Below, one piece after another: positions 1 through 64,000 of a stretch of 64,000 bases of DNA; position 1 is the first letter of the stretch; each line of letters begins with the position of its first letter. The stretch is from Eubacterium sp. AF36-5BH (GTDB lineage: Bacteria > Bacillota > Clostridia > Lachnospirales > Lachnospiraceae). The notes beneath the pieces are model-generated. The model had not been told where the DNA came from. It was given only the letters and a program-made list of their open reading frames with translations, and did not search any database. The stretch covers positions 39,657-103,656 of the forward strand of contig NZ_QTVG01000009.1 of assembly GCF_003460505.1 (NCBI RefSeq), read 5' to 3'. Made by a program: the position numbers and the translations under genes.

Positions 1-844
1 ATGTTGTTGTATATAAATCCATTCCATTACGTTCAAATTCATTACTTGGAATTACTCTGATATCTACAAGTAAATCACCTCTTGGGCCACCATTTATTCC
101 AGGCTCGCCTTCTCCTGTTTTTCTGATTCTCTGCATATCGTCTATACCTGCAGGGATATCAATTGTGATTTTCTTTCTTGTAGACTTGTAGCCTACTCCA
201 TGACAGTCCGGACATTTTTCTTTAATGACTTTACCTGTACCATTACAGTCCGGGCAAACCTGTGTGCTTTGCATCATGCCAAACATAGTCTGCTGACGTG
301 ATACATACTGTCCTTTACCACCACATTTGCTACATGTTTCAGGAGATGTGCCTGGCTTTGCTCCACTACCTTTACAAGTGCTACATTCTTCCTTAAAGTT
401 AGTTGTAACTTCTTTCTTACAGCCAAATACAGCCTCTTCAAAAGTAATACGGAGTCCTGTTCTAACGTCGGCTCCACGTCTTGGTCCATTGCTAGGGCCT
501 CTACGTCCACCGCCACCGAATAGGTCGCCAAAAATGTCTCCAAATCCACTTCCGCCAAAAATATCACCGAAGTCAAAATTGTTAAAATCAAATCCGCCGG
601 AGCCACCTGCACCACCATCAAAGGCAGCATGACCAAACTGGTCATACTGTCTTCTCTTGTCTGCATCACTAAGCACTGCGTATGCTTCAGATGCCTCTTT
701 AAATTTTGTGGCAGCTTCCTCATCACCCGGATTTGCATCGGGATGATATTTCTTGGCTAATTTTCTATATGCTTTCTTTATTGTTGCTTCGTCAGCGTTC
801 TTATCAACGCCTAGCACTTCATAATAATCTCTTTTATCTGCCAT
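1..844 (-). CDS. dnaJ: DnaJ chaperone (Hsp40), C-terminus cut by window edge
   Basis: Co-chaperone that delivers unfolded clients to DnaK and stimulates its ATPase in the cytoplasm. About 281 N-terminal residues are visible. There is a J domain with the HPD motif ([10 protein letters not shown], near residue 35), then a Gly/Phe-rich linker with repeated GGSGF/FGDIFG segments. Four zinc-finger repeats follow ([32 protein letters not shown]), then the start of the C-terminal substrate-binding domain. The ATG at 844 lies 8 bases after the dnaK stop, so it is the last visible gene of the hrcA-grpE-dnaK-dnaJ operon. All key residues of a type I DnaJ are present. The 3' end lies outside the window. 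Confidence 0.97.
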
Positions 845-852
845 GATCTATT

Positions 853-2706
853 TTAAACCTCTGTAAAGTCTCCATCTACTACATCATCTTCGGGTTTTGA
901 ACCTGCTCCCATGTCAGGACCTGCACCCTGTGCTCCTGCAGCCTGTGCCTGTTCATACATCTTTGAGAATAACTGCTGTGCAGAATTCATTAATTTTTCT
1001 TTTCCAGCCTTTAATTCTTCAACCTGAGCTTCTGTTGGTTCATTTTCACCAATTGCTGCTACTGTTGCTTTTAATGCATCAATGTCAGCCTGAACAGCCT
1101 GCTTATCAGCATCTGCCAATTTATCACCAGCTTCATTCATTGCTGTTTCTGTCTGTGTGATAATTGAATCAGCTTCGTTCTTAGCATCAATTGCTTCCTT
1201 ACGTTTCTTATCAGCTGCTTCAAATTCTGCAGCTTCTTTTACAGCCTTATCAATATCTTCATCTGACATATTTGAACCTGCTGTAATTGTGATGTGCTGT
1301 TCCTTACCTGTTCCAAGGTCCTTAGCTGATACATTTACGATACCGTTTGCATCAATATCGAATGTAACTTCAATCTGTGGAACACCTCTTCTTGCTGGTG
1401 GAATTCCATCAAGTCTGAACTGACCAAGTGATTTATTATCTCTGGCAAACTGTCTTTCACCCTGTACAACATTGATATCAACGGCTGTCTGGTTATCTGC
1501 TGCTGTTGAGAAAATCTGGCTCTTCTTTGTAGGAATTGTTGTGTTTCTTTCAATAAGTCTTGTAGCTACACCACCCATTGTTTCAATTGATAATGAAAGT
1601 GGAGTTACATCAAGAAGAAGGATATCGCCGGCACCTGCATCACCTGCTAATTTACCACCCTGAATTGAAGCACCAAGTGCAACACATTCATCAGGATTCA
1701 TCTTCTTGGAAGGTTCATGACCTGTTAACTGTTTTACCTTATCCTGTACAGCAGGGATTCTTGTAGAACCACCAACTAATAATACTTTGCTAAGTTCTGA
1801 TGCTGAAATTCCTGCATCCTTTAAAGCATTCTGTACAGGGATTGCTGTTCTTTCAACTAAGTCTCTTGTTAATTCATCAAATTTAGCCTTTGTAAGTGTC
1901 ATATTTAAATGCTGTGGTCCCTGTTCATTTGCTGTAATGAATGGGATGTTAATTTCAACCTGAGTAGCTGATGAAAGTTTCTTCTTTGCATCTTCTGCTT
2001 CAGCTTTAATTCTTTCCATAGCCATCTTGTCACCTGAAAGGTCAATTCCTGTCTTTGACTTAAAGTCTGCTACCATGTAGTCCATAACTTTCTTATCAAA
2101 GTCATCACCACCAAGTTTGTTATCACCGTTTGTTGCTAAAACTTCGATTACGCCATCACCGATTTCGATAACAGATACATCAAATGTACCACCACCTAAA
2201 TCGTATACCATAATCTTCTGTTCGCCTTCGTTGTCAAGACCATAAGCTAAAGCTGCGGCTGTTGGCTCGTTGATAATTCTCTTAACATCAAGTCCTGCAA
2301 TCTTACCGGCATCTTTTGTAGCCTGTCTCTGAGCATCGTTAAAGTAAGCAGGTACTGTAATAACAGCTTCTGTAACTTTTTCACCAAGATAAGCTTCTGC
2401 ATCAGCTTTTAACTTCTGAAGAATCATAGCTGAAATAGCCTGTGGTGTATATTCTTTTCCTGCTACATTTGCCTTGTAATCTGTTCCCATATGTCTTTTA
2501 ATTGATGAGATTGTTCCTTCTGCGTTTGTAACAGCCTGACGTTTAGCCTGCTCACCAACTAATCTTTCTCCATCTTTCTTAAATGCTACTACTGATGGAG
2601 TTGTTCTTGCTCCGTCTGCATTTGTGATAACTGTAGGTTCTCCACCTTCCATAACAGCTACACATGAGTTTGTTGTTCCTAAATCAATACCAATAATCTT
2701 TCCCAT
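853..2706 (-). CDS. dnaK: DnaK molecular chaperone (Hsp70)
   Basis: ATP-driven Hsp70 chaperone of 617 aa, the usual length for the family. The nucleotide-binding domain opens with [14 protein letters not shown] (about residues 5-18) and contains the phosphate-2 loop [10 protein letters not shown] and the motif [10 protein letters not shown]. The linker and beta-sandwich substrate-binding domain contain [14 protein letters not shown], and the lid is an acidic, Ala-rich helical region ending in DGDFTEV. The start is supported by an AGGAGG site just upstream. It sits between grpE (42 bp upstream) and dnaJ (8 bp downstream). Expression should follow the HrcA/CIRCE control seen ahead of hrcA. Nothing is unusual. 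Confidence 0.99.
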
Positions 2707-2748
2707 TTTATTTTCCTCCTAATAAATATATGATTATTTCAAATAAAA

Positions 2749-3375
2749 CTAATTAGCTACTTTTACCATACTGTGTCTTACCACTGCATCTCTGTATTTA
2801 TACCCTTTCTGTAATTCCTCTGACACAACGTTTTCACCAAGTTCGTCATTGTCTTCATGCATTACAGCATTGTGAAGTTCAGGATCAAATTCCTTTCCCT
2901 TCGCCTCAATTGCTTCAACTCCAATATCTTCAAGAGTCTGAAGTAACTGTTTATATATAAGATTCATTCCCTGTCCTACAGGTGATTCTAAATCTTCTTC
3001 ACTAAGTGCTGCAACTCCTCTTTCGAAGTTATCAACTACAGGTAAAATCTTTTCAATAATTGATTTTGCGCCTGTTTCAAACATTGCTGTTTTTTCTTTA
3101 TCACTTCTGCTTCTAAAATTTTGAAATTCTGCAAATAGTCTTTGATATTTATCATTAAGTTCTTCTATTTGCTCATCTCTCTTATCTTTTCGCTTAAAGC
3201 CTTTTTTCTTTTTCTTTTCAGTTTTCTCTTCTGAAGCATCTTCCGTTTCCTGTGTTTCATTAGATTCTTCAGCCTTCTCTTCTGAATTCTCAACTTCTTG
3301 GTTCTCTTCCACTGTAGATGTTTCTTCCACATCCACTTCCTGGTTTTCTTCCAAGTCCTTATTTTCCTTTTCCAT
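2749..3375 (-). CDS. grpE: GrpE nucleotide-exchange factor
   Basis: Homodimeric exchange factor that releases ADP from DnaK. The frame is open to 3420, but the start chosen here is the ATG at 3375 (MEKENKD...). It is preceded by AGAAAGGA at good spacing, while the upstream ATG has no such site and would overlap hrcA. This gives 208 aa. The first ~80 residues are extremely acidic (Glu/Asp-rich) with a short poly-Lys stretch (EKKKKKGFKRKDKR). A long coiled-coil helix follows (about residues 80-125), then the C-terminal beta domain with the typical HNAVMHE and YRDAVVRHSMVKVAN segments. It lies 19 bp after hrcA. Confidence 0.97.
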   Translation of the reverse strand: MEKENKDLEENQEVDVEETSTVEENQEVENSEEKAEESNETQETEDASEEKTEKKKKKGFKRKDKRDEQIEELNDKYQRLFAEFQNFRSRSDKEKTAMFETGAKSIIEKILPVVDNFERGVAALSEEDLESPVGQGMNLIYKQLLQTLEDIGVEAIEAKGKEFDPELHNAVMHEDNDELGENVVSEELQKGYKYRDAVVRHSMVKVAN

Positions 3376-3394
3376 TGGACTTTCCTTTCTAAAT

Positions 3395-4438
3395 TTATTC
3401 TTTGTCGTTAAAGTTTTCATTTAACTGTTCTTTTACAACTCTTAATGTTTCAACAACCTTTTCATAATCCATTCTCTTTGGACCAATGATACCAATTGTT
3501 CCTTTGAAACCATCTTCTAATTCGTAAGTAGCAGTTACAACACTGCAATCCTTCATGGACTGAACCGGACTCTCATCACCGATGTAAACCTGAATTCCGG
3601 TTTCCTCATCACTTTCATTAATCAATTCTGTTAACTGTGATTTTTCTTCCAGTGTGGTAAGAAGCTGACTTGCTCTTTCCTTATCACTAAGTTCAGGATA
3701 TTTAAAAATATTTGTTGCTCCTGATGTGTAAATCTTCATTTGCTCCTCAGTGGAAATGGCTTCTGTTATTGCTTTAAGCACTTCATTAACCAAATCCTCA
3801 TATTCACCTGCCTGTGAAGTCAATGCTGAAATAACACCTAAGTTAATTTCCTCTAAAGTCAAACCTGCAAGTGCTGTATTGAGCGCCACGTTAAGTCTCA
3901 CTATCATTTCCTGACTTACAACTCTGTCAACATTAACAATCTTATTCACTACATGGTTCTTATCGGAAACCACTGTGCACAACAACTGTTTTTCTTCAAG
4001 TACAGATAACTGTATGAATTTGATTTTGTTTCCCTGAGACTTTGGAGAAGAAACCATTGTGGCATAGTTTGTATTGTTTGCTAAAACCTTTGCCATATTC
4101 TGGAGAAGTGTCTCAACCTTGTCAACTTTTTCAATTAAAAAGTCTTCCTTCTCGCTAACCTTCTTCTCACGCTCATCTAATTCTGACATCTTATCTTTGA
4201 GCATGTGGTCTACGTAAAATCGATAACCTTTATCAGTAGGAATTCTACCTGCTGATGTATGAGGCTGAACTATATAACCCATTTCCTCAAGATCAGACAT
4301 TTCATTTCTGATTGTTGCTGAACTAAGATTCAAATCTGTGTATTTAGAAATTGTTCTTGAGCCAACCGGTTCCCCTGTCTCTAAGTAATTCCTAATTACT
4401 GCATCCAGAATCTTTTCTTTTCTTTCATTCAGTTCCAT
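3395..4438 (-). CDS. hrcA: HrcA heat-inducible transcription repressor
   Basis: Repressor of class I heat-shock genes that binds CIRCE operators and is held active by GroEL. The product is 347 aa. The N-terminal winged helix (residues 1-75) carries the typical ILDAVIRNYLETGEPVGSRT segment and SSATIRNEMSDLEEMGY recognition region. A GAF-like dimerisation domain follows, ending in TIGIIGPKRMDYEKV. It is first in the operon with grpE, dnaK and dnaJ. The perfect CIRCE element about 31 bp upstream implies autoregulation. An AAGGAG-like site precedes the ATG. Confidence 0.98.
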   Translation of the reverse strand: MELNERKEKILDAVIRNYLETGEPVGSRTISKYTDLNLSSATIRNEMSDLEEMGYIVQPHTSAGRIPTDKGYRFYVDHMLKDKMSELDEREKKVSEKEDFLIEKVDKVETLLQNMAKVLANNTNYATMVSSPKSQGNKIKFIQLSVLEEKQLLCTVVSDKNHVVNKIVNVDRVVSQEMIVRLNVALNTALAGLTLEEINLGVISALTSQAGEYEDLVNEVLKAITEAISTEEQMKIYTSGATNIFKYPELSDKERASQLLTTLEEKSQLTELINESDEETGIQVYIGDESPVQSMKDCSVVTATYELEDGFKGTIGIIGPKRMDYEKVVETLRVVKEQLNENFNDKE

Positions 4439-4468
4439 AGATTACTCCTTTCTATGGTTTTAAGATTA

Positions 4469-4495
4469 TTAGCACTCGTGTTGTTTGAGTGCTAA
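4469..4495 (-). promoter_or_regulatory. CIRCE operator (HrcA binding site)
   Basis: Perfect inverted repeat TTAGCACTC-N9-GAGTGCTAA, an exact match to the canonical CIRCE sequence. It lies between the hrcA promoter and the hrcA start, so HrcA bound here should block transcription of the whole chaperone operon. Confidence 0.98.
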
Positions 4496-4512
4496 CATCT
4501 TTTCTATGGTCT

Positions 4513-4541
4513 AATCTATCACTATCAATATTCTTTGTCAA
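4513..4541 (-). promoter_or_regulatory. Sigma-A-type promoter of the hrcA operon
   Basis: On the minus strand there is a perfect -35 TTGACA (4536-4541), a 17-bp spacer and a -10-like TAGATT (4513-4518, 4 of 6 matches). CIRCE begins 17 bp downstream of the -10, the usual arrangement for HrcA control. The rest of the 4439-4743 intergenic stretch is AT-rich, and I see no further gene or hairpin in it. Confidence 0.8.
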
Positions 4542-4743
4542 CACTTTATTTTAAAAAGAATTGTAAATTAAATGTTAAAAAAAGTTGTCATTATTTTAAT
4601 ACTCTTAAGTCCGTTAAACTATAGAATATTATCCTAACAACAACTTTCTTATTCTCTTTAACATAAACACTTTAATTGATTTTATGTTAATGCTTTATAT
4701 TTTCTTATTTTCTTTGTTCTTATATAAGACCATAAACCAAGAA

Positions 4744-5577
4744 TTACTCTGCCACATAAACAATTCCGTATGCTTCAGGTCCGATGTGTGTACCAATTGT
4801 TGGTCCAATCTGTAATCTGTCTGAAACTTCAATATTAGCTTCTTTCAATCTGTCTGTAAAAGTTTCATTATTTACAGTTCCAATTGAATACATGCTGTAA
4901 ACCGGGAAGTCTGTATTAATTGTGTCGTTTGAAATCAACTTCATAATATCATTTAAAGCTTTTTTCTTTCCAATGCTCTTTGCCTTAATACCTACTTTTC
5001 CATCTTCTGTAAAATAAATTAAAGGTTTTATTTTTGCAATTGTGCCAATTCCTGCTTCGATTTTTGACAAGCGACCACCTTTATACAAATTATCCAATGT
5101 ATCAAGCACTGCATACATTCTAACCTTTGGCTGAATTTCTTTAATAGCAGCAACTATTTCTTCTGCTGTCTTCCCACTGTCTCTTAGCTGAATACCATAA
5201 TCAACTAAAACTTTGATAACAAAAGTAGCCGATAACGAATCAACTATATGTATCTTATCATATTCAACCATGTTCTTAGCTAATGTGGCACTTTGAATCA
5301 AGCCACTTAAACCTGATGAAAGTAAAATACATATAAGTTCGTCTCCATCTGCCTTAATTTTTTCAAATATATCAATAAAATCCTGCGGTGATGGCTGCGC
5401 TGTTTTAGGGAACTCCTCTGATTCCTGTGTTAATTTATAAAATTCATCCTTAGAAATTTCGCCGTCTCTAAAACTCTTATCTCCTATACTAATTGCTATT
5501 GGTATGTACTCTATCCCTTTTTCCTGTAACTGTTCCTTATTACAATCAGAACCTGAGTCAATTAAAAATTTTATCAT
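4744..5577 (-). CDS. DegV family fatty-acid-binding protein
   Basis: Cytoplasmic lipid-binding protein of the DegV family; members bind a fatty acid and, in some Firmicutes, act with fatty acid kinase. The ATG at 5577 (MIKFLIDSGSDC) is preceded by AAAGGAGA, so it is preferred over the longer open frame starting at 5598. The 277-aa product has the family layout: an N-terminal SGSD motif, the TAQPSPQDF and LSSGLSGLIQSA motifs near the ligand pocket, and a C-terminal domain with GPTIGTHIGPEAYGIVYV. It stands alone between the heat-shock operon and the LOG gene. Which lipid it carries cannot be told from the sequence. Confidence 0.93.
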   Translation of the reverse strand: MIKFLIDSGSDCNKEQLQEKGIEYIPIAISIGDKSFRDGEISKDEFYKLTQESEEFPKTAQPSPQDFIDIFEKIKADGDELICILLSSGLSGLIQSATLAKNMVEYDKIHIVDSLSATFVIKVLVDYGIQLRDSGKTAEEIVAAIKEIQPKVRMYAVLDTLDNLYKGGRLSKIEAGIGTIAKIKPLIYFTEDGKVGIKAKSIGKKKALNDIMKLISNDTINTDFPVYSMYSIGTVNNETFTDRLKEANIEVSDRLQIGPTIGTHIGPEAYGIVYVAE

Positions 5578-5603
5578 TCTGTATCTCCTTTTAACCACAA
5601 CAA

Positions 5604-5638
5604 AAGCTGTTCACAATAGTTTACTTTATGAACAGCTT
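5604..5638 (-). terminator. Rho-independent terminator after the LOG gene
   Basis: Perfect 10-bp stem AAGCTGTTCA/TGAACAGCTT with a 15-nt loop. On the minus strand it is followed by a short T-rich tract (TTTTGTTG). It lies between the LOG-family gene (stop at 5684) and the degV start. Confidence 0.7.
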
Positions 5639-5683
5639 GTATTTTGTACTTTACTACACATTTGCAATTTAGTCAAATTTTTA

Positions 5684-6220
5684 TTATTTCACAATCATCT
5701 TTTCAATATCTTCAAATGTATTTGCCACGCTATACACCCTTGATAAATCGCAGTGGAACATTCCCTGTTCCTTCATTTCATCCATAAATTTAAGTAATGT
5801 ATCATAAAAACCATTGTGGTTAAAAATAATTACTTTTCCTTCAATCATATACTTTTCGATTAATACAATTGCTTCAAATAACTCATCCATTGTTCCAACG
5901 CCACCTGGTAAAACAATGAACACGTCAGCTTCCGATTCAAAATGTCCTTTGCGCTCAGCCATTGAATCACAAACAATTTCCTTATCACATCCTTTGAACA
6001 CGTTCATATCCTTAAATGCCTTTGGATATACACCTGTTATGTAAGCACCTCCGTCGTGCATTCCTCTTGCCATATATCCAAGTGTACTATCTGCACCCCC
6101 TCCATAAATAAGGTCGTACTTTTCTCCTAACTTCTTTCCCATATCATAGTATGGTTTTAACTTTTCTTCTGAAACGTAAGGTGAGAATGATCCGTAAATG
6201 CATATTGTTTTTCTGTCCAT
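5684..6220 (-). CDS. LOG family protein (nucleotide phosphoribohydrolase-like)
   Basis: 178-aa protein of the LOG/TIGR00730 family, Rossmann-fold enzymes first annotated as lysine decarboxylases. Characterised members hydrolyse nucleoside 5'-monophosphates to a free base and ribose 5-phosphate. The nucleotide-binding motif YGGGADSTLGYMARG (about 39-53) and the catalytic signature PGGVGTMDE (105-113) are intact. The ATG is preceded by a GAGGGA site. A good promoter lies 43 bp upstream and a terminator follows, so it is likely monocistronic. The natural substrate is unknown, and no cytokinin pathway is implied in this organism. Confidence 0.9.
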   Translation of the reverse strand: MDRKTICIYGSFSPYVSEEKLKPYYDMGKKLGEKYDLIYGGGADSTLGYMARGMHDGGAYITGVYPKAFKDMNVFKGCDKEIVCDSMAERKGHFESEADVFIVLPGGVGTMDELFEAIVLIEKYMIEGKVIIFNHNGFYDTLLKFMDEMKEQGMFHCDLSRVYSVANTFEDIEKMIVK

Positions 6221-6262
6221 AATAATCCCTCTTTTCCGTTTGTAATTTATAATATGTTTTAT

Positions 6263-6290
6263 ATTATACTATCTATTCCAAAAGAATCAA
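6263..6290 (-). promoter_or_regulatory. Promoter of the LOG-family gene
   Basis: Minus strand: -35 TTGATT (6285-6290), 16-bp spacer, perfect -10 TATAAT (6263-6268), followed by the GAGGGA ribosome site ahead of the ATG at 6220. Confidence 0.7.
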
Positions 6291-6368
6291 AGAATTTTAT
6301 TTTCGTTCTAGTGTGCATCCATAACAAATTATTTTTATTTAATAGGAGTTCCAATTTTTTTCTATTAT

Positions 6369-6406
6369 ATAAGAAGACAGCTCCAAAAAAAGAGCTGTCT
6401 TCTTAT
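6369..6406 (-). terminator. Strong hairpin terminator after the lipoprotein gene
   Basis: Perfect 15-bp inverted repeat ATAAGAAGACAGCTC/GAGCTGTCTTCTTAT around an 8-nt loop. It lies 45 bp beyond the stop of the lipoprotein gene. The AT-rich outer stem and the following ATAATAG are only moderately U-rich. Confidence 0.75.
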
Positions 6407-6450
6407 TCAAAGTTACATCATTAATCATCACAAATTCTTTGATTTATCAA

Positions 6451-6831
6451 TTATTCCATTTCAACTATTATCGTCTTGTTTTCATCAAATCGGTCTTCTG
6501 AATTATTTGATAACATGCTATCTGCTACATCTTGGAAAGTAATATTTTTGTCGTTTGAAAGAACCACAAATTTAGACTTTTTAGCAGCATTCTTACTTTT
6601 TCCTGTTAATATAAGTCTGTAAGTATATTGTTTTCCTTCAGCATGCCATACTCCTGATTCATCCTTATAATAATCACATAACACACTGGTTTGATTTTTT
6701 GCGTAGCTTTCAACTTCCTGTCTACTTGTTGTTGCTTCTGTTCCCTTATCACTGGTATTAGTATTTCCACAACCTACTAATCCAAAAGTAACTAATGCAA
6801 TAAAAATTACCAAATACTTGTATTTTTCCAT
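6451..6831 (-). CDS. Small secreted lipoprotein of unknown function
   Basis: The frame is open from 6855, but the ATG at 6831 (MEKYKYLVIF...) has a GAGG site upstream and gives a normal lipoprotein signal, so that start is chosen (126 aa). Residues 4-20 are hydrophobic and end in the lipobox LVGC (Cys21). The mature protein should therefore be lipid-anchored on the outer face of the membrane. The rest is Ser/Thr/Asn-rich at first (about 22-40), then a compact mixed alpha/beta region with no motif I recognise. It ends in an Asp/Glu-rich tail (FDENKTIIVEME). It sits between hemW and the LOG gene, with a strong terminator downstream. No function can be assigned. Confidence 0.75.
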   Translation of the reverse strand: MEKYKYLVIFIALVTFGLVGCGNTNTSDKGTEATTSRQEVESYAKNQTSVLCDYYKDESGVWHAEGKQYTYRLILTGKSKNAAKKSKFVVLSNDKNITFQDVADSMLSNNSEDRFDENKTIIVEME

Positions 6832-7058
6832 CTCTTTACCTCGCTTTCTTTTCATAATATTGCTTGACCATATAGTTTCATTTCTATTTTTTCTTTCCTT
6901 AATCTACAATATCCCCCCCTATTTCTTTTGACTTTACAAGTATATCATAACCAAATTTTACCAACAACATTTATAAACAGTTATCACACAAAGTTCACAA
7001 TGTAATCTTGGTAAACTTACACGAAACATAATAAGCTTACACAAAACTAAAATAAATC

Positions 7059-8291
7059 TTACAACAGAAACTGTGACATTGCGTAATTGCTTAAATCTAC
7101 GCCTCTTTTAGTTAAACGTACATTGTCACCATTTACCTCTATAAGTCCCTGCTGCACTAATTTTTCTGTTACCTCTCCATATACGCTATCGTATTTTCTG
7201 TCAAATGCCTGATGAAATTTTTCTTTTGAAATTCCCTCAATCATCCTTAGTCCCAAAAACATAAATTCTTCTTTTTTATCCTTTTCGGTCAACCGCTGTA
7301 TTTTTCCTTCTATTACAGAAATAGCATCCTCTGTTATATCCCAAATATCATCCTGATAAATAAAACTGTCGCCATAAAAATCGCTGTCCGCATCTTTGCC
7401 ATCTAAAAGCAAACTAATGTATTTGTCAATATCTTCAGTGTTACTGTATCTACTGTCGTTATATAAAGAGGCTGCCCCCAGACCAAAGCCCAGATAATCA
7501 ACTCTTTTCCAATAACCTATATTATGCCTGCATTGAAATCCCGGCTTGCCATAGTTTGATATTTCATAATGTACGTATCCCTTTTCTTCCAACATTTTTT
7601 CAGTTAAATAGTACATTTCTCTTTCTTCATCTTCGTCCGGTAAAATATTAATATTTTTGCTTTCCGCCTCCTGGACTCTTTCCTGCAATGGAGTTCCATC
7701 TTCAACAATAAGGCTATAAGCTGAAATATGCTCCGGTTCCATTGCCAACACACTCTCCAATGTATGCTTGTAACTTTCAACTGTCTGTCCCGGTAAAGCA
7801 CTCATTACATCAACATTTATATTTTCAAAGCCTACTTTTCTTGCCAACTCATAACTTTCTTTGAATTTTGCAAAATCATGAATACGACCAATACTTTTAA
7901 GTTCCTGATCATTTGCAGACTGAAGTCCAAAGCTGATTCGGTTAATGCCTGCCTCTTTGTAACTGTTTAATTTTGCTTCTGTTACAGTTCCAGGGTTACA
8001 CTCAATAGTAATCTCTGCATCATCAGATAAGTGGCAATTGTTTTTTACTGCCTCCATAATTTTTGTAATAAAATTTTCCTGCAAAATTGACGGAGTTCCA
8101 CCACCTATGAAAACGCTTGTAATAACCCTGCCTTCCATTTTTTCTTTGCTTAATTCTATCTCTCTAACCAAAGCATTTACATATTCTCTTTTTGTACCTT
8201 CATCCATGCTCATTGATAAAAAATCACAATAATCACACTTTCTCACGCAAAAAGGAATATGAATATATATTTCCAACTGCTTACTGTTCAT
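7059..8291 (-). CDS. hemW: HemW heme chaperone (radical SAM)
   Basis: Radical-SAM protein of 410 aa, often mislabelled oxygen-independent coproporphyrinogen III oxidase; characterised HemW proteins bind and transfer heme. The start at 8291 has GGAAGG upstream, while the longer frame to 8339 lacks a site. The 4Fe-4S cysteines are Cys15, Cys19 and Cys22 (CVRKCDYC). The SAM-binding IGGGTPS and the HemW hallmark HNxxYW (HNIGYW) are present, and a C-terminal HemN-type winged domain follows. It lies downstream of lepA across a hairpin, as in many Firmicutes. No other heme genes are nearby. Confidence 0.93.
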   Translation of the reverse strand: MNSKQLEIYIHIPFCVRKCDYCDFLSMSMDEGTKREYVNALVREIELSKEKMEGRVITSVFIGGGTPSILQENFITKIMEAVKNNCHLSDDAEITIECNPGTVTEAKLNSYKEAGINRISFGLQSANDQELKSIGRIHDFAKFKESYELARKVGFENINVDVMSALPGQTVESYKHTLESVLAMEPEHISAYSLIVEDGTPLQERVQEAESKNINILPDEDEEREMYYLTEKMLEEKGYVHYEISNYGKPGFQCRHNIGYWKRVDYLGFGLGAASLYNDSRYSNTEDIDKYISLLLDGKDADSDFYGDSFIYQDDIWDITEDAISVIEGKIQRLTEKDKKEEFMFLGLRMIEGISKEKFHQAFDRKYDSVYGEVTEKLVQQGLIEVNGDNVRLTKRGVDLSNYAMSQFLL

Positions 8292-8423
8292 TTCTTTTCC
8301 TTCCCTGTATATCCATTCAACTTCCAACATATATGCCAATCTTCATTTTCACCTAATAAAAACACAATATACTACATTTTTACCTGATTAGCCAAAAGCT
8401 GAATTTTATAATATAACCTGACA

Positions 8424-8459
8424 ATGCCAAAGAAAACTAACATCTAGTATTCTTTGGCA
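8424..8459 (-). terminator. Hairpin downstream of lepA
   Basis: 10-bp stem TGCCAAAGAA/TTCTTTGGCA 44 bp after the lepA stop. The sequence after the stem on the minus strand is not a clean U-tract, so it may be a partial terminator or an mRNA-stabilising hairpin that separates lepA from hemW. Confidence 0.5.
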
Positions 8460-8502
8460 CTGTAAAAATTCTTATAATTACAAATACATATTTCTATATA
8501 TT

Positions 8503-10317
8503 TTATTCTTCATCTAATTTTAAAACTGCCATAAATGCACTCTGTGGAATTTCTACGTTTCCAACCTGACGCATTCTCTTCTTTCCTTCCTTCTGTTTTT
8601 CAAGAAGTTTTCTCTTACGGGAAATGTCACCACCATAACATTTTGCCAATACGTCTTTTCTCATTGCCTTAACAGTTTCTCTTGCAATTACTTTGCTACC
8701 AACCGCTGCCTGAATAGGTACTTCAAACATCTGTCTTGGAATTTCTTTCTTTAACTTCTCACACATTTTTCTTCCACGTTCATATGCTGACGCTTCAGGA
8801 ACTATAAATGATAAAGCATCTACTTCATCTTTATTAATAAGAATATCAAGTTTAACTAACTTAGCCTGTTCGTATCCCTTTAACTCATAATCGAAAGATG
8901 CATATCCCCTTGAACGTGATTTTAAAGCATCAAAGAAATCATAAATAATTTCATTTAATGGAATATCGTATTTAAGGAGTGCTCTTTGTCCTTCTACATA
9001 TTCCATGCTAATATATGTTCCTCTTCGTTGCTGGCAAAGTTCCATAATGGCACCGATAAATTCTGTTGTAACCATTATCTCTGCACTAACAATAGGTTCT
9101 TCCATATAAGCGATTTCACTTGGATCTGGAAGATTAGTTGGATTAGTAAGTTCAATCACCTCACCATTTTCTTTGTATACCTTATAAATAACAGACGGTG
9201 CTGTTGTGACAAGGTCAAGTCCATATTCTCTCTCTAGTCTTTCCTGAATAATTTCCAAATGGAGCAAGCCTAGGAATCCGCATCTGAAACCAAAACCTAA
9301 AGCGATTGATGTTTCAGGTTCAAATTTTAACGCTGCATCATTTAACTGTAATTTTTCTAAAGCATCTCTTAAATCCGGATACTTTGCTCCATCAGCCGGA
9401 TACAAGCCACAATAAACCATTGGCTGAACTTCTTTATATCCCGGAAGCGGATTATCGCATGGGGCATCCGCATTTGTAACTGTATCACCAACTTTTGTAT
9501 CTGACACATTTTTAATGCTGGCTGTTATGTAGCCTACCATTCCTGCCGGTAATTCATCACATGGAATAAACTGACCTGCACCAAAATATCCAACTTCTAC
9601 AACATTTGCCACTGCACCTGTTGCCATCATTTTTATATTCATTCCCGGTTTTACTGTACCTTCCTTAACACGGCAAAATACAATAACCCCTTTATATGAG
9701 TCATATAGACTATCAAATATTAAAGCCTGTAAAGGTGCATTTGCATCACCGGTTGGTGCCGGTATATTTTTTACAATTGCCTCTAATACATCCTCACAGT
9801 TTAAACCTGTTTTTGCAGAAATAAGAGGTGCATCTTCCGCCTCAAGACCAATAACATCTTCGATTTCAGCTTTTACCCTGTCAGGATCTGCTGATGGTAA
9901 ATCTATCTTGTTAATAACCGGAAATACTTCCAAGTCATGGTCTAATGCCAAATAAACATTTGCCAAAGTCTGTGCCTCAACGCCCTGTGCCGCATCAACT
10001 ACCAACACTGCACCATCACATGCTGCCAAACTTCTTGAAACCTCATAGTTGAAATCCACATGGCCCGGTGTATCAATTAAATTGAAAATATATTCCTCGC
10101 CATCTTTTGCCTTATAAACAGTACGAACTGCCTGAGACTTAATTGTAATGCCTCTTTCTCTTTCAAGTTCCATATTATCAAGAACCTGAGCCTGCATTTC
10201 CCTGTTTGTTAAAAGACCTGTCATTTCAATTATTCTGTCTGCCAAAGTTGATTTACCATGGTCTATATGAGCTATAATACAAAAATTTCTAATTTTACTC
10301 TGATCAATATGTGCCAC
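8503..10317 (-). CDS. lepA: LepA / elongation factor 4 GTPase
   Basis: Ribosome-associated translational GTPase. The frame is open to 10329 only through a TTG with no ribosome site. The GTG at 10317 (protein [11 protein letters not shown]...) is preceded five bases upstream by GGAGG and is the likely start, giving 604 aa. G1 [10 protein letters not shown]3 DTPGHVDF and G4 NKID are present, then the EF-G-like domains and the LepA-specific C-terminus ([20 protein letters not shown]). It is the last gene of the tig-to-lepA operon, 12 bp after the DUF4364 stop. Confidence 0.96.
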
Positions 10318-10329
10318 TTTTTCCTCCAA

Positions 10330-10854
10330 TTACTTAGTAAGATTATCAATTACAAACTGATATATTTTTTGACTGTTGTTCATTGCTTCCCAATTAGTAC
10401 ACATCTTAGATGCCATGTGCTTATCAGGGGTTGAAATATTCAGCTCAATTAACGTGCTGTCACCTTCTTTTACCTGACAATGTACCACATAGTCTCCATT
10501 AGAAGCCCTGTAATAATCAGACACCGTACCTACCTCGTTTCTAAGTTCGTATCTGTTGTCAACCAAAAACATATCTATATCATCAATAACCTGGTTAGGT
10601 ATTTTGTTCTCGAAGAATTTAAGACTCTCTCTCCCCTCTGATGATAAATGGTAATATGATGTATTTCTGTTTACATTTGAAAAAACAAACCCATCCTCAA
10701 TAAGTTCATTAATTGCTTTCTGCACAGCAAAATAATTTGTATATTCATTTTCCAAAAAGAATTGTGCAATCTGTGAGTTAGTCAATGGAAATTCTACTTT
10801 ATTTAACATATGCATAATCATTAACTTGTATAAAGTTTCTGTTTCTATTGCCAT
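10330..10854 (-). CDS. DUF4364 family protein (winged-helix-like)
   Basis: 174-aa protein of the DUF4364 family, found mainly in Clostridia, with no established function. The first ~75 residues (LYKLMIMHMLNKVEFPLTNSQIA through the LSSEGRESL segment) read like a winged helix-turn-helix. The C-terminal half is mixed beta/alpha with an acidic segment (PNQVIDDIDMFLVD). The ribosome site GAGGAG lies inside the end of ysxC, only 3 bp away, which suggests translational coupling. Its place between ysxC and lepA suggests a housekeeping or regulatory role, but this is inference. Confidence 0.88.
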   Translation of the reverse strand: MAIETETLYKLMIMHMLNKVEFPLTNSQIAQFFLENEYTNYFAVQKAINELIEDGFVFSNVNRNTSYYHLSSEGRESLKFFENKIPNQVIDDIDMFLVDNRYELRNEVGTVSDYYRASNGDYVVHCQVKEGDSTLIELNISTPDKHMASKMCTNWEAMNNSQKIYQFVIDNLTK

Positions 10855-10857
10855 ATT

Positions 10858-11457
10858 CTACTCCTCTACTGTACCTTTTGCTAATTCTTCTATAACCTGT
10901 AAAATTTCTTCTTTTCCCTGCTTTGTCTGAGCTGAGAATGGTAAAATCTTTGTTCCCGGAATTACATTTAATCCCTGACGAATCATTTTGATGTTCTTCT
11001 GAACCTGACTTCTTTTTATCTTATCTAACTTAGTTGCTATGATAATCGGTTCATAGCCGTTTGCCAAAATCCACTCATACATATTAACGTCATTCTTTGA
11101 TGGCTCATGTCTTATGTCTATTAACAAAAACACTGCCTGCAACATTTGTGAAGTATGAAGATAATTTTCAATCATCCTGCCCCACTTTGCTTTTATTTCC
11201 TTAGACACGCTGGCATAACCATACCCCGGTAGGTCTACGAAATACATTTCCTTATTTACATTGTAAAAATTAATTGTCTGAGTTTTTCCCGGCTGAGAAG
11301 ATGTTCTAGCCAATGCTTTTCTATTAACCAAACCATTTATTAATGATGATTTTCCTACATTTGACTTTCCTGCAAAAGCAATTTCCGGCATTGTATTTTC
11401 CGGTAATTTACTTGTTATTCCACAAACTGTTTCCAATTCAACATTTTTAACTATCAT
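10858..11457 (-). CDS. ysxC: YsxC/EngB ribosome-assembly GTPase
   Basis: Essential P-loop GTPase needed for late assembly of the 50S subunit. The 199-aa product has G1 AGKSNVGKSS (about 29-38), G3 DLPGYGYA and G4 TKLDK, and the FSAQTKQG segment near the C-terminus, all as expected for the TrmE-Era-EngA-YihA group. AGGAGAGA precedes the ATG. It lies directly downstream of lon (32 bp), the usual lon-ysxC order in Firmicutes. Confidence 0.97.
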   Translation of the reverse strand: MIVKNVELETVCGITSKLPENTMPEIAFAGKSNVGKSSLINGLVNRKALARTSSQPGKTQTINFYNVNKEMYFVDLPGYGYASVSKEIKAKWGRMIENYLHTSQMLQAVFLLIDIRHEPSKNDVNMYEWILANGYEPIIIATKLDKIKRSQVQKNIKMIRQGLNVIPGTKILPFSAQTKQGKEEILQVIEELAKGTVEE

Positions 11458-11489
11458 CTTCTCTCCTATCTTTCACTGTAAATCAAATT

Positions 11490-13802
11490 CTAAACTAATG
11501 CAATCTTTATAACATCATCCATTGTTTCAGCCAGAACAATTTTCATTCCGCCTGTTATCTCTTTTGATATTTCTTCAAGCATTGATTTGTTCTTCTTAGG
11601 TACTACTACAATCTTAATACCTGCGTTCTTTGCTGCCAATAACTTTTCTTTTAATCCACCAATTGGCATAACCTTCCCTCGTAAATTAATTTCACCGGTC
11701 ATTGCAACTTTACAGTTCACTTCTCTGTTTGTAACAGCCGAAAGTATTGCTGTTGCCATGGTGATACCTGCTGACGGCCCATCCTTTGGCACTGCCCCTT
11801 CCGGAACATGAATATGTATGTCATGTTTTTCAAAGTAATCATCTGCCACGCCATACTTACCTGCAATGCTTCTTACATAAGAAAGTGCAATCTGTGCAGA
11901 TTCTTTCATAACATCGCCTAACTGACCTGTTAATTTCAGCTGACCCTTGCCAGGCATTGTGTTTACTTCAATTTGTAAAGTTGTTCCACCAACTGCTGTC
12001 CAGGCAAGTCCTCTTACAATACCAATATCATTCTTTTCATTAGCCTTGTCATCGTCAAAAATCTTTCTTCCAAGATATTTTTCAATATTCTTTGAAGTAA
12101 CCTTTAAACGCTTTTTGTTGTTTTTGATAATAAGACCTGCTGCTTTGCGACAAATCTTTGAAATTTCTCTTTCTAACTGTCTTACACCTGCTTCTCTTGT
12201 ATAGTAGCGGATAATACTGTTAATTGCTTCATCTGTGATGGATAACCAGCTTTTCTTTATACCATTTTTTTCAAATTCTTTACTAATTAAATGTTCCTTG
12301 GCAATATGGAATTTTTCGTTTTGAGTATAACCTTCAATTTCTATTATTTCCATTCTGTCAAGTAAAGGTCTTGGAATTGTGCCTGCGTCATTAGCTGTTG
12401 CCACAAATAAAACCTTTGATAAATCAATTGGTATTTCAGCGTAATTATCTCTAAACTTTGAGTTCTGCTCTGAATCCAACACTTCTAATAAGGCTGACGC
12501 CGGATCTCCATGAACTCCCTGTCCCATTTTATCTATTTCATCAAATAAAATTAAAGGATTAGAACTTCCTGCCTGCTTTAGTCCTTTAAGGATTCTACCT
12601 GGCATTGCTCCTAAATATGTTTTACGGTGTCCGCGAATTTCTGACTCATCACTAACACCACCTAATGATATTCTAACATATTTCTTGTTAAGTGCCTCTG
12701 CAATTGATTTTGCAATACTTGTCTTACCTGTTCCCGGAGGTCCCACAAGACAAATAATCGGTGCCTCACCCTTTGCCATAGTCAATTGTCTTACAGCTAA
12801 AAATTCTAAAATTCTTTCTTTAACTTTAGTTAATTGGTAATGGTCTCTATTTAAAATTTCCTCTGCATTCTGCAGGTTGGGATTTTCTTCTGTTTCATTG
12901 TTCCATGGCAAATCTAACATTGTTTCCAAATAGGTTCTAATAATGTTACCTTCTGCCGGATTACCCATGGCTGATTTATATCTTGAAAGTTCTTTTAATA
13001 ATTTTTCTTTAACACTGTCATCTGCGTTTAAATTATTAATCTTCTCTTCAAGCTGATCTGTTTCTGCGTCAAAGTCATCCCCTAATTCTTCTTTGATAAT
13101 CTGCATCTGTTCGCGAAGAATATGTTCCTTCTGACTTTTTTCTAAACGTTGTTTAACTTTTTCTATAATCTCATTTCTAACCTGTGCAACTTCATTTTCT
13201 TTTGCAAGGAACGAATATATAGTAGTAAATTTATCTTCAATACTGTTCTGTTCCAAGTATTCCTGTTTTAATTTATATCCTACTTTTATTCTCATTAAAA
13301 TCTGGTTCATTAGAGTTTCAATATTACTAATATCTAACAAACCTCTTAAACTTGAAGGAGATAATTCTCTTACCTTACCCTCGAATAATTTTAAAGTATC
13401 TCTTAATTCTCTAACATAAGCTTCTTCCTGCGCCTCTGTTAAAGTATTTTTATCTTCTTCTATAATTGAAACTTCCCCGGCAAAATGTCCATCAGCCATG
13501 TATAAAGACTGTATTTCTCCTTTAGCTTTTGCCTCCACCATAACTCTTACCACGTCATCAGGAAGTTTATTTAACTGCTTTACAACTACAACTGTTCCAA
13601 CCTTGTATATACCATCAAAACCCGGTGTGTCTTCCACCGGGTCTTTTTGTGCAACAACAAACAATTCTTTATCGTCAATCATTGACTCTTCTGCTGCTGC
13701 AATTGATGCTTTTCTGCGAACGTCAAAATGAACAGTTGTTCCCGGTATAATAGTAAGGCCTCTTAATGGTATAACCGGAAAAGTTTTTAAGTTCTCTGAC
13801 AT
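11490..13802 (-). CDS. lon: Lon ATP-dependent protease
   Basis: Homohexameric AAA+ serine protease that degrades damaged and regulatory proteins. The ATG at 13802 (MSENLKTFPVIPLRG) has AAGGAG upstream and is preferred over the open frame to 13823, giving 770 aa. It has the N-terminal LON domain (1-200), a coiled region, Walker A GPPGTGKTS, and Walker B LFDEIDKMG. The C-terminal protease domain carries the catalytic Ser in PKDGPSAG and the catalytic Lys in the downstream GLKEKLLAAKNAG region. It is part of the tig-clpP-clpX-lon-ysxC operon, 36 bp after clpX. Confidence 0.98.
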   Translation of the reverse strand: MSENLKTFPVIPLRGLTIIPGTTVHFDVRRKASIAAAEESMIDDKELFVVAQKDPVEDTPGFDGIYKVGTVVVVKQLNKLPDDVVRVMVEAKAKGEIQSLYMADGHFAGEVSIIEEDKNTLTEAQEEAYVRELRDTLKLFEGKVRELSPSSLRGLLDISNIETLMNQILMRIKVGYKLKQEYLEQNSIEDKFTTIYSFLAKENEVAQVRNEIIEKVKQRLEKSQKEHILREQMQIIKEELGDDFDAETDQLEEKINNLNADDSVKEKLLKELSRYKSAMGNPAEGNIIRTYLETMLDLPWNNETEENPNLQNAEEILNRDHYQLTKVKERILEFLAVRQLTMAKGEAPIICLVGPPGTGKTSIAKSIAEALNKKYVRISLGGVSDESEIRGHRKTYLGAMPGRILKGLKQAGSSNPLILFDEIDKMGQGVHGDPASALLEVLDSEQNSKFRDNYAEIPIDLSKVLFVATANDAGTIPRPLLDRMEIIEIEGYTQNEKFHIAKEHLISKEFEKNGIKKSWLSITDEAINSIIRYYTREAGVRQLEREISKICRKAAGLIIKNNKKRLKVTSKNIEKYLGRKIFDDDKANEKNDIGIVRGLAWTAVGGTTLQIEVNTMPGKGQLKLTGQLGDVMKESAQIALSYVRSIAGKYGVADDYFEKHDIHIHVPEGAVPKDGPSAGITMATAILSAVTNREVNCKVAMTGEINLRGKVMPIGGLKEKLLAAKNAGIKIVVVPKKNKSMLEEISKEITGGMKIVLAETMDDVIKIALV

Positions 13803-13838
13803 GTCTTCTCCTTGTAATAGCAACTTAAATGTGGCTAA

Positions 13839-15113
13839 TTATTTCTTTTTTGTAGTATTCTTTTTAGGGATTACCGAATTATAAATTATTTCAGGATCCG
13901 CTAATCCATTTACCACATCTTCATTTATAATACATTCTTTTATTGATTCGTCAGATGGTGTCTCATACATAATATCCATAATAACATTTTCAATAATTGC
14001 TCTAAGGCCTCTTGCACCTGTTTTTCTCTTAACAGTTAATTTGGCAATAGCGTTTATCGCTTCATCTGTAAATGTTAGTTTAACTCCATCTAACTCAAAC
14101 AATTTCTTATACTGTTTAACTAAAGCATTCTTTGGTTCTGTTAAAATCTTTTCTAATGCTTTTTCATCTAAATAATCTAATGTAACTGTTACCGGTACTC
14201 TTCCGATAAATTCAGGAATCAAACCGAACTTAACTAAATCTTCCGGCATAACTTCCTTCAACAATTCATCTTCAACAATTTCAGATTTCTCAGCAATTTC
14301 AGTATTGAAACCTATTGAACTCTTATCAAGTCTTCTTTCAATAATCTTATCAAGTCCTGCAAAAGCTCCACCACAAATAAATAAAATATTTGTAGTATCA
14401 ATAGGGATAAGTTCCTGCTGTGGATGTTTTCTTCCACCCTGTGGTGGAACACTGGCTTCTGTTCCTTCTAAGATTTTAAGCAAAGCCTGCTGAACACCTT
14501 CACCTGAAACGTCTCTTGTAATAGAAACATTCTCTGATTTCTTTGTAATCTTATCGATTTCATCTATATAAATAATACCATGTTCTGCTCTCTCAATATC
14601 ATAGTCTGCTGCCTGAATTAATTTAAGCAGAATATTTTCAACATCTTCACCAACATAACCAGCCTCTGTTAATGTTGTAGCATCTGCAATTGCAAAAGGT
14701 ACATTTAAAATTTTGGCTAATGTTTGAGCAAGATATGTTTTACCTGAACCTGTTGGACCAAGTAGTAATATATTTGACTTCTGTAATTCTACATCTAAAT
14801 CTTTGTCCGCCAATACTCTCTTGTAATGGTTGTAAACAGCAACTGAAAGAACTTTCTTTGCTTCCTGCTGTCCAATAACATATTGATCCAAGAATTCTTT
14901 TATTTCTTTAGGCTTTAGTAAATTGATTTCATCACTTGCACTTTTCTTTTCATCACCATAGATTTCATCATCAACTATGCTTGCACAAATCTCAACACAT
15001 TCATCACAAATGTATGCATTGTTCGGACCTGCTATAAGTCTTCTAACCTGATTCTCACTTCTACCGCAAAAAGAACAGCGCAAATTGTTATCAGTTATAT
15101 TTTTATTTGCCAT
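13839..15113 (-). CDS. clpX: ClpX unfoldase subunit of ClpXP
   Basis: AAA+ unfoldase that recognises substrates and feeds them to ClpP. The 424-aa protein has an N-terminal zinc-binding domain with two CxxC pairs (CSFC...CDEC, about 14-39). It also has Walker [10 protein letters not shown], Walker [11 protein letters not shown], sensor-2 GARGLR, and the ClpP-docking IGF loop, seen as SSIGF. GAGG lies upstream of the ATG. It follows clpP with a hairpin in the 65-bp gap, so its level may be tuned separately. Confidence 0.98.
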
Positions 15114-15142
15114 AATAACCTCGCATTAATCTAAATTTGAAC

Positions 15143-15173
15143 ATAAGGCACCACAGTAATTGCGGTGCCTTAT
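15143..15173 (-). terminator. Intercistronic hairpin between clpP and clpX
   Basis: 10-bp stem ATAAGGCACC/GGTGCCTTAT lying 5 bp past the clpP stop. It lacks a clear U-tract, so it is more likely an attenuator or RNA-processing site than a full terminator. Confidence 0.5.
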
Positions 15174-15178
15174 TCATT

Positions 15179-15760
15179 CTATCTCTGTTTAATTACCTGA
15201 TCTACTAAACCATATTCTTTAGCTTCATCTGCACTCATCCAGTTGTCTCTGTCAGTATCCTTTTCAACAACTTTAACGGGTTGACCTGAATTTGCTGCCA
15301 AAATGTCGTTCAATTTCTTTTTAGTCTTTAAAATGTGCTCTGCAGCTATTTGAATTTCTGTAGCCTGTCCTTGTGCACCGCCAAGTGGCTGATGAATCAT
15401 AATTTCTGCATTTGGAAGGGCATATCTCTTTCCTTTAGCACCACTTGATAAGAGGAATGCTCCCATACTTGCCGCCATACCGATACAAGTAGTTGAAACA
15501 TCACACTTTACATAATTCATTGTGTCATAAATAGCCATACCGGCTGTAACAGAACCGCCCGGGCTATTGATATACATATGAATGTCTTTTCCAGGATCTT
15601 CTGATTCTAAAAATAGAAGCTGTGCTACAACAACACTTGCTGTTGCATCATTTATCTCTTCTCCTAAGAAAATAATTCTGTCCTTTAATAATCTTGAGTA
15701 AATATCATATGAACGTTCACCACGTGAATTCTGTTCAATGACATAAGGTACTAATGCCAT
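15179..15760 (-). CDS. clpP: ClpP serine protease subunit
   Basis: Barrel-forming peptidase of ClpXP, 193 aa, standard length. The catalytic triad is visible: Ser98 (GMAASMGA), His123 (MIHQPLGG) and Asp172 (DTDRDNWM). The oxyanion-loop sequence [15 protein letters not shown] is intact. The N-terminal [24 protein letters not shown] segment is typical of ClpP1. AAGGAGG precedes the ATG. It lies 35 bp after tig, as in most Clostridia. Confidence 0.98.
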
Positions 15761-15795
15761 AATCTATACCTCCTTAATAAATGCTAACAAATATC

Positions 15796-17076
15796 TTATT
15801 TAGCTTTTTCTACTACTAACTTAGCAGCCTTTCTTGCACAGATGTCAGCTCTGATGTTCTTCTTATCATCATCTGATAATAATTCATTAACCTTATCAGC
15901 TTCCATCTGATATCTTTCAGCCATTCTCTTGATTTCTTCATCAAATTCTTCATCTGATGCTTCAATCTTTTCAGCCTTAACAATAGCTTCAAGAACTAAG
16001 CTTGACTGTACTCTTGCTTCAGCCTGTGGCTTAACCTGTTCTGTAAGCTGATCTACAGTTGTACCTGTAAACTGCATATACTGGTCAAAAGAAATTCCCT
16101 GCATAGCAATGTTCTGTGCAAATTCTTCAACCATCTGCTGGCACTGAGCTTCAATCATCTTTTCAGGAATATCCATTTCTGAATCATTAACGATTGCTTC
16201 AATTACCTTGCTTTCCTTATCAGCTTCAGCTTCCTGTGCTTTCTTTTCTTCAAGATTCTTCTTAATGTCTGCCTTGTATTCATCTAATGTATCAAATTCT
16301 GAAACATCCTGTGCGAAATCATCATCTAATTCAGGATATTCCTTAACTTTAATTTCCTTAATTGTTACTTTGAACATTGCTGGCTTTCCTGCAAGTTCTT
16401 TAGCCTGATACTGTTCTGGGAATGTAACGTTTACTTCTACTTCTTCTCCAACTTTCTTTCCAATAAGCTGTTCTTCAAAAGTATCAATAAATGAATGTGA
16501 ACCAATTGTAAGTGGGTAATCTTCACCCTTTCCACCTTCAAATGCTACTCCATCAACAAAACCTTCGAAATCGATTGTTGTCTGATCTCCGTCTTCAACT
16601 GCCTTATCGTCAGCAGCTACAAGTCTTGCGTTCTGTTCCTTAACCTTATCAAGTTCAGCAGCTACATCTTCATCTGTAACTGTTGTGTCCATAGCTTCAA
16701 CCTTAACTCCCTTGTACTTTCCAAGTTTGATTTCAGGCTTAAGTGTTACTTCAGCTTCAAAAATAAATGATTTTCCTTTTTCAATCTGTGTTACATTGAT
16801 TTCAGGACGAGCAACGATTTCTAATTCACTTTCTGCTGCTGCATTTGCATAAGCATCTGGAATTAATTCGTTTGCAGCTTCTTCATAGAAAACGCCTGCA
16901 CCGTACATTTTTTCTACCATAGCGTAAGGTACTTTACCTTTTCTAAATCCTGGTACGTTAAATTTATTCTTGTTCTTCTGATATGCTGCCTGAATGGCCT
17001 TATCAAATTCTTCTGCCGGTACTTCAATAGTAAGCTTTGCTGTGTTATTTTCTAACTTTTCTACCTGTAAACTCAT
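15796..17076 (-). CDS. tig: Trigger factor, ribosome-bound chaperone
   Basis: First chaperone met by nascent chains, also a prolyl isomerase. 426 aa: an N-terminal ribosome-binding domain with the signature GFRKGKVP (about 43-50), an FKBP-type PPIase domain (about 150-240, including TIDFEGFVDGVAFEGG), and a long helical C-terminal domain rich in Glu and Lys. AAGGAGG is present upstream of the ATG. It heads the operon that continues through clpP, clpX, lon, ysxC, DUF4364 and lepA, and it has a clear promoter about 100 bp upstream. Confidence 0.98.
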   Translation of the reverse strand: MSLQVEKLENNTAKLTIEVPAEEFDKAIQAAYQKNKNKFNVPGFRKGKVPYAMVEKMYGAGVFYEEAANELIPDAYANAAAESELEIVARPEINVTQIEKGKSFIFEAEVTLKPEIKLGKYKGVKVEAMDTTVTDEDVAAELDKVKEQNARLVAADDKAVEDGDQTTIDFEGFVDGVAFEGGKGEDYPLTIGSHSFIDTFEEQLIGKKVGEEVEVNVTFPEQYQAKELAGKPAMFKVTIKEIKVKEYPELDDDFAQDVSEFDTLDEYKADIKKNLEEKKAQEAEADKESKVIEAIVNDSEMDIPEKMIEAQCQQMVEEFAQNIAMQGISFDQYMQFTGTTVDQLTEQVKPQAEARVQSSLVLEAIVKAEKIEASDEEFDEEIKRMAERYQMEADKVNELLSDDDKKNIRADICARKAAKLVVEKAK

Positions 17077-17173
17077 TATTTTTCCTCCTTGTTATAAAAA
17101 CGGGTATGAGTATCCCATTTAATTCATTGAATTTTACTCGTCATAGCCTAGTAACCTATTGACGCAGTGTATG

Positions 17174-17202
17174 ATTATATCATATTTTCTTTTTCTTGTC
17201 AC
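17174..17202 (-). promoter_or_regulatory. Promoter of the tig-clpP-clpX-lon operon
   Basis: Minus strand: -35 GTGACA (17197-17202), 17-bp spacer, perfect -10 TATAAT (17174-17179). A leader of about 90 nt separates it from the tig start. I see no CtsR heptad repeat or CIRCE next to it. Confidence 0.75.
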
Positions 17203-17237
17203 TACCTTTTAAACCACATATTTTCAACAGTATTCTA

Positions 17238-17783
17238 CTAATTATACTGAATCTGGTCAGCTATTTTGCCACTTGTTTCCTCATCAATAAGACATGAGAT
17301 TAATTCAAGTCCAAGCTCTAATGCAACTCCTAGACCTTTTCCTGTAATAATATTGCCGTCTCTTACAACACCACCGCCATATTCCTTACATTCCATCTTG
17401 TCTGCAAAACTTGGAAATGAAGTTGCCCTCTTGTCCTTCAAAATACCAAGACTGCTAAAAATACTTGGTGCCGCGCAAATTGCTGCTAACCACTTACCCT
17501 GTTCATTATACTTAATGATATGGTCCTTTAATGTTCCACACTCACTTAAATTTGTTGTTCCCGGCATTCCTCCCGGCAAGAAAATACAATCGCCCTGTTC
17601 AAAGTCGATTTCATCTATTGTCTTGTCTGCAAAGAATTTAACCTTATGAGAACTTTCAACCATTAATTCTTCCTTGATGGATACTGTAACTACATTCAAC
17701 TTAGCTCTTCTAAGTAAATCCACAACCATCAAACATTCAACTTCCTCTAATCCGTCTGCTAAAAATGCATATACTGTTTTCAT
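17238..17783 (-). CDS. DJ-1/PfpI family protein
   Basis: 181-aa protein of the DJ-1 subgroup (once annotated as ThiJ); family members include glyoxalase-like and deglycase-like enzymes, but many have no proven reaction. The nucleophile-elbow cysteine is Cys103 (AAICAAPSIF), and the partner acidic residue lies in DGLEEVE (residues 10-16). PGGMPGTTNL is the oxyanion-loop motif. The protein is cytoplasmic with no signal peptide. AGGAGG precedes the ATG. It appears to be a single-gene unit upstream of tig; the exact activity cannot be inferred. Confidence 0.92.
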   Translation of the reverse strand: MKTVYAFLADGLEEVECLMVVDLLRRAKLNVVTVSIKEELMVESSHKVKFFADKTIDEIDFEQGDCIFLPGGMPGTTNLSECGTLKDHIIKYNEQGKWLAAICAAPSIFSSLGILKDKRATSFPSFADKMECKEYGGGVVRDGNIITGKGLGVALELGLELISCLIDEETSGKIADQIQYN

Positions 17784-17957
17784 TTAAAACCTCCTGTTTA
17801 TTTAATGTGTCAAATATAATCATTTAACCTATAATTAACATAAGTATAATAGTAAATAACCGAATTTAATTATATCATAAGGGTATAATATTTGTTATAC
17901 TAAAAAATATTGTAAAAAAATTATTAATTAAATATTTTCGTAATAAATTTATTATAT

Positions 17958-18098
17958 CTGCTGTGGGAAACATACAACATTTAAGAAAGTGCTGGTAGCC
18001 CGTCGGTTCATCAAGGCAGCGTAGTCGGCTTGATAGAACCGCTACGAGGCGGACGCAGCGGGAGCGTGCTTTCGTAATGTTGTATGTTTTCACAGCAG
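17958..18098. ncRNA. Candidate structured RNA or stem-flanked palindromic element
   Basis: A 141-bp GC-rich island in a very AT-rich gap. Its ends pair over 22 Watson-Crick base pairs (CTGCTGTG with CACAGCAG, then AAACATACAACATT with AATGTTGTATGTTT). Inside is a nested rod: GAAAG/CTTTC, GTAGC/GCTAC, GGTTC/GAACC and ATCAAG/CTTGAT. Neither strand has a U-tract just after the terminal stem, and no long reading frame fits. It could be a structured RNA on either strand, or a MITE-like or palindromic intergenic repeat. I do not recognise a known family, and the strand is undetermined. Confidence 0.5.
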
Positions 18099-18152
18099 TG
18101 TATAAAATTGCGAAAATTTTAGGGTTACTAAGAAAGGTGGTTTCATTATAAT

Positions 18153-18611
18153 ATGGGAATGGAAATAGAAAAAAAATTTATACCTACAGATTTACCAAAA
18201 GATTTGGACAGTTACGAACATCATGTAATTGAACAGGCATATCTTAACACTGCTCCTGTTGTTAGGATTAGAAAACAGGATGATGACTATGTTCTTACTT
18301 ACAAAGGTAGTGGCATGATGGCTAGAGAAGAATATAATCTTCCACTGAATAAAAAAAGTTATGAGCATTTGTTAGAAAAAGCAGATGGCAACATTATCTC
18401 AAAAGTACGCTATCTTATTCCAATTAACGACGGAAAACTTACCGCCGAGTTAGATGTATTCAAAGGAACATTTGCCGGAATGCTTTTAGTTGAAGTGGAA
18501 TTTTCAAGTGTTGAACAGGCTGATGCTTTTCAAAAGCCTGACTGGTTTGGAGAAGATGTAACATATAGTAAAATATATCACAACAGCTATTTGTCACAGA
18601 TTAAGGGATAA
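18153..18611 (+). CDS. CYTH domain protein (probable inorganic triphosphatase)
   Basis: 152-aa protein with a CYTH (triphosphate tunnel metalloenzyme) domain, and the only clear plus-strand gene here. The signature ExExK is near the start (MEIEKKF, Glu4, Glu6, Lys8). Further tunnel-lining basic and acidic residues are visible: VRIRKQDDDYVLTYKG, LTAELDVF and VEVEFSS. Bacterial members of this short class hydrolyse inorganic tripolyphosphate with Mg2+, and some accept nucleotides. AAAGGTGG lies upstream of the ATG; a second ATG two codons in is possible. It is convergent with the ABC transporter genes and shares their terminator. Confidence 0.9.
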   Translation: MGMEIEKKFIPTDLPKDLDSYEHHVIEQAYLNTAPVVRIRKQDDDYVLTYKGSGMMAREEYNLPLNKKSYEHLLEKADGNIISKVRYLIPINDGKLTAELDVFKGTFAGMLLVEVEFSSVEQADAFQKPDWFGEDVTYSKIYHNSYLSQIKG

Positions 18612-18620
18612 TAAAAAAAC

Positions 18621-18694
18621 AGCACCAGCAAAAAATAAATAAGATTAATATACTGATGCCACTAATCTTTTTTATTTTTCATCAAACTGGTGCT
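18621..18694. terminator. Bidirectional terminator between convergent genes
   Basis: Inverted repeat AGCACCAG/CTGGTGCT with an extended AT-rich inner stem (AATAAGATTA...TAATCTTTTTTATT) between the CYTH gene (+) and the ABC ATPase gene (-). It should stop transcripts from both sides. Confidence 0.7.
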
Positions 18695-18720
18695 ATTTAT
18701 TATTCTGTTTTAATATTTAG

Positions 18721-19389
18721 CTATTCTATCTTTCCATCTTTTATTGTTATTATTCTACCGCATTTTTTTGCAACGGTCTCATCATGTGTAACAATAATCA
18801 CCGTTTTTCCTTCTTTATTCAGAGACGATAGTATTGACATGATTTTTTCAGCATTTACCGAGTCCAAAGCCCCTGTAGGCTCATCTGCCATTATATATTC
18901 AGGGTCACATACCAATGCCCTTGCTATTGCTACCCTCTGTTTTTCGCCTCCTGATAAAACAGATACCTTTTTGTTTGACAAATGTTCCACTCCTACTTTT
19001 TTCATTTTTTCTAAGGCTACTTCTCTTATTTTTTTCATAGAAGTTCTACTTAACATTAACGGAAGAGATACATTTTCCATAACAGTTTCGTCCTCAACCA
19101 ATCCAAAATCCTGTAATACAAATCCAATTTTTTCATTTCTAATTTTAGCCCTTTGTTTATTAGTAAAATCAGATATGTCTTCACCATCTAACTTGTAGGT
19201 TCCCTGATTGCATACATCCAACAAGCCTATTATATGTAAAAGGGTGGATTTGCCTGCTCCTGATTTACCCATTATTGCTATCATTTCGCCATCAGCAATA
19301 GTTAAATTGACACCATTTAACACTAATTGAATTTCGTTGTCTCTATTTATTTCATATTCTTTGTATATATTTGAAAGTTCTAATCCCAT
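18721..19389 (-). CDS. ABC transporter ATP-binding protein (LolD/MacB type)
   Basis: 222-aa ATPase that should power the two FtsX-like permeases encoded just upstream. Walker A is GKSGAGKST (about 41-49), the Q-loop VLQDFGLVEDETV, the signature LSGGEKQRVAIARA, Walker B YIMADEPTGALD, and the H-loop IIVTHDETV. The sequence type matches the MacB/LolD/bacitracin-resistance group, which moves peptides or lipids by mechanotransmission rather than by a classical channel. AAGGAA precedes the ATG. The gap to the permease is only 3 bp, so the three genes form one operon. The substrate is unknown. Confidence 0.95.
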   Translation of the reverse strand: MGLELSNIYKEYEINRDNEIQLVLNGVNLTIADGEMIAIMGKSGAGKSTLLHIIGLLDVCNQGTYKLDGEDISDFTNKQRAKIRNEKIGFVLQDFGLVEDETVMENVSLPLMLSRTSMKKIREVALEKMKKVGVEHLSNKKVSVLSGGEKQRVAIARALVCDPEYIMADEPTGALDSVNAEKIMSILSSLNKEGKTVIIVTHDETVAKKCGRIITIKDGKIE

Positions 19390-19392
19390 TTT

Positions 19393-20547
19393 CTATTCCT
19401 TATTTTTCTTATATAATTCTATAATGTTACTTTTACCTGATTTTTTTATAAAGTCAAAAGATGAAACTGCATAAATAAAGCACAAGTTTATAACAACCAC
19501 TATATACATCCAGTTTTCTATCCTACCTACTCCTTTAGGTGATGTTATTGCCGCAATTTTTCCACCAAATATAAGCATTGTAATAGCAGAAATTCCGATT
19601 ACTGAAAATGTATTAAGTGTTTCAATTAACATTCGTTTATTCTTGTTCATTCCCAACATAAATAAAATAGTATAAAACTTATCATTATTTTTGCTTTGAA
19701 TATAATTTATTCCACCTATCCCTGTCATTGTAAGAAACAAAAATACTATTCCTACAATTCCATTTGTAAAAAGAAATTCCCTGTTACTTTTGTTATAGTT
19801 TTCCTGCATTTGTTCTACAGATGTAATAGCACCATAATCACTTAACATTTTTATAGCACTTTGATATTTCTTACCATTGCAATATATCATTTGGGAATCC
19901 TGCGGGAAATCCATTTTTACAATTTCTGAATTGTTATAATAGCTACAATTTGGCCCATACGGCATAATTAAATCACACCCTCTTACCGTCGCTAATATTT
20001 CTTCTATTGAGGATTTTCCTGAAGACGCTGACGCATTAAATCTAACTACACTACTATCCTCTGAGATTTTTCCTACAACTTCACAAATTTGTTTGTCCGA
20101 CAATACTATTGTATCTCCAACTCTAAATCGATTTCCCATAGCAATTACCGGAATATTATCACCTGTATATGACGATATATTTTGCCCTCCTATAATATTT
20201 AATTTTAACTTCTTCATAATGATGTCATCATATCCTATCACTGCTATAGCGCTATCACTTTTTGATTCTATCTTCAATTCATGCATTTCACAAACTTCTA
20301 CATTTTTAAAACCTTTTTGACTAAGTAGCTCTTCAGCGGAAAAGTCATCATAGTATGTATATGGTGAAAAATAATATATGTTTTTTCCATCAAAAGAATA
20401 TGCCAAATCTTTTGTCTCAAAGTAATAAAAGATTTTTCCTAAAGTGGATAATATAACTATAGAGCATATTATTATTTCCACAGTTAATAAAAATAATGAC
20501 CATTTTCTTTTTTTTGTTAATCTGTATGCAATTCTTAATGTATTCAT
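19393..20547 (-). CDS. FtsX-like ABC permease
   Basis: Membrane partner of the adjacent ATPase. The ATG at 20547 (MNTLRIAYRLTKKRKW) is preferred over the GTG two codons earlier because GGAG lies just upstream. The product is 384 aa. It has one N-terminal membrane helix (about 17-40) and a large extracytoplasmic region of about 220 residues. The C-terminal helices are at about 260-285 (GIVGIVFLFLTMTGIGGI), 310-335 and 345-365. This is the typical FtsX/MacB layout. It starts 2 bp after the stop of the second permease. No periplasmic-domain family was recognised. Confidence 0.85.
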   Translation of the reverse strand: MNTLRIAYRLTKKRKWSLFLLTVEIIICSIVILSTLGKIFYYFETKDLAYSFDGKNIYYFSPYTYYDDFSAEELLSQKGFKNVEVCEMHELKIESKSDSAIAVIGYDDIIMKKLKLNIIGGQNISSYTGDNIPVIAMGNRFRVGDTIVLSDKQICEVVGKISEDSSVVRFNASASSGKSSIEEILATVRGCDLIMPYGPNCSYYNNSEIVKMDFPQDSQMIYCNGKKYQSAIKMLSDYGAITSVEQMQENYNKSNREFLFTNGIVGIVFLFLTMTGIGGINYIQSKNNDKFYTILFMLGMNKNKRMLIETLNTFSVIGISAITMLIFGGKIAAITSPKGVGRIENWMYIVVVINLCFIYAVSSFDFIKKSGKSNIIELYKKNKE

Positions 20548-20549
20548 AA

Positions 20550-21587
20550 TCACTCCACTATATTATATATAATCTCTGACTTTGTTGCCTTTTTTGCCAG
20601 AATATATGAAAAGCCTACCAAAAGAATAATTACCACCCCTGATATAATTATGTATGGCAAATAATTTTGTTGATATACTATCTCATATTTCCTTATTGTC
20701 ATCTTTAAAATGGCAAACAATATATTTCCCACTAAAACTCCACTGAACATAAGAATTACCGTTTGAGTTAACGCAATATGGATTATGTCTTTTTTAGTTG
20801 CTCCACATATTGCATAGATTTTGAACTTTCTATTAAATGTACTTAACCATGCATAAGTCATACATAATACATTTATTATAACCGCTGCAAAAATCAATAA
20901 AATTTGAACAAAAGCTCCCATGAAATCTTCTGATAAAAATGGTGTACTTCTTTTCATATTATACTTTTTTACTATGGTATTTTGCGCAAGTGTCTTTTCT
21001 ATTTTTGAGGAGTTTTTCCTATTATTATACTTTATCATAATATAGTCAGTAGGATAATTGTTAATATAATAATAAACAGGCAAAATGTAATTATCATATT
21101 GGGAATATGGAATTATCCCACCAATTCTTATTTTTTTTCCACCTACTTTAATGTTTTTACCTACTGGTTTTTCGTATCCTTCAATATTATCAACTTGATA
21201 TTCAGCCATTAATAAATAGGGTCTATTGTCATTAATACTATAACATTGTCCTACCAGCATATGCTCTTTCCATGTTTTATTGTATTCACCTATAAGCTTA
21301 CCTTCTGATAACTTACCATTTGACACACACATATCTGATATATCCTTTTCTTTTAAAGACAACTCCTCAATCACTCTAATAATATCCGAACTCTGTGTTG
21401 ATTTCTGTAAATAAATTTCCACCTGGTTTTCAGTCTGCGATTGGTAATAATCGTATAAAAAATATCCTGAATAAAATAATATTCCTAAAACCGATAAAGT
21501 TATACTTGTAAATATTATTAACATCATTATACTTTTATTTTTTAACATCAACCTTATGTTATTAATAGCTAAATATACTTTTTTCAC
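20550..21587 (-). CDS. FtsX-like ABC permease
   Basis: Second membrane subunit of the same exporter. The frame is open to 21632, but the GTG at 21587 (MKKVYLAINNIRLMLK) has AGGAAAT six bases upstream and starts at the amphipathic segment normal for this family; the true start is uncertain. About 345 aa. One N-terminal helix (SIMMLIIFTSITLSVLGILFYSG), an extracytoplasmic domain of about 180 residues, then three C-terminal helices, the first containing ILLIFAAVIINVLCMTYAWL. Two unequal FtsX permeases plus one ATPase is common in Lachnospiraceae exporters, often next to a two-component system. Confidence 0.8.
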   Translation of the reverse strand: MKKVYLAINNIRLMLKNKSIMMLIIFTSITLSVLGILFYSGYFLYDYYQSQTENQVEIYLQKSTQSSDIIRVIEELSLKEKDISDMCVSNGKLSEGKLIGEYNKTWKEHMLVGQCYSINDNRPYLLMAEYQVDNIEGYEKPVGKNIKVGGKKIRIGGIIPYSQYDNYILPVYYYINNYPTDYIMIKYNNRKNSSKIEKTLAQNTIVKKYNMKRSTPFLSEDFMGAFVQILLIFAAVIINVLCMTYAWLSTFNRKFKIYAICGATKKDIIHIALTQTVILMFSGVLVGNILFAILKMTIRKYEIVYQQNYLPYIIISGVVIILLVGFSYILAKKATKSEIIYNIVE

Positions 21588-21675
21588 TTTATTTCCTACT
21601 TCTTCCAAATTGTATTTTTTGTTGATACCCACTTATTGTTTGTGTTATATGTTTTTGCCTTATGAGTCCAATACT

Positions 21676-21876
21676 TTAACATAATATATTAATTTGCGAA
21701 CCTAATTTTGAACAAACTATATATGGGTCTTGTTCTCTCTTTATTGCTTTTATTAAATCTTCTTTTGAATTATATTTGTGGAATACTATATTTTTATTTA
21801 GATTTGACTTTAGAAATGTATTCTTGATTTGTCTTACATAATCTTCATCATGATTGTATATTGCTATGTTTATCAT
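21676..21876 (-). pseudogene. Truncated response-regulator receiver remnant (LytTR type?)
   Basis: 66-codon frame from an ATG at 21876 with a strong AAGGGGG site. The opening MINIAIYNHDEDYVRQIKN resembles the first strand and acidic pocket of receiver domains from LytTR-type regulators, and FHKYNSKEDLIKAIK fits the next helix. The frame stops at about the point where the phospho-accepting Asp would be expected, and no DNA-binding domain follows before the permease gene. I read it as a decayed regulator of the downstream ABC exporter. A genuine short protein cannot be excluded. Confidence 0.5.
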
Positions 21877-21986
21877 ATGTTCCCCCTTTAATTTTGTTTC
21901 ATTTTTCAAGACCTCCATAATTCTATCACAATTTACAGATTGTGTAAACATTAGGACTACAAAACCTCTCTCATTTATAGAACAAC

Positions 21987-22012
21987 AAGGAATGTCCTTT
22001 AGAACATTCCTT
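21987..22012 (-). terminator. Hairpin after the sortase gene
   Basis: 9-bp stem AAGGAATGT/ACATTCCTT starting 13 bp past the sortase stop. It is followed on the minus strand by a modest T-rich tract (TTGTTGTTCT). Confidence 0.6.
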
Positions 22013-22024
22013 GCCATTTAATAA

Positions 22025-22741
22025 CTATTTTTTCTTCACTGCTACTACAATTAATCTGCCATCTTCATCCGAACCGTAGCATGTAGATAATGTTAATAAC
22101 TGCTGACCAAACTTAGGTTTTACTCCTGTTGTATAAAGTGCTTTTTCCATAATTCCTGTAATATTTTTCTTGAAATTTTTGCTATTTGGTGCATCAATGA
22201 AGTTGTACCATTCATCATCCTGTTTTAAAGTAACAACAGCAAAAATCTTATAAAAATTGTCTCCGTTTTTTGTTTGGAATTCTACCTCCGGATGTTTTTT
22301 ATAATATGATTTATCTACATACTGTTTTAGGGAAGCAAACAGCTGTCCATTACGCATATTATGTCCATACAATATGCAGTTACTGCTATTTATTGTGCAA
22401 CGTGCATCTAAAAAAGGAGTTCCTGAACTACTATACTGTCCGTTAAAATTTTTATACAAATATTTCTTAGGATCATTAGGTGTGTGCATTACAGGGTAAT
22501 CTATGGCTGTTTTCTTTATGCATACCCAGCCAATGCACTCTTTATTTTTCTTAAATAAAGCATCTAAATCTCTTCCCGATTTACTTTCATTAGAGATTTC
22601 TTTTGACAATTCTTTAAATCGTTTCTGTGCAACTTTATGACTGAAAATTTCACGACCAATTATAATTCCCGCTACTACAATAATTAATAACAATATTAAA
22701 ATTATAATCCATTTAATACCTCTGCTTTTTTTCTTTTTCAT
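22025..22741 (-). CDS. Class B sortase
   Basis: Membrane-anchored transpeptidase that cleaves a C-terminal sorting signal and links the protein to the cell wall. 238 aa: a Lys/Arg-rich N-terminus, one membrane helix (about 11-29), then the sortase fold facing outward. The catalytic triad is His127 (LYGHNM), Cys221 (TLSTC) and Arg229 (DGRLIV). The long class-B helix insertion lies between about 130 and 200. AAGGAGA precedes the ATG. It lies downstream, in the same direction, of the 7972-aa surface protein and the solute-binding homologue, so its likely client is the giant protein with its IQTG signal. No other sortase client is visible in the window. Confidence 0.95.
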   Translation of the reverse strand: MKKKKSRGIKWIIILILLLIIVVAGIIIGREIFSHKVAQKRFKELSKEISNESKSGRDLDALFKKNKECIGWVCIKKTAIDYPVMHTPNDPKKYLYKNFNGQYSSSGTPFLDARCTINSSNCILYGHNMRNGQLFASLKQYVDKSYYKKHPEVEFQTKNGDNFYKIFAVVTLKQDDEWYNFIDAPNSKNFKKNITGIMEKALYTTGVKPKFGQQLLTLSTCYGSDEDGRLIVVAVKKK

Positions 22742-22804
22742 TACATTTCTCCTTTTAATCTGTAACCAATTTTAGGAGAGGATTGATTACATATTTTCAC
22801 ACCT

Positions 22805-22899
22805 GCACACAGTATATTTTTAATGGTGTGCATGCAAATCATATACCTTCCCTATAGAAAGTATAGGGATTGTCATACATCATTCATATAACAATCCCT
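22805..22899 (-). other. Hairpin-rich spacer upstream of the sortase gene
   Basis: Three inverted repeats lie between the solute-binding homologue and the sortase: GCACAC/GTGTGC (22805-22831), CCCTATA/TATAGGG (22850-22868) and AGGGATTGT/ACAATCCCT (22865-22899). The last two share bases and cannot form together, which resembles an attenuator. No clean U-tract follows on the minus strand. Confidence 0.45.
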
Positions 22900-22903
22900 A
22901 ATA

Positions 22904-24283
22904 TTATTCTATAATTTCTTTATTGTCTCTTCCTGCTAGAAAAGCTACCCAAACAGTATCTTTGCTTATTGGCACTATGTTGTTTTCATTTGCAAAAAAC
23001 TTTTCGAAACAATCATAGAAATCTTCAGCGTCCATACCATTATTTTCCTTGAAAAATTTCTGAGCATCGGTGCCGCCCATCATATCCTGATATGCACCAT
23101 AGGCAACAGTTATGTCATCGTTAAAACCTTTTGGAACTTCTTCTGTTCCGTAATCTTTTTCAGTGGTTTTAACCCCTTCTTCTTTCAACTTTTTAGCCAA
23201 AGCCTTGTAAATGTTTTTGGCTATTGCAGAGTAGTCATGACCAATTGTTAAACTCTTTGTTTCATCAAAGTTTCCGCTATCCAAATATGAATAGTAATTT
23301 GGTTTAACGTAGGCATTTGTCATTCCGTCTGAATAAATCCCCTCTGCACTTGTTTTCTTGAAAAATTCTTCACCTTCTACTAATTTTCCAATGGCGTTTT
23401 TTGTGTCCTTATTCTTAATGTTAAGCTTTAAGAACCAACCTGTTTCTTTGCCATACTCGTAAATATCATAGGCTTTGTTCTTTTTTATTGCATCTCCATG
23501 CTCATCTTTATTAAATAAGAACATGTCATAATCCTGTGATTTAATGAGCCTTGTTTTGTCGCTAAAATCAGCAGTTTTTATTGTGACTGTTTTGTATGAA
23601 CAATTACCATTTTTACCAGGCTTTAATGTAATATTATCATACGCCTTAACCGAATCAATAACATACTTTCCTGTACCTAACGGATAATCGTTTTCCTTTA
23701 GTGACTGATAAATAATAGGAATATTAAATATTGTAATATTTCTACTGTCAACAGTGTTAAAAGTAAATACTAATGTTTCATCATCTGTAACTTTCACACT
23801 TGAAATTCTTGTAAGCAAATCTTTGTAAGAATTGTCCTGTGATCTAAACCACCTGTATGACTGTGCCACATTAGAAGCTTTTACTTTTTCGCCGTCACTG
23901 TAAGTTTTATCAGTATTTAATTTCACTACGGCTTCCCTGCCTTCTTTGTTGAAGGTAATAGATTTTGCATTGCAGTAAGTAATTTTGTAATTACCGTCAA
24001 TATTTATTAATGGTTCGTAAACAAGTTTTTTTAGAACTGCTGCTGCCTCATCATCATGACTGTATGGATGATTGTCAGCTATGGAAGTTGAAACCCCAAT
24101 GGAATATGTATCTTCTCTATCCTGTTTTAAATTAACCTTAGATGAATCACCTTTGAATACAACGTGTGATCTCTGCCCTTTCCCGGCAAAAAACGCTATG
24201 ATTAACCCTATTACAACAGCAATAAAAAATACAACTATCAGGGCTATAATTTTCTTTTTTTTATCCATTTTAAAATTTTTCAT
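22904..24283 (-). CDS. Membrane-anchored solute-binding protein family 5 homologue
   Basis: 459 aa. A Lys-rich N-terminus and one strong membrane helix (about 11-33) are followed by an extracellular domain resembling family 5 (oligopeptide/nickel) solute-binding proteins. Support comes from VLKKLVYEPLINIDGNYKI, LNTDKTYSDGEKVKASNVA and YRWFRSQD, which match the usual 'YEGL...DGKPVTAEDV' signature. There is no lipobox, so it is tethered by the helix rather than by lipid. No peptide-transport permease or ATPase genes adjoin it. The start has no good ribosome site and lies 12 nt after a terminator-like hairpin that overlaps the giant gene's stop. Its place between the giant surface protein and its sortase suggests a role at the cell surface, such as assembly or ligand capture; this is inference. 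Confidence 0.75.
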   Translation of the reverse strand: MKNFKMDKKKKIIALIVVFFIAVVIGLIIAFFAGKGQRSHVVFKGDSSKVNLKQDREDTYSIGVSTSIADNHPYSHDDEAAAVLKKLVYEPLINIDGNYKITYCNAKSITFNKEGREAVVKLNTDKTYSDGEKVKASNVAQSYRWFRSQDNSYKDLLTRISSVKVTDDETLVFTFNTVDSRNITIFNIPIIYQSLKENDYPLGTGKYVIDSVKAYDNITLKPGKNGNCSYKTVTIKTADFSDKTRLIKSQDYDMFLFNKDEHGDAIKKNKAYDIYEYGKETGWFLKLNIKNKDTKNAIGKLVEGEEFFKKTSAEGIYSDGMTNAYVKPNYYSYLDSGNFDETKSLTIGHDYSAIAKNIYKALAKKLKEEGVKTTEKDYGTEEVPKGFNDDITVAYGAYQDMMGGTDAQKFFKENNGMDAEDFYDCFEKFFANENNIVPISKDTVWVAFLAGRDNKEIIE

Positions 24284-24294
24284 GTTCTTAATAA

Positions 24295-24322
24295 AGAATA
24301 AGGGGAAAAATCCCCTTATTCT
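24295..24322 (-). terminator. Terminator/attenuator hairpin overlapping the giant gene's stop codon
   Basis: Perfect 12-bp stem AGAATAAGGGGA/TCCCCTTATTCT with a 4-nt loop, followed on the minus strand by TTTATT. The TAA stop of the giant gene (24316-24318) lies inside the upstream arm. Ribosomes finishing the giant protein would melt the stem, which could let transcription continue into the next gene. Confidence 0.75.
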
Positions 24323-27300
24323 ACTTCCTTTCTTCTCTTTTTACCGAATATCAATAATATTGCACCTGCAAGCATTGCTAATACCATTGGTACTAATGCC
24401 CACCAATATTTCATGTCTAAGCCGGTCTGAATCTTATCAGATTTCTCTACTGGAGTAAATCCAAGATAAGCGTTCTTATGATTGTAACCATCAAGCTCAT
24501 ATTTAAGCTTGTAGTAGCTCTTAGCCTTTCTTGGAATTGCCAATGTAATTGTTGGAGTAATACCTGTTGTTACCTTGTCCTTAGCACCCTTAGAAGTGTC
24601 AGGAGCAAGAATATTAACCTGTTTGCTTCCAAATATTACAAAGTCATAATCCTTAGTAAATGAACGTTCATCCGGTTTTTCCATTGTCAAACGATATTCA
24701 TAAGGTTCATTATTTTCATCAAGAACCGGAAGATTTTCAAATTTGAAGAATCCTCTCTTATCTGTAACAGTTTTTCCACCTGGATACTTAACAAACTTGT
24801 CATCAGATTTCTTCTTGTATAATAAGTAAACATCTTTGTTTTCAAATTTCTGTTCACCCTTATCAATAATACCATCTGCATTAGCATCTTCAAATACAAT
24901 ACCTGCAATGCTTCCTACTCCGTAAGGAATAATACCTGCATCAAGTGATTCTACTGAGAATCCGTATGAAATATTATAGCCGTCTACGTTGTAATCAGCC
25001 GGTGTTGTGTTATCAGCTTTATCTGCTAAAATCATCAATGCCTGTTCTGTTTCCAGATAGCCTGTCTTTTCATTCAAGTCACTCTTGTTTCCTTCAGCTT
25101 CAACATGGAATTTTGTAACTCCATACTGACTTGGGATTTCTGAAACCTTAACACGATATCCGTATACTACATGTTTTTCATCAACATTTCCGTATAACTC
25201 AAGGTTATCGAACTTGTATTTTCCATCCTTGCCAGTCTTCATTGTTACAGGCTCTTCTTCGTCTATCTTAACCCATTTTCCATTGTTAAGATATAACTTT
25301 TCAAGTGTAACAGTAACGCCCTTAGCGTATTTCTTTTCATTACTAATTCCATCTCTGTCTTTGTCAACCCATACAAAACCTGAAATTGAGTAAACACGTT
25401 TTGCTACAAATCCGCCGTTATACTGTTCGCGGTCAATTCCCTTAACAACATCATAACCTTCGATTATGTATGGTGTGTTAGGATTTTCATCATTGTCAGC
25501 TTTCTGTGCTAAAACAATACAACCCTTGAATAATTCTTCTCTGCCATCTTCTTTCTTAGTAATTTCGAAAGTATCGCTTCTAAGTGAACTATCTTTATCA
25601 CCATTGTTCATCTCGTACTTAGTTGTCTGTCTGTCAGATTTGTCAATTACATATACTTTATATCCATACATGTAGTTTGTTCCATCTTCATTAACAAATG
25701 TATCAAGATTATCGAACTTATAGTTACCGTCTTTATCAGTCTTTGTCTTAGCAAAGAATTCAACATCTTCTGTTGTTCCTGTTCCTAACTGACCTGTTGT
25801 ATTTTCCGGAGCAAGCATCCATTGGCCGTCCTTGTATACAAAACGCTTTAATCCGATTTCTACATTTTCTAACATCTTATCACCATCGTTTATTAAACCA
25901 TCGTAATTTACGTCATCGAATATAGAACCTGAAATAGCTGCTTTCTTAATTTCAGTGTAGCCACCATTTTGCTTCTTACTATGTTCTGCAAGAATTACGT
26001 TGTAACCTTCAACCTTGTAAAGATCATCAATTCCCTTAACATTAGTATCTTCTGTAATCTTGCTTGCGATTACAGTCTTTCCATCAAGCATTTCATCGAT
26101 TGATGTATCAGCCTTAATAATGTGACCACTTGTAAGCAAGTAACTGTCATCACCGTATCTTGTTACGGCATATCCGTCAGGATCTTTAATTACCCATACT
26201 TCATAACCGTATAACTTATTAGATCCTTCTTCTTTCTTGTGTGTGTTCAAATTACTGAACAGGTATCCACCGTTGGCATCTGTTGTTGTAGTACTTATGA
26301 AGTCTTCCTCATGAGTTGGTACCCACTGACCGTCTTCATATACAAACTGTTTAAGTCCAACTTCAAATCCTTCAAAGAACTTGTCGTTTTCGTCAATCTT
26401 GCCATCGTAATTTACATCTTCAAAGATTGTACCACTTATTGAACCTCTCTGTTCTTCAACATAGCCTGCGTTGTAATTCTTATCATGTTCTGCCTTGATT
26501 ACGTTGTAACCTTCAGCCATGTAAATATCATCAACGCCCTTCTTATCTTCAGCAGTTGTTGCCTTGTGAGCAACTATTGTCTTGCCATCAAGGATTTCAT
26601 TTAAGCTTGAATCTGCCTTTAATATGTGTCCACTTACAAGTAAGTAACTGTCATCACCATATCTTGTTACGGCATATCCGTCAGGTCCTTTTACAACCCA
26701 AACTTCATAACCATATAACTTGTTGACTCCGTTATCTTTCTTATGAGTATCAAGATTATCGAATATGTATCCGCCATCCTTGTCTGTCTTAGTTGCACTA
26801 ATGAATTCGTCATCATGAGTTGGTACCCACTTGCCATCTTCGTATACAAACTGTTTCAAACCAAGTTCAATGCCTTCAAAATACTTATCGTCTTTATCAA
26901 TCTTGCCGTCGTAATTTACGTCATCAAATACTGTTCCGCTTATTGAACCTTTTTCTTCTGCTACATAGCCTGCGTTGTAGTTCTTAACGTGTTCTGCTTC
27001 AACTACATTGTAGCCTTCTGCAAAGTAAACATCATCAATTCCACTCTTTTCGGTATCATTTGCAACCTTGTGAGCTACTACTGTCTTACCGTCAAGGATT
27101 TCATCAAGCTTTGTATCAGCCTTTAATATGTGTCCACTTACAAGTAAGTAACTATCGTCACCGTATCTTGTTACTGCGTAGCCGTCTGGATCTTTTATTA
27201 CCCAAACTTCGTAACCATATAACTTGTTGACTCCATTATCTTTCTTATGAGTATCAAGATTATCGAATGTGTATTCACCATTCTTATTTGTCTTTGTGGT

Positions 27301-30300
27301 ACTGATAAATTTATCATCATGAGTTGGTACCCACTTGCCATCCTCATATACAAACTGTTTAAGTCCAACTTCAAATCCTTCAAAGAACTTGTCGTTTTCA
27401 TCAATCTTACCGTCGTAATTTACATCATCGAATACTGTACCACTTATTGAGCCCTTCTGTTCTTTTACATAACCTGCGTTGTAGTTCTTAACGTGTTCTG
27501 CTTCAACTACATTGTAGCCTTCTGCAAAGTAAACATCATCAATTCCTGTAACGTCATCCTCATCTGTAACCTTATGAGCTACTACTGTTTTACCATCAAG
27601 GATTTCGTCAAGCTTTGTATCAGCTTTTACAATCTGTCCAGTTACAAGTAAGTAACTGTCATCACCATATCTTGTTACTGCGTAGCCGTCTGGATCTTTT
27701 ATTACCCAAACTTCATAACCGTATAACTTGTTGACTCCGTTATCCTTCTTATGAGTATCAAGATTATCGAATGTATAATTTCCATTCTTATCTGTTGTAG
27801 CTTTTGCTATGAAATCACCTTCATTTGTCGGATTCCACTTGCCATCTTCGTATACAAACTGTTTAAGTCCGACTTCAAAGCCTTCAAAGAACTTGTCGTT
27901 TTCATCAATCTTACCATCGTAATTTACATCATCGAATACTGTACCGCTTATTGAGCCTTTTTCTTCTTTGATGTAGCCGGCATTATAATTGCTTGCAACC
28001 TCTGCCATAATTACATAGTAGTCATTTACATTATAAGTATTATCAATACCTGTCATGTCATCCTGGTCTGTAATCTTATGAGCTACAACTGTCTTACCGT
28101 CAATTATTTCCGGTGTATCTGTGTCATTCTTAAGGATGTGATCGTTAACGAGTAAGAAGCTATCCTTACCATATTTTGTCTTAGCATAACCGCTTGGATC
28201 TTTAGTTACCCAAACTTCATAGCCGTACAACTTGTTCTCACCATTTTCGTTTACATAAGTATCAAGATTATCGAATACATAATGACCATCCTTATCTGTT
28301 GTTGTCTTAGCAACATACTGACCTTCATTATCTTCTTTCCATTTTCCGTTTTCGTAAATAAAACGTTTTAGACCAATCTCAACACCTTCGAATAATTTTT
28401 CATCACTATCAAGTTCACCGTCGTAATCCTCATCATCAAATGCGATTCCTTCGATTATACCTTTTCGTAATTCTGTATATCCTGCATTGTAATCTTTAAG
28501 GTGTGACTCACGTACAACGTCATATCCTTCTACTACATACAAGTCATCTAAACCACCAAGAGTTTCTGAACTTGCTTTTCTTGCAACAACTAACTTGCCA
28601 TTAAACATTTCATCTAATGAAGTGTTCTTCTTAATAACCTGACTGTTAAGTAATACTGCACTGTCATCAGTTCCATTATTACTCTGATATCTTGTTATAC
28701 CGTAACCTGCCGGTTTGTTAACAACCCAAACTTCATATCCGTAAATATGTTTGTCTCCGTTGTCTTCAACAAAAGTATCAAGTCCGTTAAACTTATAATT
28801 TCCATCTGCATCTGTTACTGTTGTTGTGTAGTAATCATCGTCTCCCTGAGATAATTTCCACTGTCCATTTTCATAAACATATCTCTTTAAGCCAATAGTA
28901 ATATTTTCGAATTTACCATCATTCTTATCAATGATACCATCTACATTCTTATCATCGAATACACAACCTTCAATGCTACCCTTTGCGTACTTAACAAATC
29001 CAAGATTGTAGCCCTTACGTGGAATGCTGATTGTACAATCATAATTTTCCACAATATGAGAACATTCAGAATCAATGTCTGTAATCTTCTTAGCAATCAT
29101 TGTGTTTCCGTCCATTAATTCGCCAAGTTCAAGGTTTGGATTCTTATCACCCTTAATAACCTGCATGCTATTAGCAATTAATGCACTGTCGTCTTTATCG
29201 TTATTTGCCTGATAATATGTTGCAGCCAATGTCTGCCCTTCATCGTTTACAGGCATTTCTAATAACCATACTGTGTATCCATAAAGAATTGGATCATCTG
29301 TTGTATCTTCATGTGATGGCAATTCTTTAAATGCATAATAGCCATCTGCATCTGTTACTGTTGTAGCGTAATATGTGTCTCCGTTTTCGTTTGGTGCTTC
29401 AACCCACTTCTTAGTTGCAACATCATACTTATAACATTTAACGCCAATCTTTACACCACTTAGTAACTTATCCTGTTTTGTCACGTCAGTTTCATCTGTA
29501 TCGTACTTACCATTGTTATTGTTATCCTCAAATGCAATACCATCAATATATGAATGGTCCTTGTCATGAGCAACAAGTCCCATATTGTACTGCGTTAAAT
29601 CTCTTCCAAGTGCAATATCATAATCACCGATTATTGTTGCACTAGCAGGTTCTGTTGATGGTTTTGCTGCTATAACATAGCCATCCATTTCTTCTTTGTC
29701 AGTTCCTGCGTATGGGCTGCTTGCAATAGTCTTGGTTATATCATATTTTCCACCATTCTCTTTGATTAACGCATTACTATTCTTAACGACTCCGTTAGCC
29801 TTATGTTTAGTAACATGATACTCATCAGGAATAATATCCACCTGGAGTTTGTATCCAGCAAGGTAATTCTTATTATTAATTGTTACCTGTGTTGGAACTT
29901 CGATTTCATATTTTCCGTCTATGCTTGTAGCATCAACTATGTCTGTATATGTAACAGCATTGCCGTTTACGAGATACTGTTTCCACTGACCGTTATCATA
30001 GTAGTATGTTGTTGCTGTAACAACCATCTGTTTGTTACCAAGAGCATCCTTAATTTTCTGTGTAAATTCGTCTGCCTTTCCATCATCACTACTATTAATA
30101 ATTCCATCATAGTTGTAATCTTCAAATACATTACCTGTAATTGTTGATTCCTCGAAAGCATGATATCCTGCATCGAGTTTTTCATAATCCTTAGATGTTA
30201 CAAGATCATAATATTTATCCCTATAGTCTGTAACATGTGCTAATTCATTTACTTTCTTTGCAGCACTGCTTCCATTAACTGTTCCCTGACCGCTAACATT

Positions 30301-33300
30301 ACCACAACTGTCTGCAACGATAATATAGTCATCGTCCTTTGTAAGTTCCTTATTCTTAAGATCACTACCACGCTGTGTGTCAGGATCATATGTTCCATAC
30401 AATGTAGGTCCATAGGTTGTATTGTCAGGATCTTCTGCCATATAAACCTTGTATCCTGCAAGATAATACTTGCCGTCTTTATAAACAAATGTATCAAGAT
30501 TATCTAAGTTATATTCTCCATTACTATCTGTTACTGATACAGGGCTTGTATATGTAGTATCTTCAACCCAGTTTTCAGTTCCACTTGAAACACTGTCAAG
30601 ATAGAAACGTTTGATAGTAACTTTCTGTCCAACCATACCTAGTTCATTACTATCCATAATTCCATCATAGTTGTCATCCAGCCAAACCTTACCTGATACT
30701 GAGCCTTTTTCAAATCTAACCAATCCGGCATCACTTCCATCATGGTCTGTTACCTTGTTTACATCAAAGTAACCAAGGTCATTGTGAATTAAATATTCAC
30801 TCTGGTTATTAAGAGATGCGTCTCCGTATTCACTCTTAACATCCTTATCCGGTATCTTCTTAGCAGTAATAATGAATTCATCATTTTCATTAAGCATTAA
30901 TTCATCATCTGAATTCTTCCACAAATCACTATCTACATCTGCTGCTGCATTTCTGTATTTTGTTATGCCATAATGTAAGTCATCAATATTTGTATTAACT
31001 CTTACCTTATAACCAACTATACATTCTGTTCCGTCTGCCATTGTTGCTGTAGACTTCACATCAGTAAACTTGTATGCACCATCTGCATCTGTATTAGTTG
31101 TAGTTGTGTATTCACTAAACTTGCCTGCATCCTTTAAGTCTGCATCCTGAAGTTTCTGCCACTTATTGTTGTAGTATACATATGGAACAAGCTGTAATTC
31201 AATATTTTCAATTCCAGGCTCGTCAACTTCGTTGCCGTCGTCATCTGTATACTTATCCTGCTTACCGTTATAATTCTTATCTTCCCAAACAACACCGTCA
31301 ATTTCAGCATCATCTTTTGTTGTTAAGCCTGCATCGTACTCTGTAATAATAAGTGCATCTGAAATATCATAATCTTTTCCATCTGCTGTAAATTTATAAT
31401 CATCTAAAGTGCTGTCTGTAGCTTCACCTGCCGGTACAACGATATCATCTGTAAGATATCTGTAGTTGCCTCCTGTAAGTGGTAAATCACTGTCAGATAA
31501 TCCGTTGTTCATATAGAACTTAGTTGGGATGTATTTCTTACCTAATGTGTCAGAAACCTTATCAACACTACTCATATCTAACTTAACCTTGTATCCACAT
31601 AAGTATCTGTTATCACCAATCTTATATGAAGTATCAACAATAAATGTATATGATGAGCCCTGACTTTCGACTACATCATCGTCATCATCATTTATTCGAA
31701 TCCACTTACCATTGTCGTAATAGTATTTCTCAAGTACCAACTTAATTCCGTCAATACCCGGTTCTGAAACAAGTAATCCATTTTCATCAATGTACTCATT
31801 TCTAATACCATCGTAGTTCTGGTCTTCAAATATGTATTTACCAATAGCACCAACACCTGCCGGTACATAACCGAATCCTAATCTATCGTATGAACCATAT
31901 CTACCATCTACACAATTTCCCATATCGTAGTCATCTGACTTTGGAAGAACTGAGAATATGTTAGTTGTATTCTTATTAAGATTCTTGTTGTATAGTAAAT
32001 CGTTATCCTTCTCATATTGAAGAGCCTTGGTACTTAATGTTACCGGTGATGGTTTGAGTATGTCATCAATCTTACCTGTGTCAGCAATAGCTATGTAGCT
32101 TCTGTATGGATATAACGTTGTACTGAAATATCCATTACTGTCTGTACAAATAGTTGTCTTATTCTTAGTGCTTATCTCGTTACCATTCTTATCATATGCC
32201 GGTACCATTGTACCATCGGTCTTAACTTCATAAATATAAATATCTACATTTTTAAGTCTCTTTTCGGCATCATCCATCTTACCATCAATGCTGTCTGTAA
32301 TTGTCTTTCCAGCAGCATCATACTGAATATCCATCCATGAATATCCACCGTATTCAAATGATGGGGCAACACCTAAATCATAAGATGTCATCTTTTCATC
32401 ATAATCCTGATAAGTTGACTCATCTGTACCAATAGCATCAATTTGAATTGCATCTTTTGTCTGGATAGTTAATGATTCAACCTTTGCACTATCACTTGGT
32501 TCATCACCTTTGCCTGTTACTCCTAAATCTGGAAGGGTATCATTTGCCTCTCCTGGACGGTATACGTCAACAGATGTACCTGTAACACCTATACTTCTAG
32601 TTGTAAGAGCATATTGATTGTATTTACTATCCTTAGGGAATGTGTAACGTAATTTATATTTTCCCGGTTTAATATTTGAAATAATGAAATATCCATCATT
32701 ACCATAAACATCTTTTTCTGTTGTATACGACATTGGTCCGTATGTTGTATAAATTGATGAACCCATAGTATCTGTTTTAATCTTACCTGTGCTTTCGTCA
32801 ATTACACAATACTTGCCGTCTTTTTCTACAACAGCTTCACCTAAACGGTTTACTGGATATCCGTTTTCTGTAAGAAGTTCAACTTTAACTCCGTTAATAC
32901 CCGGATCATCAATTTCACCGTCATAATCTAAGTCTTTTGTCTTCTTCTCAAGTAACCATCTACCCTTACCGTCACGCTGGTAATAATCTGCTTCGTCTGT
33001 AAACTTAGCATTATAGCTTTCATCCAACCAAACATAATGTCCGATATAACCTCTGTCAGATGGAGCTGTTAAGCAAACACCTGCATTTGGTGATTCTGTA
33101 ACCTTGTCATCTCCTGACTGAGCTGTGAAACTATTCCAACTATCTGAATCTGCTGTATCCTGTAAGATTGTTTCTGATTCTTCAGAAATACAATTCTTGC
33201 TTAATGGAAGGTTAAGTGGTGCCTTCAAGTCATATGATACAGACAACTTAGCCTTTGTACTTAAATAGTAATCATCTGTAGGCTCTACATAAATTGCCTG

Positions 33301-36300
33301 TGCATGTTTTTGAAGTTCCTCAAACTTCTCAGGATCAGATGTCTTTAACTTAAGTAAATCTGATAACCTTACAAAATACCTCTTCTTTTCATTAATAGCA
33401 GAAGTTGTTTTACCTCTGATTGATTTATAGAAATTAACTGATGATGTTTGTTCCAAAGTTGGTAAATCTGATATATCAGTCTTTTCTATAGTATTTCCAT
33501 TGTACTTAAATGGTCCTATCCAAACATTTACATTGTTTCCATCTGTCATTGTACTTGACGAGCCATTTGCAACTGCTTCAATCTTAATTGATTCAAGATT
33601 TAACCAACCACGCCAGTCAGTTCCTCTTGATGTAGAGAAGCCTGTAGGTGCATACAATTGCGTATCGCCTACAAATGGAAGTACATCATATATAATCGGT
33701 TGCCTATACCCCTTCTTACCTAATACCGGTTCTGGGTTATAGATAGATGATGTAAAGCTGTACTTCGTACCTTCAGGAACAAGTGCCGGTCTGTCAGCTC
33801 CGGTTCCCTTTTCAGACATACCGTAACCATATTCAGAGAAAGCTCTCTTGTTTCGGTTAAATGCCTGTGTACCTGCGAAACCTACGTTATTTACAGATAC
33901 AGTAATTGTATTTTCAATATTGCTTTTACCATTATCGTTAACATCACGAGTGTCAATTTCATATGCATAATTCTTAACGTTCTGTGATACAGGAATTGAT
34001 GGTTCAAATGCACCTGACTTAAATCCGTAACCTTTTGAGCTTAATAACTCTGACTCAACCATTGTATTTTCATCAGTAGCTATAGGTAACATATAGTCAA
34101 TTACCATTCTCTGACCCGGTTCAAGCTGTCCATCTGCTGTCCATCTTATAAATCTTCTCTGTCTCTCATACTTAATTCCGGCAATCTTTTCATACATATT
34201 CATTGATACTGAAGATATCTTACATTTGTCTTTGCTAACAACATTGCCGTCTTTATCTTCAACATGCCATGACCAAACTGCCTGTGAGTCATCGAATGTT
34301 TCCGGTGACTTAAAGGTTGGAGCTAAGGAATTCTTCCATTCATCACTACCATACTCTACTTCATGGAAGTATTTGTATACCAAAGGATCCTCTGATTCTA
34401 CTGCTGAACTTAAGTTTTGAATAACTGGTAACAATGCAACAACCTGTGGGTTAGATGCATAGTCTTCTTCAACCTCACCAACATCTGTTTTTGCGATTTC
34501 CTCATTATCCAAGTTCTTTAATTCAATGCTGTACTTAAGCATATTAGATGAATTGTTAATTGTTATGTCGTTACTCCATCCAAACTCAATGTCATTTGTA
34601 TCTTTGTTTCTTGAAACCATGAAGTATTGATTCTTCATATCAATTTCCATTACCGGAAGTTCTTTTGCTATATAATATCCTGCTCTTGAGCGTTCAGAAT
34701 CTGCACACAACTGTGTATCATCATATTTAGCCCAACCTGTAGCAAAATGATTTACATGTCTTCTGGTTTCACTTAAGTGGCTTGCAGGCATCATAACAAA
34801 GGCTGCATTACCAATCTTGTTCTCGTCATCATATTCATCCTGATCGTTAGCTGTTGATACAACTGACTCTGGAAGTGGATCTAAGTTGTTATGTTCAGGA
34901 TCAACATCATTCATTTCCTGCTTACCATCTGTATCCGAATCAGCATCAATATCTAATCTAAATCCCTTAGGAACAACATATTCATCTTCATCAGAAGAAA
35001 TAATATAACGTACCTGATATATTCTCTTACCTAAAGAAGTTCTATTACCATAAAGTTTCTCAGATAATTTTCTAATATCAATAATTGTGTTTTTGTCGAT
35101 GCTAACTCCTTTATCCGAAGTTCCAGCAATCTTTTCATTATACAACTGAGTTAAGTTCAACCACTCACCTGCATTACTGTTCTTAACATCCTGATAAGTT
35201 GCACCATCTGCTGCATCATCTACATTATCATTACATAATGCAAGTACCTGTACTTTCAGGTTCCTCTTTAGTGCTTCTCTGTATGCTTCATCGCCACAGT
35301 TTTCAGGAATTTCCCAAACACCTGTACCTATAGCATATATCTGTTTTGATATACTATCTTCATTTACAGGTGCTTCTTCCTTAGTTGCTAAGAAAGTTGA
35401 TCTAAATGGTATACGCCAATCTACTATGAACTCTCTTACAGCACTACCTTCATTTACAGCCTGATCCATATATACAGACAGTCGAACTGAGCTCTTTACT
35501 ATTGGATCATCAATTGTTCTATGTGAACCACCTAATATATCAGGGTTATCCACTTCTCTACGCTGAACTGATGTATCAAGTCGTACTGTTGAATGTGGTT
35601 TTAATAATGTTACAATAGCTGATTCATCTTTTGCGTATTTATCAGAATAATCGCCATCACTATCATAATCAACTTCGTTATCCTTATCATCCGTAGCTTC
35701 TCTTTCATATAAGATACCGCCATCATCTAAATCAGTTAATGCATCAAAACCACCATCCGGATTTGTATCTTTTAAGTAGTATCCATCTGCATCATCAAAA
35801 GTTACATAACCATCAGCCTTAAATTTATTATCCCATGCGGAATCATTCTTCCAAGCTTCATCTGATGTTTCTATTTCTGAATCATCAAGAACATTGTTTC
35901 GTACCTGTGTTTTAACACCTACTACCAACGTATCTTTGTATGCAAAGTAACCTGGTAAATGTTTTCCATGTACATAATCACTATAAATTGGCAATTCATC
36001 TGTATCTTCATAATCTCCAGCTGTACATACCTCAAATGTAATAACCTGTTCCTTATTGTCATTGTAGTGTTTATCTACAACTTTCAATTCAAAACCATGT
36101 TTTTCAGCTTCGTCTATATTCATCTTAACAACGGTGCCATCAGCCTTCTTGTATATAAGATATACTGCGTCGCCTTTTAACGGTACTGCTTTTACAATAG
36201 ATGGTAATACTACTGTAACCTTCATCTTAGCATGAGAAATATTTCCTTGATAATAATATTCATCATCTTTTACTTTATCTGCGCCATTTACAACTTTTAC

Positions 36301-39300
36301 ATTGTAATAAAGGTCATCCATGTACTGTACAGGTTCATCTTCTGAAGGATAATACTCATAAATATCATCCTGCCATTCAGGTGAACGTGCTCCTAAATTG
36401 TCAACCGCATCCGCTGCATTTTTAGAAACAAACGTCTTATTTTCAATAACCGGATATTTTACCCTAATTCTATTCGATGTCATAACACCTGCATTTGAAT
36501 CTACACATCCATTATCTAAGTCTGCACCTTTATCTTCTGAACGCAAGTAAACGTTTTGTCTTAATTCCGGATAATCTTCAAGACTTAATTGGTCTCCATT
36601 TATTTCCTGAATCTGATTATCTTTCTCATAGTATCGTTTATTACCTAACTGATCTGTTGCATCAATTGCTGAATCACTACCAAGATTACTTGCTGTTGGT
36701 ACCTTTGGTAACACTGCCTTAGGTGTACCTGACGGCATATCATTGTAATCTCTGTTTGTTTCTGCAATATCAAGTCTTGAATCTTTTAATGTACCTGTCC
36801 AGTGATATCTGTCCTTCTTGTTGTATTTATATACATATGAGTCAACAACTTCATTACCTACATAGTAAGGATTTTCCATTCCTGTTGATTCAGCAACCTG
36901 CTTGTTTTCAACATCTGAATCAATCTTAAACTTGAAGTTATTCATTTCACTGGAAATGAAAGTTCTATTTGACTGATATTGTTCTCCTAGTCTTTCATCC
37001 TTTGTTCCATCTTTAGTATTCAGATCAGGATTATCTGCTGTAAAGAACTTAAATGAAAATACTCTTGATGATTCTGAATCAATCTTAACCTTCTTCTCAT
37101 TTCTGATGCTTACTTTTTCCTTCTGCTTAAAGGTTATCTTGTATCTTCCTTCCAGAGTACCATCTTCACCTTCTAATTGAATGTATTCAACAGTAGCTTC
37201 GTAAAGTTCCTGTTCTTCCTGATATTCTTTTAAGGTATCTAAGTCTGCGCCGTTATAATCTGCACCTCTTAAGGTCCAGTCTAACTTCTTCTTAGCATTT
37301 TCCTTATTATCAGTAGTAAACAGATTTCCATCTGTATCTTTTGGTACTATACCTGCCGGTAAAATATTTGTAACTACAGGATGATATAGCGTTCCCATAT
37401 TTCCACCGTCTGTTGCATAAGTATGTCTTACCTTAAATGTCTGATACGTTGTGTAATTCAGCAACCACTCTGGTGCTAAAGTATTAAGCCAGTATTTATT
37501 TTCAACATGAATGTTCAATGTTGATGTTTCACCTTGCGGATCAACATAATAATCTTGTGACTTGCTACCGTTAATATTATCTTCACCAACTGTAGTCCAA
37601 GTTCTTATCATTGGTTTTCTCATATGAGCACGGGTTCCTGTACTTGCATAAGTATTACGAACACCGCTTGAGAAAACTTTTCTCTCCTCTACACTAGCGG
37701 ATGCTGCACTGTCTGCATCTTTTCCCTGACTTGACACCTCTCGGTTCGTAATATTCATACCGTTAATGTAAGGTGTGTTTGGGGAACCGTTAAGGAAATA
37801 GTAGTTACTATCTCTGTGATGGTCATCATGTACATAGTATGTATTCCACATAACGTCCATTCCATATTTTTGTGTACTTACCGGTTTTGGCATGTCTGTC
37901 AAATAATTATTTCCCCAAAGTGAAGTTGTATCATAAACCTGATAGTAAAGATCCTTAGTTGTATCAACAGGTTTAACCATTACTTCGTCGTACCAATATT
38001 CATTCTTAGGTGTAGCATACACATGAGATGGAATATTTACATACATTGCATAACCTGTTTCATCACCTCTATTAAACCATTTTTTAAGTGGCTTAGTTAT
38101 TGTTATTCTAAGAACCCAAGAAGTATGTTCATATTCACTATAATAAGCATCTTTATTTTCATAACTGTCACCACTATTATTCATAGTTGATGTACTAAGA
38201 AGTGGATCTCTCATAATGTTTGGTGTTAAGTAACCTTGCTTATTGTTTGGACTTTGAATTACTTCTACCTTAACATCATTTTCAATATCAATATCACTAT
38301 ATACAGGATTCTTACTTGTTCCACTGCTTAAAATTTCAGCCTTTAAGTCACTAAAATCAGGATTACCGTCCTTGTCTAATTTAGGCTCTATACCCTGTGG
38401 CATTACATATGTAAACTCGAGACCACTTTCAATGTCCCAATCACCGTAGTTATATGCTCCAATACGTGTTGTGAAGTCCTGATCATATTCCAATGTTGTA
38501 ATGGTATCATCATTTAAATTTCTTATATAATCATTAAGCTGGTTGTGATCCGAACTATAATACCATTTATAAGCTGTATAGTGATCATCCCACTGTCCTT
38601 TACTATAGTTTGTTGGCAAATACTCCTGTGATTTCAAATAATCATCATCACCAATCATCTGTGAACTTGCCAGCAACCACGCTGTCTGCAGATGAAGTCT
38701 TGATTCTGTCCAAATAACTACATCTTCATGATTTCCCTGCCAGTTCTTATCTCGCACTCGCAGTACCATAAGCTTATTATAGTAATCTCTGGAGTAACCA
38801 GTAACTGAACCATTTCTATAGTTTTCACTTACAGGAAGTTGATTGTATTTACCTGTTGTACGTGTTGGATCATAATATGTCATCTGCTGATTATTAGCAG
38901 TACGCATATCCTGATCTTTAAGATAGCCGTTGTTTCCATATTCGTCATTACCGTTACTTGTATCCGTTTCATTTGACCCAGGCATATAGGTAATAGATTC
39001 CTTCAAATATTCATACTTGTCAATGTTCTTATTTCTTGTACCACTAACACCTACATCATGATAGAGATAGTTCATGTCCATCATATCATTTTGATTAGCA
39101 AATCGTGTGCTTAATGAACCAATAGTCCCAATATATGGATATGAATAACTATATGACCAGTAGAAGTTCTGCCACTGGTAATACTCACCCATCTTTGGAT
39201 AGTAATCCACATAAGTTTTCTGAGTACCATCTTCATTATTACGTGTTGTATAAGCTAAAGGCAAATCTTCTTTTCTGATTTCTGCCTCATAATACACTTC

Positions 39301-42300
39301 TAATGTTTCACCAATTTCTAAGCGTGAACCATCATCAAACTGTATCTGATATACGTTAAAGTCAATTGATGTTGTGTCTGTGTTTTTCTTAGTTCCATTA
39401 AATATCAGATCTGTGTATGCATGACCGCTACCTGTATTAGAAACTCCGTCATTGTAATTCTTTGTAGTAACAAAATCTCCACCATAATCTGCTGCATCAC
39501 TGAATTTTGTTTTCGTAATAGTATACTTTGGTATTTCCGAATCATCTTTCAGTGTACCATCTGCATTATACCATTTTATCTTAATCTTATTTGCATCAAG
39601 ACCTGAAGTAGTAATGTATTCAGGAATCTTGTCAAACAATGCAGGATTCAATAATGCCCCCTGCTGATCAGTTTGTCCTCTCTTATTGTTAATTACAGTT
39701 GTCTTATACCAAACTTTGTCACCAGGTCGATAACCTTTTATCTGTTCAGCATTAGCATTGTATTTAACTGCTGCGTCATCAGAATTTTTAAATATTTGTG
39801 TGTGAACTGTAAGTATTGGTCTTTCTCTTGTAATTACCGCTGTTGTACTTCCGTATATTGTTGCTGTAGAAGTATCTTCATATTTAGTATCTGTTGTTGT
39901 TTGATTTTCATCAGTGTTGCTAATGTCTTCATCATGTAAATGTTCAAACGCACAACTTGCTGATACTCCTATAGTGAACTTGTCACTGGCAGTTGTGTTT
40001 TGCTTCTCAGCAGCATTTCTAGTGTCACGATATCTACCAATACCATGAAGTTCGAATGGCTTATCTGCTGTAGCAAATGTAATTTCTTCTGCTGGTACAT
40101 CATAATATGTCCATCTAATAGATACTGCATCCTTTAATAAGAAGTAACCTGCATCTATCTGAGCTTGTGTGATTGTATCACCTGTTAATACTTTATCAGC
40201 CTCTACCCATTGAGATGTATACTGTTTATCTGTATAAATACCAACATCTGTTCCTATTGTCTTACCTGATAAATCCTTGTAGAAACAATATTCAACCTTA
40301 GCCTTCTTAGTTCCTGTAGAATCCATCTTTTCAGGATAAGCAAATTCCGGTTTTTCTGTTAAATCAAATCCCTTAAACCATCTACCATCTTTTCTACTAT
40401 TAGTTAAGAAAGATGTTGTATATGTAATAGATGATAATTTATGTGTTGTGCTATTAGTTACAGCTCCCTTATTTGGACCATACAACTTAGCAATCATAGG
40501 TCTTTCATCTATGTGTGGATTTGTATCTTCATTTCTACCCGGTGTCTCATATCCGTCAACATATACTAATTCAGGTGTCAATGAGCTATTGTAATAAGTT
40601 ATGTCACTCTTAATAGTTCCAACATAAGAACTTTCATTATTATAGAAAGAACCATAATAGCCACTTTTACCATATAATCTGCCATATGTTACATTATCCC
40701 CACTATCCTTGTAATATAATGCATGCTGTGAATATGTATGTTTTGGATGTGTAGTAACATATACATTTTGTACAATATTCTTACCTTCAAACGGTTTTAC
40801 TTCCTGTGTTAATTCAGTTATGACAACAATCTTAATATTTTTATCTTTAGTTATTTGATTGTATTTTTCATCTTTTGTTAAATCACCACATGAAATGTTT
40901 AACTGTTTGTAATTTGTATCTGTATTATCACTTGCCTTATAGTAACGCTTGTCCTTAACTATACTTACTGTGTTGCTTCCACTGGTTGCCTGTGCAGTGA
41001 TATCTTCATTTCCTATATCAGAGTCATTCTCTAATATGTACCAACCAATAATTCGCTGACCATTTGGTACAATGAATCTTACATCAGGATGATATACAGG
41101 AATTGCTGAATCATCTGATGCTCCTAAACTAATCTGGTACTCAATAAAGTCATCAGGTAATAATTGATTTTTATTTAATGCTACTTTAGTTTTACCATCA
41201 ATGTCGTAAGCGAATGAATTTGTACTATCTGAAATTTTTGTTTCACGTTTCATTGAAACTTCAAATGTACTTACAAGGTTCTTTACAACATATTCCGTGT
41301 ATGTACTTGTGCCTGTAACATATCCTGACCATCTCCATGCATCAGGTTCCTGTGTTGTAAAGGTTGAACTTACATAGTTACGTGCATGTGGCCAACTTGT
41401 TGTAAAACTATCAGGACTATTAATTATTGTTGGTGTTGAATCATATGTCCATGCATTAGCTTCAATGTCATCCTTATTTCTGTCAACATAAACACCATCA
41501 TAAGAGAATGTGCTTTGAGCATTAGCTAATGTAACGTCAGCCAAATTCTCTTTGTTATCATTTAAGAAATCACCACCATCTAATATACCTTCTCCTACAC
41601 CTTTGAACTTAATTACAAATGAATCTACAAATTCTTTATAATACTGTGAACTGTCTTTCTTTGTATTATTAGGTGTAATCTTTGTTAATGTATTAACACG
41701 ATCTCTAACATATTCATTTACATCAAATACATACTGCTTATTTTCACTGTCATAGCTAAAATATTTATGTTCAGTATCTGTAAGCAATGTTTTCAATTGT
41801 GCCAATGTGTATGTAGTGTCACCTATCTTTAAGTAATCTACATTAAACCAATCACCAGTTATAAACGCCTCTGGTATATAAATATGTTTAAGACGATAGG
41901 TTGAGTCCATACTATTCGTAACAGTGGCACTATCTATTTCTGCGGATCTTCCAGATTCACTATTTGTATCCTGACGGTTCCAAACTTTAATATTAAATTT
42001 AGCAAGGTTAGGTGTCTTGTTGTCACTCTGATAGTCATATATAGTATTGCTTTTATTTCCTACTGAAATATTAACACCCGCCTGGAACGGTATTCTATAG
42101 GATGTAATCAAAGCACTGTCATTATTAGAAGTATATGGTTTTGTGCTTTCCTGCATATAGTTGTCGCACTTCATATTGTTCCAATCATTAAATTTGCCTG
42201 ATGTTTTAATATTATCATCAGTAATTCTATATATGTCACCACCAACGTATATATCAGGTAAAGTGTCTACCCCATGATTATGTGAATCAAGCAAATCCTC

Positions 42301-45300
42301 CATATCCTTCAACTCTGCTGCATAGTCAACATCACCGCCTAAATCTTTTAGGTGAATTTCATATTTTGTAATATATTCATCATCACCTAATACGATAGAA
42401 CCTGCTGTATTTCCTGTAACCTGTGATGAGCTACTGCTTTGTGGATACACTACAGGTATTTCATAAAATGTTCTACTTGCTGTAGTATGTACCTTATGTT
42501 GGTCACTTCCATCAACCCGTCTATTATTATTGGTTGTGTTTTCTTTTTCAATATCTTTCCCCTGTATAGTAATTGTATCCGTTAAGTTAGTATCAGTCAC
42601 ATTGCCATCTGTATCTAATGTTGACTTCTTCTTATATACAACCACCTTGTCAATATATTGTTGTAAATCTTCTGAAATAAGAATCTTCTTTGCTAAGAAA
42701 CCATAATAGTTTGAATCACTATCAGGTCTAACGTACGGTAACGTATCTGTTAATACAACTTTATCAGTAAAGGAATGTTTTCCTGTCCAGTTGTATGGGT
42801 CATTATAAATCGAATAGTCATCTGAATGACCTGTTGACCTATGTTCATCCATACAATCTTGTGATGCTCCATACGGAGTTTGCACAAAACTAACTGAGTA
42901 TTCATTGTATAATGAGAACTTAGCCTTTCTGTCCGTCTTGGTCTTTGGTGTTTCATGTACACCTTTCACAATACTGTTCTTTTCCGGATGTACATAAACC
43001 TTTGCTGTAGTAAACAAATGTCCCGATTTATAAGCTGCATAATTATGTACACCATATGACATACATGTTTTGTAATAATCTTGCCATGACCAAAGCGAAC
43101 GATAAGCTGCATTTGCCGCATCAATACGGTTAACTATGCCATTTCCGCCTGCCAAATCTGACGAAGCAATGCTAGTATTATTCATTCCATTTGGCTTTCC
43201 TTCATCAGTTCTCTTCTTTGCCTGAGAAAACTGACGTTCAGTATAACCGCCAATATCCATCTTTGTGCTTGCTGTAGCATCAGCCACACCTGATTTAAAG
43301 AAACGACCCGTTATCTCAAACATATACTTAGTCTTTTCATCATTAAAATTATACCAAGTACCATAGTCTGCATTTTTAGCAACTGTTTCACCATTTTTCT
43401 CTTCAGAAGCATCTCTGTTAATTTTTAGAGCAATGACGATTTTGTCTACAGCCTTATCTGTCTTATAGTCAATCTTAGGACTTCTATATATACCATATTC
43501 ATCACCCAATTTACAAAGATTTAATCTATAATAAGAATCTTTTCCATTAGTTCCTGTGATTTTTTCTATAGAATCTTTCCAGTCGGACTCTTTTACTGTA
43601 GTCCAAGTATCATTATCGTCACCTTCACGATGAATTTTTATTTCCTTAATATAGTCATATGCATATGGATGCACCTTTAAATAATATGCTTCAAATGAAT
43701 TCGATGGCAAATTAACCGTCATTTCAACATCTACTGCTGTGTTCATTGACTGTGTATACACATAATCATTCGGAGTACACTTTGCATTAGATGTATTTGG
43801 TACCATATCATACAATTCCTGATGATTTGCATCATTCGGATAATTGCTTCCCGAATTCAAATATTGTCTAAAGTCTAATAAATATGAACCTATTGCTTTA
43901 TAACCAATATCTAATTCATCATTATCTGGATATTCATCAGTCCATCCATAATGAGAGTGCTCCAATCGCATATGCTCATATGAATCACTCACTGAGTCAA
44001 ATCGTTTACCATTATCGTTATTGTCTTTATATCCTGCAACCATTGTTGTATCAAAATACATTTTACTAACTAATGCCTTTGCAGTATCACGTGTTGTAAA
44101 TATATAGTCATCACCACTGTCTCTGAATTCAGATAAGTAGTTCTTTCCATTAACTTCCATTTCATTCCAAGAATTAATCTTAGAATCTAAATAACCGTAT
44201 AATGTAACTCTGTGTTTTTCATCAGCCGGTGCTTCTCTTGTGGCTCTGAAGCCCTTGCCTGTAATAATCACTTTCTTAAGATTCTTGATATTCATACCGA
44301 ACTCAGTATATATCTTTTGTTCATCTATATAAATATCTCCGTCTACAACCACGCCTTCAATTACACTTTGACCGTCTTCAGATATTAACTTGCCGTTTTT
44401 ATAGTCTATATTAAAGACTTTTCCCTGGTCGCTATCTGCATCATATAATGTAAGCTTTTCTAACTTTTCGTACTGACCTACTAATTCTTTACTAATTCTA
44501 ATTCCTGTAGTGTGGAATCCTGTGTTAGCTTCATCACCCTGTTTGTTGTCATTAACAGGCAAGTCAATAATAACATCAAAGTCATCTAATTTTGATTTGC
44601 ATGTATTTCCTATATCAATTGTATAGATGAAATCTCTGTCGTATGGTATACCTAACCACTTATCAGTTTTATCTCTATTATCTGCATCAGTTTTTGTTGT
44701 TCCATCTAAATCATAGTAATGAACATCTGCATGTATTTCCGCATATGGTTCCTGAATGTATAAACGATTTGTTAAATCTACAATGCTCTTTGTATCTGCC
44801 TCCACCTGCATTGTCTTATCATCAGGTGTGAAGTTCATAACAGCATCAAGATTATTGAACCATTCTGTTCTACCATCAATTTGAATTTCCATCTCAGGAG
44901 TATCTTCGTCCTTGCCTCCTAAGAAGTTATTTAAATCAATAACCATATATTTCAAATATTCAATCTGAGTATAATCTTTCAACTCAATTGTAATTGTTCC
45001 ATCCTGTGATACAGTCATGCTGTCAAATGGAATAGTAACATCTGCATTGTCTGCACTTGGATCTTTGTCCCAATTCCAGAATCTAATCTGTTTAATGTCT
45101 GCCACATCTTTGAAGTTCTTAATAGTAATTGTTTTTGTTAAGAAGCCTCTTACATCATTAGACCTTGTTTTACTTCCAACACTACTTGATAAGTCAATTG
45201 AAATTTTTGCTTCTTCTGAATATGATGGTGTTGCATTACTAACAAAGAATTTGTAACCAGCATTGTCAATTCCCTTTGGAACTTCAATCTGATTAATCTT

Positions 45301-48234
45301 ATCCTGTTCCTTAGCTCCACTTGCCTTGTTTTCATCTGACTCAATATGCTGTCCGTTTTCAATATAATCCTGACCATAACTTATGCCTTTAATAACAGGA
45401 TTAATATTTTTAACGATTAGTGTTGCTTCATCTTCATCACTTACATTCAAATCCTCATCTTTATATTTAGTTGTAAATGTACCTTTGACTATTGTGCAGT
45501 CATACTTTTCTTCCTCAGGTATGTCCTGATCATCTTTTTTATCGTCATCTTTTTTATCGTCATCTTTTTTATCGTCATCTTTTGATGTATCTTTCTTTAC
45601 CTTAGGTGAAACTAAATTTGCAATTCCTTCTAATAATATGTAAACATCTTCGTTATCCTGAGTTATTTCTATTTTGTCTAAAAAGCTCTTCATGTCTACA
45701 GTAACATTAATAAGTTCGCCTTTATCTTTCCAGACGCTTTTATCTATATAGTAATTTCCGTCTGCATCTTTACTCAAATCAGATACCTTTAATGTAATGT
45801 CAGGATTTGTGTCTGCACTTGTGTGAAGTATTATAGAAGATATCTTCGCCACTTTATCTACTAATCTCTTCGACAAAATAACCTTGTCTGTAATAAAGCC
45901 CTTTACCTTTCCAGCTTTATCATTGTATTTTGCCAGCTCACCAGAATCAAACTGTCCTGGCATAATCTTTGAAACACTGTCGTTACCTAACTGATAATAA
46001 ATACCATAGCCTTTTGTGTTAACAGGTACTTCCATAGGATCTTTTTTCTCATATCCTGTATCAGTTTTCTTAACAACTTTTGTATCAATCTTAGGATCAG
46101 CAACTATTGCCTGAATGGACGCTGTAGATTTATCTAATTCTTTTAAATCTTTTTTGTATCCATCCTCACCTTCTTCTGAACGTTTGCTTGGATTACCAAC
46201 CCATCTTTCATAAGAAGTAACTAAGTCGTTTGGATATTTTTTACCTTTACTTACAACACCATTGATTGCCACTCGACCATCAAAGCTTTCTCCTGCTTCA
46301 ATACGTTTTTTGAATTTCAGTCGGAAGTGATAGTTATATACACACTTCTTACCTGTTGCTTCAACCTTCTGTATATAGTCATCAATTAAGTTTCCTAACT
46401 GTAAGCTCCATGCTTTGTGTGTTGAATCTGTCAAATCCGCATCTGGTTCCATTTTACCTAAAGTAACATACTCTGACTTTGGATCTCCTGTACCGTTAAG
46501 ATTATCATAAGTTAGGAATTCAAACTGAACTGTATTATCCTCATCAAACCAATCTGCAAGTTTCGGTTCGTCCTTGTCAGCATCTACATTGAATATTGCA
46601 GATATTTTGTTTAGTTCAAAATCTTTATCAATGGAGTCAGTTGCCATTGCATTGAACACTGGTATATTTCCTGTATTTTGGAAATGTCCAAGATAGTAAT
46701 CTACGGTATCATTAATAGCAACTTCTTTTTCGTCTTTTTCAACCTCCTGTTCTACACCGTTTACTTCTTCCGTTTCTGTAACAAATTTCTTGCCTTGGAA
46801 GTCATCAACTGGTGCTATAAATCCCCAATTAACATTTTGACTAACTTTTGTCCAAGTATATCCCTCACCAAAAGCTATAGTGTTATATACCTTAATTGGA
46901 ATTCTAGATAATTTATCACTAGGTATATCTGTGCTCATAGGAAGTGATACATAGAATGTACGATGATCATATCCTGATGAATCTTCATGCTTGTTTACTC
47001 CGGCTCCACTGTAAACCTTACCATTTTTTTCAAAATAAATACCTCCATCTTTTTTGAAATAATATGGCATTGTCTTTAACTCATTTCCCTTATCATCTGT
47101 GATGTTAGTGAAATTAGTCATATCCCATTTTTCCATCGCAGCCTGACCTGATTCAGTAGACTCTAGTTCAGTAACATCATAAATCATGATGCCACCCTTG
47201 CCGGGAACACCTACCATAAGTTCATTAGCGTTTTCCCAATTGTCCCATTTATTATTAGCAGTCGGTGAGCCGTTGTTGTACAGGAACTTTGCTGCATTCT
47301 CTACATGAAGTCCGCTTTCCCATCCGTCTACGGTTTCAAAATCCGTCGGTGCTTTAATTTGGAAGTTGGAAGAATCATAACAGGAATCCGTATCCTTAGA
47401 TGTATTTTTTATTGTAATTTTATAAGTTACATAATTGTATCTATCCCAAAGAACATTCTTAGGTGCAACTCCTACGATACTTGTTGTCCACTCTAAGTTA
47501 CTACAAATCATAGTAAATGTAGCAGCAGTATCTGTTACTGTAGTTGCATCCTTTTCGTAACCATCATATATATTTCCACTATAGTCTCTATAGGTTGCAT
47601 AACCGCCACCCAGCTTAACTATACTCGCTGAGTTTTCAGGCATATTTCCTTCAAACCACAAGTTCACAGGCAGTACCGCCTGTTTTCCTGCAACAACATT
47701 ACCTGTATTTTTAACCCTTACCTTAGTTCCCCAATAATGTTTGTCCTGAGCATAATCCCAATCTAATGGTGTGTCAGATGTAAACTCTGCCATAACCCTT
47801 ATAAGACTTTTATCATTTTTAAAATCTTCATCAGTTAGCTTTGCGGCCTCCTCTGATGGAATGAGTGTAAGCTTGTCATTTACAATACGAAATACCGGTA
47901 ATTCCAATTCAAAGTACATTCCTGAAGCTCTACCGTTACCATTCAGGTTTCCTACAAGGTTTACCTTAATATGATTCTCATATCCACGTCCTAACAACGC
48001 TTTGTTCTTACCTTGCAGACTATCCGATACTTCATTGTCTCCATTCGTATTATCCTTATCTGCGTTAATACTACTACCACCTGACTGGTACACCATTGAG
48101 AATTCAATTCCCGGTGTCTCCCCTTTACCATTGTTGGAAGCAGCGTATGTGATTGGTGTGGATTGTCCAAACATGGATGTTACCATTGACAATACCAATA
48201 GCCAACCTGTTATTCTTCTCGCTATCTGTTTCAT
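24316..48234 (-). CDS. Giant 7972-residue cell-wall-anchored surface protein with SdrD_B repeats
   Basis: One uninterrupted 23.9-kb frame. AGGAAG precedes the ATG. Residues 1-32 form a signal peptide ending in TYA|A. Residues ~33-5060 are non-repetitive, Asp/Asn/Tyr/Thr-rich and beta-type, with scattered DUF11-like stretches (e.g. near 2838 and 4828) and an Asp-Lys linker near 900. About sixteen SdrD_B/Cna_B-like modules follow, starting near 5062, 5295, 5462, 5643, 5840, 6027, 6228, 6419, 6592, 6760, 6928, 7096, 7264, 7432, 7615 and 7774. Most open with a DxNxDGxxD-type, probably Ca-binding, loop (FDDVNYDGKIDENDK). The C-terminus is IQTG (7935-7938), a hydrophobic helix and KKRRKEVE, a sorting signal. 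SdrD_B modules in known adhesins form rigid stalks. The likely role is a very long fibrous surface adhesin, attached by the downstream class B sortase. The ligand is unknown. Confidence 0.93.
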   Translation of the reverse strand: MKQIARRITGWLLVLSMVTSMFGQSTPITYAASNNGKGETPGIEFSMVYQSGGSSINADKDNTNGDNEVSDSLQGKNKALLGRGYENHIKVNLVGNLNGNGRASGMYFELELPVFRIVNDKLTLIPSEEAAKLTDEDFKNDKSLIRVMAEFTSDTPLDWDYAQDKHYWGTKVRVKNTGNVVAGKQAVLPVNLWFEGNMPENSASIVKLGGGYATYRDYSGNIYDGYEKDATTVTDTAATFTMICSNLEWTTSIVGVAPKNVLWDRYNYVTYKITIKNTSKDTDSCYDSSNFQIKAPTDFETVDGWESGLHVENAAKFLYNNGSPTANNKWDNWENANELMVGVPGKGGIMIYDVTELESTESGQAAMEKWDMTNFTNITDDKGNELKTMPYYFKKDGGIYFEKNGKVYSGAGVNKHEDSSGYDHRTFYVSLPMSTDIPSDKLSRIPIKVYNTIAFGEGYTWTKVSQNVNWGFIAPVDDFQGKKFVTETEEVNGVEQEVEKDEKEVAINDTVDYYLGHFQNTGNIPVFNAMATDSIDKDFELNKISAIFNVDADKDEPKLADWFDEDNTVQFEFLTYDNLNGTGDPKSEYVTLGKMEPDADLTDSTHKAWSLQLGNLIDDYIQKVEATGKKCVYNYHFRLKFKKRIEAGESFDGRVAINGVVSKGKKYPNDLVTSYERWVGNPSKRSEEGEDGYKKDLKELDKSTASIQAIVADPKIDTKVVKKTDTGYEKKDPMEVPVNTKGYGIYYQLGNDSVSKIMPGQFDSGELAKYNDKAGKVKGFITDKVILSKRLVDKVAKISSIILHTSADTNPDITLKVSDLSKDADGNYYIDKSVWKDKGELINVTVDMKSFLDKIEITQDNEDVYILLEGIANLVSPKVKKDTSKDDDKKDDDKKDDDKKDDQDIPEEEKYDCTIVKGTFTTKYKDEDLNVSDEDEATLIVKNINPVIKGISYGQDYIENGQHIESDENKASGAKEQDKINQIEVPKGIDNAGYKFFVSNATPSYSEEAKISIDLSSSVGSKTRSNDVRGFLTKTITIKNFKDVADIKQIRFWNWDKDPSADNADVTIPFDSMTVSQDGTITIELKDYTQIEYLKYMVIDLNNFLGGKDEDTPEMEIQIDGRTEWFNNLDAVMNFTPDDKTMQVEADTKSIVDLTNRLYIQEPYAEIHADVHYYDLDGTTKTDADNRDKTDKWLGIPYDRDFIYTIDIGNTCKSKLDDFDVIIDLPVNDNKQGDEANTGFHTTGIRISKELVGQYEKLEKLTLYDADSDQGKVFNIDYKNGKLISEDGQSVIEGVVVDGDIYIDEQKIYTEFGMNIKNLKKVIITGKGFRATREAPADEKHRVTLYGYLDSKINSWNEMEVNGKNYLSEFRDSGDDYIFTTRDTAKALVSKMYFDTTMVAGYKDNNDNGKRFDSVSDSYEHMRLEHSHYGWTDEYPDNDELDIGYKAIGSYLLDFRQYLNSGSNYPNDANHQELYDMVPNTSNAKCTPNDYVYTQSMNTAVDVEMTVNLPSNSFEAYYLKVHPYAYDYIKEIKIHREGDDNDTWTTVKESDWKDSIEKITGTNGKDSYYRLNLCKLGDEYGIYRSPKIDYKTDKAVDKIVIALKINRDASEEKNGETVAKNADYGTWYNFNDEKTKYMFEITGRFFKSGVADATASTKMDIGGYTERQFSQAKKRTDEGKPNGMNNTSIASSDLAGGNGIVNRIDAANAAYRSLWSWQDYYKTCMSYGVHNYAAYKSGHLFTTAKVYVHPEKNSIVKGVHETPKTKTDRKAKFSLYNEYSVSFVQTPYGASQDCMDEHRSTGHSDDYSIYNDPYNWTGKHSFTDKVVLTDTLPYVRPDSDSNYYGFLAKKILISEDLQQYIDKVVVYKKKSTLDTDGNVTDTNLTDTITIQGKDIEKENTTNNNRRVDGSDQHKVHTTASRTFYEIPVVYPQSSSSSQVTGNTAGSIVLGDDEYITKYEIHLKDLGGDVDYAAELKDMEDLLDSHNHGVDTLPDIYVGGDIYRITDDNIKTSGKFNDWNNMKCDNYMQESTKPYTSNNDSALITSYRIPFQAGVNISVGNKSNTIYDYQSDNKTPNLAKFNIKVWNRQDTNSESGRSAEIDSATVTNSMDSTYRLKHIYIPEAFITGDWFNVDYLKIGDTTYTLAQLKTLLTDTEHKYFSYDSENKQYVFDVNEYVRDRVNTLTKITPNNTKKDSSQYYKEFVDSFVIKFKGVGEGILDGGDFLNDNKENLADVTLANAQSTFSYDGVYVDRNKDDIEANAWTYDSTPTIINSPDSFTTSWPHARNYVSSTFTTQEPDAWRWSGYVTGTSTYTEYVVKNLVSTFEVSMKRETKISDSTNSFAYDIDGKTKVALNKNQLLPDDFIEYQISLGASDDSAIPVYHPDVRFIVPNGQRIIGWYILENDSDIGNEDITAQATSGSNTVSIVKDKRYYKASDNTDTNYKQLNISCGDLTKDEKYNQITKDKNIKIVVITELTQEVKPFEGKNIVQNVYVTTHPKHTYSQHALYYKDSGDNVTYGRLYGKSGYYGSFYNNESSYVGTIKSDITYYNSSLTPELVYVDGYETPGRNEDTNPHIDERPMIAKLYGPNKGAVTNSTTHKLSSITYTTSFLTNSRKDGRWFKGFDLTEKPEFAYPEKMDSTGTKKAKVEYCFYKDLSGKTIGTDVGIYTDKQYTSQWVEADKVLTGDTITQAQIDAGYFLLKDAVSIRWTYYDVPAEEITFATADKPFELHGIGRYRDTRNAAEKQNTTASDKFTIGVSASCAFEHLHDEDISNTDENQTTTDTKYEDTSTATIYGSTTAVITRERPILTVHTQIFKNSDDAAVKYNANAEQIKGYRPGDKVWYKTTVINNKRGQTDQQGALLNPALFDKIPEYITTSGLDANKIKIKWYNADGTLKDDSEIPKYTITKTKFSDAADYGGDFVTTKNYNDGVSNTGSGHAYTDLIFNGTKKNTDTTSIDFNVYQIQFDDGSRLEIGETLEVYYEAEIRKEDLPLAYTTRNNEDGTQKTYVDYYPKMGEYYQWQNFYWSYSYSYPYIGTIGSLSTRFANQNDMMDMNYLYHDVGVSGTRNKNIDKYEYLKESITYMPGSNETDTSNGNDEYGNNGYLKDQDMRTANNQQMTYYDPTRTTGKYNQLPVSENYRNGSVTGYSRDYYNKLMVLRVRDKNWQGNHEDVVIWTESRLHLQTAWLLASSQMIGDDDYLKSQEYLPTNYSKGQWDDHYTAYKWYYSSDHNQLNDYIRNLNDDTITTLEYDQDFTTRIGAYNYGDWDIESGLEFTYVMPQGIEPKLDKDGNPDFSDLKAEILSSGTSKNPVYSDIDIENDVKVEVIQSPNNKQGYLTPNIMRDPLLSTSTMNNSGDSYENKDAYYSEYEHTSWVLRITITKPLKKWFNRGDETGYAMYVNIPSHVYATPKNEYWYDEVMVKPVDTTKDLYYQVYDTTSLWGNNYLTDMPKPVSTQKYGMDVMWNTYYVHDDHHRDSNYYFLNGSPNTPYINGMNITNREVSSQGKDADSAASASVEERKVFSSGVRNTYASTGTRAHMRKPMIRTWTTVGEDNINGSKSQDYYVDPQGETSTLNIHVENKYWLNTLAPEWLLNYTTYQTFKVRHTYATDGGNMGTLYHPVVTNILPAGIVPKDTDGNLFTTDNKENAKKKLDWTLRGADYNGADLDTLKEYQEEQELYEATVEYIQLEGEDGTLEGRYKITFKQKEKVSIRNEKKVKIDSESSRVFSFKFFTADNPDLNTKDGTKDERLGEQYQSNRTFISSEMNNFKFKIDSDVENKQVAESTGMENPYYVGNEVVDSYVYKYNKKDRYHWTGTLKDSRLDIAETNRDYNDMPSGTPKAVLPKVPTASNLGSDSAIDATDQLGNKRYYEKDNQIQEINGDQLSLEDYPELRQNVYLRSEDKGADLDNGCVDSNAGVMTSNRIRVKYPVIENKTFVSKNAADAVDNLGARSPEWQDDIYEYYPSEDEPVQYMDDLYYNVKVVNGADKVKDDEYYYQGNISHAKMKVTVVLPSIVKAVPLKGDAVYLIYKKADGTVVKMNIDEAEKHGFELKVVDKHYNDNKEQVITFEVCTAGDYEDTDELPIYSDYVHGKHLPGYFAYKDTLVVGVKTQVRNNVLDDSEIETSDEAWKNDSAWDNKFKADGYVTFDDADGYYLKDTNPDGGFDALTDLDDGGILYEREATDDKDNEVDYDSDGDYSDKYAKDESAIVTLLKPHSTVRLDTSVQRREVDNPDILGGSHRTIDDPIVKSSVRLSVYMDQAVNEGSAVREFIVDWRIPFRSTFLATKEEAPVNEDSISKQIYAIGTGVWEIPENCGDEAYREALKRNLKVQVLALCNDNVDDAADGATYQDVKNSNAGEWLNLTQLYNEKIAGTSDKGVSIDKNTIIDIRKLSEKLYGNRTSLGKRIYQVRYIISSDEDEYVVPKGFRLDIDADSDTDGKQEMNDVDPEHNNLDPLPESVVSTANDQDEYDDENKIGNAAFVMMPASHLSETRRHVNHFATGWAKYDDTQLCADSERSRAGYYIAKELPVMEIDMKNQYFMVSRNKDTNDIEFGWSNDITINNSSNMLKYSIELKNLDNEEIAKTDVGEVEEDYASNPQVVALLPVIQNLSSAVESEDPLVYKYFHEVEYGSDEWKNSLAPTFKSPETFDDSQAVWSWHVEDKDGNVVSKDKCKISSVSMNMYEKIAGIKYERQRRFIRWTADGQLEPGQRMVIDYMLPIATDENTMVESELLSSKGYGFKSGAFEPSIPVSQNVKNYAYEIDTRDVNDNGKSNIENTITVSVNNVGFAGTQAFNRNKRAFSEYGYGMSEKGTGADRPALVPEGTKYSFTSSIYNPEPVLGKKGYRQPIIYDVLPFVGDTQLYAPTGFSTSRGTDWRGWLNLESIKIEAVANGSSSTMTDGNNVNVWIGPFKYNGNTIEKTDISDLPTLEQTSSVNFYKSIRGKTTSAINEKKRYFVRLSDLLKLKTSDPEKFEELQKHAQAIYVEPTDDYYLSTKAKLSVSYDLKAPLNLPLSKNCISEESETILQDTADSDSWNSFTAQSGDDKVTESPNAGVCLTAPSDRGYIGHYVWLDESYNAKFTDEADYYQRDGKGRWLLEKKTKDLDYDGEIDDPGINGVKVELLTENGYPVNRLGEAVVEKDGKYCVIDESTGKIKTDTMGSSIYTTYGPMSYTTEKDVYGNDGYFIISNIKPGKYKLRYTFPKDSKYNQYALTTRSIGVTGTSVDVYRPGEANDTLPDLGVTGKGDEPSDSAKVESLTIQTKDAIQIDAIGTDESTYQDYDEKMTSYDLGVAPSFEYGGYSWMDIQYDAAGKTITDSIDGKMDDAEKRLKNVDIYIYEVKTDGTMVPAYDKNGNEISTKNKTTICTDSNGYFSTTLYPYRSYIAIADTGKIDDILKPSPVTLSTKALQYEKDNDLLYNKNLNKNTTNIFSVLPKSDDYDMGNCVDGRYGSYDRLGFGYVPAGVGAIGKYIFEDQNYDGIRNEYIDENGLLVSEPGIDGIKLVLEKYYYDNGKWIRINDDDDDVVESQGSSYTFIVDTSYKIGDNRYLCGYKVKLDMSSVDKVSDTLGKKYIPTKFYMNNGLSDSDLPLTGGNYRYLTDDIVVPAGEATDSTLDDYKFTADGKDYDISDALIITEYDAGLTTKDDAEIDGVVWEDKNYNGKQDKYTDDDGNEVDEPGIENIELQLVPYVYYNNKWQKLQDADLKDAGKFSEYTTTTNTDADGAYKFTDVKSTATMADGTECIVGYKVRVNTNIDDLHYGITKYRNAAADVDSDLWKNSDDELMLNENDEFIITAKKIPDKDVKSEYGDASLNNQSEYLIHNDLGYFDVNKVTDHDGSDAGLVRFEKGSVSGKVWLDDNYDGIMDSNELGMVGQKVTIKRFYLDSVSSGTENWVEDTTYTSPVSVTDSNGEYNLDNLDTFVYKDGKYYLAGYKVYMAEDPDNTTYGPTLYGTYDPDTQRGSDLKNKELTKDDDYIIVADSCGNVSGQGTVNGSSAAKKVNELAHVTDYRDKYYDLVTSKDYEKLDAGYHAFEESTITGNVFEDYNYDGIINSSDDGKADEFTQKIKDALGNKQMVVTATTYYYDNGQWKQYLVNGNAVTYTDIVDATSIDGKYEIEVPTQVTINNKNYLAGYKLQVDIIPDEYHVTKHKANGVVKNSNALIKENGGKYDITKTIASSPYAGTDKEEMDGYVIAAKPSTEPASATIIGDYDIALGRDLTQYNMGLVAHDKDHSYIDGIAFEDNNNNGKYDTDETDVTKQDKLLSGVKIGVKCYKYDVATKKWVEAPNENGDTYYATTVTDADGYYAFKELPSHEDTTDDPILYGYTVWLLEMPVNDEGQTLAATYYQANNDKDDSALIANSMQVIKGDKNPNLELGELMDGNTMIAKKITDIDSECSHIVENYDCTISIPRKGYNLGFVKYAKGSIEGCVFDDKNVDGIIDKNDGKFENITIGLKRYVYENGQWKLSQGDDDYYTTTVTDADGNYKFNGLDTFVEDNGDKHIYGYEVWVVNKPAGYGITRYQSNNGTDDSAVLLNSQVIKKNTSLDEMFNGKLVVARKASSETLGGLDDLYVVEGYDVVRESHLKDYNAGYTELRKGIIEGIAFDDEDYDGELDSDEKLFEGVEIGLKRFIYENGKWKEDNEGQYVAKTTTDKDGHYVFDNLDTYVNENGENKLYGYEVWVTKDPSGYAKTKYGKDSFLLVNDHILKNDTDTPEIIDGKTVVAHKITDQDDMTGIDNTYNVNDYYVIMAEVASNYNAGYIKEEKGSISGTVFDDVNYDGKIDENDKFFEGFEVGLKQFVYEDGKWNPTNEGDFIAKATTDKNGNYTFDNLDTHKKDNGVNKLYGYEVWVIKDPDGYAVTRYGDDSYLLVTGQIVKADTKLDEILDGKTVVAHKVTDEDDVTGIDDVYFAEGYNVVEAEHVKNYNAGYVKEQKGSISGTVFDDVNYDGKIDENDKFFEGFEVGLKQFVYEDGKWVPTHDDKFISTTKTNKNGEYTFDNLDTHKKDNGVNKLYGYEVWVIKDPDGYAVTRYGDDSYLLVSGHILKADTKLDEILDGKTVVAHKVANDTEKSGIDDVYFAEGYNVVEAEHVKNYNAGYVAEEKGSISGTVFDDVNYDGKIDKDDKYFEGIELGLKQFVYEDGKWVPTHDDEFISATKTDKDGGYIFDNLDTHKKDNGVNKLYGYEVWVVKGPDGYAVTRYGDDSYLLVSGHILKADSSLNEILDGKTIVAHKATTAEDKKGVDDIYMAEGYNVIKAEHDKNYNAGYVEEQRGSISGTIFEDVNYDGKIDENDKFFEGFEVGLKQFVYEDGQWVPTHEEDFISTTTTDANGGYLFSNLNTHKKEEGSNKLYGYEVWVIKDPDGYAVTRYGDDSYLLTSGHIIKADTSIDEMLDGKTVIASKITEDTNVKGIDDLYKVEGYNVILAEHSKKQNGGYTEIKKAAISGSIFDDVNYDGLINDGDKMLENVEIGLKRFVYKDGQWMLAPENTTGQLGTGTTEDVEFFAKTKTDKDGNYKFDNLDTFVNEDGTNYMYGYKVYVIDKSDRQTTKYEMNNGDKDSSLRSDTFEITKKEDGREELFKGCIVLAQKADNDENPNTPYIIEGYDVVKGIDREQYNGGFVAKRVYSISGFVWVDKDRDGISNEKKYAKGVTVTLEKLYLNNGKWVKIDEEEPVTMKTGKDGKYKFDNLELYGNVDEKHVVYGYRVKVSEIPSQYGVTKFHVEAEGNKSDLNEKTGYLETEQALMILADKADNTTPADYNVDGYNISYGFSVESLDAGIIPYGVGSIAGIVFEDANADGIIDKGEQKFENKDVYLLYKKKSDDKFVKYPGGKTVTDKRGFFKFENLPVLDENNEPYEYRLTMEKPDERSFTKDYDFVIFGSKQVNILAPDTSKGAKDKVTTGITPTITLAIPRKAKSYYKLKYELDGYNHKNAYLGFTPVEKSDKIQTGLDMKYWWALVPMVLAMLAGAILLIFGKKRRKEVE
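25942..27957 (-). repeat. Four near-identical 504-bp tandem repeats inside the giant gene
   Basis: Units at 27957-27454, 27453-26950, 26949-26446 and 26445-25942, each exactly 504 bp (168 codons). Each opens GSISGT(V/I)F(D/E)DVNYDGKID and contains YGYEVWVIKDPDGYAVTRYG or a close variant. The flanking modules at 28461-27958 and from 25941 keep the same 504-bp phase but are more diverged, so the array grew by in-frame duplication. Confidence 0.95.
45531..45583 (-). repeat. 15-bp in-frame tandem repeat encoding DDDKK units
   Basis: About 3.6 copies of a 15-bp unit (CATCTTTTTTATCGT on the plus strand) give a charged DDDKKDDDKK linker near residue 900 of the giant protein. Being 15 bp, gain or loss of units keeps the frame, so length variation between strains is likely. 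Confidence 0.9.
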
Positions 48235-48295
48235 AATTCTTCCTGTCCTTTCGTGCTTTATCCTAAAGTTTAGTATTCTTCAAATTTATTTTTTC

Positions 48296-48324
48296 TATAT
48301 AATTAGTAAAATCAATTTATTCAA
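48296..48324 (-). promoter_or_regulatory. Possible promoter of the giant surface-protein gene
   Basis: Minus strand: TTGAAT (48319-48324), 17-bp spacer, TATATA (48296-48301). Each box matches 4 of 6 consensus bases, and it lies 62 bp upstream of the ATG. In such AT-rich DNA this could be chance. Confidence 0.35.
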
Positions 48325-48598
48325 ATATGGCATTTTGAGTCAAAAAGACCCACTTATCCACTTTGTTTTACTTTTATTTTATCGGATTCGTCAATTTTTT
48401 TCAATAAAAGAACATATACCGTTCACTTTTTTGTCACATCTTACAATTTTGGCATTGAAAAAACGTTGCAAAAAAAATGTTTTTTATTATTTTTTATTAT
48501 TTTTTATTTTTGGGGAAACGTTTTTCGTTCTTTTGTATATTTTTTAGATATTTTTTTGTCTTTTCTTGTCTATTTTTTCATTTTGTTTTAACGAAAAA

Positions 48599-48633
48599 AG
48601 CCTGCGCATCTATTACTATTAGATACGCAGGCT
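48599..48633 (-). terminator. Strong rho-independent terminator after the GT-C-like gene
   Basis: Stem AGCCTGCG-x-ATCTA / TAGAT-x-CGCAGGCT (13 pairs, one mismatch), 7-nt loop, followed on the minus strand by TTTTTTCGTT. Confidence 0.92.
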
Positions 48634-48670
48634 ATTTAAGCTTAATATACTATTCTATTGTTCTCTAGAG

Positions 48671-50938
48671 TTATTTCCAAAATACCAGCATCTGTTTAAT
48701 ATAATAAAACAGTACTGGCGAATCATATTTTATATCGCTCCATTCCGGAGAGATTGCAACCATGGCTGTTATTGCAAAAGATGCTATGGCAAGACCAATC
48801 ATTATTTTTGTTACATATCTTTCAATGCCTTTTTCTCTCGCCTTGGAATACATGATAAGAACCACATATATAATAGGAAGAAAGAACATCCAGGCATAAT
48901 CAATAGAATATCGAAGTGACGTTCCACCCATTGTGGTTGTTATATAACACATTGCGAAAGCAACTACCAAAGTTGTCATTACGAAGCCTCTGTTTCCTGT
49001 TTCTTTTACGATTCTTCTGCCGGTCCACGGAATCAGAGCAAGCAGCCACATAATAGGATAAGCAAATATTCCCATACAAGCCATGCTGTAGAAGAAGCCC
49101 ATGTAATTACTACCTGTCATTGTCGGATTTAAGTATGGAAAAACCGAACTTACGCTTGGTGGCATTAACAAGCCTTTGCTTATTGCCACAGGAAGTTTTC
49201 CAATATCCGTTATATGGTAGTAACTTGTATCGTACACAGTTAATTGATACTTTGCTCCAAACTCTGTAATACTTCCGAAACGAATATAATTGTAATACAT
49301 TAGAGCAATTCCAATCACCAAATATGGCAAGGCAAATGTTATTATCTCTTTTATATTTTTTCTGGAAAATATTGCCTTAAAATAATTGCATTTTTTTTGT
49401 TCATTTCCACTTGTCTTTCCAACTTTATTTATTCTATTATATCCACCGTTTGTTGCCAGTCCATTTAGAACTATCGGCAAAATAATAATTGACGCCAACA
49501 CAAAGTTTGGTCTGCAGCCTACTGCCAGTGCCATAAAAGTCGCTCCAAGCAGAAGCCTTTTCTTTTTTATTCCTTTTTCGGTAAAGGCATTAAGTATGCA
49601 ATCAATCCCCATCAAAGCCGAGGCAAGTGCAGATATTGATGCCGCCTCATAGAACTTGCTTCCGTTAATACTATATAATAGGAAGGAGCTGCTAATGAAG
49701 CACACAACCAAACTTGCGATTACCCACACATTAACAGGCTTTTTCCAACGGTTGACTATCGTCATTATTAGATTGCACATAAGAAACATGCAAATAACGC
49801 ACATCATTAATACATATATTTTCGTGCTAATCAGTGCGCCCGTTACCATATAAATAGGAAGATATACAAACAGCACAGGCACAACACCAAAGTAGCAATA
49901 ATATTTTCCTTTGTAAAAAGCTCTGTCCCACTTGTATTTAATATTGCTTCTTTGCTTCCATTCGTATGGGTTCTTTAACTTGTTAAGTTGTTCAATCTGA
50001 CTTTGCACAAAATAGGTTCCACTACTACTAACACCATTTATGTCTACTTTTCCATTTGCCAGCGCCACTGTTAATTCCTGATAAGCGTCCATATCGGTGC
50101 TAAAATCAAATCCGGTTAGCCGTCCTGCATAATCAAAACAAGCATTAGTCATGCCCGCTAGCAGAACCACAAATCCAACCTGAAGAATCATTATTGTAAC
50201 GAGTATCTTCCTATTATAATGTATATTTTTTGTTTTATTTACAAACTCAACGCTTCCTGTGAATCTTATAAGGGTAAAAAGCATAATAAAAATCATCATA
50301 ACTATAGTTCTAATAGCATTAAATTTGAAAGCCTTACTATAATTTACTTTCACATATATTTTACTTATAGAAGATTCTACCGGAACCTCTAAGGTTAGTT
50401 TTACAGAATCTGTTTTCCCTGCAAAATGAGTTTTTATATGTCCTGTAGATGCAAGTCCATTTACAAGTGTTACATTGCAGTCGGCTTTCGCGTATTCTAC
50501 AGTGTTCGCCTCGTCCTTATAATAGACCTTACAGTCAGCAGTTTTCTCTGTCCCATCCATAGATAGGTCCAAATCTTTAATCGCACAGTCGGCATACACA
50601 ATAACAGAATACAAACGTGTTTCCCCTTCCTTGCTTACTTCCACGTTTCCGTTTTTCGCCTTATTCTTTTCTACTATTTCATTGCTATCTGAAGTTACGG
50701 TGTTTCCAAGTGTATTAGTATCAAACATTACAGCAAACTTTGGATTATTGTTTTTCTCATAGCTTGTGAAATTAAAAGTAAAAATTTCCAATACCACTGC
50801 TGCAAGCAATGCCTGCACAACCCAGAACATATATCTGTTATATTTTTTTAGTTTAATTGATTTCTCTATTTTTCTGTTGAAAATTTTGATAATAAGAACC
50901 CCCAAGACAATTCCTATTAAGAACATTAAATATTGCAT
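48671..50938 (-). CDS. Polytopic membrane protein, putative GT-C-type glycosyltransferase
   Basis: 755 aa. There is one helix at 1-20, another at about 38-60, an outward beta-rich domain (about 65-200), then ten or so membrane helices to the C-terminus. An outer loop carries DFSTDMDAYQELTVALANGKV, followed by KWDRAFYKGKYYCYFGVVPV. This DxD-like loop plus 'Y-x-GKYY-x-YFG' pattern is what I associate with bacterial GT-C/PMT-like membrane proteins of Lachnospiraceae, which use lipid-linked sugars outside the membrane. AAGGAGC precedes the ATG. The next gene upstream encodes a UDP-galactopyranose-mutase-like enzyme, which supports a cell-surface glycan role. No substrate can be assigned. Confidence 0.65.
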   Translation of the reverse strand: MQYLMFLIGIVLGVLIIKIFNRKIEKSIKLKKYNRYMFWVVQALLAAVVLEIFTFNFTSYEKNNNPKFAVMFDTNTLGNTVTSDSNEIVEKNKAKNGNVEVSKEGETRLYSVIVYADCAIKDLDLSMDGTEKTADCKVYYKDEANTVEYAKADCNVTLVNGLASTGHIKTHFAGKTDSVKLTLEVPVESSISKIYVKVNYSKAFKFNAIRTIVMMIFIMLFTLIRFTGSVEFVNKTKNIHYNRKILVTIMILQVGFVVLLAGMTNACFDYAGRLTGFDFSTDMDAYQELTVALANGKVDINGVSSSGTYFVQSQIEQLNKLKNPYEWKQRSNIKYKWDRAFYKGKYYCYFGVVPVLFVYLPIYMVTGALISTKIYVLMMCVICMFLMCNLIMTIVNRWKKPVNVWVIASLVVCFISSSFLLYSINGSKFYEAASISALASALMGIDCILNAFTEKGIKKKRLLLGATFMALAVGCRPNFVLASIIILPIVLNGLATNGGYNRINKVGKTSGNEQKKCNYFKAIFSRKNIKEIITFALPYLVIGIALMYYNYIRFGSITEFGAKYQLTVYDTSYYHITDIGKLPVAISKGLLMPPSVSSVFPYLNPTMTGSNYMGFFYSMACMGIFAYPIMWLLALIPWTGRRIVKETGNRGFVMTTLVVAFAMCYITTTMGGTSLRYSIDYAWMFFLPIIYVVLIMYSKAREKGIERYVTKIMIGLAIASFAITAMVAISPEWSDIKYDSPVLFYYIKQMLVFWK

Positions 50939-51014
50939 TTTTGCTCCTTATTGTTTCTGTAACAATTTTACTTTTGTTTGGATTTCCTACCCATTGTCAT
51001 TCTATTGCTAATGT

Positions 51015-52658
51015 TTATTCTTTTGTTTCGTGATATTCTTTGTCTGTATTCACATTCCAAATATTGCTTTTGTCTTTAATATTATTCACAATATTTTTTA
51101 CAGTTTCAAAAGATGTAACCATTGAATGATCCATATTGTTATATCTGTGCTGACCGTTTCGACCCACGCAATACAAATTGTCAAAAGTATTAAGGTAATC
51201 AATAATTTCATTCATATTTGCATAGCCATCAAAGTATGCCGGATAGGCTTTCTTGATTTTTTCTCTATGAGCATCAAGCACATCCGCTGTCTTAATCACG
51301 TCCATTTTGACCAGCTCATTAATTGCAAAATCAATACATTCCTTATCACTCATATTCCAGAATTCATCGCCTTCCCTGCAAAAATATTCCAGTCCTATCC
51401 AAACATATTTGTCCGGCTCCTGAACCATGTAAGGCGACCAGTTGTTAAACACCTGAATTCTTCCCAGCTTAACTCCTGTATCCTGAACATAAATCCAGCA
51501 ATCAGGCACAATATTATTTAAAGTTTTTAATTTAGTTTCGTTTTTCAAATTTAATTTGTCTAAAAGCAAGCCAACTGTGACGAAATCCCTGAAAGGTAAA
51601 TCTTTTGCTGACTCTTCAACTACCTGCGGTATTTCACTGCCCTTTATGCCTGCCACCAAGTCATTAACGGGCATTGAAGAAATAAAAATATTTCCTTCAT
51701 ATTCCACTGTCTGTCCGTTTTCTATGCAACAAACACTTTTTACTATATTATTTTCCGGATTATGCACTTCTCTGTTTTCCTGATTATGTACTCCGCTACT
51801 TTCCTTATTATGCGCTCCTTTGTTATCAGTTTTACCACCATCTTCCGTATTAATTGTTGTAACCTTGCTGTTAAAAACAATGGTACCGCCCATTTCTTCT
51901 ATTTCTTTGGCAACCATTTCCCACAACTGGCCTGGTCCATATTTAGGATATATGTATTCTTCAATTAATGAAGTTTCTACTTTTTTGTTTTTTCCACTTG
52001 GCATAATCTTGCTGAATACATCTTTTAAAACAGCAGATATTGAAAGTCCTTTTACTCTTTGCGCTCCCCAATCTGCCGAGATTTCCCTAGGGTGTCGGCC
52101 CCAAAGTTTCTCTGTATAGCCTTCAAAAAACATAGAATACAAAACTCGTCCAAATCTGTTTATATAGAAATTTTCCAAATTATCTTCAGGCAGTTTTCTG
52201 AAAACGGAATGTAAATAACTAAAGCCAGCCTTCATAGTTGTAGCAAAGCCCATGTTCTTAATTGTCGCCCATTTAAGAGAGACCGGATAATCAAAGAAAT
52301 GCTTTGCGTAATAAATTCTTGAAACTCTGTTTCTTACAAGCATTACCACATCTTCTTTTTCAGGATCAGGTCCGTTTGTAGCGTAGCTTTTTTCTCTTCC
52401 TAAAACCTTATCGTCGTATGATGGTTTCCCCTGTATTGGCATTATATTGTTCCACCAATTATTTACTCTGTCATCTTTGGAGAAAAATCTATGGCCACCA
52501 ATGTCCATTCTGTTTCCTTTATATTTTACAGTCTGTGAAATTCCCCCTATTCTGTCCGTTTCCTCCAGAATAGTAACTTCATATCCTTTTTGTTTTAATA
52601 GTTCGTATCCTGCTGTAAGTCCTGCCGGGCCTGCACCAATAATAATTACTTTTTTCAT
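51015..52658 (-). CDS. FAD-dependent oxidoreductase, UDP-galactopyranose mutase-like
   Basis: 547 aa from the ATG at 52658, which has GGAGAG upstream; the open frame runs to 52703. The N-terminal dinucleotide fold [16 protein letters not shown] (about 5-20) and [23 protein letters not shown] match NAD(P)/FAD-binding amine-oxidase and mutase-like proteins. [21 protein letters not shown] resembles UDP-galactopyranose mutases, which make the furanose sugar donor. True mutases are usually shorter (about 370-400 aa), so this belongs to a larger related group. Around residues 275-305 is a low-complexity Asn/His/Glu insert with three repeats of an HN-x-E unit. It probably works with the neighbouring GT-C-like protein on a surface glycan. 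Confidence 0.8.
51752..51820 (-). repeat. 24-bp imperfect tandem repeat within the flavoprotein gene
   Basis: TTATG motifs recur at 51760, 51784 and 51808, exactly 24 bp apart, with similar sequence between. They encode the repeated HNKES/HNQEN/HNPEN octads, an in-frame insertion in an otherwise conserved fold. Confidence 0.8.
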
Positions 52659-52748
52659 TTTACTCTCCAGTCTTTTCTTCACTTTGTCATTGTTTGCACA
52701 CAACTCTATAATTTTATCATATTTCGTATTTATTTACTAGCAAAAGAA

Positions 52749-52779
52749 AAAGTCGAACCTCAACAAGAGATTCGACTTT
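52749..52779 (-). terminator. Terminator of the tRNA cluster
   Basis: Stem AAAGTCGAA/TTCGACTTT just beyond tRNA-Leu, followed on the minus strand by TTTTTCTTTT. Confidence 0.88.
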
Positions 52780-52786
52780 CTTAAAC

Positions 52787-52866
52787 TGCGGGTGACAGGA
52801 CTTGAACCTGCACGGTCTCCCACTAGAACCTAAATCTAGCGCGTCTGCCAATTCCGCCACACCCGC
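52787..52866 (-). tRNA. tRNA-Leu (anticodon UAG)
   Basis: 80-nt cloverleaf. Acceptor GCGGGTG pairs with CACCCGC, anticodon stem CTAGA/TCTAG with loop TTTAGGT, long variable arm as in tRNA-Leu, T loop TTCAAGT. CCA is not encoded. Confidence 0.95.
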
Positions 52867-52956
52867 GGATATTAACTTGTGCACATTAGTACATGAACCT
52901 TAATTGCTTCACAGTAGCTTATGCGCTGGTATTTGCATACCCTGTTAAAATCAAAA

Positions 52957-52977
52957 GGTGCAAGTAAAACTTGCACC
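52957..52977 (-). terminator. Hairpin between tRNA-Lys and tRNA-Leu
   Basis: Perfect 9-bp stem GGTGCAAGT/ACTTGCACC with a 3-nt loop and a following TTTTGATTTT on the minus strand. It resembles an internal terminator or processing site, so tRNA-Leu may be less expressed than the six upstream tRNAs. Confidence 0.75.
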
Positions 52978-52981
52978 CTAG

Positions 52982-53054
52982 TGAGCCACTGGGGAATCGA
53001 ACCCCAGACAACTTGATTAAAAGTCAAGTGCTCTACCATCTGAGCTAGTGGCCC
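52982..53054 (-). tRNA. tRNA-Lys (anticodon UUU)
   Basis: 73-nt cloverleaf. Acceptor GGGCCAC/GTGGCTC, anticodon stem CTTGA/TCAAG with loop CTTTTAA. CCA is not encoded. Confidence 0.95.
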
Positions 53055-53092
53055 GTATTAATTATTTTTCTTAATGAGTCTAACCCATCTAA

Positions 53093-53164
53093 CTGGGCTA
53101 GCTGGATTCGAACCAGCGAGTGCAGGAGTCAAAGTCCTGTGCCTTACCGCTTGGCGATAGCCCA
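53093..53164 (-). tRNA. tRNA-Gln (anticodon UUG)
   Basis: 72-nt cloverleaf. Acceptor TGGGCTA/TAGCCCA, anticodon stem CAGGA/TCCTG with loop CTTTGAC. CCA is not encoded. Confidence 0.95.
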
Positions 53165-53172
53165 TTGTGTAA

Positions 53173-53247
53173 GGTGGCTAGAGGGATTCGAACCCTCGGC
53201 CTCCAGAGCCACAATCTGGCGCGCTAACCAACTGCGCTATAGCCACC
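53173..53247 (-). tRNA. tRNA-His (anticodon GUG)
   Basis: 75 nt including the extra 5' G (G-1) opposite C73, the identity mark of tRNA-His. Anticodon stem CCAGA/TCTGG with loop TTGTGGC. CCA is not encoded. Confidence 0.95.
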
Positions 53248-53274
53248 ATGCCATGCTCTGGTTTAATCCAGAAG

Positions 53275-53348
<74 letters not shown>

Positions 53349-53376
53349 ATACCCCATATAACTATTGCTATATAGA

Positions 53377-53447
53377 AGCGGGTGATGGGAATCGAACCCA
53401 CATATCCAGCTTGGAAGGCTGGTGTTCTACCACTGAACTACACCCGC
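53377..53447 (-). tRNA. tRNA-Gly (anticodon UCC)
   Basis: 71-nt cloverleaf. Acceptor GCGGGTG/CACCCGC, anticodon stem CCAGC/GCTGG with loop CTTCCAA. CCA is not encoded. Confidence 0.95.
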
Positions 53448-53453
53448 AAAACA

Positions 53454-53528
53454 TCGGGGTGACAGGATTCGAACCTGCGACCTCCTGATCCCAAATCAGG
53501 CGCTCTAGCCAAGCTGAGCCACACCCCG
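53454..53528 (-). tRNA. tRNA-Pro (anticodon UGG)
   Basis: 75-nt cloverleaf. Acceptor CGGGGTG/CACCCCG, anticodon stem CCTGA/TCAGG with loop TTTGGGA. It is first in the cluster. CCA is not encoded. Confidence 0.95.
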
Positions 53529-53571
53529 TTCTGTGTTTTTGTGTCGCCTTGTGTTTCACAACGCAAGAGTA

Positions 53572-53600
53572 ATTATAGGGTAAGTGCCAAATAAAGTCAA
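53572..53600 (-). promoter_or_regulatory. Promoter of the tRNA cluster
   Basis: Minus strand: -35 TTGACT (53595-53600), 17-bp spacer, perfect -10 TATAAT (53572-53577), about 43 bp ahead of tRNA-Pro. This is the strongest promoter match in the window. Confidence 0.9.
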
Positions 53601-53649
53601 GCGTTTTTTTAATTTTTTTTCAAAAATTTTTTTAACCTGATTTCTACGG

Positions 53650-54132
53650 CTAAACATACTGTATTCTAACGTCCAATTTTCCACTGTCATCTACCGTCAA
53701 AATTCCATAAGTTGGCTTGTGATTTAATTGTCTTGGTTGGCTCACACTGCCCGGATTTACTACGATTATGCCACCATAGACAGAATTTGCCGGATAATGA
53801 GTGTGACCATACATTGCAATTTTGCAGCCCTCTTCTTCTGCTGCGTAACATAATTTTTCCACGCCAAAATTTACACCAAAACAATGCCCATGAGTTATAA
53901 AAATTTTATTTTTTTCAACTTCTACAACATCAAAAAGTGGATTTTCTGACATTAAATCACAATTTCCTCTTACACATTTTATTTCACATTTGCAAATTTC
54001 TTTTAGTAAATCATCCTGTCCAATTAAATCCCCAAGATGAATTACCATATCATAATTTTTCTCTTTTTCAACAATTTTTCTAACATTATCTAAATTTCCA
54101 TGTGAGTCGCTAATAATTATTACCTTTTTCAT
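53650..54132 (-). CDS. YfcE/MJ0936-type metallophosphoesterase
   Basis: 160-aa calcineurin-like phosphoesterase. All metal-binding motifs are intact: SDSHGN (8-13), HLGDL, RGNCD, THGH, GHTHYP and NPGS. Family members of this size are cytoplasmic phosphodiesterases with weak specificity on model substrates; the natural one is usually unknown. It starts 4 bp after rdgB, so the two are translated from one message, a pairing common in Firmicutes. Confidence 0.93.
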   Translation of the reverse strand: MKKVIIISDSHGNLDNVRKIVEKEKNYDMVIHLGDLIGQDDLLKEICKCEIKCVRGNCDLMSENPLFDVVEVEKNKIFITHGHCFGVNFGVEKLCYAAEEEGCKIAMYGHTHYPANSVYGGIIVVNPGSVSQPRQLNHKPTYGILTVDDSGKLDVRIQYV

Positions 54133-54136
54133 AATC

Positions 54137-54730
54137 TTAAAGTTTTCCTTTCAAAATTTCTTTCATTTGTTCTAATGCTTTTCCCCTGTGACTAATACTG
54201 TTTTTTAATTCAGGAGTCATTTCGCCTGTTGTCATCTCAAATTCAGGCACATAAACAATTGGATCATATCCGAATCCGTTTGTTCCTTTTTGCTCGTATG
54301 TAATCAAACCTTCAATTACGCCCTTACAGGTCGAAATTTCGCCATTTGGGAAAGCTACAGCCATGGCACAAACAAATCTTGCACTACGCTCTTTTCCCTT
54401 TGCATCTTTTAATTTTTCGATAATATAGTTATTTTTTATATCGTAGCTGGTGTCTTCCCCTAAAAATCTTGCAGAATAAATTCCCGGAGCCCCATCTAAA
54501 TAATCTACTTCTAACCCTGAGTCATCGGCAATTGCGATTTCTCCTGTTATTTCCATTATCGTTTTCGCCTTAATAATGGCATTTTCCTCAAAAGTTGTCC
54601 CGTCTTCCACAATGTCAACATCCACTCCTGCTTCTTTCATTGTGCAAAGTTCTACATCCAGTCCATCCATCATCATTCTTACTTCACGAACTTTATTTTC
54701 GTTTGTAGTTGCAAAAATTATCTTTTTCAT
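54137..54730 (-). CDS. rdgB: RdgB/HAM1 non-canonical purine NTP pyrophosphatase
   Basis: House-cleaning enzyme that hydrolyses ITP, dITP and XTP to monophosphates and so keeps them out of nucleic acids. 197 aa with the substrate-binding start ATTNENKVREV, the catalytic IADDSGLEVDYLDGAPGIYS segment (Asp-Asp-Ser-Gly), GFGYDPIVYVPE and the C-terminal SHRGKAL motif. All key residues are present. AAGGAA lies upstream of the ATG, and a TATAAT -10 box (54749-54754) suggests a short-leader promoter. It is first in a two-gene unit with the metallophosphoesterase. Confidence 0.96.
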   Translation of the reverse strand: MKKIIFATTNENKVREVRMMMDGLDVELCTMKEAGVDVDIVEDGTTFEENAIIKAKTIMEITGEIAIADDSGLEVDYLDGAPGIYSARFLGEDTSYDIKNNYIIEKLKDAKGKERSARFVCAMAVAFPNGEISTCKGVIEGLITYEQKGTNGFGYDPIVYVPEFEMTTGEMTPELKNSISHRGKALEQMKEILKGKL

Positions 54731-54856
54731 GCTTTGTTCCTTTCTCGTATTATACGTATTGCCACCGTCTTTAAATCAGTGACATTTGTCAGAAACAAAG
54801 GGAACTAGGTTCATTTTGTTTCTTTCTATGTAGCAATTATGTATATTAAAGCTTTT

Positions 54857-54897
54857 AACACGTAATATTTCGTCCAAAATTGCTCATATCACGTGTT
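54857..54897. terminator. Hairpin with plus-strand T-run between rdgB and the C1 peptidase gene
   Basis: Stem AACACGT-x-ATAT / ATAT-x-ACGTGTT. On the plus strand it is followed by TTTTTTTA, on the minus strand by AAAAGC. It may end the minus-strand peptidase message less efficiently than it would end a plus-strand transcript, yet no plus-strand gene precedes it. Confidence 0.6.
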
Positions 54898-54975
54898 TTT
54901 TTACTTTATTCTAACAGTTTTGTACATAATGTGTTCCAGCCTGTTTTGCGGTTTATATTTGGGGAATATCCCCGG

Positions 54976-56700
54976 TTAATTTGCCCCATAGGCTTTTAAA
55001 CATATATTACAACCCTGATTTTCGGCAGACTGCCAATTAACACCACTGGAGCTAAAATAGCCCTCCCCATCTGTTAGGTCTACCTTCCCTTCCATTGATT
55101 TTGTTTGCATTTCCACCGGTATCAACTTAAATACATTATCATTGTTATTGTTGGTTACTTTTATAATAATGGCAAATTTCTGATTTTTCTTCACAGCATA
55201 TTCTTTGTCCAGCTCAATTGTGTAAAAGCCTTTATTTGTCAATTTTCCCCTTGCTGCAACATGACTACGCTCGTTTAATGAAGCATTATTTTTGTAGTCT
55301 GTGCATACAAATACTTCATATTTCAAATTAGTATCTGTGCCGTAAAAACCAACCGACTTAATTTTATCGTCAGCCTTTGCCTTAAAAACATTTGAAAAAT
55401 ACACTGTAGGCTCATTTTGAAAGCCCATGGTTCCCGTCCAGCCACACAAATCGCTTTGGTATATACTCTTGTAATTATCAGTGTCTTCTACTTTTGTGTA
55501 ACAAACGTTATTTTTTCCAATAAGGTCATCATAATAAGAAACGTAAAAAGTTCCCTTATAGCCAAAATCTTCTCCCCAACTGTTCATGCAAATAAAAGCC
55601 CCGTCACCTTTTATTGACGTATCATTAAACAATTCTTTTGAATAATTATCATCCCAGCCAATTATTACAACATCGTGATTTGGCTTATTATTTCCCTTGT
55701 AACAATAGGCATGTTCTGTCTCGTTATAATAAACTGACGACATATCAGCATTACTCATTGACATGTACATTGAAGTTTCAACACCGCCATATTTGTAAAC
55801 CATTTCTTTTATCTGTTCGTAATCCTTTTCGGGAATAATTTGAGCCTCCTGAACATGCTTTACAACTTTGGCATTCTTGTTGTAAGTTTCATTTCCATAT
55901 TTGTCGTCTTTTTCTAAAACAGGGCCTTTCCATGCCATTAAATATGACATTGCCATCATATAGTCACCCCCGTCCTGAATGTCATTTCCTAAGTCATTAT
56001 TGTATACCAAATTATTCTCAGAAAAATCCAATTTTTCTTCAGGCATAAGTGATGTTTCAAGAGCCGTCAAAGTTGCAAAAGCCCAACATGTTCCATAATT
56101 TCCCTGGTCCTTAACTTCCACCGCTCTCTTTTTGTCAATGTAACTATATCTTGCAGGTAGCTTTGAATCCTTCACTGCCCTGTCATTCATAAACGCCTTA
56201 TTTAGATGGCTGTCCCATGTATATTTATAATTAAAATAATCCTTAAAAATATTTGCAGGTATGTAAACTGTTCCATTTTTTCTTACGACTTTATCCTGTA
56301 ATTTGTACTGGTTGTCGTTAAAAATTATTGTGTCTTTTCCAATATACATAACCGCAATGTTTCTGCCTTTTTCAACTATTACCCTTTTGTTATCATAAAT
56401 ATTTTGGGAACAGTCAAAAACATCCATTATTATATTAATTGGAATCATCAGATTCATGTTGTCACTCATATAAAGCGTATAATCTTTCGATTCTATTTTT
56501 TTATTATCAACCTGTAAATTAATTACTTTTTTGTTGGAGCTTTTTGCCATTACGGCATTCCAATTTTTTATTTTAGCTTTTTCATAATCTGCTGAATTTC
56601 TTTCAACAGTACCGCTTGTAATTATAAAATTAGCAATTCCGATAATACAAACCAGTCCAATTCCCCAAATAATTAATTTAATTATTTTCTTTCTTTTCAT
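54976..56700 (-). CDS. Membrane-tethered papain-family (C1A) cysteine peptidase
   Basis: 574 aa. A single N-terminal membrane helix (about 8-28) anchors the protein facing outward. Residues ~60-170 resemble a copper-amine-oxidase N-terminal-like stalk domain (NLMIPINIIMDVF, KNGTVYIPANIFKDYF). The peptidase domain begins near 185. The active-site Cys205 is in QGNYGTCWAFAT, His342 in NHDVVIIGWDD and Asn373 in CMNSWGEDFGY. A C-terminal beta-sandwich (about 410-570), ending in LKAYGAN, resembles the lectin-like domain that often follows such peptidases. AAAGGAAA precedes the ATG. It overlaps the 3' end of the methyltransferase gene by 23 bp. Its substrate is unknown. Confidence 0.88.
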   Translation of the reverse strand: MKRKKIIKLIIWGIGLVCIIGIANFIITSGTVERNSADYEKAKIKNWNAVMAKSSNKKVINLQVDNKKIESKDYTLYMSDNMNLMIPINIIMDVFDCSQNIYDNKRVIVEKGRNIAVMYIGKDTIIFNDNQYKLQDKVVRKNGTVYIPANIFKDYFNYKYTWDSHLNKAFMNDRAVKDSKLPARYSYIDKKRAVEVKDQGNYGTCWAFATLTALETSLMPEEKLDFSENNLVYNNDLGNDIQDGGDYMMAMSYLMAWKGPVLEKDDKYGNETYNKNAKVVKHVQEAQIIPEKDYEQIKEMVYKYGGVETSMYMSMSNADMSSVYYNETEHAYCYKGNNKPNHDVVIIGWDDNYSKELFNDTSIKGDGAFICMNSWGEDFGYKGTFYVSYYDDLIGKNNVCYTKVEDTDNYKSIYQSDLCGWTGTMGFQNEPTVYFSNVFKAKADDKIKSVGFYGTDTNLKYEVFVCTDYKNNASLNERSHVAARGKLTNKGFYTIELDKEYAVKKNQKFAIIIKVTNNNNDNVFKLIPVEMQTKSMEGKVDLTDGEGYFSSSGVNWQSAENQGCNICLKAYGAN

Positions 56701-57850
56701 TCACTTTTCCTTTTTTAGGTGGTTTTGGTCCCATAAACTGGTAGAAATATGTTTTCAACATTCCATTATATATCTTACGGTTTTTAGTTGCTTTTATTCC
56801 CATATCCTTTTCTGCATCCTCGTAAGATGTAATAATAAACGCAGACCAACTGTCCAAACTCTTGTATCTTTCCCCTATGGTTCTGTAAAGTGGTTTCAAA
56901 GCAGACTTCTCCTCAAGTCTTTCGCCGTAAGGAGGGTTTGTAATTATAAATCCATATTTCTTGCTGTGACTTAATTTTTCCACAGGTCTTGTCTGAAAAT
57001 GAATTAAATGGTCCACACCTGCATTTTCTGCATTTTTACGTGAATATTCCACCATTTCCTTATCAATATCGTACCCCTGAATGTCTACCTGTATATCATC
57101 GTCAATTAAATCATTTGCCTCATTAATTGCCTGATACCAGTCTTTTTTGTCTATAATATTTGTCCATTCTTCTGCTGTAAATTCCCTATTCATTCCAGGG
57201 GCAATGTTAGCTGCAATCATGGCTGCCTCAATTGGAAATGTTCCACATCCACAAAAAGGATCAACTAAAATTCTATCCTTGTGCCATGGAGTAAGCATAA
57301 TAAGAGCTGCTGCTAATGTCTCTGAAATAGGTGCCTTAGCTGTGTACTTTCTATAACCTCGCTTGTGCAACGACTCACCTGTACTGTCAAGGGCAATAAT
57401 TGCCTCATCCTTGTAAAAGAATACTCTAATTGGGTACTCACTTCCATCTTCGTCAAACCAATTTACTTTATAGTCTATTTTCAGACTTTCAACAATTGCC
57501 TTCTTCACAATTCTCTGTATGTCTGAAGGGCTAAAAAGTTTGCTCTTTACAGTACTTGCTTTCTTAACCCAGAACTTTCCGTCTGCTGGAATAAAATCTG
57601 ACCAATTAAGCTTTTTTACTTCCTCAAACAGTTGATCATAACTTGTTGCCTTAACTCTTCCAATTTGAATTAAAACACGTTCTGCCGTCCGCAAAAAAAC
57701 GTTTGATCTGCAAATTGCAAGGCTGTCACCTTTGTATGTGATTCTGCCATCTTCAACCTTGATTATTTCATATCCTAAATCTAAAATTTCTCTTTTTAAT
57801 ACTGATTCAACACCAAAATGACATGGTGCTACTAATGTTAAATTATCCAT
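56678..57850 (-). CDS. THUMP-domain class I RNA methyltransferase (RlmL/YpsC type)
   Basis: 390-aa S-adenosylmethionine-dependent enzyme expected to methylate 23S rRNA guanosine (N2). It has an N-terminal ferredoxin-like/THUMP region (about 1-160) with APCHFGVESVLKREI, then the Rossmann methyltransferase domain. Motif I is LVDPFCGCGTFPIEAAM, and motif IV ITNPPYGERL (about 303-312) is typical of N6-adenine and N2-guanine methylases. The C-terminal 10-15 residues are Lys-rich. No clear AGGAGG is visible ahead of the ATG. It overlaps the peptidase gene, so the two are cotranscribed, although no functional link is evident. Confidence 0.92.
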   Translation of the reverse strand: MDNLTLVAPCHFGVESVLKREILDLGYEIIKVEDGRITYKGDSLAICRSNVFLRTAERVLIQIGRVKATSYDQLFEEVKKLNWSDFIPADGKFWVKKASTVKSKLFSPSDIQRIVKKAIVESLKIDYKVNWFDEDGSEYPIRVFFYKDEAIIALDSTGESLHKRGYRKYTAKAPISETLAAALIMLTPWHKDRILVDPFCGCGTFPIEAAMIAANIAPGMNREFTAEEWTNIIDKKDWYQAINEANDLIDDDIQVDIQGYDIDKEMVEYSRKNAENAGVDHLIHFQTRPVEKLSHSKKYGFIITNPPYGERLEEKSALKPLYRTIGERYKSLDSWSAFIITSYEDAEKDMGIKATKNRKIYNGMLKTYFYQFMGPKPPKKGKVNEKKENN

Positions 57851-58073
57851 TTATCTTCCTATCTTTGTTGTATTTTTTTAATTGCCTATTAACTTTTTTT
57901 CGCTACTTCTTCAATAATAATAACAATAGTTTGCGATGTCAACTTTAACAGCCGAAGTGACATTCTCTTACAGCCACAATAACATTCCGCAACAATGCAG
58001 GAACATTATTCCCATGAACCACAATAGTATCATTCCTTAATCCTGCCTATATTTAGTAACCCAAGTTCTACTT

Positions 58074-58358
58074 TTACTCCTTGTAACCGCCCACAACAGC
58101 CAGTACCTTATATCCGCAATCTGATAATTCACTTGCCAGTTTGAAACTTAGACTACCTCTTCTGCAATATAGAATCCATGTGTAATCTTTCTTATTGTAC
58201 TGTGCTATTTTTTCAACTGTTGGATTCGGAACGTTAATGGCATTGTCAACGTGTGAGTAATAGAATTCCTGGGGACTTCTCAAATCTGCGACAATATATT
58301 TTTCTTCCATCGCTCTGGTTCGTGCTTCTTCTAATGATATATAATTGAATTTTCCCAT
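58074..58358 (-). CDS. Small rhodanese-like protein
   Basis: 94-aa single rhodanese domain with the active-site loop CRRGSLS around Cys65 (WILYCRRGSLS) and the typical IVADLRSPQEFYYSHVDNAINVP region. Such stand-alone proteins carry persulfide sulfur or act as thiosulfate sulfurtransferases. The start is ambiguous: GTG at 58370, ATG at 58364 or ATG at 58358. The last has the best, though weak, ribosome site. No partner gene for sulfur transfer lies nearby. Confidence 0.85.
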   Translation of the reverse strand: MGKFNYISLEEARTRAMEEKYIVADLRSPQEFYYSHVDNAINVPNPTVEKIAQYNKKDYTWILYCRRGSLSFKLASELSDCGYKVLAVVGGYKE

Positions 58359-58478
58359 GTTCATATCCACTAATAATTTATATAACTATTATATTTCAAA
58401 ATTCAACAAAGTTGCCTGACCATTTGGCATTTGGCATTTTATATTTACTGTTGTACTTTATTTCCCAGTACGTAAAAA

Positions 58479-58513
58479 GAAAACCTACAACCTGTTAAAG
58501 ATTGTAGGCTTTC
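58479..58513 (-). terminator. Terminator after the 73-aa Ser/Asn-rich gene
   Basis: Stem GAAAACCTACAA/TTGTAGGCTTTC (one mismatch) followed on the minus strand by TTTTTACG. It lies just beyond the gene's stop. Confidence 0.85.
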
Positions 58514-58518
58514 TTTTG

Positions 58519-58740
58519 TTATCTACAGTTCTTGCAATCACTTGCATCATCTGATGCTTCATCATTGTAACTATCTGTTGATGCCTTGTTGCCATAATCA
58601 TTCTTTGCTGATTCTGATGAATAAGAATTCTTGCTTGAATTTTTAGCTGAGTTCTTACTTGAAGCTTTGTTTGTATCAGCTTCATTTACAGAATCATTAC
58701 AATCATACGCATTCTTTGAACTTGAATATTTCTTTGCCAT
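58519..58740 (-). CDS. Small Ser/Asn/Lys-rich protein, function unknown
   Basis: 73 aa with an excellent AGGAGG ribosome site, its own strong terminator and no overlap with another gene. The composition is highly biased to Ser, Asn, Lys, Ala and Asp, with repeated S(K/S)NS and SAKN units and no hydrophobic core or signal peptide. It ends in a DC-KNC-R segment with two cysteines, plus one earlier Cys. Similar disordered small proteins with a Cys-containing tail occur in other Lachnospiraceae, from memory. A metal- or spore-related role is possible, but nothing in the sequence proves it. Confidence 0.7.
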   Translation of the reverse strand: MAKKYSSSKNAYDCNDSVNEADTNKASSKNSAKNSSKNSYSSESAKNDYGNKASTDSYNDEASDDASDCKNCR

Positions 58741-59277
58741 AATAACCTCCTAAAAAAATGTTTAATACATTTTGCATTAGATATTATGGTTACATATTTC
58801 TTTTTTATTCATGCTATAATTGCAAAACTGTTTTCCCCCATTATTTTTTCCTTTTTTCCTTTTAGTTAGCACTTTCGGTTTTTCATACTTTTCTTTTTGT
58901 TGTTTTCTTCATTTTTATTTTTCATACTTTTTTGTTATTAAGTTTTTCATATTTTTATCATTTCTTTTTGTTCTGCATTTCCAATGTCAGCAATCTTAAT
59001 TTTCCTGGAAGCCTGTTTCTTTATGAACTGACTAATACCGCTTGTTCTGTATGCTGCAATTCATATTACAATCAGCATTAAAATAATGAATAATTTTTAA
59101 AATCTTCTTTTCTTGCGGCGTCGTCTTCGGCGGATGCCTCCACCAAAGATTTCGCCTCTTGAACTTTGACTATAATATGTGTGGTCCATTAATGTTCTCC
59201 AATTAAAGTTTATCGTTTTTCTCTACCGTTTTTATCTGCCTTATTATTTTTCTAAATTATCTGTATTCAATTACAGT
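58741..59277. other. AT-rich intergenic stretch with one tiny ORF
   Basis: 537 bp between the fused ABC transporter gene and the 73-aa protein gene. The plus strand of 58790-59000 is strongly pyrimidine-rich and carries three degenerate copies of TTTTTCATA-CTTTT (about 58888-58960). The only plausible gene is the 30-codon Arg-rich ORF at 59097-59189. Confidence 0.6.
59097..59189 (-). CDS. Candidate 30-aa arginine-rich micro-protein
   Basis: ATG at 59189 is preceded by TTGGAGAACATTA, a good GGAG site. It encodes 30 residues: a polar N-terminus (MDHTYYSQSSRGEIFGGGI) followed by ten basic residues in a row and a C-terminal Phe before TAA. It lies downstream, in the same direction, of the fused ABC transporter gene. 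The local GC content is higher than in its surroundings. It could be a nucleic-acid-binding or membrane-active peptide, or a chance ORF. Confidence 0.45.
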   Translation of the reverse strand: MDHTYYSQSSRGEIFGGGIRRRRRRKKRRF

Positions 59278-61986
59278 TTACTTATTTCTAATTGCCTCGA
59301 TTGGTTTCTTTGATGCAATCCTGTAAACCGGTATGAAACTTGCAACTACTGCAACACCTATACTAATAATGAATAATAGTGCAATCTGTCTTATACCAAA
59401 ATTCAAAACAGTAATTAAAATTCCTACCCTGCTTCTAAACAAGCCGTTTAAAATTGCTGTTCCAACTCCCGTTGCTGTACATGCTAATACAAAATTAACC
59501 ATTGCAATAACAAAACTTTCTGCAAAGAAAATTCTGAATACATCATTACTTCTTGCACCAATGGCTCTTAAAATACCAATTTCCTGCTTCTTGTATGAAA
59601 TACTTGTTGCAATAAAATTAGAAAGCATAATCATTGCAAACAAGGCAAATCCAAGTCCCACATAGAAAAATACCTTTGACATTACTTTTAAAATTTCATC
59701 AACTGTATCTAATTCGTATGTTACCGAGTTCTGCATCTGGTATTTAACACCATCTCTAATTGTGTAGCAATATTTTACAATATCTTCTATATCAGAAGTT
59801 TTTTTAGGCATTGCTGTTACTGCAAAATCATAATCACCTTTTCCTTTTGTCCACTCTTCGCTGTAACCAAATATATTCTCAGGAACAATGTAAACGCCCT
59901 GGTATTTATCTTCGCCCTTGCTATAATCTAAAACACCAACAACCTTACATTTTTCCAGATTCTTAGTATCCTCATCATCTCCTGTATAAACAGTAAAAGT
60001 ATGTGTTTTTAAGTATTCTAATTTTTCTTTAAGAGTTGTCTCATCGTTTTCATCAAAAGTAAAGCTCTTAATATCAACAATTATTTCGTTGTTTGCAAGC
60101 TTATCTTTCTTTCCGTCAAGCCATGTAACATCATTTAAATCTATGTCGTCAATTGTTCCAATATACTCACCATCTACTGAAGCCTTATCATCAAATACAT
60201 TTAAGTATGAGTTCATCATCTGAACAAAATTAGGAACATCGTTTTTGATTTCAGCAAACTTTTCGCTACTTACAACTGCCACAGATGAAAGACTGTACTG
60301 TTGAATTTTTCCAAGTTCATTTCCTAACGCATACAATGCTAAATTTTCTGCAGATGAATTTCCTTTTAAATCCCCTGACAAATCTTTGTATCTATTTAAA
60401 TCAACCTGTGTATCAAAAATTCCCACAACTTTATATTTTGATTTTCCGATAGCAATTTCTTTTCCAACTAAATCATTGTAATCATTAATCTTTATTGTCT
60501 TATTTCCATTTACATAACCAGCTTTTTTGAAAGTTTCAAAAACATATTCACTTAACGCAATGTCGTTGTTCTTTCCTTCTGGTAGTTTTCCCGCAATCAT
60601 TTTGTAGTTGTACTCTTTTAATTTCTTGTTATCAAGAGTAGTAAAACCTGACACTGAATTTGCATATGCACAATATGAATCATTTTTAGTTAATTTTACA
60701 TTTGTGTCGATGTTACCTAAAGTCAATTCTTCACTTGGTGTTATAACCCCTGTGAAATTCAAACCTGTCTCTTTGTTGATTTTTTTCAAATCACCTTTTG
60801 ATAAATAGTTTCCGTATTCGTTCCAATAGCTGTATGTGCCATCGCCTACTTTAATTGATTTGGAAACAGTAGCGTATTTTATTTTTGAATCAACAATTGA
60901 TTTTGTACATGTTTTTATATGGTTATAATTTCCAAAAGTATCAGCTAAAGCAAACAATGTAAACGCCACAAATGACAGTAAAATTGTAATTGTCAATCTA
61001 ATCTTTTTGTGTTTTAAACTACTTGCACCAATTTTAAATGCATTTTTCAAAGGTAGTTTAGATTTGATTAACTTAAATTCTCTGTCCTGATATTTAATTT
61101 TACTTTCGTCTGTTTTTACAAACTCTCCTGTGCTACCGCCCTGATTTTCGTTAGCAACCTTAATGTTTAAATTGCTATTAACTCTATCAATATATTCGTT
61201 AATTTTTATCCTGTCATCTTCAGTTAAATGATAGCCTTTTTTTACAACAACTGTTGTGTCGTTAAACTGTAAATTATCTTCATTTATTTTACGTTGCTTT
61301 GCTACAATCTTCACCGACTTTTCCATATCTTCAATGATATTTCCATCTGCCAATTCGATAATTCTATCACCATAAGTTTCAGCAAATTCTCTGTCATGTG
61401 ATACAACAATTACCAGTTTTTCTTCTGACAATTTCTTTAATGTATCCAAAACCTGTTTTCCTGTTTTAGAATCCAAAGCTCCTGTAGGCTCATCTGCCAT
61501 AATAATCTGTGGATTCTTTACCAAGGCTCTTGCTATAGCCACTCTCTGTTTCTGTCCACCTGACAATTCGTTTGGCTTTCTATCTCCGTACCCCTCTAAA
61601 TCAACCTTTGTTAAAATTGAATTGATTTCTTCATCAGATGCTTTTCGTCCCTGAAGTTCAATTGCCAATGCAATGTTTGCTCCAACGGTAAATTCTTCTA
61701 AAACGTTGTATTCCTGAAAAATAAATCCAACGTATGTATTTCTGTAAGAATCGAAATGACTTTGGTTAAAGTCTTTAGATGAAACACCTTTAATAATTAT
61801 TTCTCCTTCATCGTACTTATCCAAGCCACCTAATAAATTTAAAAGTGTAGATTTTCCACTTCCTGACTTTCCTAAAAGAAATACAAGTCCTTTCTCCGGG
61901 AACTTAATAGATACCCCGTTTAAAGCATTAACAGAAACACCTTTTTTTGTTTTGTATACTTTCTTTAAATTTTTTGTTTCTAGCAT
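59278..61986 (-). CDS. Fused ABC-FtsX transporter (MacB-like)
   Basis: 902 aa joining an N-terminal ATPase to a permease. ATPase: Walker A GKSGSGKST (39-47), Q-loop FIFQEYNVLEEFTV, signature LSGGQKQRVAIARA, Walker B IIMADEPTGALD, H-loop VVSHDREFA. A ~90-residue linker follows. The first membrane helix is near 325-350 (LTITILLSFVAFTLFALADTFG). A long extracytoplasmic region (about 350-765) comes next, then three C-terminal helices with the FtsX segment LRAIGARSNDVFRIFFAES. This type exports peptides or acts in antibiotic-peptide defence. GGGGAAG precedes the ATG, and a very good promoter lies 80-110 bp upstream. The gene stands alone, without a two-component system. Confidence 0.93.
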   Translation of the reverse strand: MLETKNLKKVYKTKKGVSVNALNGVSIKFPEKGLVFLLGKSGSGKSTLLNLLGGLDKYDEGEIIIKGVSSKDFNQSHFDSYRNTYVGFIFQEYNVLEEFTVGANIALAIELQGRKASDEEINSILTKVDLEGYGDRKPNELSGGQKQRVAIARALVKNPQIIMADEPTGALDSKTGKQVLDTLKKLSEEKLVIVVSHDREFAETYGDRIIELADGNIIEDMEKSVKIVAKQRKINEDNLQFNDTTVVVKKGYHLTEDDRIKINEYIDRVNSNLNIKVANENQGGSTGEFVKTDESKIKYQDREFKLIKSKLPLKNAFKIGASSLKHKKIRLTITILLSFVAFTLFALADTFGNYNHIKTCTKSIVDSKIKYATVSKSIKVGDGTYSYWNEYGNYLSKGDLKKINKETGLNFTGVITPSEELTLGNIDTNVKLTKNDSYCAYANSVSGFTTLDNKKLKEYNYKMIAGKLPEGKNNDIALSEYVFETFKKAGYVNGNKTIKINDYNDLVGKEIAIGKSKYKVVGIFDTQVDLNRYKDLSGDLKGNSSAENLALYALGNELGKIQQYSLSSVAVVSSEKFAEIKNDVPNFVQMMNSYLNVFDDKASVDGEYIGTIDDIDLNDVTWLDGKKDKLANNEIIVDIKSFTFDENDETTLKEKLEYLKTHTFTVYTGDDEDTKNLEKCKVVGVLDYSKGEDKYQGVYIVPENIFGYSEEWTKGKGDYDFAVTAMPKKTSDIEDIVKYCYTIRDGVKYQMQNSVTYELDTVDEILKVMSKVFFYVGLGFALFAMIMLSNFIATSISYKKQEIGILRAIGARSNDVFRIFFAESFVIAMVNFVLACTATGVGTAILNGLFRSRVGILITVLNFGIRQIALLFIISIGVAVVASFIPVYRIASKKPIEAIRNK

Positions 61987-62066
61987 TATACTTCCCCTTT
62001 ATTTTTTTCTTTTCCTCTATTGTATTACTCGTGTATTGATTGTACTATTCTGATTAATACAAATAG

Positions 62067-62095
62067 TTTATAACACATTTTATTCCCTCCGTCAA
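62067..62095 (-). promoter_or_regulatory. Promoter of the fused ABC transporter gene
   Basis: Minus strand: -35 TTGACG (62090-62095), 17-bp spacer, -10 TATAAA (62067-62072). The leader to the ATG at 61986 is about 75 nt. Confidence 0.8.
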
Positions 62096-62145
62096 CAAAG
62101 TTTTTGTTTTTTATTTTATAACTTAAGTATTTATTACATAAAAAA

Positions 62146-62274
62146 GAATGTCGCTTGCGACATTCCACACACCAAGTACGTGCCCTCCCACAACTATTTT
62201 CTTCTCGCACCAGTGCCCCTCCCTTGTGGAACGTTTTTATTTAATAAGAAATTCCTTTAGAATTTCTTATTAAA
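62146..62274 (-). ncRNA. Riboswitch-like or small-RNA candidate with mutually exclusive hairpins
   Basis: On the minus strand a perfect 15-bp hairpin TTTAATAAGAAATTC/GAATTTCTTATTAAA (62240-62274) is followed by a GC-rich core. That core is closed by ACGTTCCACA (62225-62234) pairing with TGTGGAATGT (62160-62169). Inside it, GGGAGGG-CAC occurs twice. The 3' arm also belongs to a terminator-like hairpin GAATGTCG/CGACATTC (62146-62165) followed by TTTTT. The two folds exclude each other, the hallmark of a switch. On the plus strand the closing stem is itself followed by TTTTTATTT, so orientation is not certain. I do not recognise a known family. Confidence 0.4.
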
Positions 62275-62281
62275 CAAAAAA

Positions 62282-62304
62282 AGAGACTCAAATCATGAGT
62301 CTCT
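62282..62304 (-). terminator. Terminator of tRNA-Arg
   Basis: Perfect 9-bp stem AGAGACTCA/TGAGTCTCT followed on the minus strand by seven T residues, 5 bp past the tRNA. Confidence 0.93.
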
Positions 62305-62308
62305 CTTA

Positions 62309-62382
62309 TGTACGTGAAAGGATTCGAACCCTCGGCCTTCTGGTCCGTAGCCAGACGCTCTATCCAACTGAGCTACACGTAC
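62309..62382 (-). tRNA. tRNA-Arg (anticodon ACG)
   Basis: 74-nt cloverleaf. Acceptor GTACGTG/CACGTAC, anticodon stem TCTGG/CCAGA with loop CTACGGA. The A34 is expected to be edited to inosine. CCA is not encoded. Confidence 0.95.
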
Positions 62383-62602
62383 GCACAAGTCACATTTTAG
62401 CGACATTGCTTATTTTACATCATATCCTTTTCTCTGTCAACCAAAAATCAATAAAAATACGAAAAGGTTCAAAATAGGTAAATATATGAAAATTCGAGAA
62501 GTCCTAACTCAACCTTCATAAACTAAAACTTAATAAATATACGGACTTTTATCAACTATAATTTAATCTGACATGAAAAATAATATCAAAAGAATATGAA
62601 CA

Positions 62603-63850
62603 CTATTTTATTATATTCCAATTCAAATCTACTCTTGAATTAATACCCCTTACAGTTCCTCTATCAGAATACTGCCACATTTGAACATTTGGAATACCAC
62701 CATCATAAAAATTCTTTGTATTATGTGTCCATCTTGCAAGCCATACTCCATAGTCAGATATCTTTTTGTAATACACTGAATATTTCAAAAAGTCCATGTA
62801 AGAATACACACTGGTATCATAGCCTCTATTTTCCAAATAATCGCAATATGTTTTGATTATATTTGTATTGGATTTCTTGTACTTTCGTTTATTTCTATAT
62901 CCATTTTCAAAGTCAAAAGCGATTGGATAATCAATGTCGCCATAACTTTTTAGCATTTTATATGTAAACTTAGCTTCATTTTTTGCTTCCTTGTTATTGT
63001 CAGCATAACTATAAAGGTATAAACCTATCTTGATTCCATTTTTCTTTGCATTCTTATAATTGTAATCTAGCTGCTTATCAACAATGCCACCTTTTTTTGT
63101 TCCATAACCAAGTCTAATCATAGCAAAAGAAATTCCAGCTTTTTTAACTTTTTTCCAGTTAATTGTTCCATTATGATATGAAACATCTATACCTTTTAAA
63201 TTACCGGTATAAGATGATTTTGTATAAGCACTTTTATAAATAGTATCGTTTATGTTTTCTACCACAGCAATTCTATACTGATACTTTTTTGACTTTGAAG
63301 CATCATAATCCTTATAGGAGCCGTTGTCATCTGCTAATTCCGTTATGTACTTCCACTTACCACCACTTTTTTTTCTATATAAAACATAACTTGACGCACT
63401 ATCATTTAAATCCCATGTTACAAACTTATAGTCTTTAAAATCCACAACACTTACGTCCTTAACCCCTAGAGGTTTTGCAACTATTTCTGCTGAAACATAC
63501 GAGTAATTTCCATAAGCTTTTTTGTTATGCTTTTTATACTTTAATGGTCTGATTTTATATGTATATTTTTCTCCTGTCTCTATATCATCATCTATGTATT
63601 CTAAAGAAGTAGTATAATCGACGTTTTTAAATGTTCCATTATTTACGCTTCTATAAACAATATATCTGTCATATTTCTTTTTAGACTTCCACTGAAGTTT
63701 TGTTCCCTTTGTTGTTGTAGAAAGCTTAGTAATTGTAACATTTGTCTTTAATTGTTTTCCATAAGCTTTTGCTGAAGTGCCAAACACTAAACATGTCATA
63801 GTTAGCACTCCGGCTGCCGTTGCAATTCTTCTTAATAGTTTATTTTTCAT
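62603..63850 (-). CDS. Secreted GH25 lysozyme with fibronectin-like N-terminal domains
   Basis: 415 aa. A signal peptide (1-29, cleavage after AKA) is followed by two fibronectin-III-like beta domains (about 35-125 and 128-212). The GH25 muramidase domain begins at LKGIDVSYHNG, with catalytic Asp222 in GIDVS and the Asp313/Glu315 pair in AFDFEN, and ends in VQMWQYSDRG...VDLN. It hydrolyses peptidoglycan between N-acetylmuramic acid and N-acetylglucosamine. It is exported with no wall-anchoring signal. AGGAGAG precedes the ATG. The gene follows a tRNA at the right edge. It may be an autolysin or act in cell separation; a phage origin is unlikely since no phage genes surround it. Confidence 0.93.
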   Translation of the reverse strand: MKNKLLRRIATAAGVLTMTCLVFGTSAKAYGKQLKTNVTITKLSTTTKGTKLQWKSKKKYDRYIVYRSVNNGTFKNVDYTTSLEYIDDDIETGEKYTYKIRPLKYKKHNKKAYGNYSYVSAEIVAKPLGVKDVSVVDFKDYKFVTWDLNDSASSYVLYRKKSGGKWKYITELADDNGSYKDYDASKSKKYQYRIAVVENINDTIYKSAYTKSSYTGNLKGIDVSYHNGTINWKKVKKAGISFAMIRLGYGTKKGGIVDKQLDYNYKNAKKNGIKIGLYLYSYADNNKEAKNEAKFTYKMLKSYGDIDYPIAFDFENGYRNKRKYKKSNTNIIKTYCDYLENRGYDTSVYSYMDFLKYSVYYKKISDYGVWLARWTHNTKNFYDGGIPNVQMWQYSDRGTVRGINSRVDLNWNIIK

Positions 63851-63958
63851 TTTTCTCTCCTAATTTATTAAAATAATTTACGTGTATTGGCGACAACTCG
63901 CATCCATAGTAGATTTTGTGTAACAATAAATTTTAGAGAATTTCCTATTACACAAAAA

Positions 63959-63984
63959 AGAGATATCACATAGGTGATATCTCT
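63959..63984 (-). terminator. Terminator of the edge tRNA
   Basis: Perfect 11-bp stem AGAGATATCAC/GTGATATCTCT with a 4-nt loop, followed on the minus strand by TTTTTTGTG. It sits directly after the tRNA 3' end. Confidence 0.92.
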
Positions 63985-63986
63985 TA

Positions 63987-64000
63987 TGCCGGTGACCGGA
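63987..64000 (-). tRNA. 3' end of a tRNA cut by the window edge
   Basis: The minus strand reads TCCGGTCACCGGCA, i.e. the end of a T stem plus acceptor strand CACCGGC and discriminator A. The full gene would start with GCCGGTG. Identity cannot be determined here; tRNA-Thr is one option. Confidence 0.7.

What the first reader, a model, noticed from the sequence alone, without database searches (positions are those of the whole stretch)
24316..48234. A single 7972-codon gene for a giant cell-surface protein
The frame is open over 23,919 bp with an intact signal peptide, an intact C-terminal sorting signal and no frameshift, making it among the largest bacterial proteins. Roughly 5000 N-terminal residues are non-repetitive, which is unusual: most giant adhesins are mainly repeats. 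These thousands of residues have no clear family assignment by eye beyond scattered DUF11-like beta-sandwich stretches, so new adhesive domains may be present.
Basis: partly seen in the sequence, partly recalled or inferred. Interest (0 to 1): 0.9.

Follow-up and report, generated by a model that had tools for sequence, protein, structure and literature searches.

The report
Giant surface fibre with helper genes
A gut-type bacterium carries one intact gene for an enormous wall-anchored surface protein of 7,972 amino acids, apparently a long rod of disguised antibody-like blocks on a stalk of variable length, and this gene tends to travel with a membrane-bound helper-like protein and an anchoring enzyme.

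Summary
The gene is real: one open frame, 24316-48234 (-), 7,972 codons, for an acidic ~901 kDa protein with a signal peptide and a C-terminal sorting signal (IQTG, hydrophobic stretch, KKRR). It is no artefact: one search lists 46 proteins of 5,234-7,990 aa, 23-99% identical; a distant relative reaches about 12,100 aa. Three parts: (1) a ~5,000-residue body with no Pfam family above cut-off, colinear in relatives; profile comparison and two AlphaFold2 models (2,212 of 7,972 residues) show highly diverged ~230-residue Ig-like beta-sandwiches of PrgB/pilin/antigen I/II type, one with a likely Lys-Asn isopeptide site; (2) a stalk of 14 SdrD_B-like domains whose number varies between near-identical relatives; (3) the anchor. 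New: a membrane-anchored, non-lipoprotein relative of oligopeptide-binding proteins follows the giant in 6 of 8 readable loci, then a class B sortase in 5 of 8. The six companions form one clade whose branching matches the giant's. Most likely a fibrillar adhesin with a dedicated assembly partner; adhesion and the companion's job are inferred.

The parts
24316..48234 (-). giant surface protein gene, 7,972 aa
48139..48234 (-). signal peptide, about residues 1-32 (by eye)
33115..48138 (-). body, about residues 33-5040, colinear in relatives, no Pfam family above cut-off, inferred to be mostly Ig-like domains
44062..46797 (-). residues 480-1391: four tandem Ig-like beta-sandwiches of about 230 residues in the AlphaFold2 model
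46108..46797 (-). residues 480-709: first of these domains, with K483/D533/N669, a likely CnaA/PrgB-type isopeptide site
36625..39897 (-). residues 2780-3870: highly conserved stretch of the body, modelled; pilin- and antigen I/II-like domains
33115..33867 (-). residues 4790-5040: candidate second isopeptide domain (K4796/D4850/N5034), by conservation and spacing only
24628..31848 (-). stalk, residues 5463-7869: 14 SdrD_B-like domains with Ca-type loops (Pfam PF17210)
25939..27954 (-). residues 6761-7432: four stalk units of 504 bp, 73-86% identical in DNA
45530..45583 (-). 15-bp repeats encoding the acidic DDKKD run; one unit missing in P0002
24316..24432 (-). C-terminal sorting signal: IQTG (residue 7935), hydrophobic stretch, KKRRKEVE, stop
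24295..24322 (-). hairpin at the giant's stop codon, identical in the window and G001
22904..24283 (-). companion: membrane-anchored family-5 solute-binding-like protein, 459 aa, no lipobox
22025..22741 (-). class B sortase, 238 aa
48599..48633 (-). terminator-like hairpin of the upstream gene, so the giant probably starts a transcript of its own

Best explanation
The gene encodes a giant, Sec-exported, sortase-anchored surface fibre. A stalk of Ca-loop SdrD_B domains, of variable number, is fixed to the wall by the C-terminal signal, most likely by the class B sortase encoded two genes downstream. The stalk carries a long rod of roughly twenty hidden Ig-like (CnaA/PrgB/antigen I/II-type) beta-sandwich domains, some probably locked by Lys-Asn isopeptide bonds. 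The fibre works as an adhesin or cell-contact device. The membrane-anchored solute-binding-like protein encoded between giant and sortase is a dedicated partner, most likely a holder or chaperone outside the membrane for the ~0.9 MDa chain until it is folded and anchored. Shown: the gene, its architecture, hidden repeats, fold likeness of two stretches, variable stalk, conserved gene order, matching branching of giant and companion. Inferred: that the whole body is Ig-like, the cross-links, adhesion, which sortase anchors it, and the companion's job.
Against: No binding, localisation or expression data. Two of eight readable loci (G153, G669 C52) have neither companion nor sortase beside the giant. 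Giant-adjacent sortases are not shown to be one clade (two groups; p-AU 0.057), and sorting motifs differ among module-bearing giants (IQTG, IPKTG, NPKMG), which weakens a strict sortase-giant pairing. The canonical LPxTG is absent. Only 2,212 of 7,972 residues were modelled, the second half of each model partly at low confidence. Fold likeness shows no function. The isopeptide site is not conserved in G153 at two of three places, and only one of the four modelled domains has such a triad.
Confidence: 0.6

Rival explanations
1. Passive spacer or coat: the giant is not an adhesin but a long surface layer component or shield (against phages, proteases or neighbours), so length and stiffness matter and no ligand is bound.
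For: No recognised binding domain; Ig-like and SdrD_B domains are typical stalk material; PrgB's Ig-like domains are proposed to be a rigid stalk (PMC10588982, passages).
Against: Strong, uneven conservation along the body, with stretches near residues 2801-3800 and 5001-5200 far above the rest and invariant tryptophans near the N-terminus, more than a spacer should need.
Confidence: 0.2
2. The companion is an ordinary-function binding protein (peptide or metal capture) that merely shares the operon, for example to use nutrients at the attachment site.
For: It passes the Pfam family-5 cut-off (63.5 against 32.4 bits) and keeps general family motifs such as SDG and GxGxY.
Against: No lipobox in 6 of 6 companions against 26 of 27 ordinary relatives that have one, 5 of these by eye; no family-5 type permease beside it in window or G001; the window companion is about 80-110 residues shorter than those of G060, G254 and G669; clade of its own tied to giants.
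Confidence: 0.3
3. The three genes are neighbours without functional link; the synteny reflects shared ancestry only, and sortase and companion serve other proteins.
For: Two of eight readable loci lack both genes; class B sortases and family-5 binding proteins are common in these genomes; sortases do not form one clade.
Against: Same order and gaps of 1-98 bp between giant and companion in six loci whose giants are mostly 14-39% identical per 200-residue block to the window's in the most distant cases; matching trees.
Confidence: 0.1

Closest known systems
PrgB and antigen I/II Ig-like (CSA/CSC) stalk domains (PMC10588982: abstract and passages seen)
   Same: Tandem Ig-like domains, best fold match of the modelled stretch 480-1391; Lys-Asn-Asp site in one domain; sortase-type anchor.
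   Different: About 10% identity, ~230-residue units instead of ~160, no Pfam match, ten times more residues, no polymer adhesin domain recognised.
Mobiluncus mulieris giant adhesin, 7,651 residues, 51 Ig-like domains (PMC10619420: abstract, section 3.1 and Discussion read)
   Same: Similar size, secreted and wall-anchored single chain of many Ig-like domains with internal cross-links.
   Different: No ester-bond motif HxDxxDxxQ here; body repeats too diverged to see by sequence; SdrD_B stalk; co-inherited companion gene.
Staphylococcal Sdr proteins (SdrC/SdrD; family names, function recalled)
   Same: SdrD_B domains as stalk, NCBIfam SdrC model partly matched, far below its cut-off.
   Different: No SD-repeat wall segment; body of ~5,000 residues unlike the ligand-binding A region by sequence.
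Apilactobacillus kunkeei Giant1-5 (PMC12863079: abstract seen)
   Same: Extracellular proteins of 3,000-8,000 residues in commensal Gram-positives.
   Different: Those have beta-solenoid N-termini; here the modelled parts are Ig-like.
Family-5 solute-binding proteins (OppA/DppA/NikA type)
   Same: Companion passes PF00496 and weakly matches solved peptide- and nickel-binding proteins.
   Different: Membrane helix in place of lipobox, no cognate permease beside it, tied to giant genes.

Membership tests
Sortase-anchored surface proteins of Gram-positive bacteria | N-terminal signal peptide and C-terminal motif, hydrophobic stretch, positive tail | tested here: met
   By eye; similar ends in relatives
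Sortase-anchored surface proteins of Gram-positive bacteria | Canonical LPxTG motif | tested here: not met
   IQTG instead
Sortase-anchored surface proteins of Gram-positive bacteria | Covalent wall attachment | not testable with these tools
   needs cell-wall proteomics
Class B sortase | TIGR03064 above cut-off; His, TLxTC and Arg motifs | tested here: met
   159 bits against 153.75; YGHN, TLSTC and following Arg
SdrD_B domain proteins | PF17210 above cut-off | tested here: met
   36.3, 97 and 97.6 bits in three overlapping pieces against 29.7
PrgB / antigen I/II Ig-like (CSA/CSC) domains | Ig-like fold in tandem | tested here: met
   Foldseek E 4.8e-18 to 8beg, prediction only
PrgB / antigen I/II Ig-like (CSA/CSC) domains | Sequence family (Pfam) match | tested here: not met
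   none above cut-off in residues 1-5000
PrgB / antigen I/II Ig-like (CSA/CSC) domains | Lys-Asn isopeptide bond with Asp in each domain | tested here: inconclusive
   candidate residues in one of four modelled domains, covarying; bond not shown
Mobiluncus-type ester-bonded giant adhesins | HxDxxDxxQ motif | tested here: not met
   no match in 7,972 residues
Thioester-domain (TED) adhesins | Conserved reactive Cys and Gln near the N-terminus | tested here: not met
   best N-terminal Cys (244) in 9 of 17 representatives; no Gln conserved above 70% in residues 31-899
RTX adhesins | GGxGxD repeats | tested here: not met
   0 matches
Family-5 ABC solute-binding proteins (companion) | PF00496 above cut-off | tested here: met
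   63.5 against 32.4 bits
Family-5 ABC solute-binding proteins (companion) | Lipoprotein anchor | tested here: not met
   no lipobox in 6 of 6 companions
Family-5 ABC solute-binding proteins (companion) | Cognate permease and ATPase genes beside it | tested here: not met
   window neighbours are FtsX-type, not family-5 type, and absent beside G001's companion
Family-5 ABC solute-binding proteins (companion) | Solute binding | not testable with these tools
   needs binding assay

The most novel reading that the evidence does not exclude
A transporter-type solute-binding protein has been turned into a dedicated assembly factor outside the membrane for giant surface fibres, forming with the fibre gene and a class B sortase a three-gene export-and-anchoring module that stayed together while the fibres diverged to roughly 20% identity and grew to about 12,100 residues.
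Probability: 0.3. Interest if true: 0.75.

Novelty: new variant of a known kind. Interest (0 to 1): 0.55.

Why it matters
How bacteria export, fold and anchor single chains near a megadalton is poorly understood; a co-inherited partner gene would make that question directly testable in gut-type commensals. The family also shows that thousands of residues that look unknown and non-repetitive can be Ig-like domains drifted beyond sequence recognition, and it separates a conserved body from a stalk whose length changes quickly.

Tried and rejected
Artefact or chance frame: rejected. Ester-bond and RTX motifs: none. Thioester tip: not supported. Sequence search of solved structures with the profile of residues 2780-3870: no match up to E 1; relatives by fold are not excluded by that. 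Shorter proteins carrying the conserved stretch: a profile search confined by the tool to about 600-1,900 aa gave 6 hits of 581-1,388 aa on contigs of 2.7-4.2 kb, 4 of the 6 named 'partial' (only the 7,984 candidates sharing most words were scored), so no free-standing version was seen. Phage link: 33 pattern matches in viral contigs, none a relative. Pfam on 9,999 residues of the large relatives in G254 and G060: nothing at E 0.01. Sortases as one clade: tested, not shown; of 31 rows 3 without the TC motif were dropped (G669C11, G047c, G001C6), and some kept rows look like wrong or partial readings (G001C11, G669C133, G247), so that tree is weak. A solute-binding gene upstream of the G582 giant has a lipobox and falls outside the companion clade; not counted as a companion. 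Counting stalk domains with a pattern was too strict and was replaced by a profile of the window's own units; P0044 shows none there. Tandem Repeats Finder did not report the 504-bp stalk units, which exceed its longest period of 500. A sortase look at two other G001 loci showed mobile-element-like neighbours, not giants. Literature: searches gave no listed paper on this family or on the companion-sortase pairing (listings and abstracts' beginnings seen; most subscription papers are not held). PMC11573180: abstract and three passages seen.

Full report
OBSERVATION. The frame at 24316-48234 (-) is real and unbroken: ATG to TAA, 7,972 residues, ~901 kDa, calculated pI 4.66. It begins with an export signal and ends with IQTG, a hydrophobic stretch and KKRRKEVE. 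A terminator-like hairpin ends the upstream unit (48599-48633), so the giant probably starts a transcript of its own. The window looks chromosomal (dnaK, lepA, lon and trigger-factor genes, tRNAs).

NOT AN ARTEFACT. A search with residues 1-5000 against 5.8 billion proteins returned 46 proteins of 5,234-7,990 aa, 23-99% identical; many are near copies of one another. P0002, the nearest, differs by 95 substitutions, 64 of them in residues 6001-7500, and by one five-residue unit of an acidic repeat. No giant frame matched in the genome searches has an internal stop.

ARCHITECTURE. Seventeen representatives (of 47 with the window's) are largely colinear to about residue 5500 and then differ in the number of SdrD_B domains. 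With a profile of the window's own units I count 14 such domains in the window and in G001, 10 in each of P0004-P0027 (24 proteins), and 1-14 in the others listed; P0044 shows none. P0003 and P0004, 19 substitutions apart, differ by 504 + 202 residues within the stalk. Stalk length thus changes fast while the body does not. In the distant giants of G060 and G254 extra material lies between body positions ~200 and ~1200; the G254 frame has 12,125 codons from its first start codon, about 12,093 from the ATG before its signal peptide (open frame 12,146).

CROSS-LINK. K483, D533 and N669 are conserved in 14/16, 15/17 and 15/17 representatives and are replaced together in P0043 (T, N, S) and P0047 (T, Y, S). 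Among conserved columns scored, loss in both rows is seen in 1 of 10 Lys, 1 of 73 Asp and 2 of 37 Asn columns. Lys lies in the first and Asn in the last strand of the modelled domain. PrgB's domains use the same residues (PMC10588982, passages). Against it: G153 differs at two of the three places, and only one of four modelled domains has such a triad. K4796/D4850/N5034 (16/16 each) is a second candidate by spacing only.

THE OPERON. Directly downstream lie a 459-aa family-5 solute-binding-like protein (PF00496) and a class B sortase (TIGR03064). Ten giant loci were read; eight allow a look downstream: window, G001, G060 C1, G060 C2, G254, G669 C96, G669 C52, G153; G582 and G641 end inside the giant. 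The companion follows in the first six, the sortase in the first five (the G060 C1 companion was recognised by a profile of the others, E 2e-90). Gaps between giant and companion are 1-98 bp. The same hairpin follows the giant's stop in window and G001; hairpins also follow in G060 C2 and G254, none clear in G060 C1 and G669 C96. Six of six companions have an N-terminal membrane helix without lipobox; of 27 best-scoring ordinary relatives 21 have a lipobox by strict pattern and 5 more by eye. In 397 genomes of the family (at most 3 candidates scored per genome) the companion profile gives 586-798 bits to the four companions there, which it was partly built from, and at most 158 to any other listed match; that gap is partly by construction. 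The tree is the fairer test: the six companions are one side of a branch (98/98) against 28 others, arranged ((G669 C96,(window,G001)),(G254,(G060 C1,G060 C2))), and the giant core tree has the same arrangement (which warns of long branches). The adjacent sortases fall in two groups and are not shown to be one clade (p-AU 0.057). Sorting motifs also differ among module-bearing giants: IQTG in window and G001, IPKTG in G060, NPKMG in G254.

DISTRIBUTION. Patchy: 4 of 397 genomes sampled from the family of G001, 6 of 392 from its order, 1 of 391 from its class (G001 itself), 1 of 23 from its genus (itself), 2 of 47 from the genus of G153 (one a partial match), 1 of 2 from the genus of G669, 4 of 329 from the family of G669 (samples overlap and include the centre).

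HOW IT MOST LIKELY WORKS. Export by Sec; folding outside into a stiff rod; a Ca-loop stalk of adjustable length; anchoring by the neighbouring class B sortase; adhesion or contact by the rod or its tip; the companion holding or helping the chain at the membrane. From folding onward this is inference. Alternatives (shield or spacer; companion for uptake; unlinked neighbours) are weighed in the rival list.

NOVELTY. Giant cross-linked Ig-like adhesins are known (PMC10619420, sections read). New here are an unnamed, widely diverged giant family with hidden Ig-like domains and its co-inherited, non-lipoprotein solute-binding-like companion. No paper on it was listed in the searches of the held library.

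Noticed in passing
window 18721-21632 (-): MacB/LolD-like ATP-binding protein, an FtsX-type permease and a 386-aa protein without family lie after the sortase; not present behind G001's sortase, where clpB-like and other genes follow.
   Followed up: partly
window 21676-22017 (-): 113-aa frame between sortase and FtsX gene without Pfam or NCBIfam match above cut-off.
   Followed up: no
window 48671-50938 (-): 755-aa multi-membrane protein upstream of the giant, no family found.
   Followed up: no
window 54976-56700 (-): 574-aa papain-type cysteine protease with lectin-like and copper-amine-oxidase N-terminal domains, probably another secreted surface protein.
   Followed up: no
G254 C116:22684-59061 (-) (L018, L020, L037): Relative of about 12,093 residues, half as long again as the window's giant, with companion and sortase behind it.
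   Followed up: partly
G060 C1:41919-70208 (+) and C2 up to 169172 (+): Two giant paralogues in one genome (9,429 aa; open frame 10,213), each with its own companion and sortase.
   Followed up: partly
window 24295-24322: Strong hairpin at the giant's stop codon, identical in G001; may set the ratio of giant to companion expression.
   Followed up: partly
giant residues 244-263, window 47446-47505: Conserved N-terminal stretch around SNLxW; W249 and W263 invariant in 17 of 17 representatives, meaning unknown.
   Followed up: no
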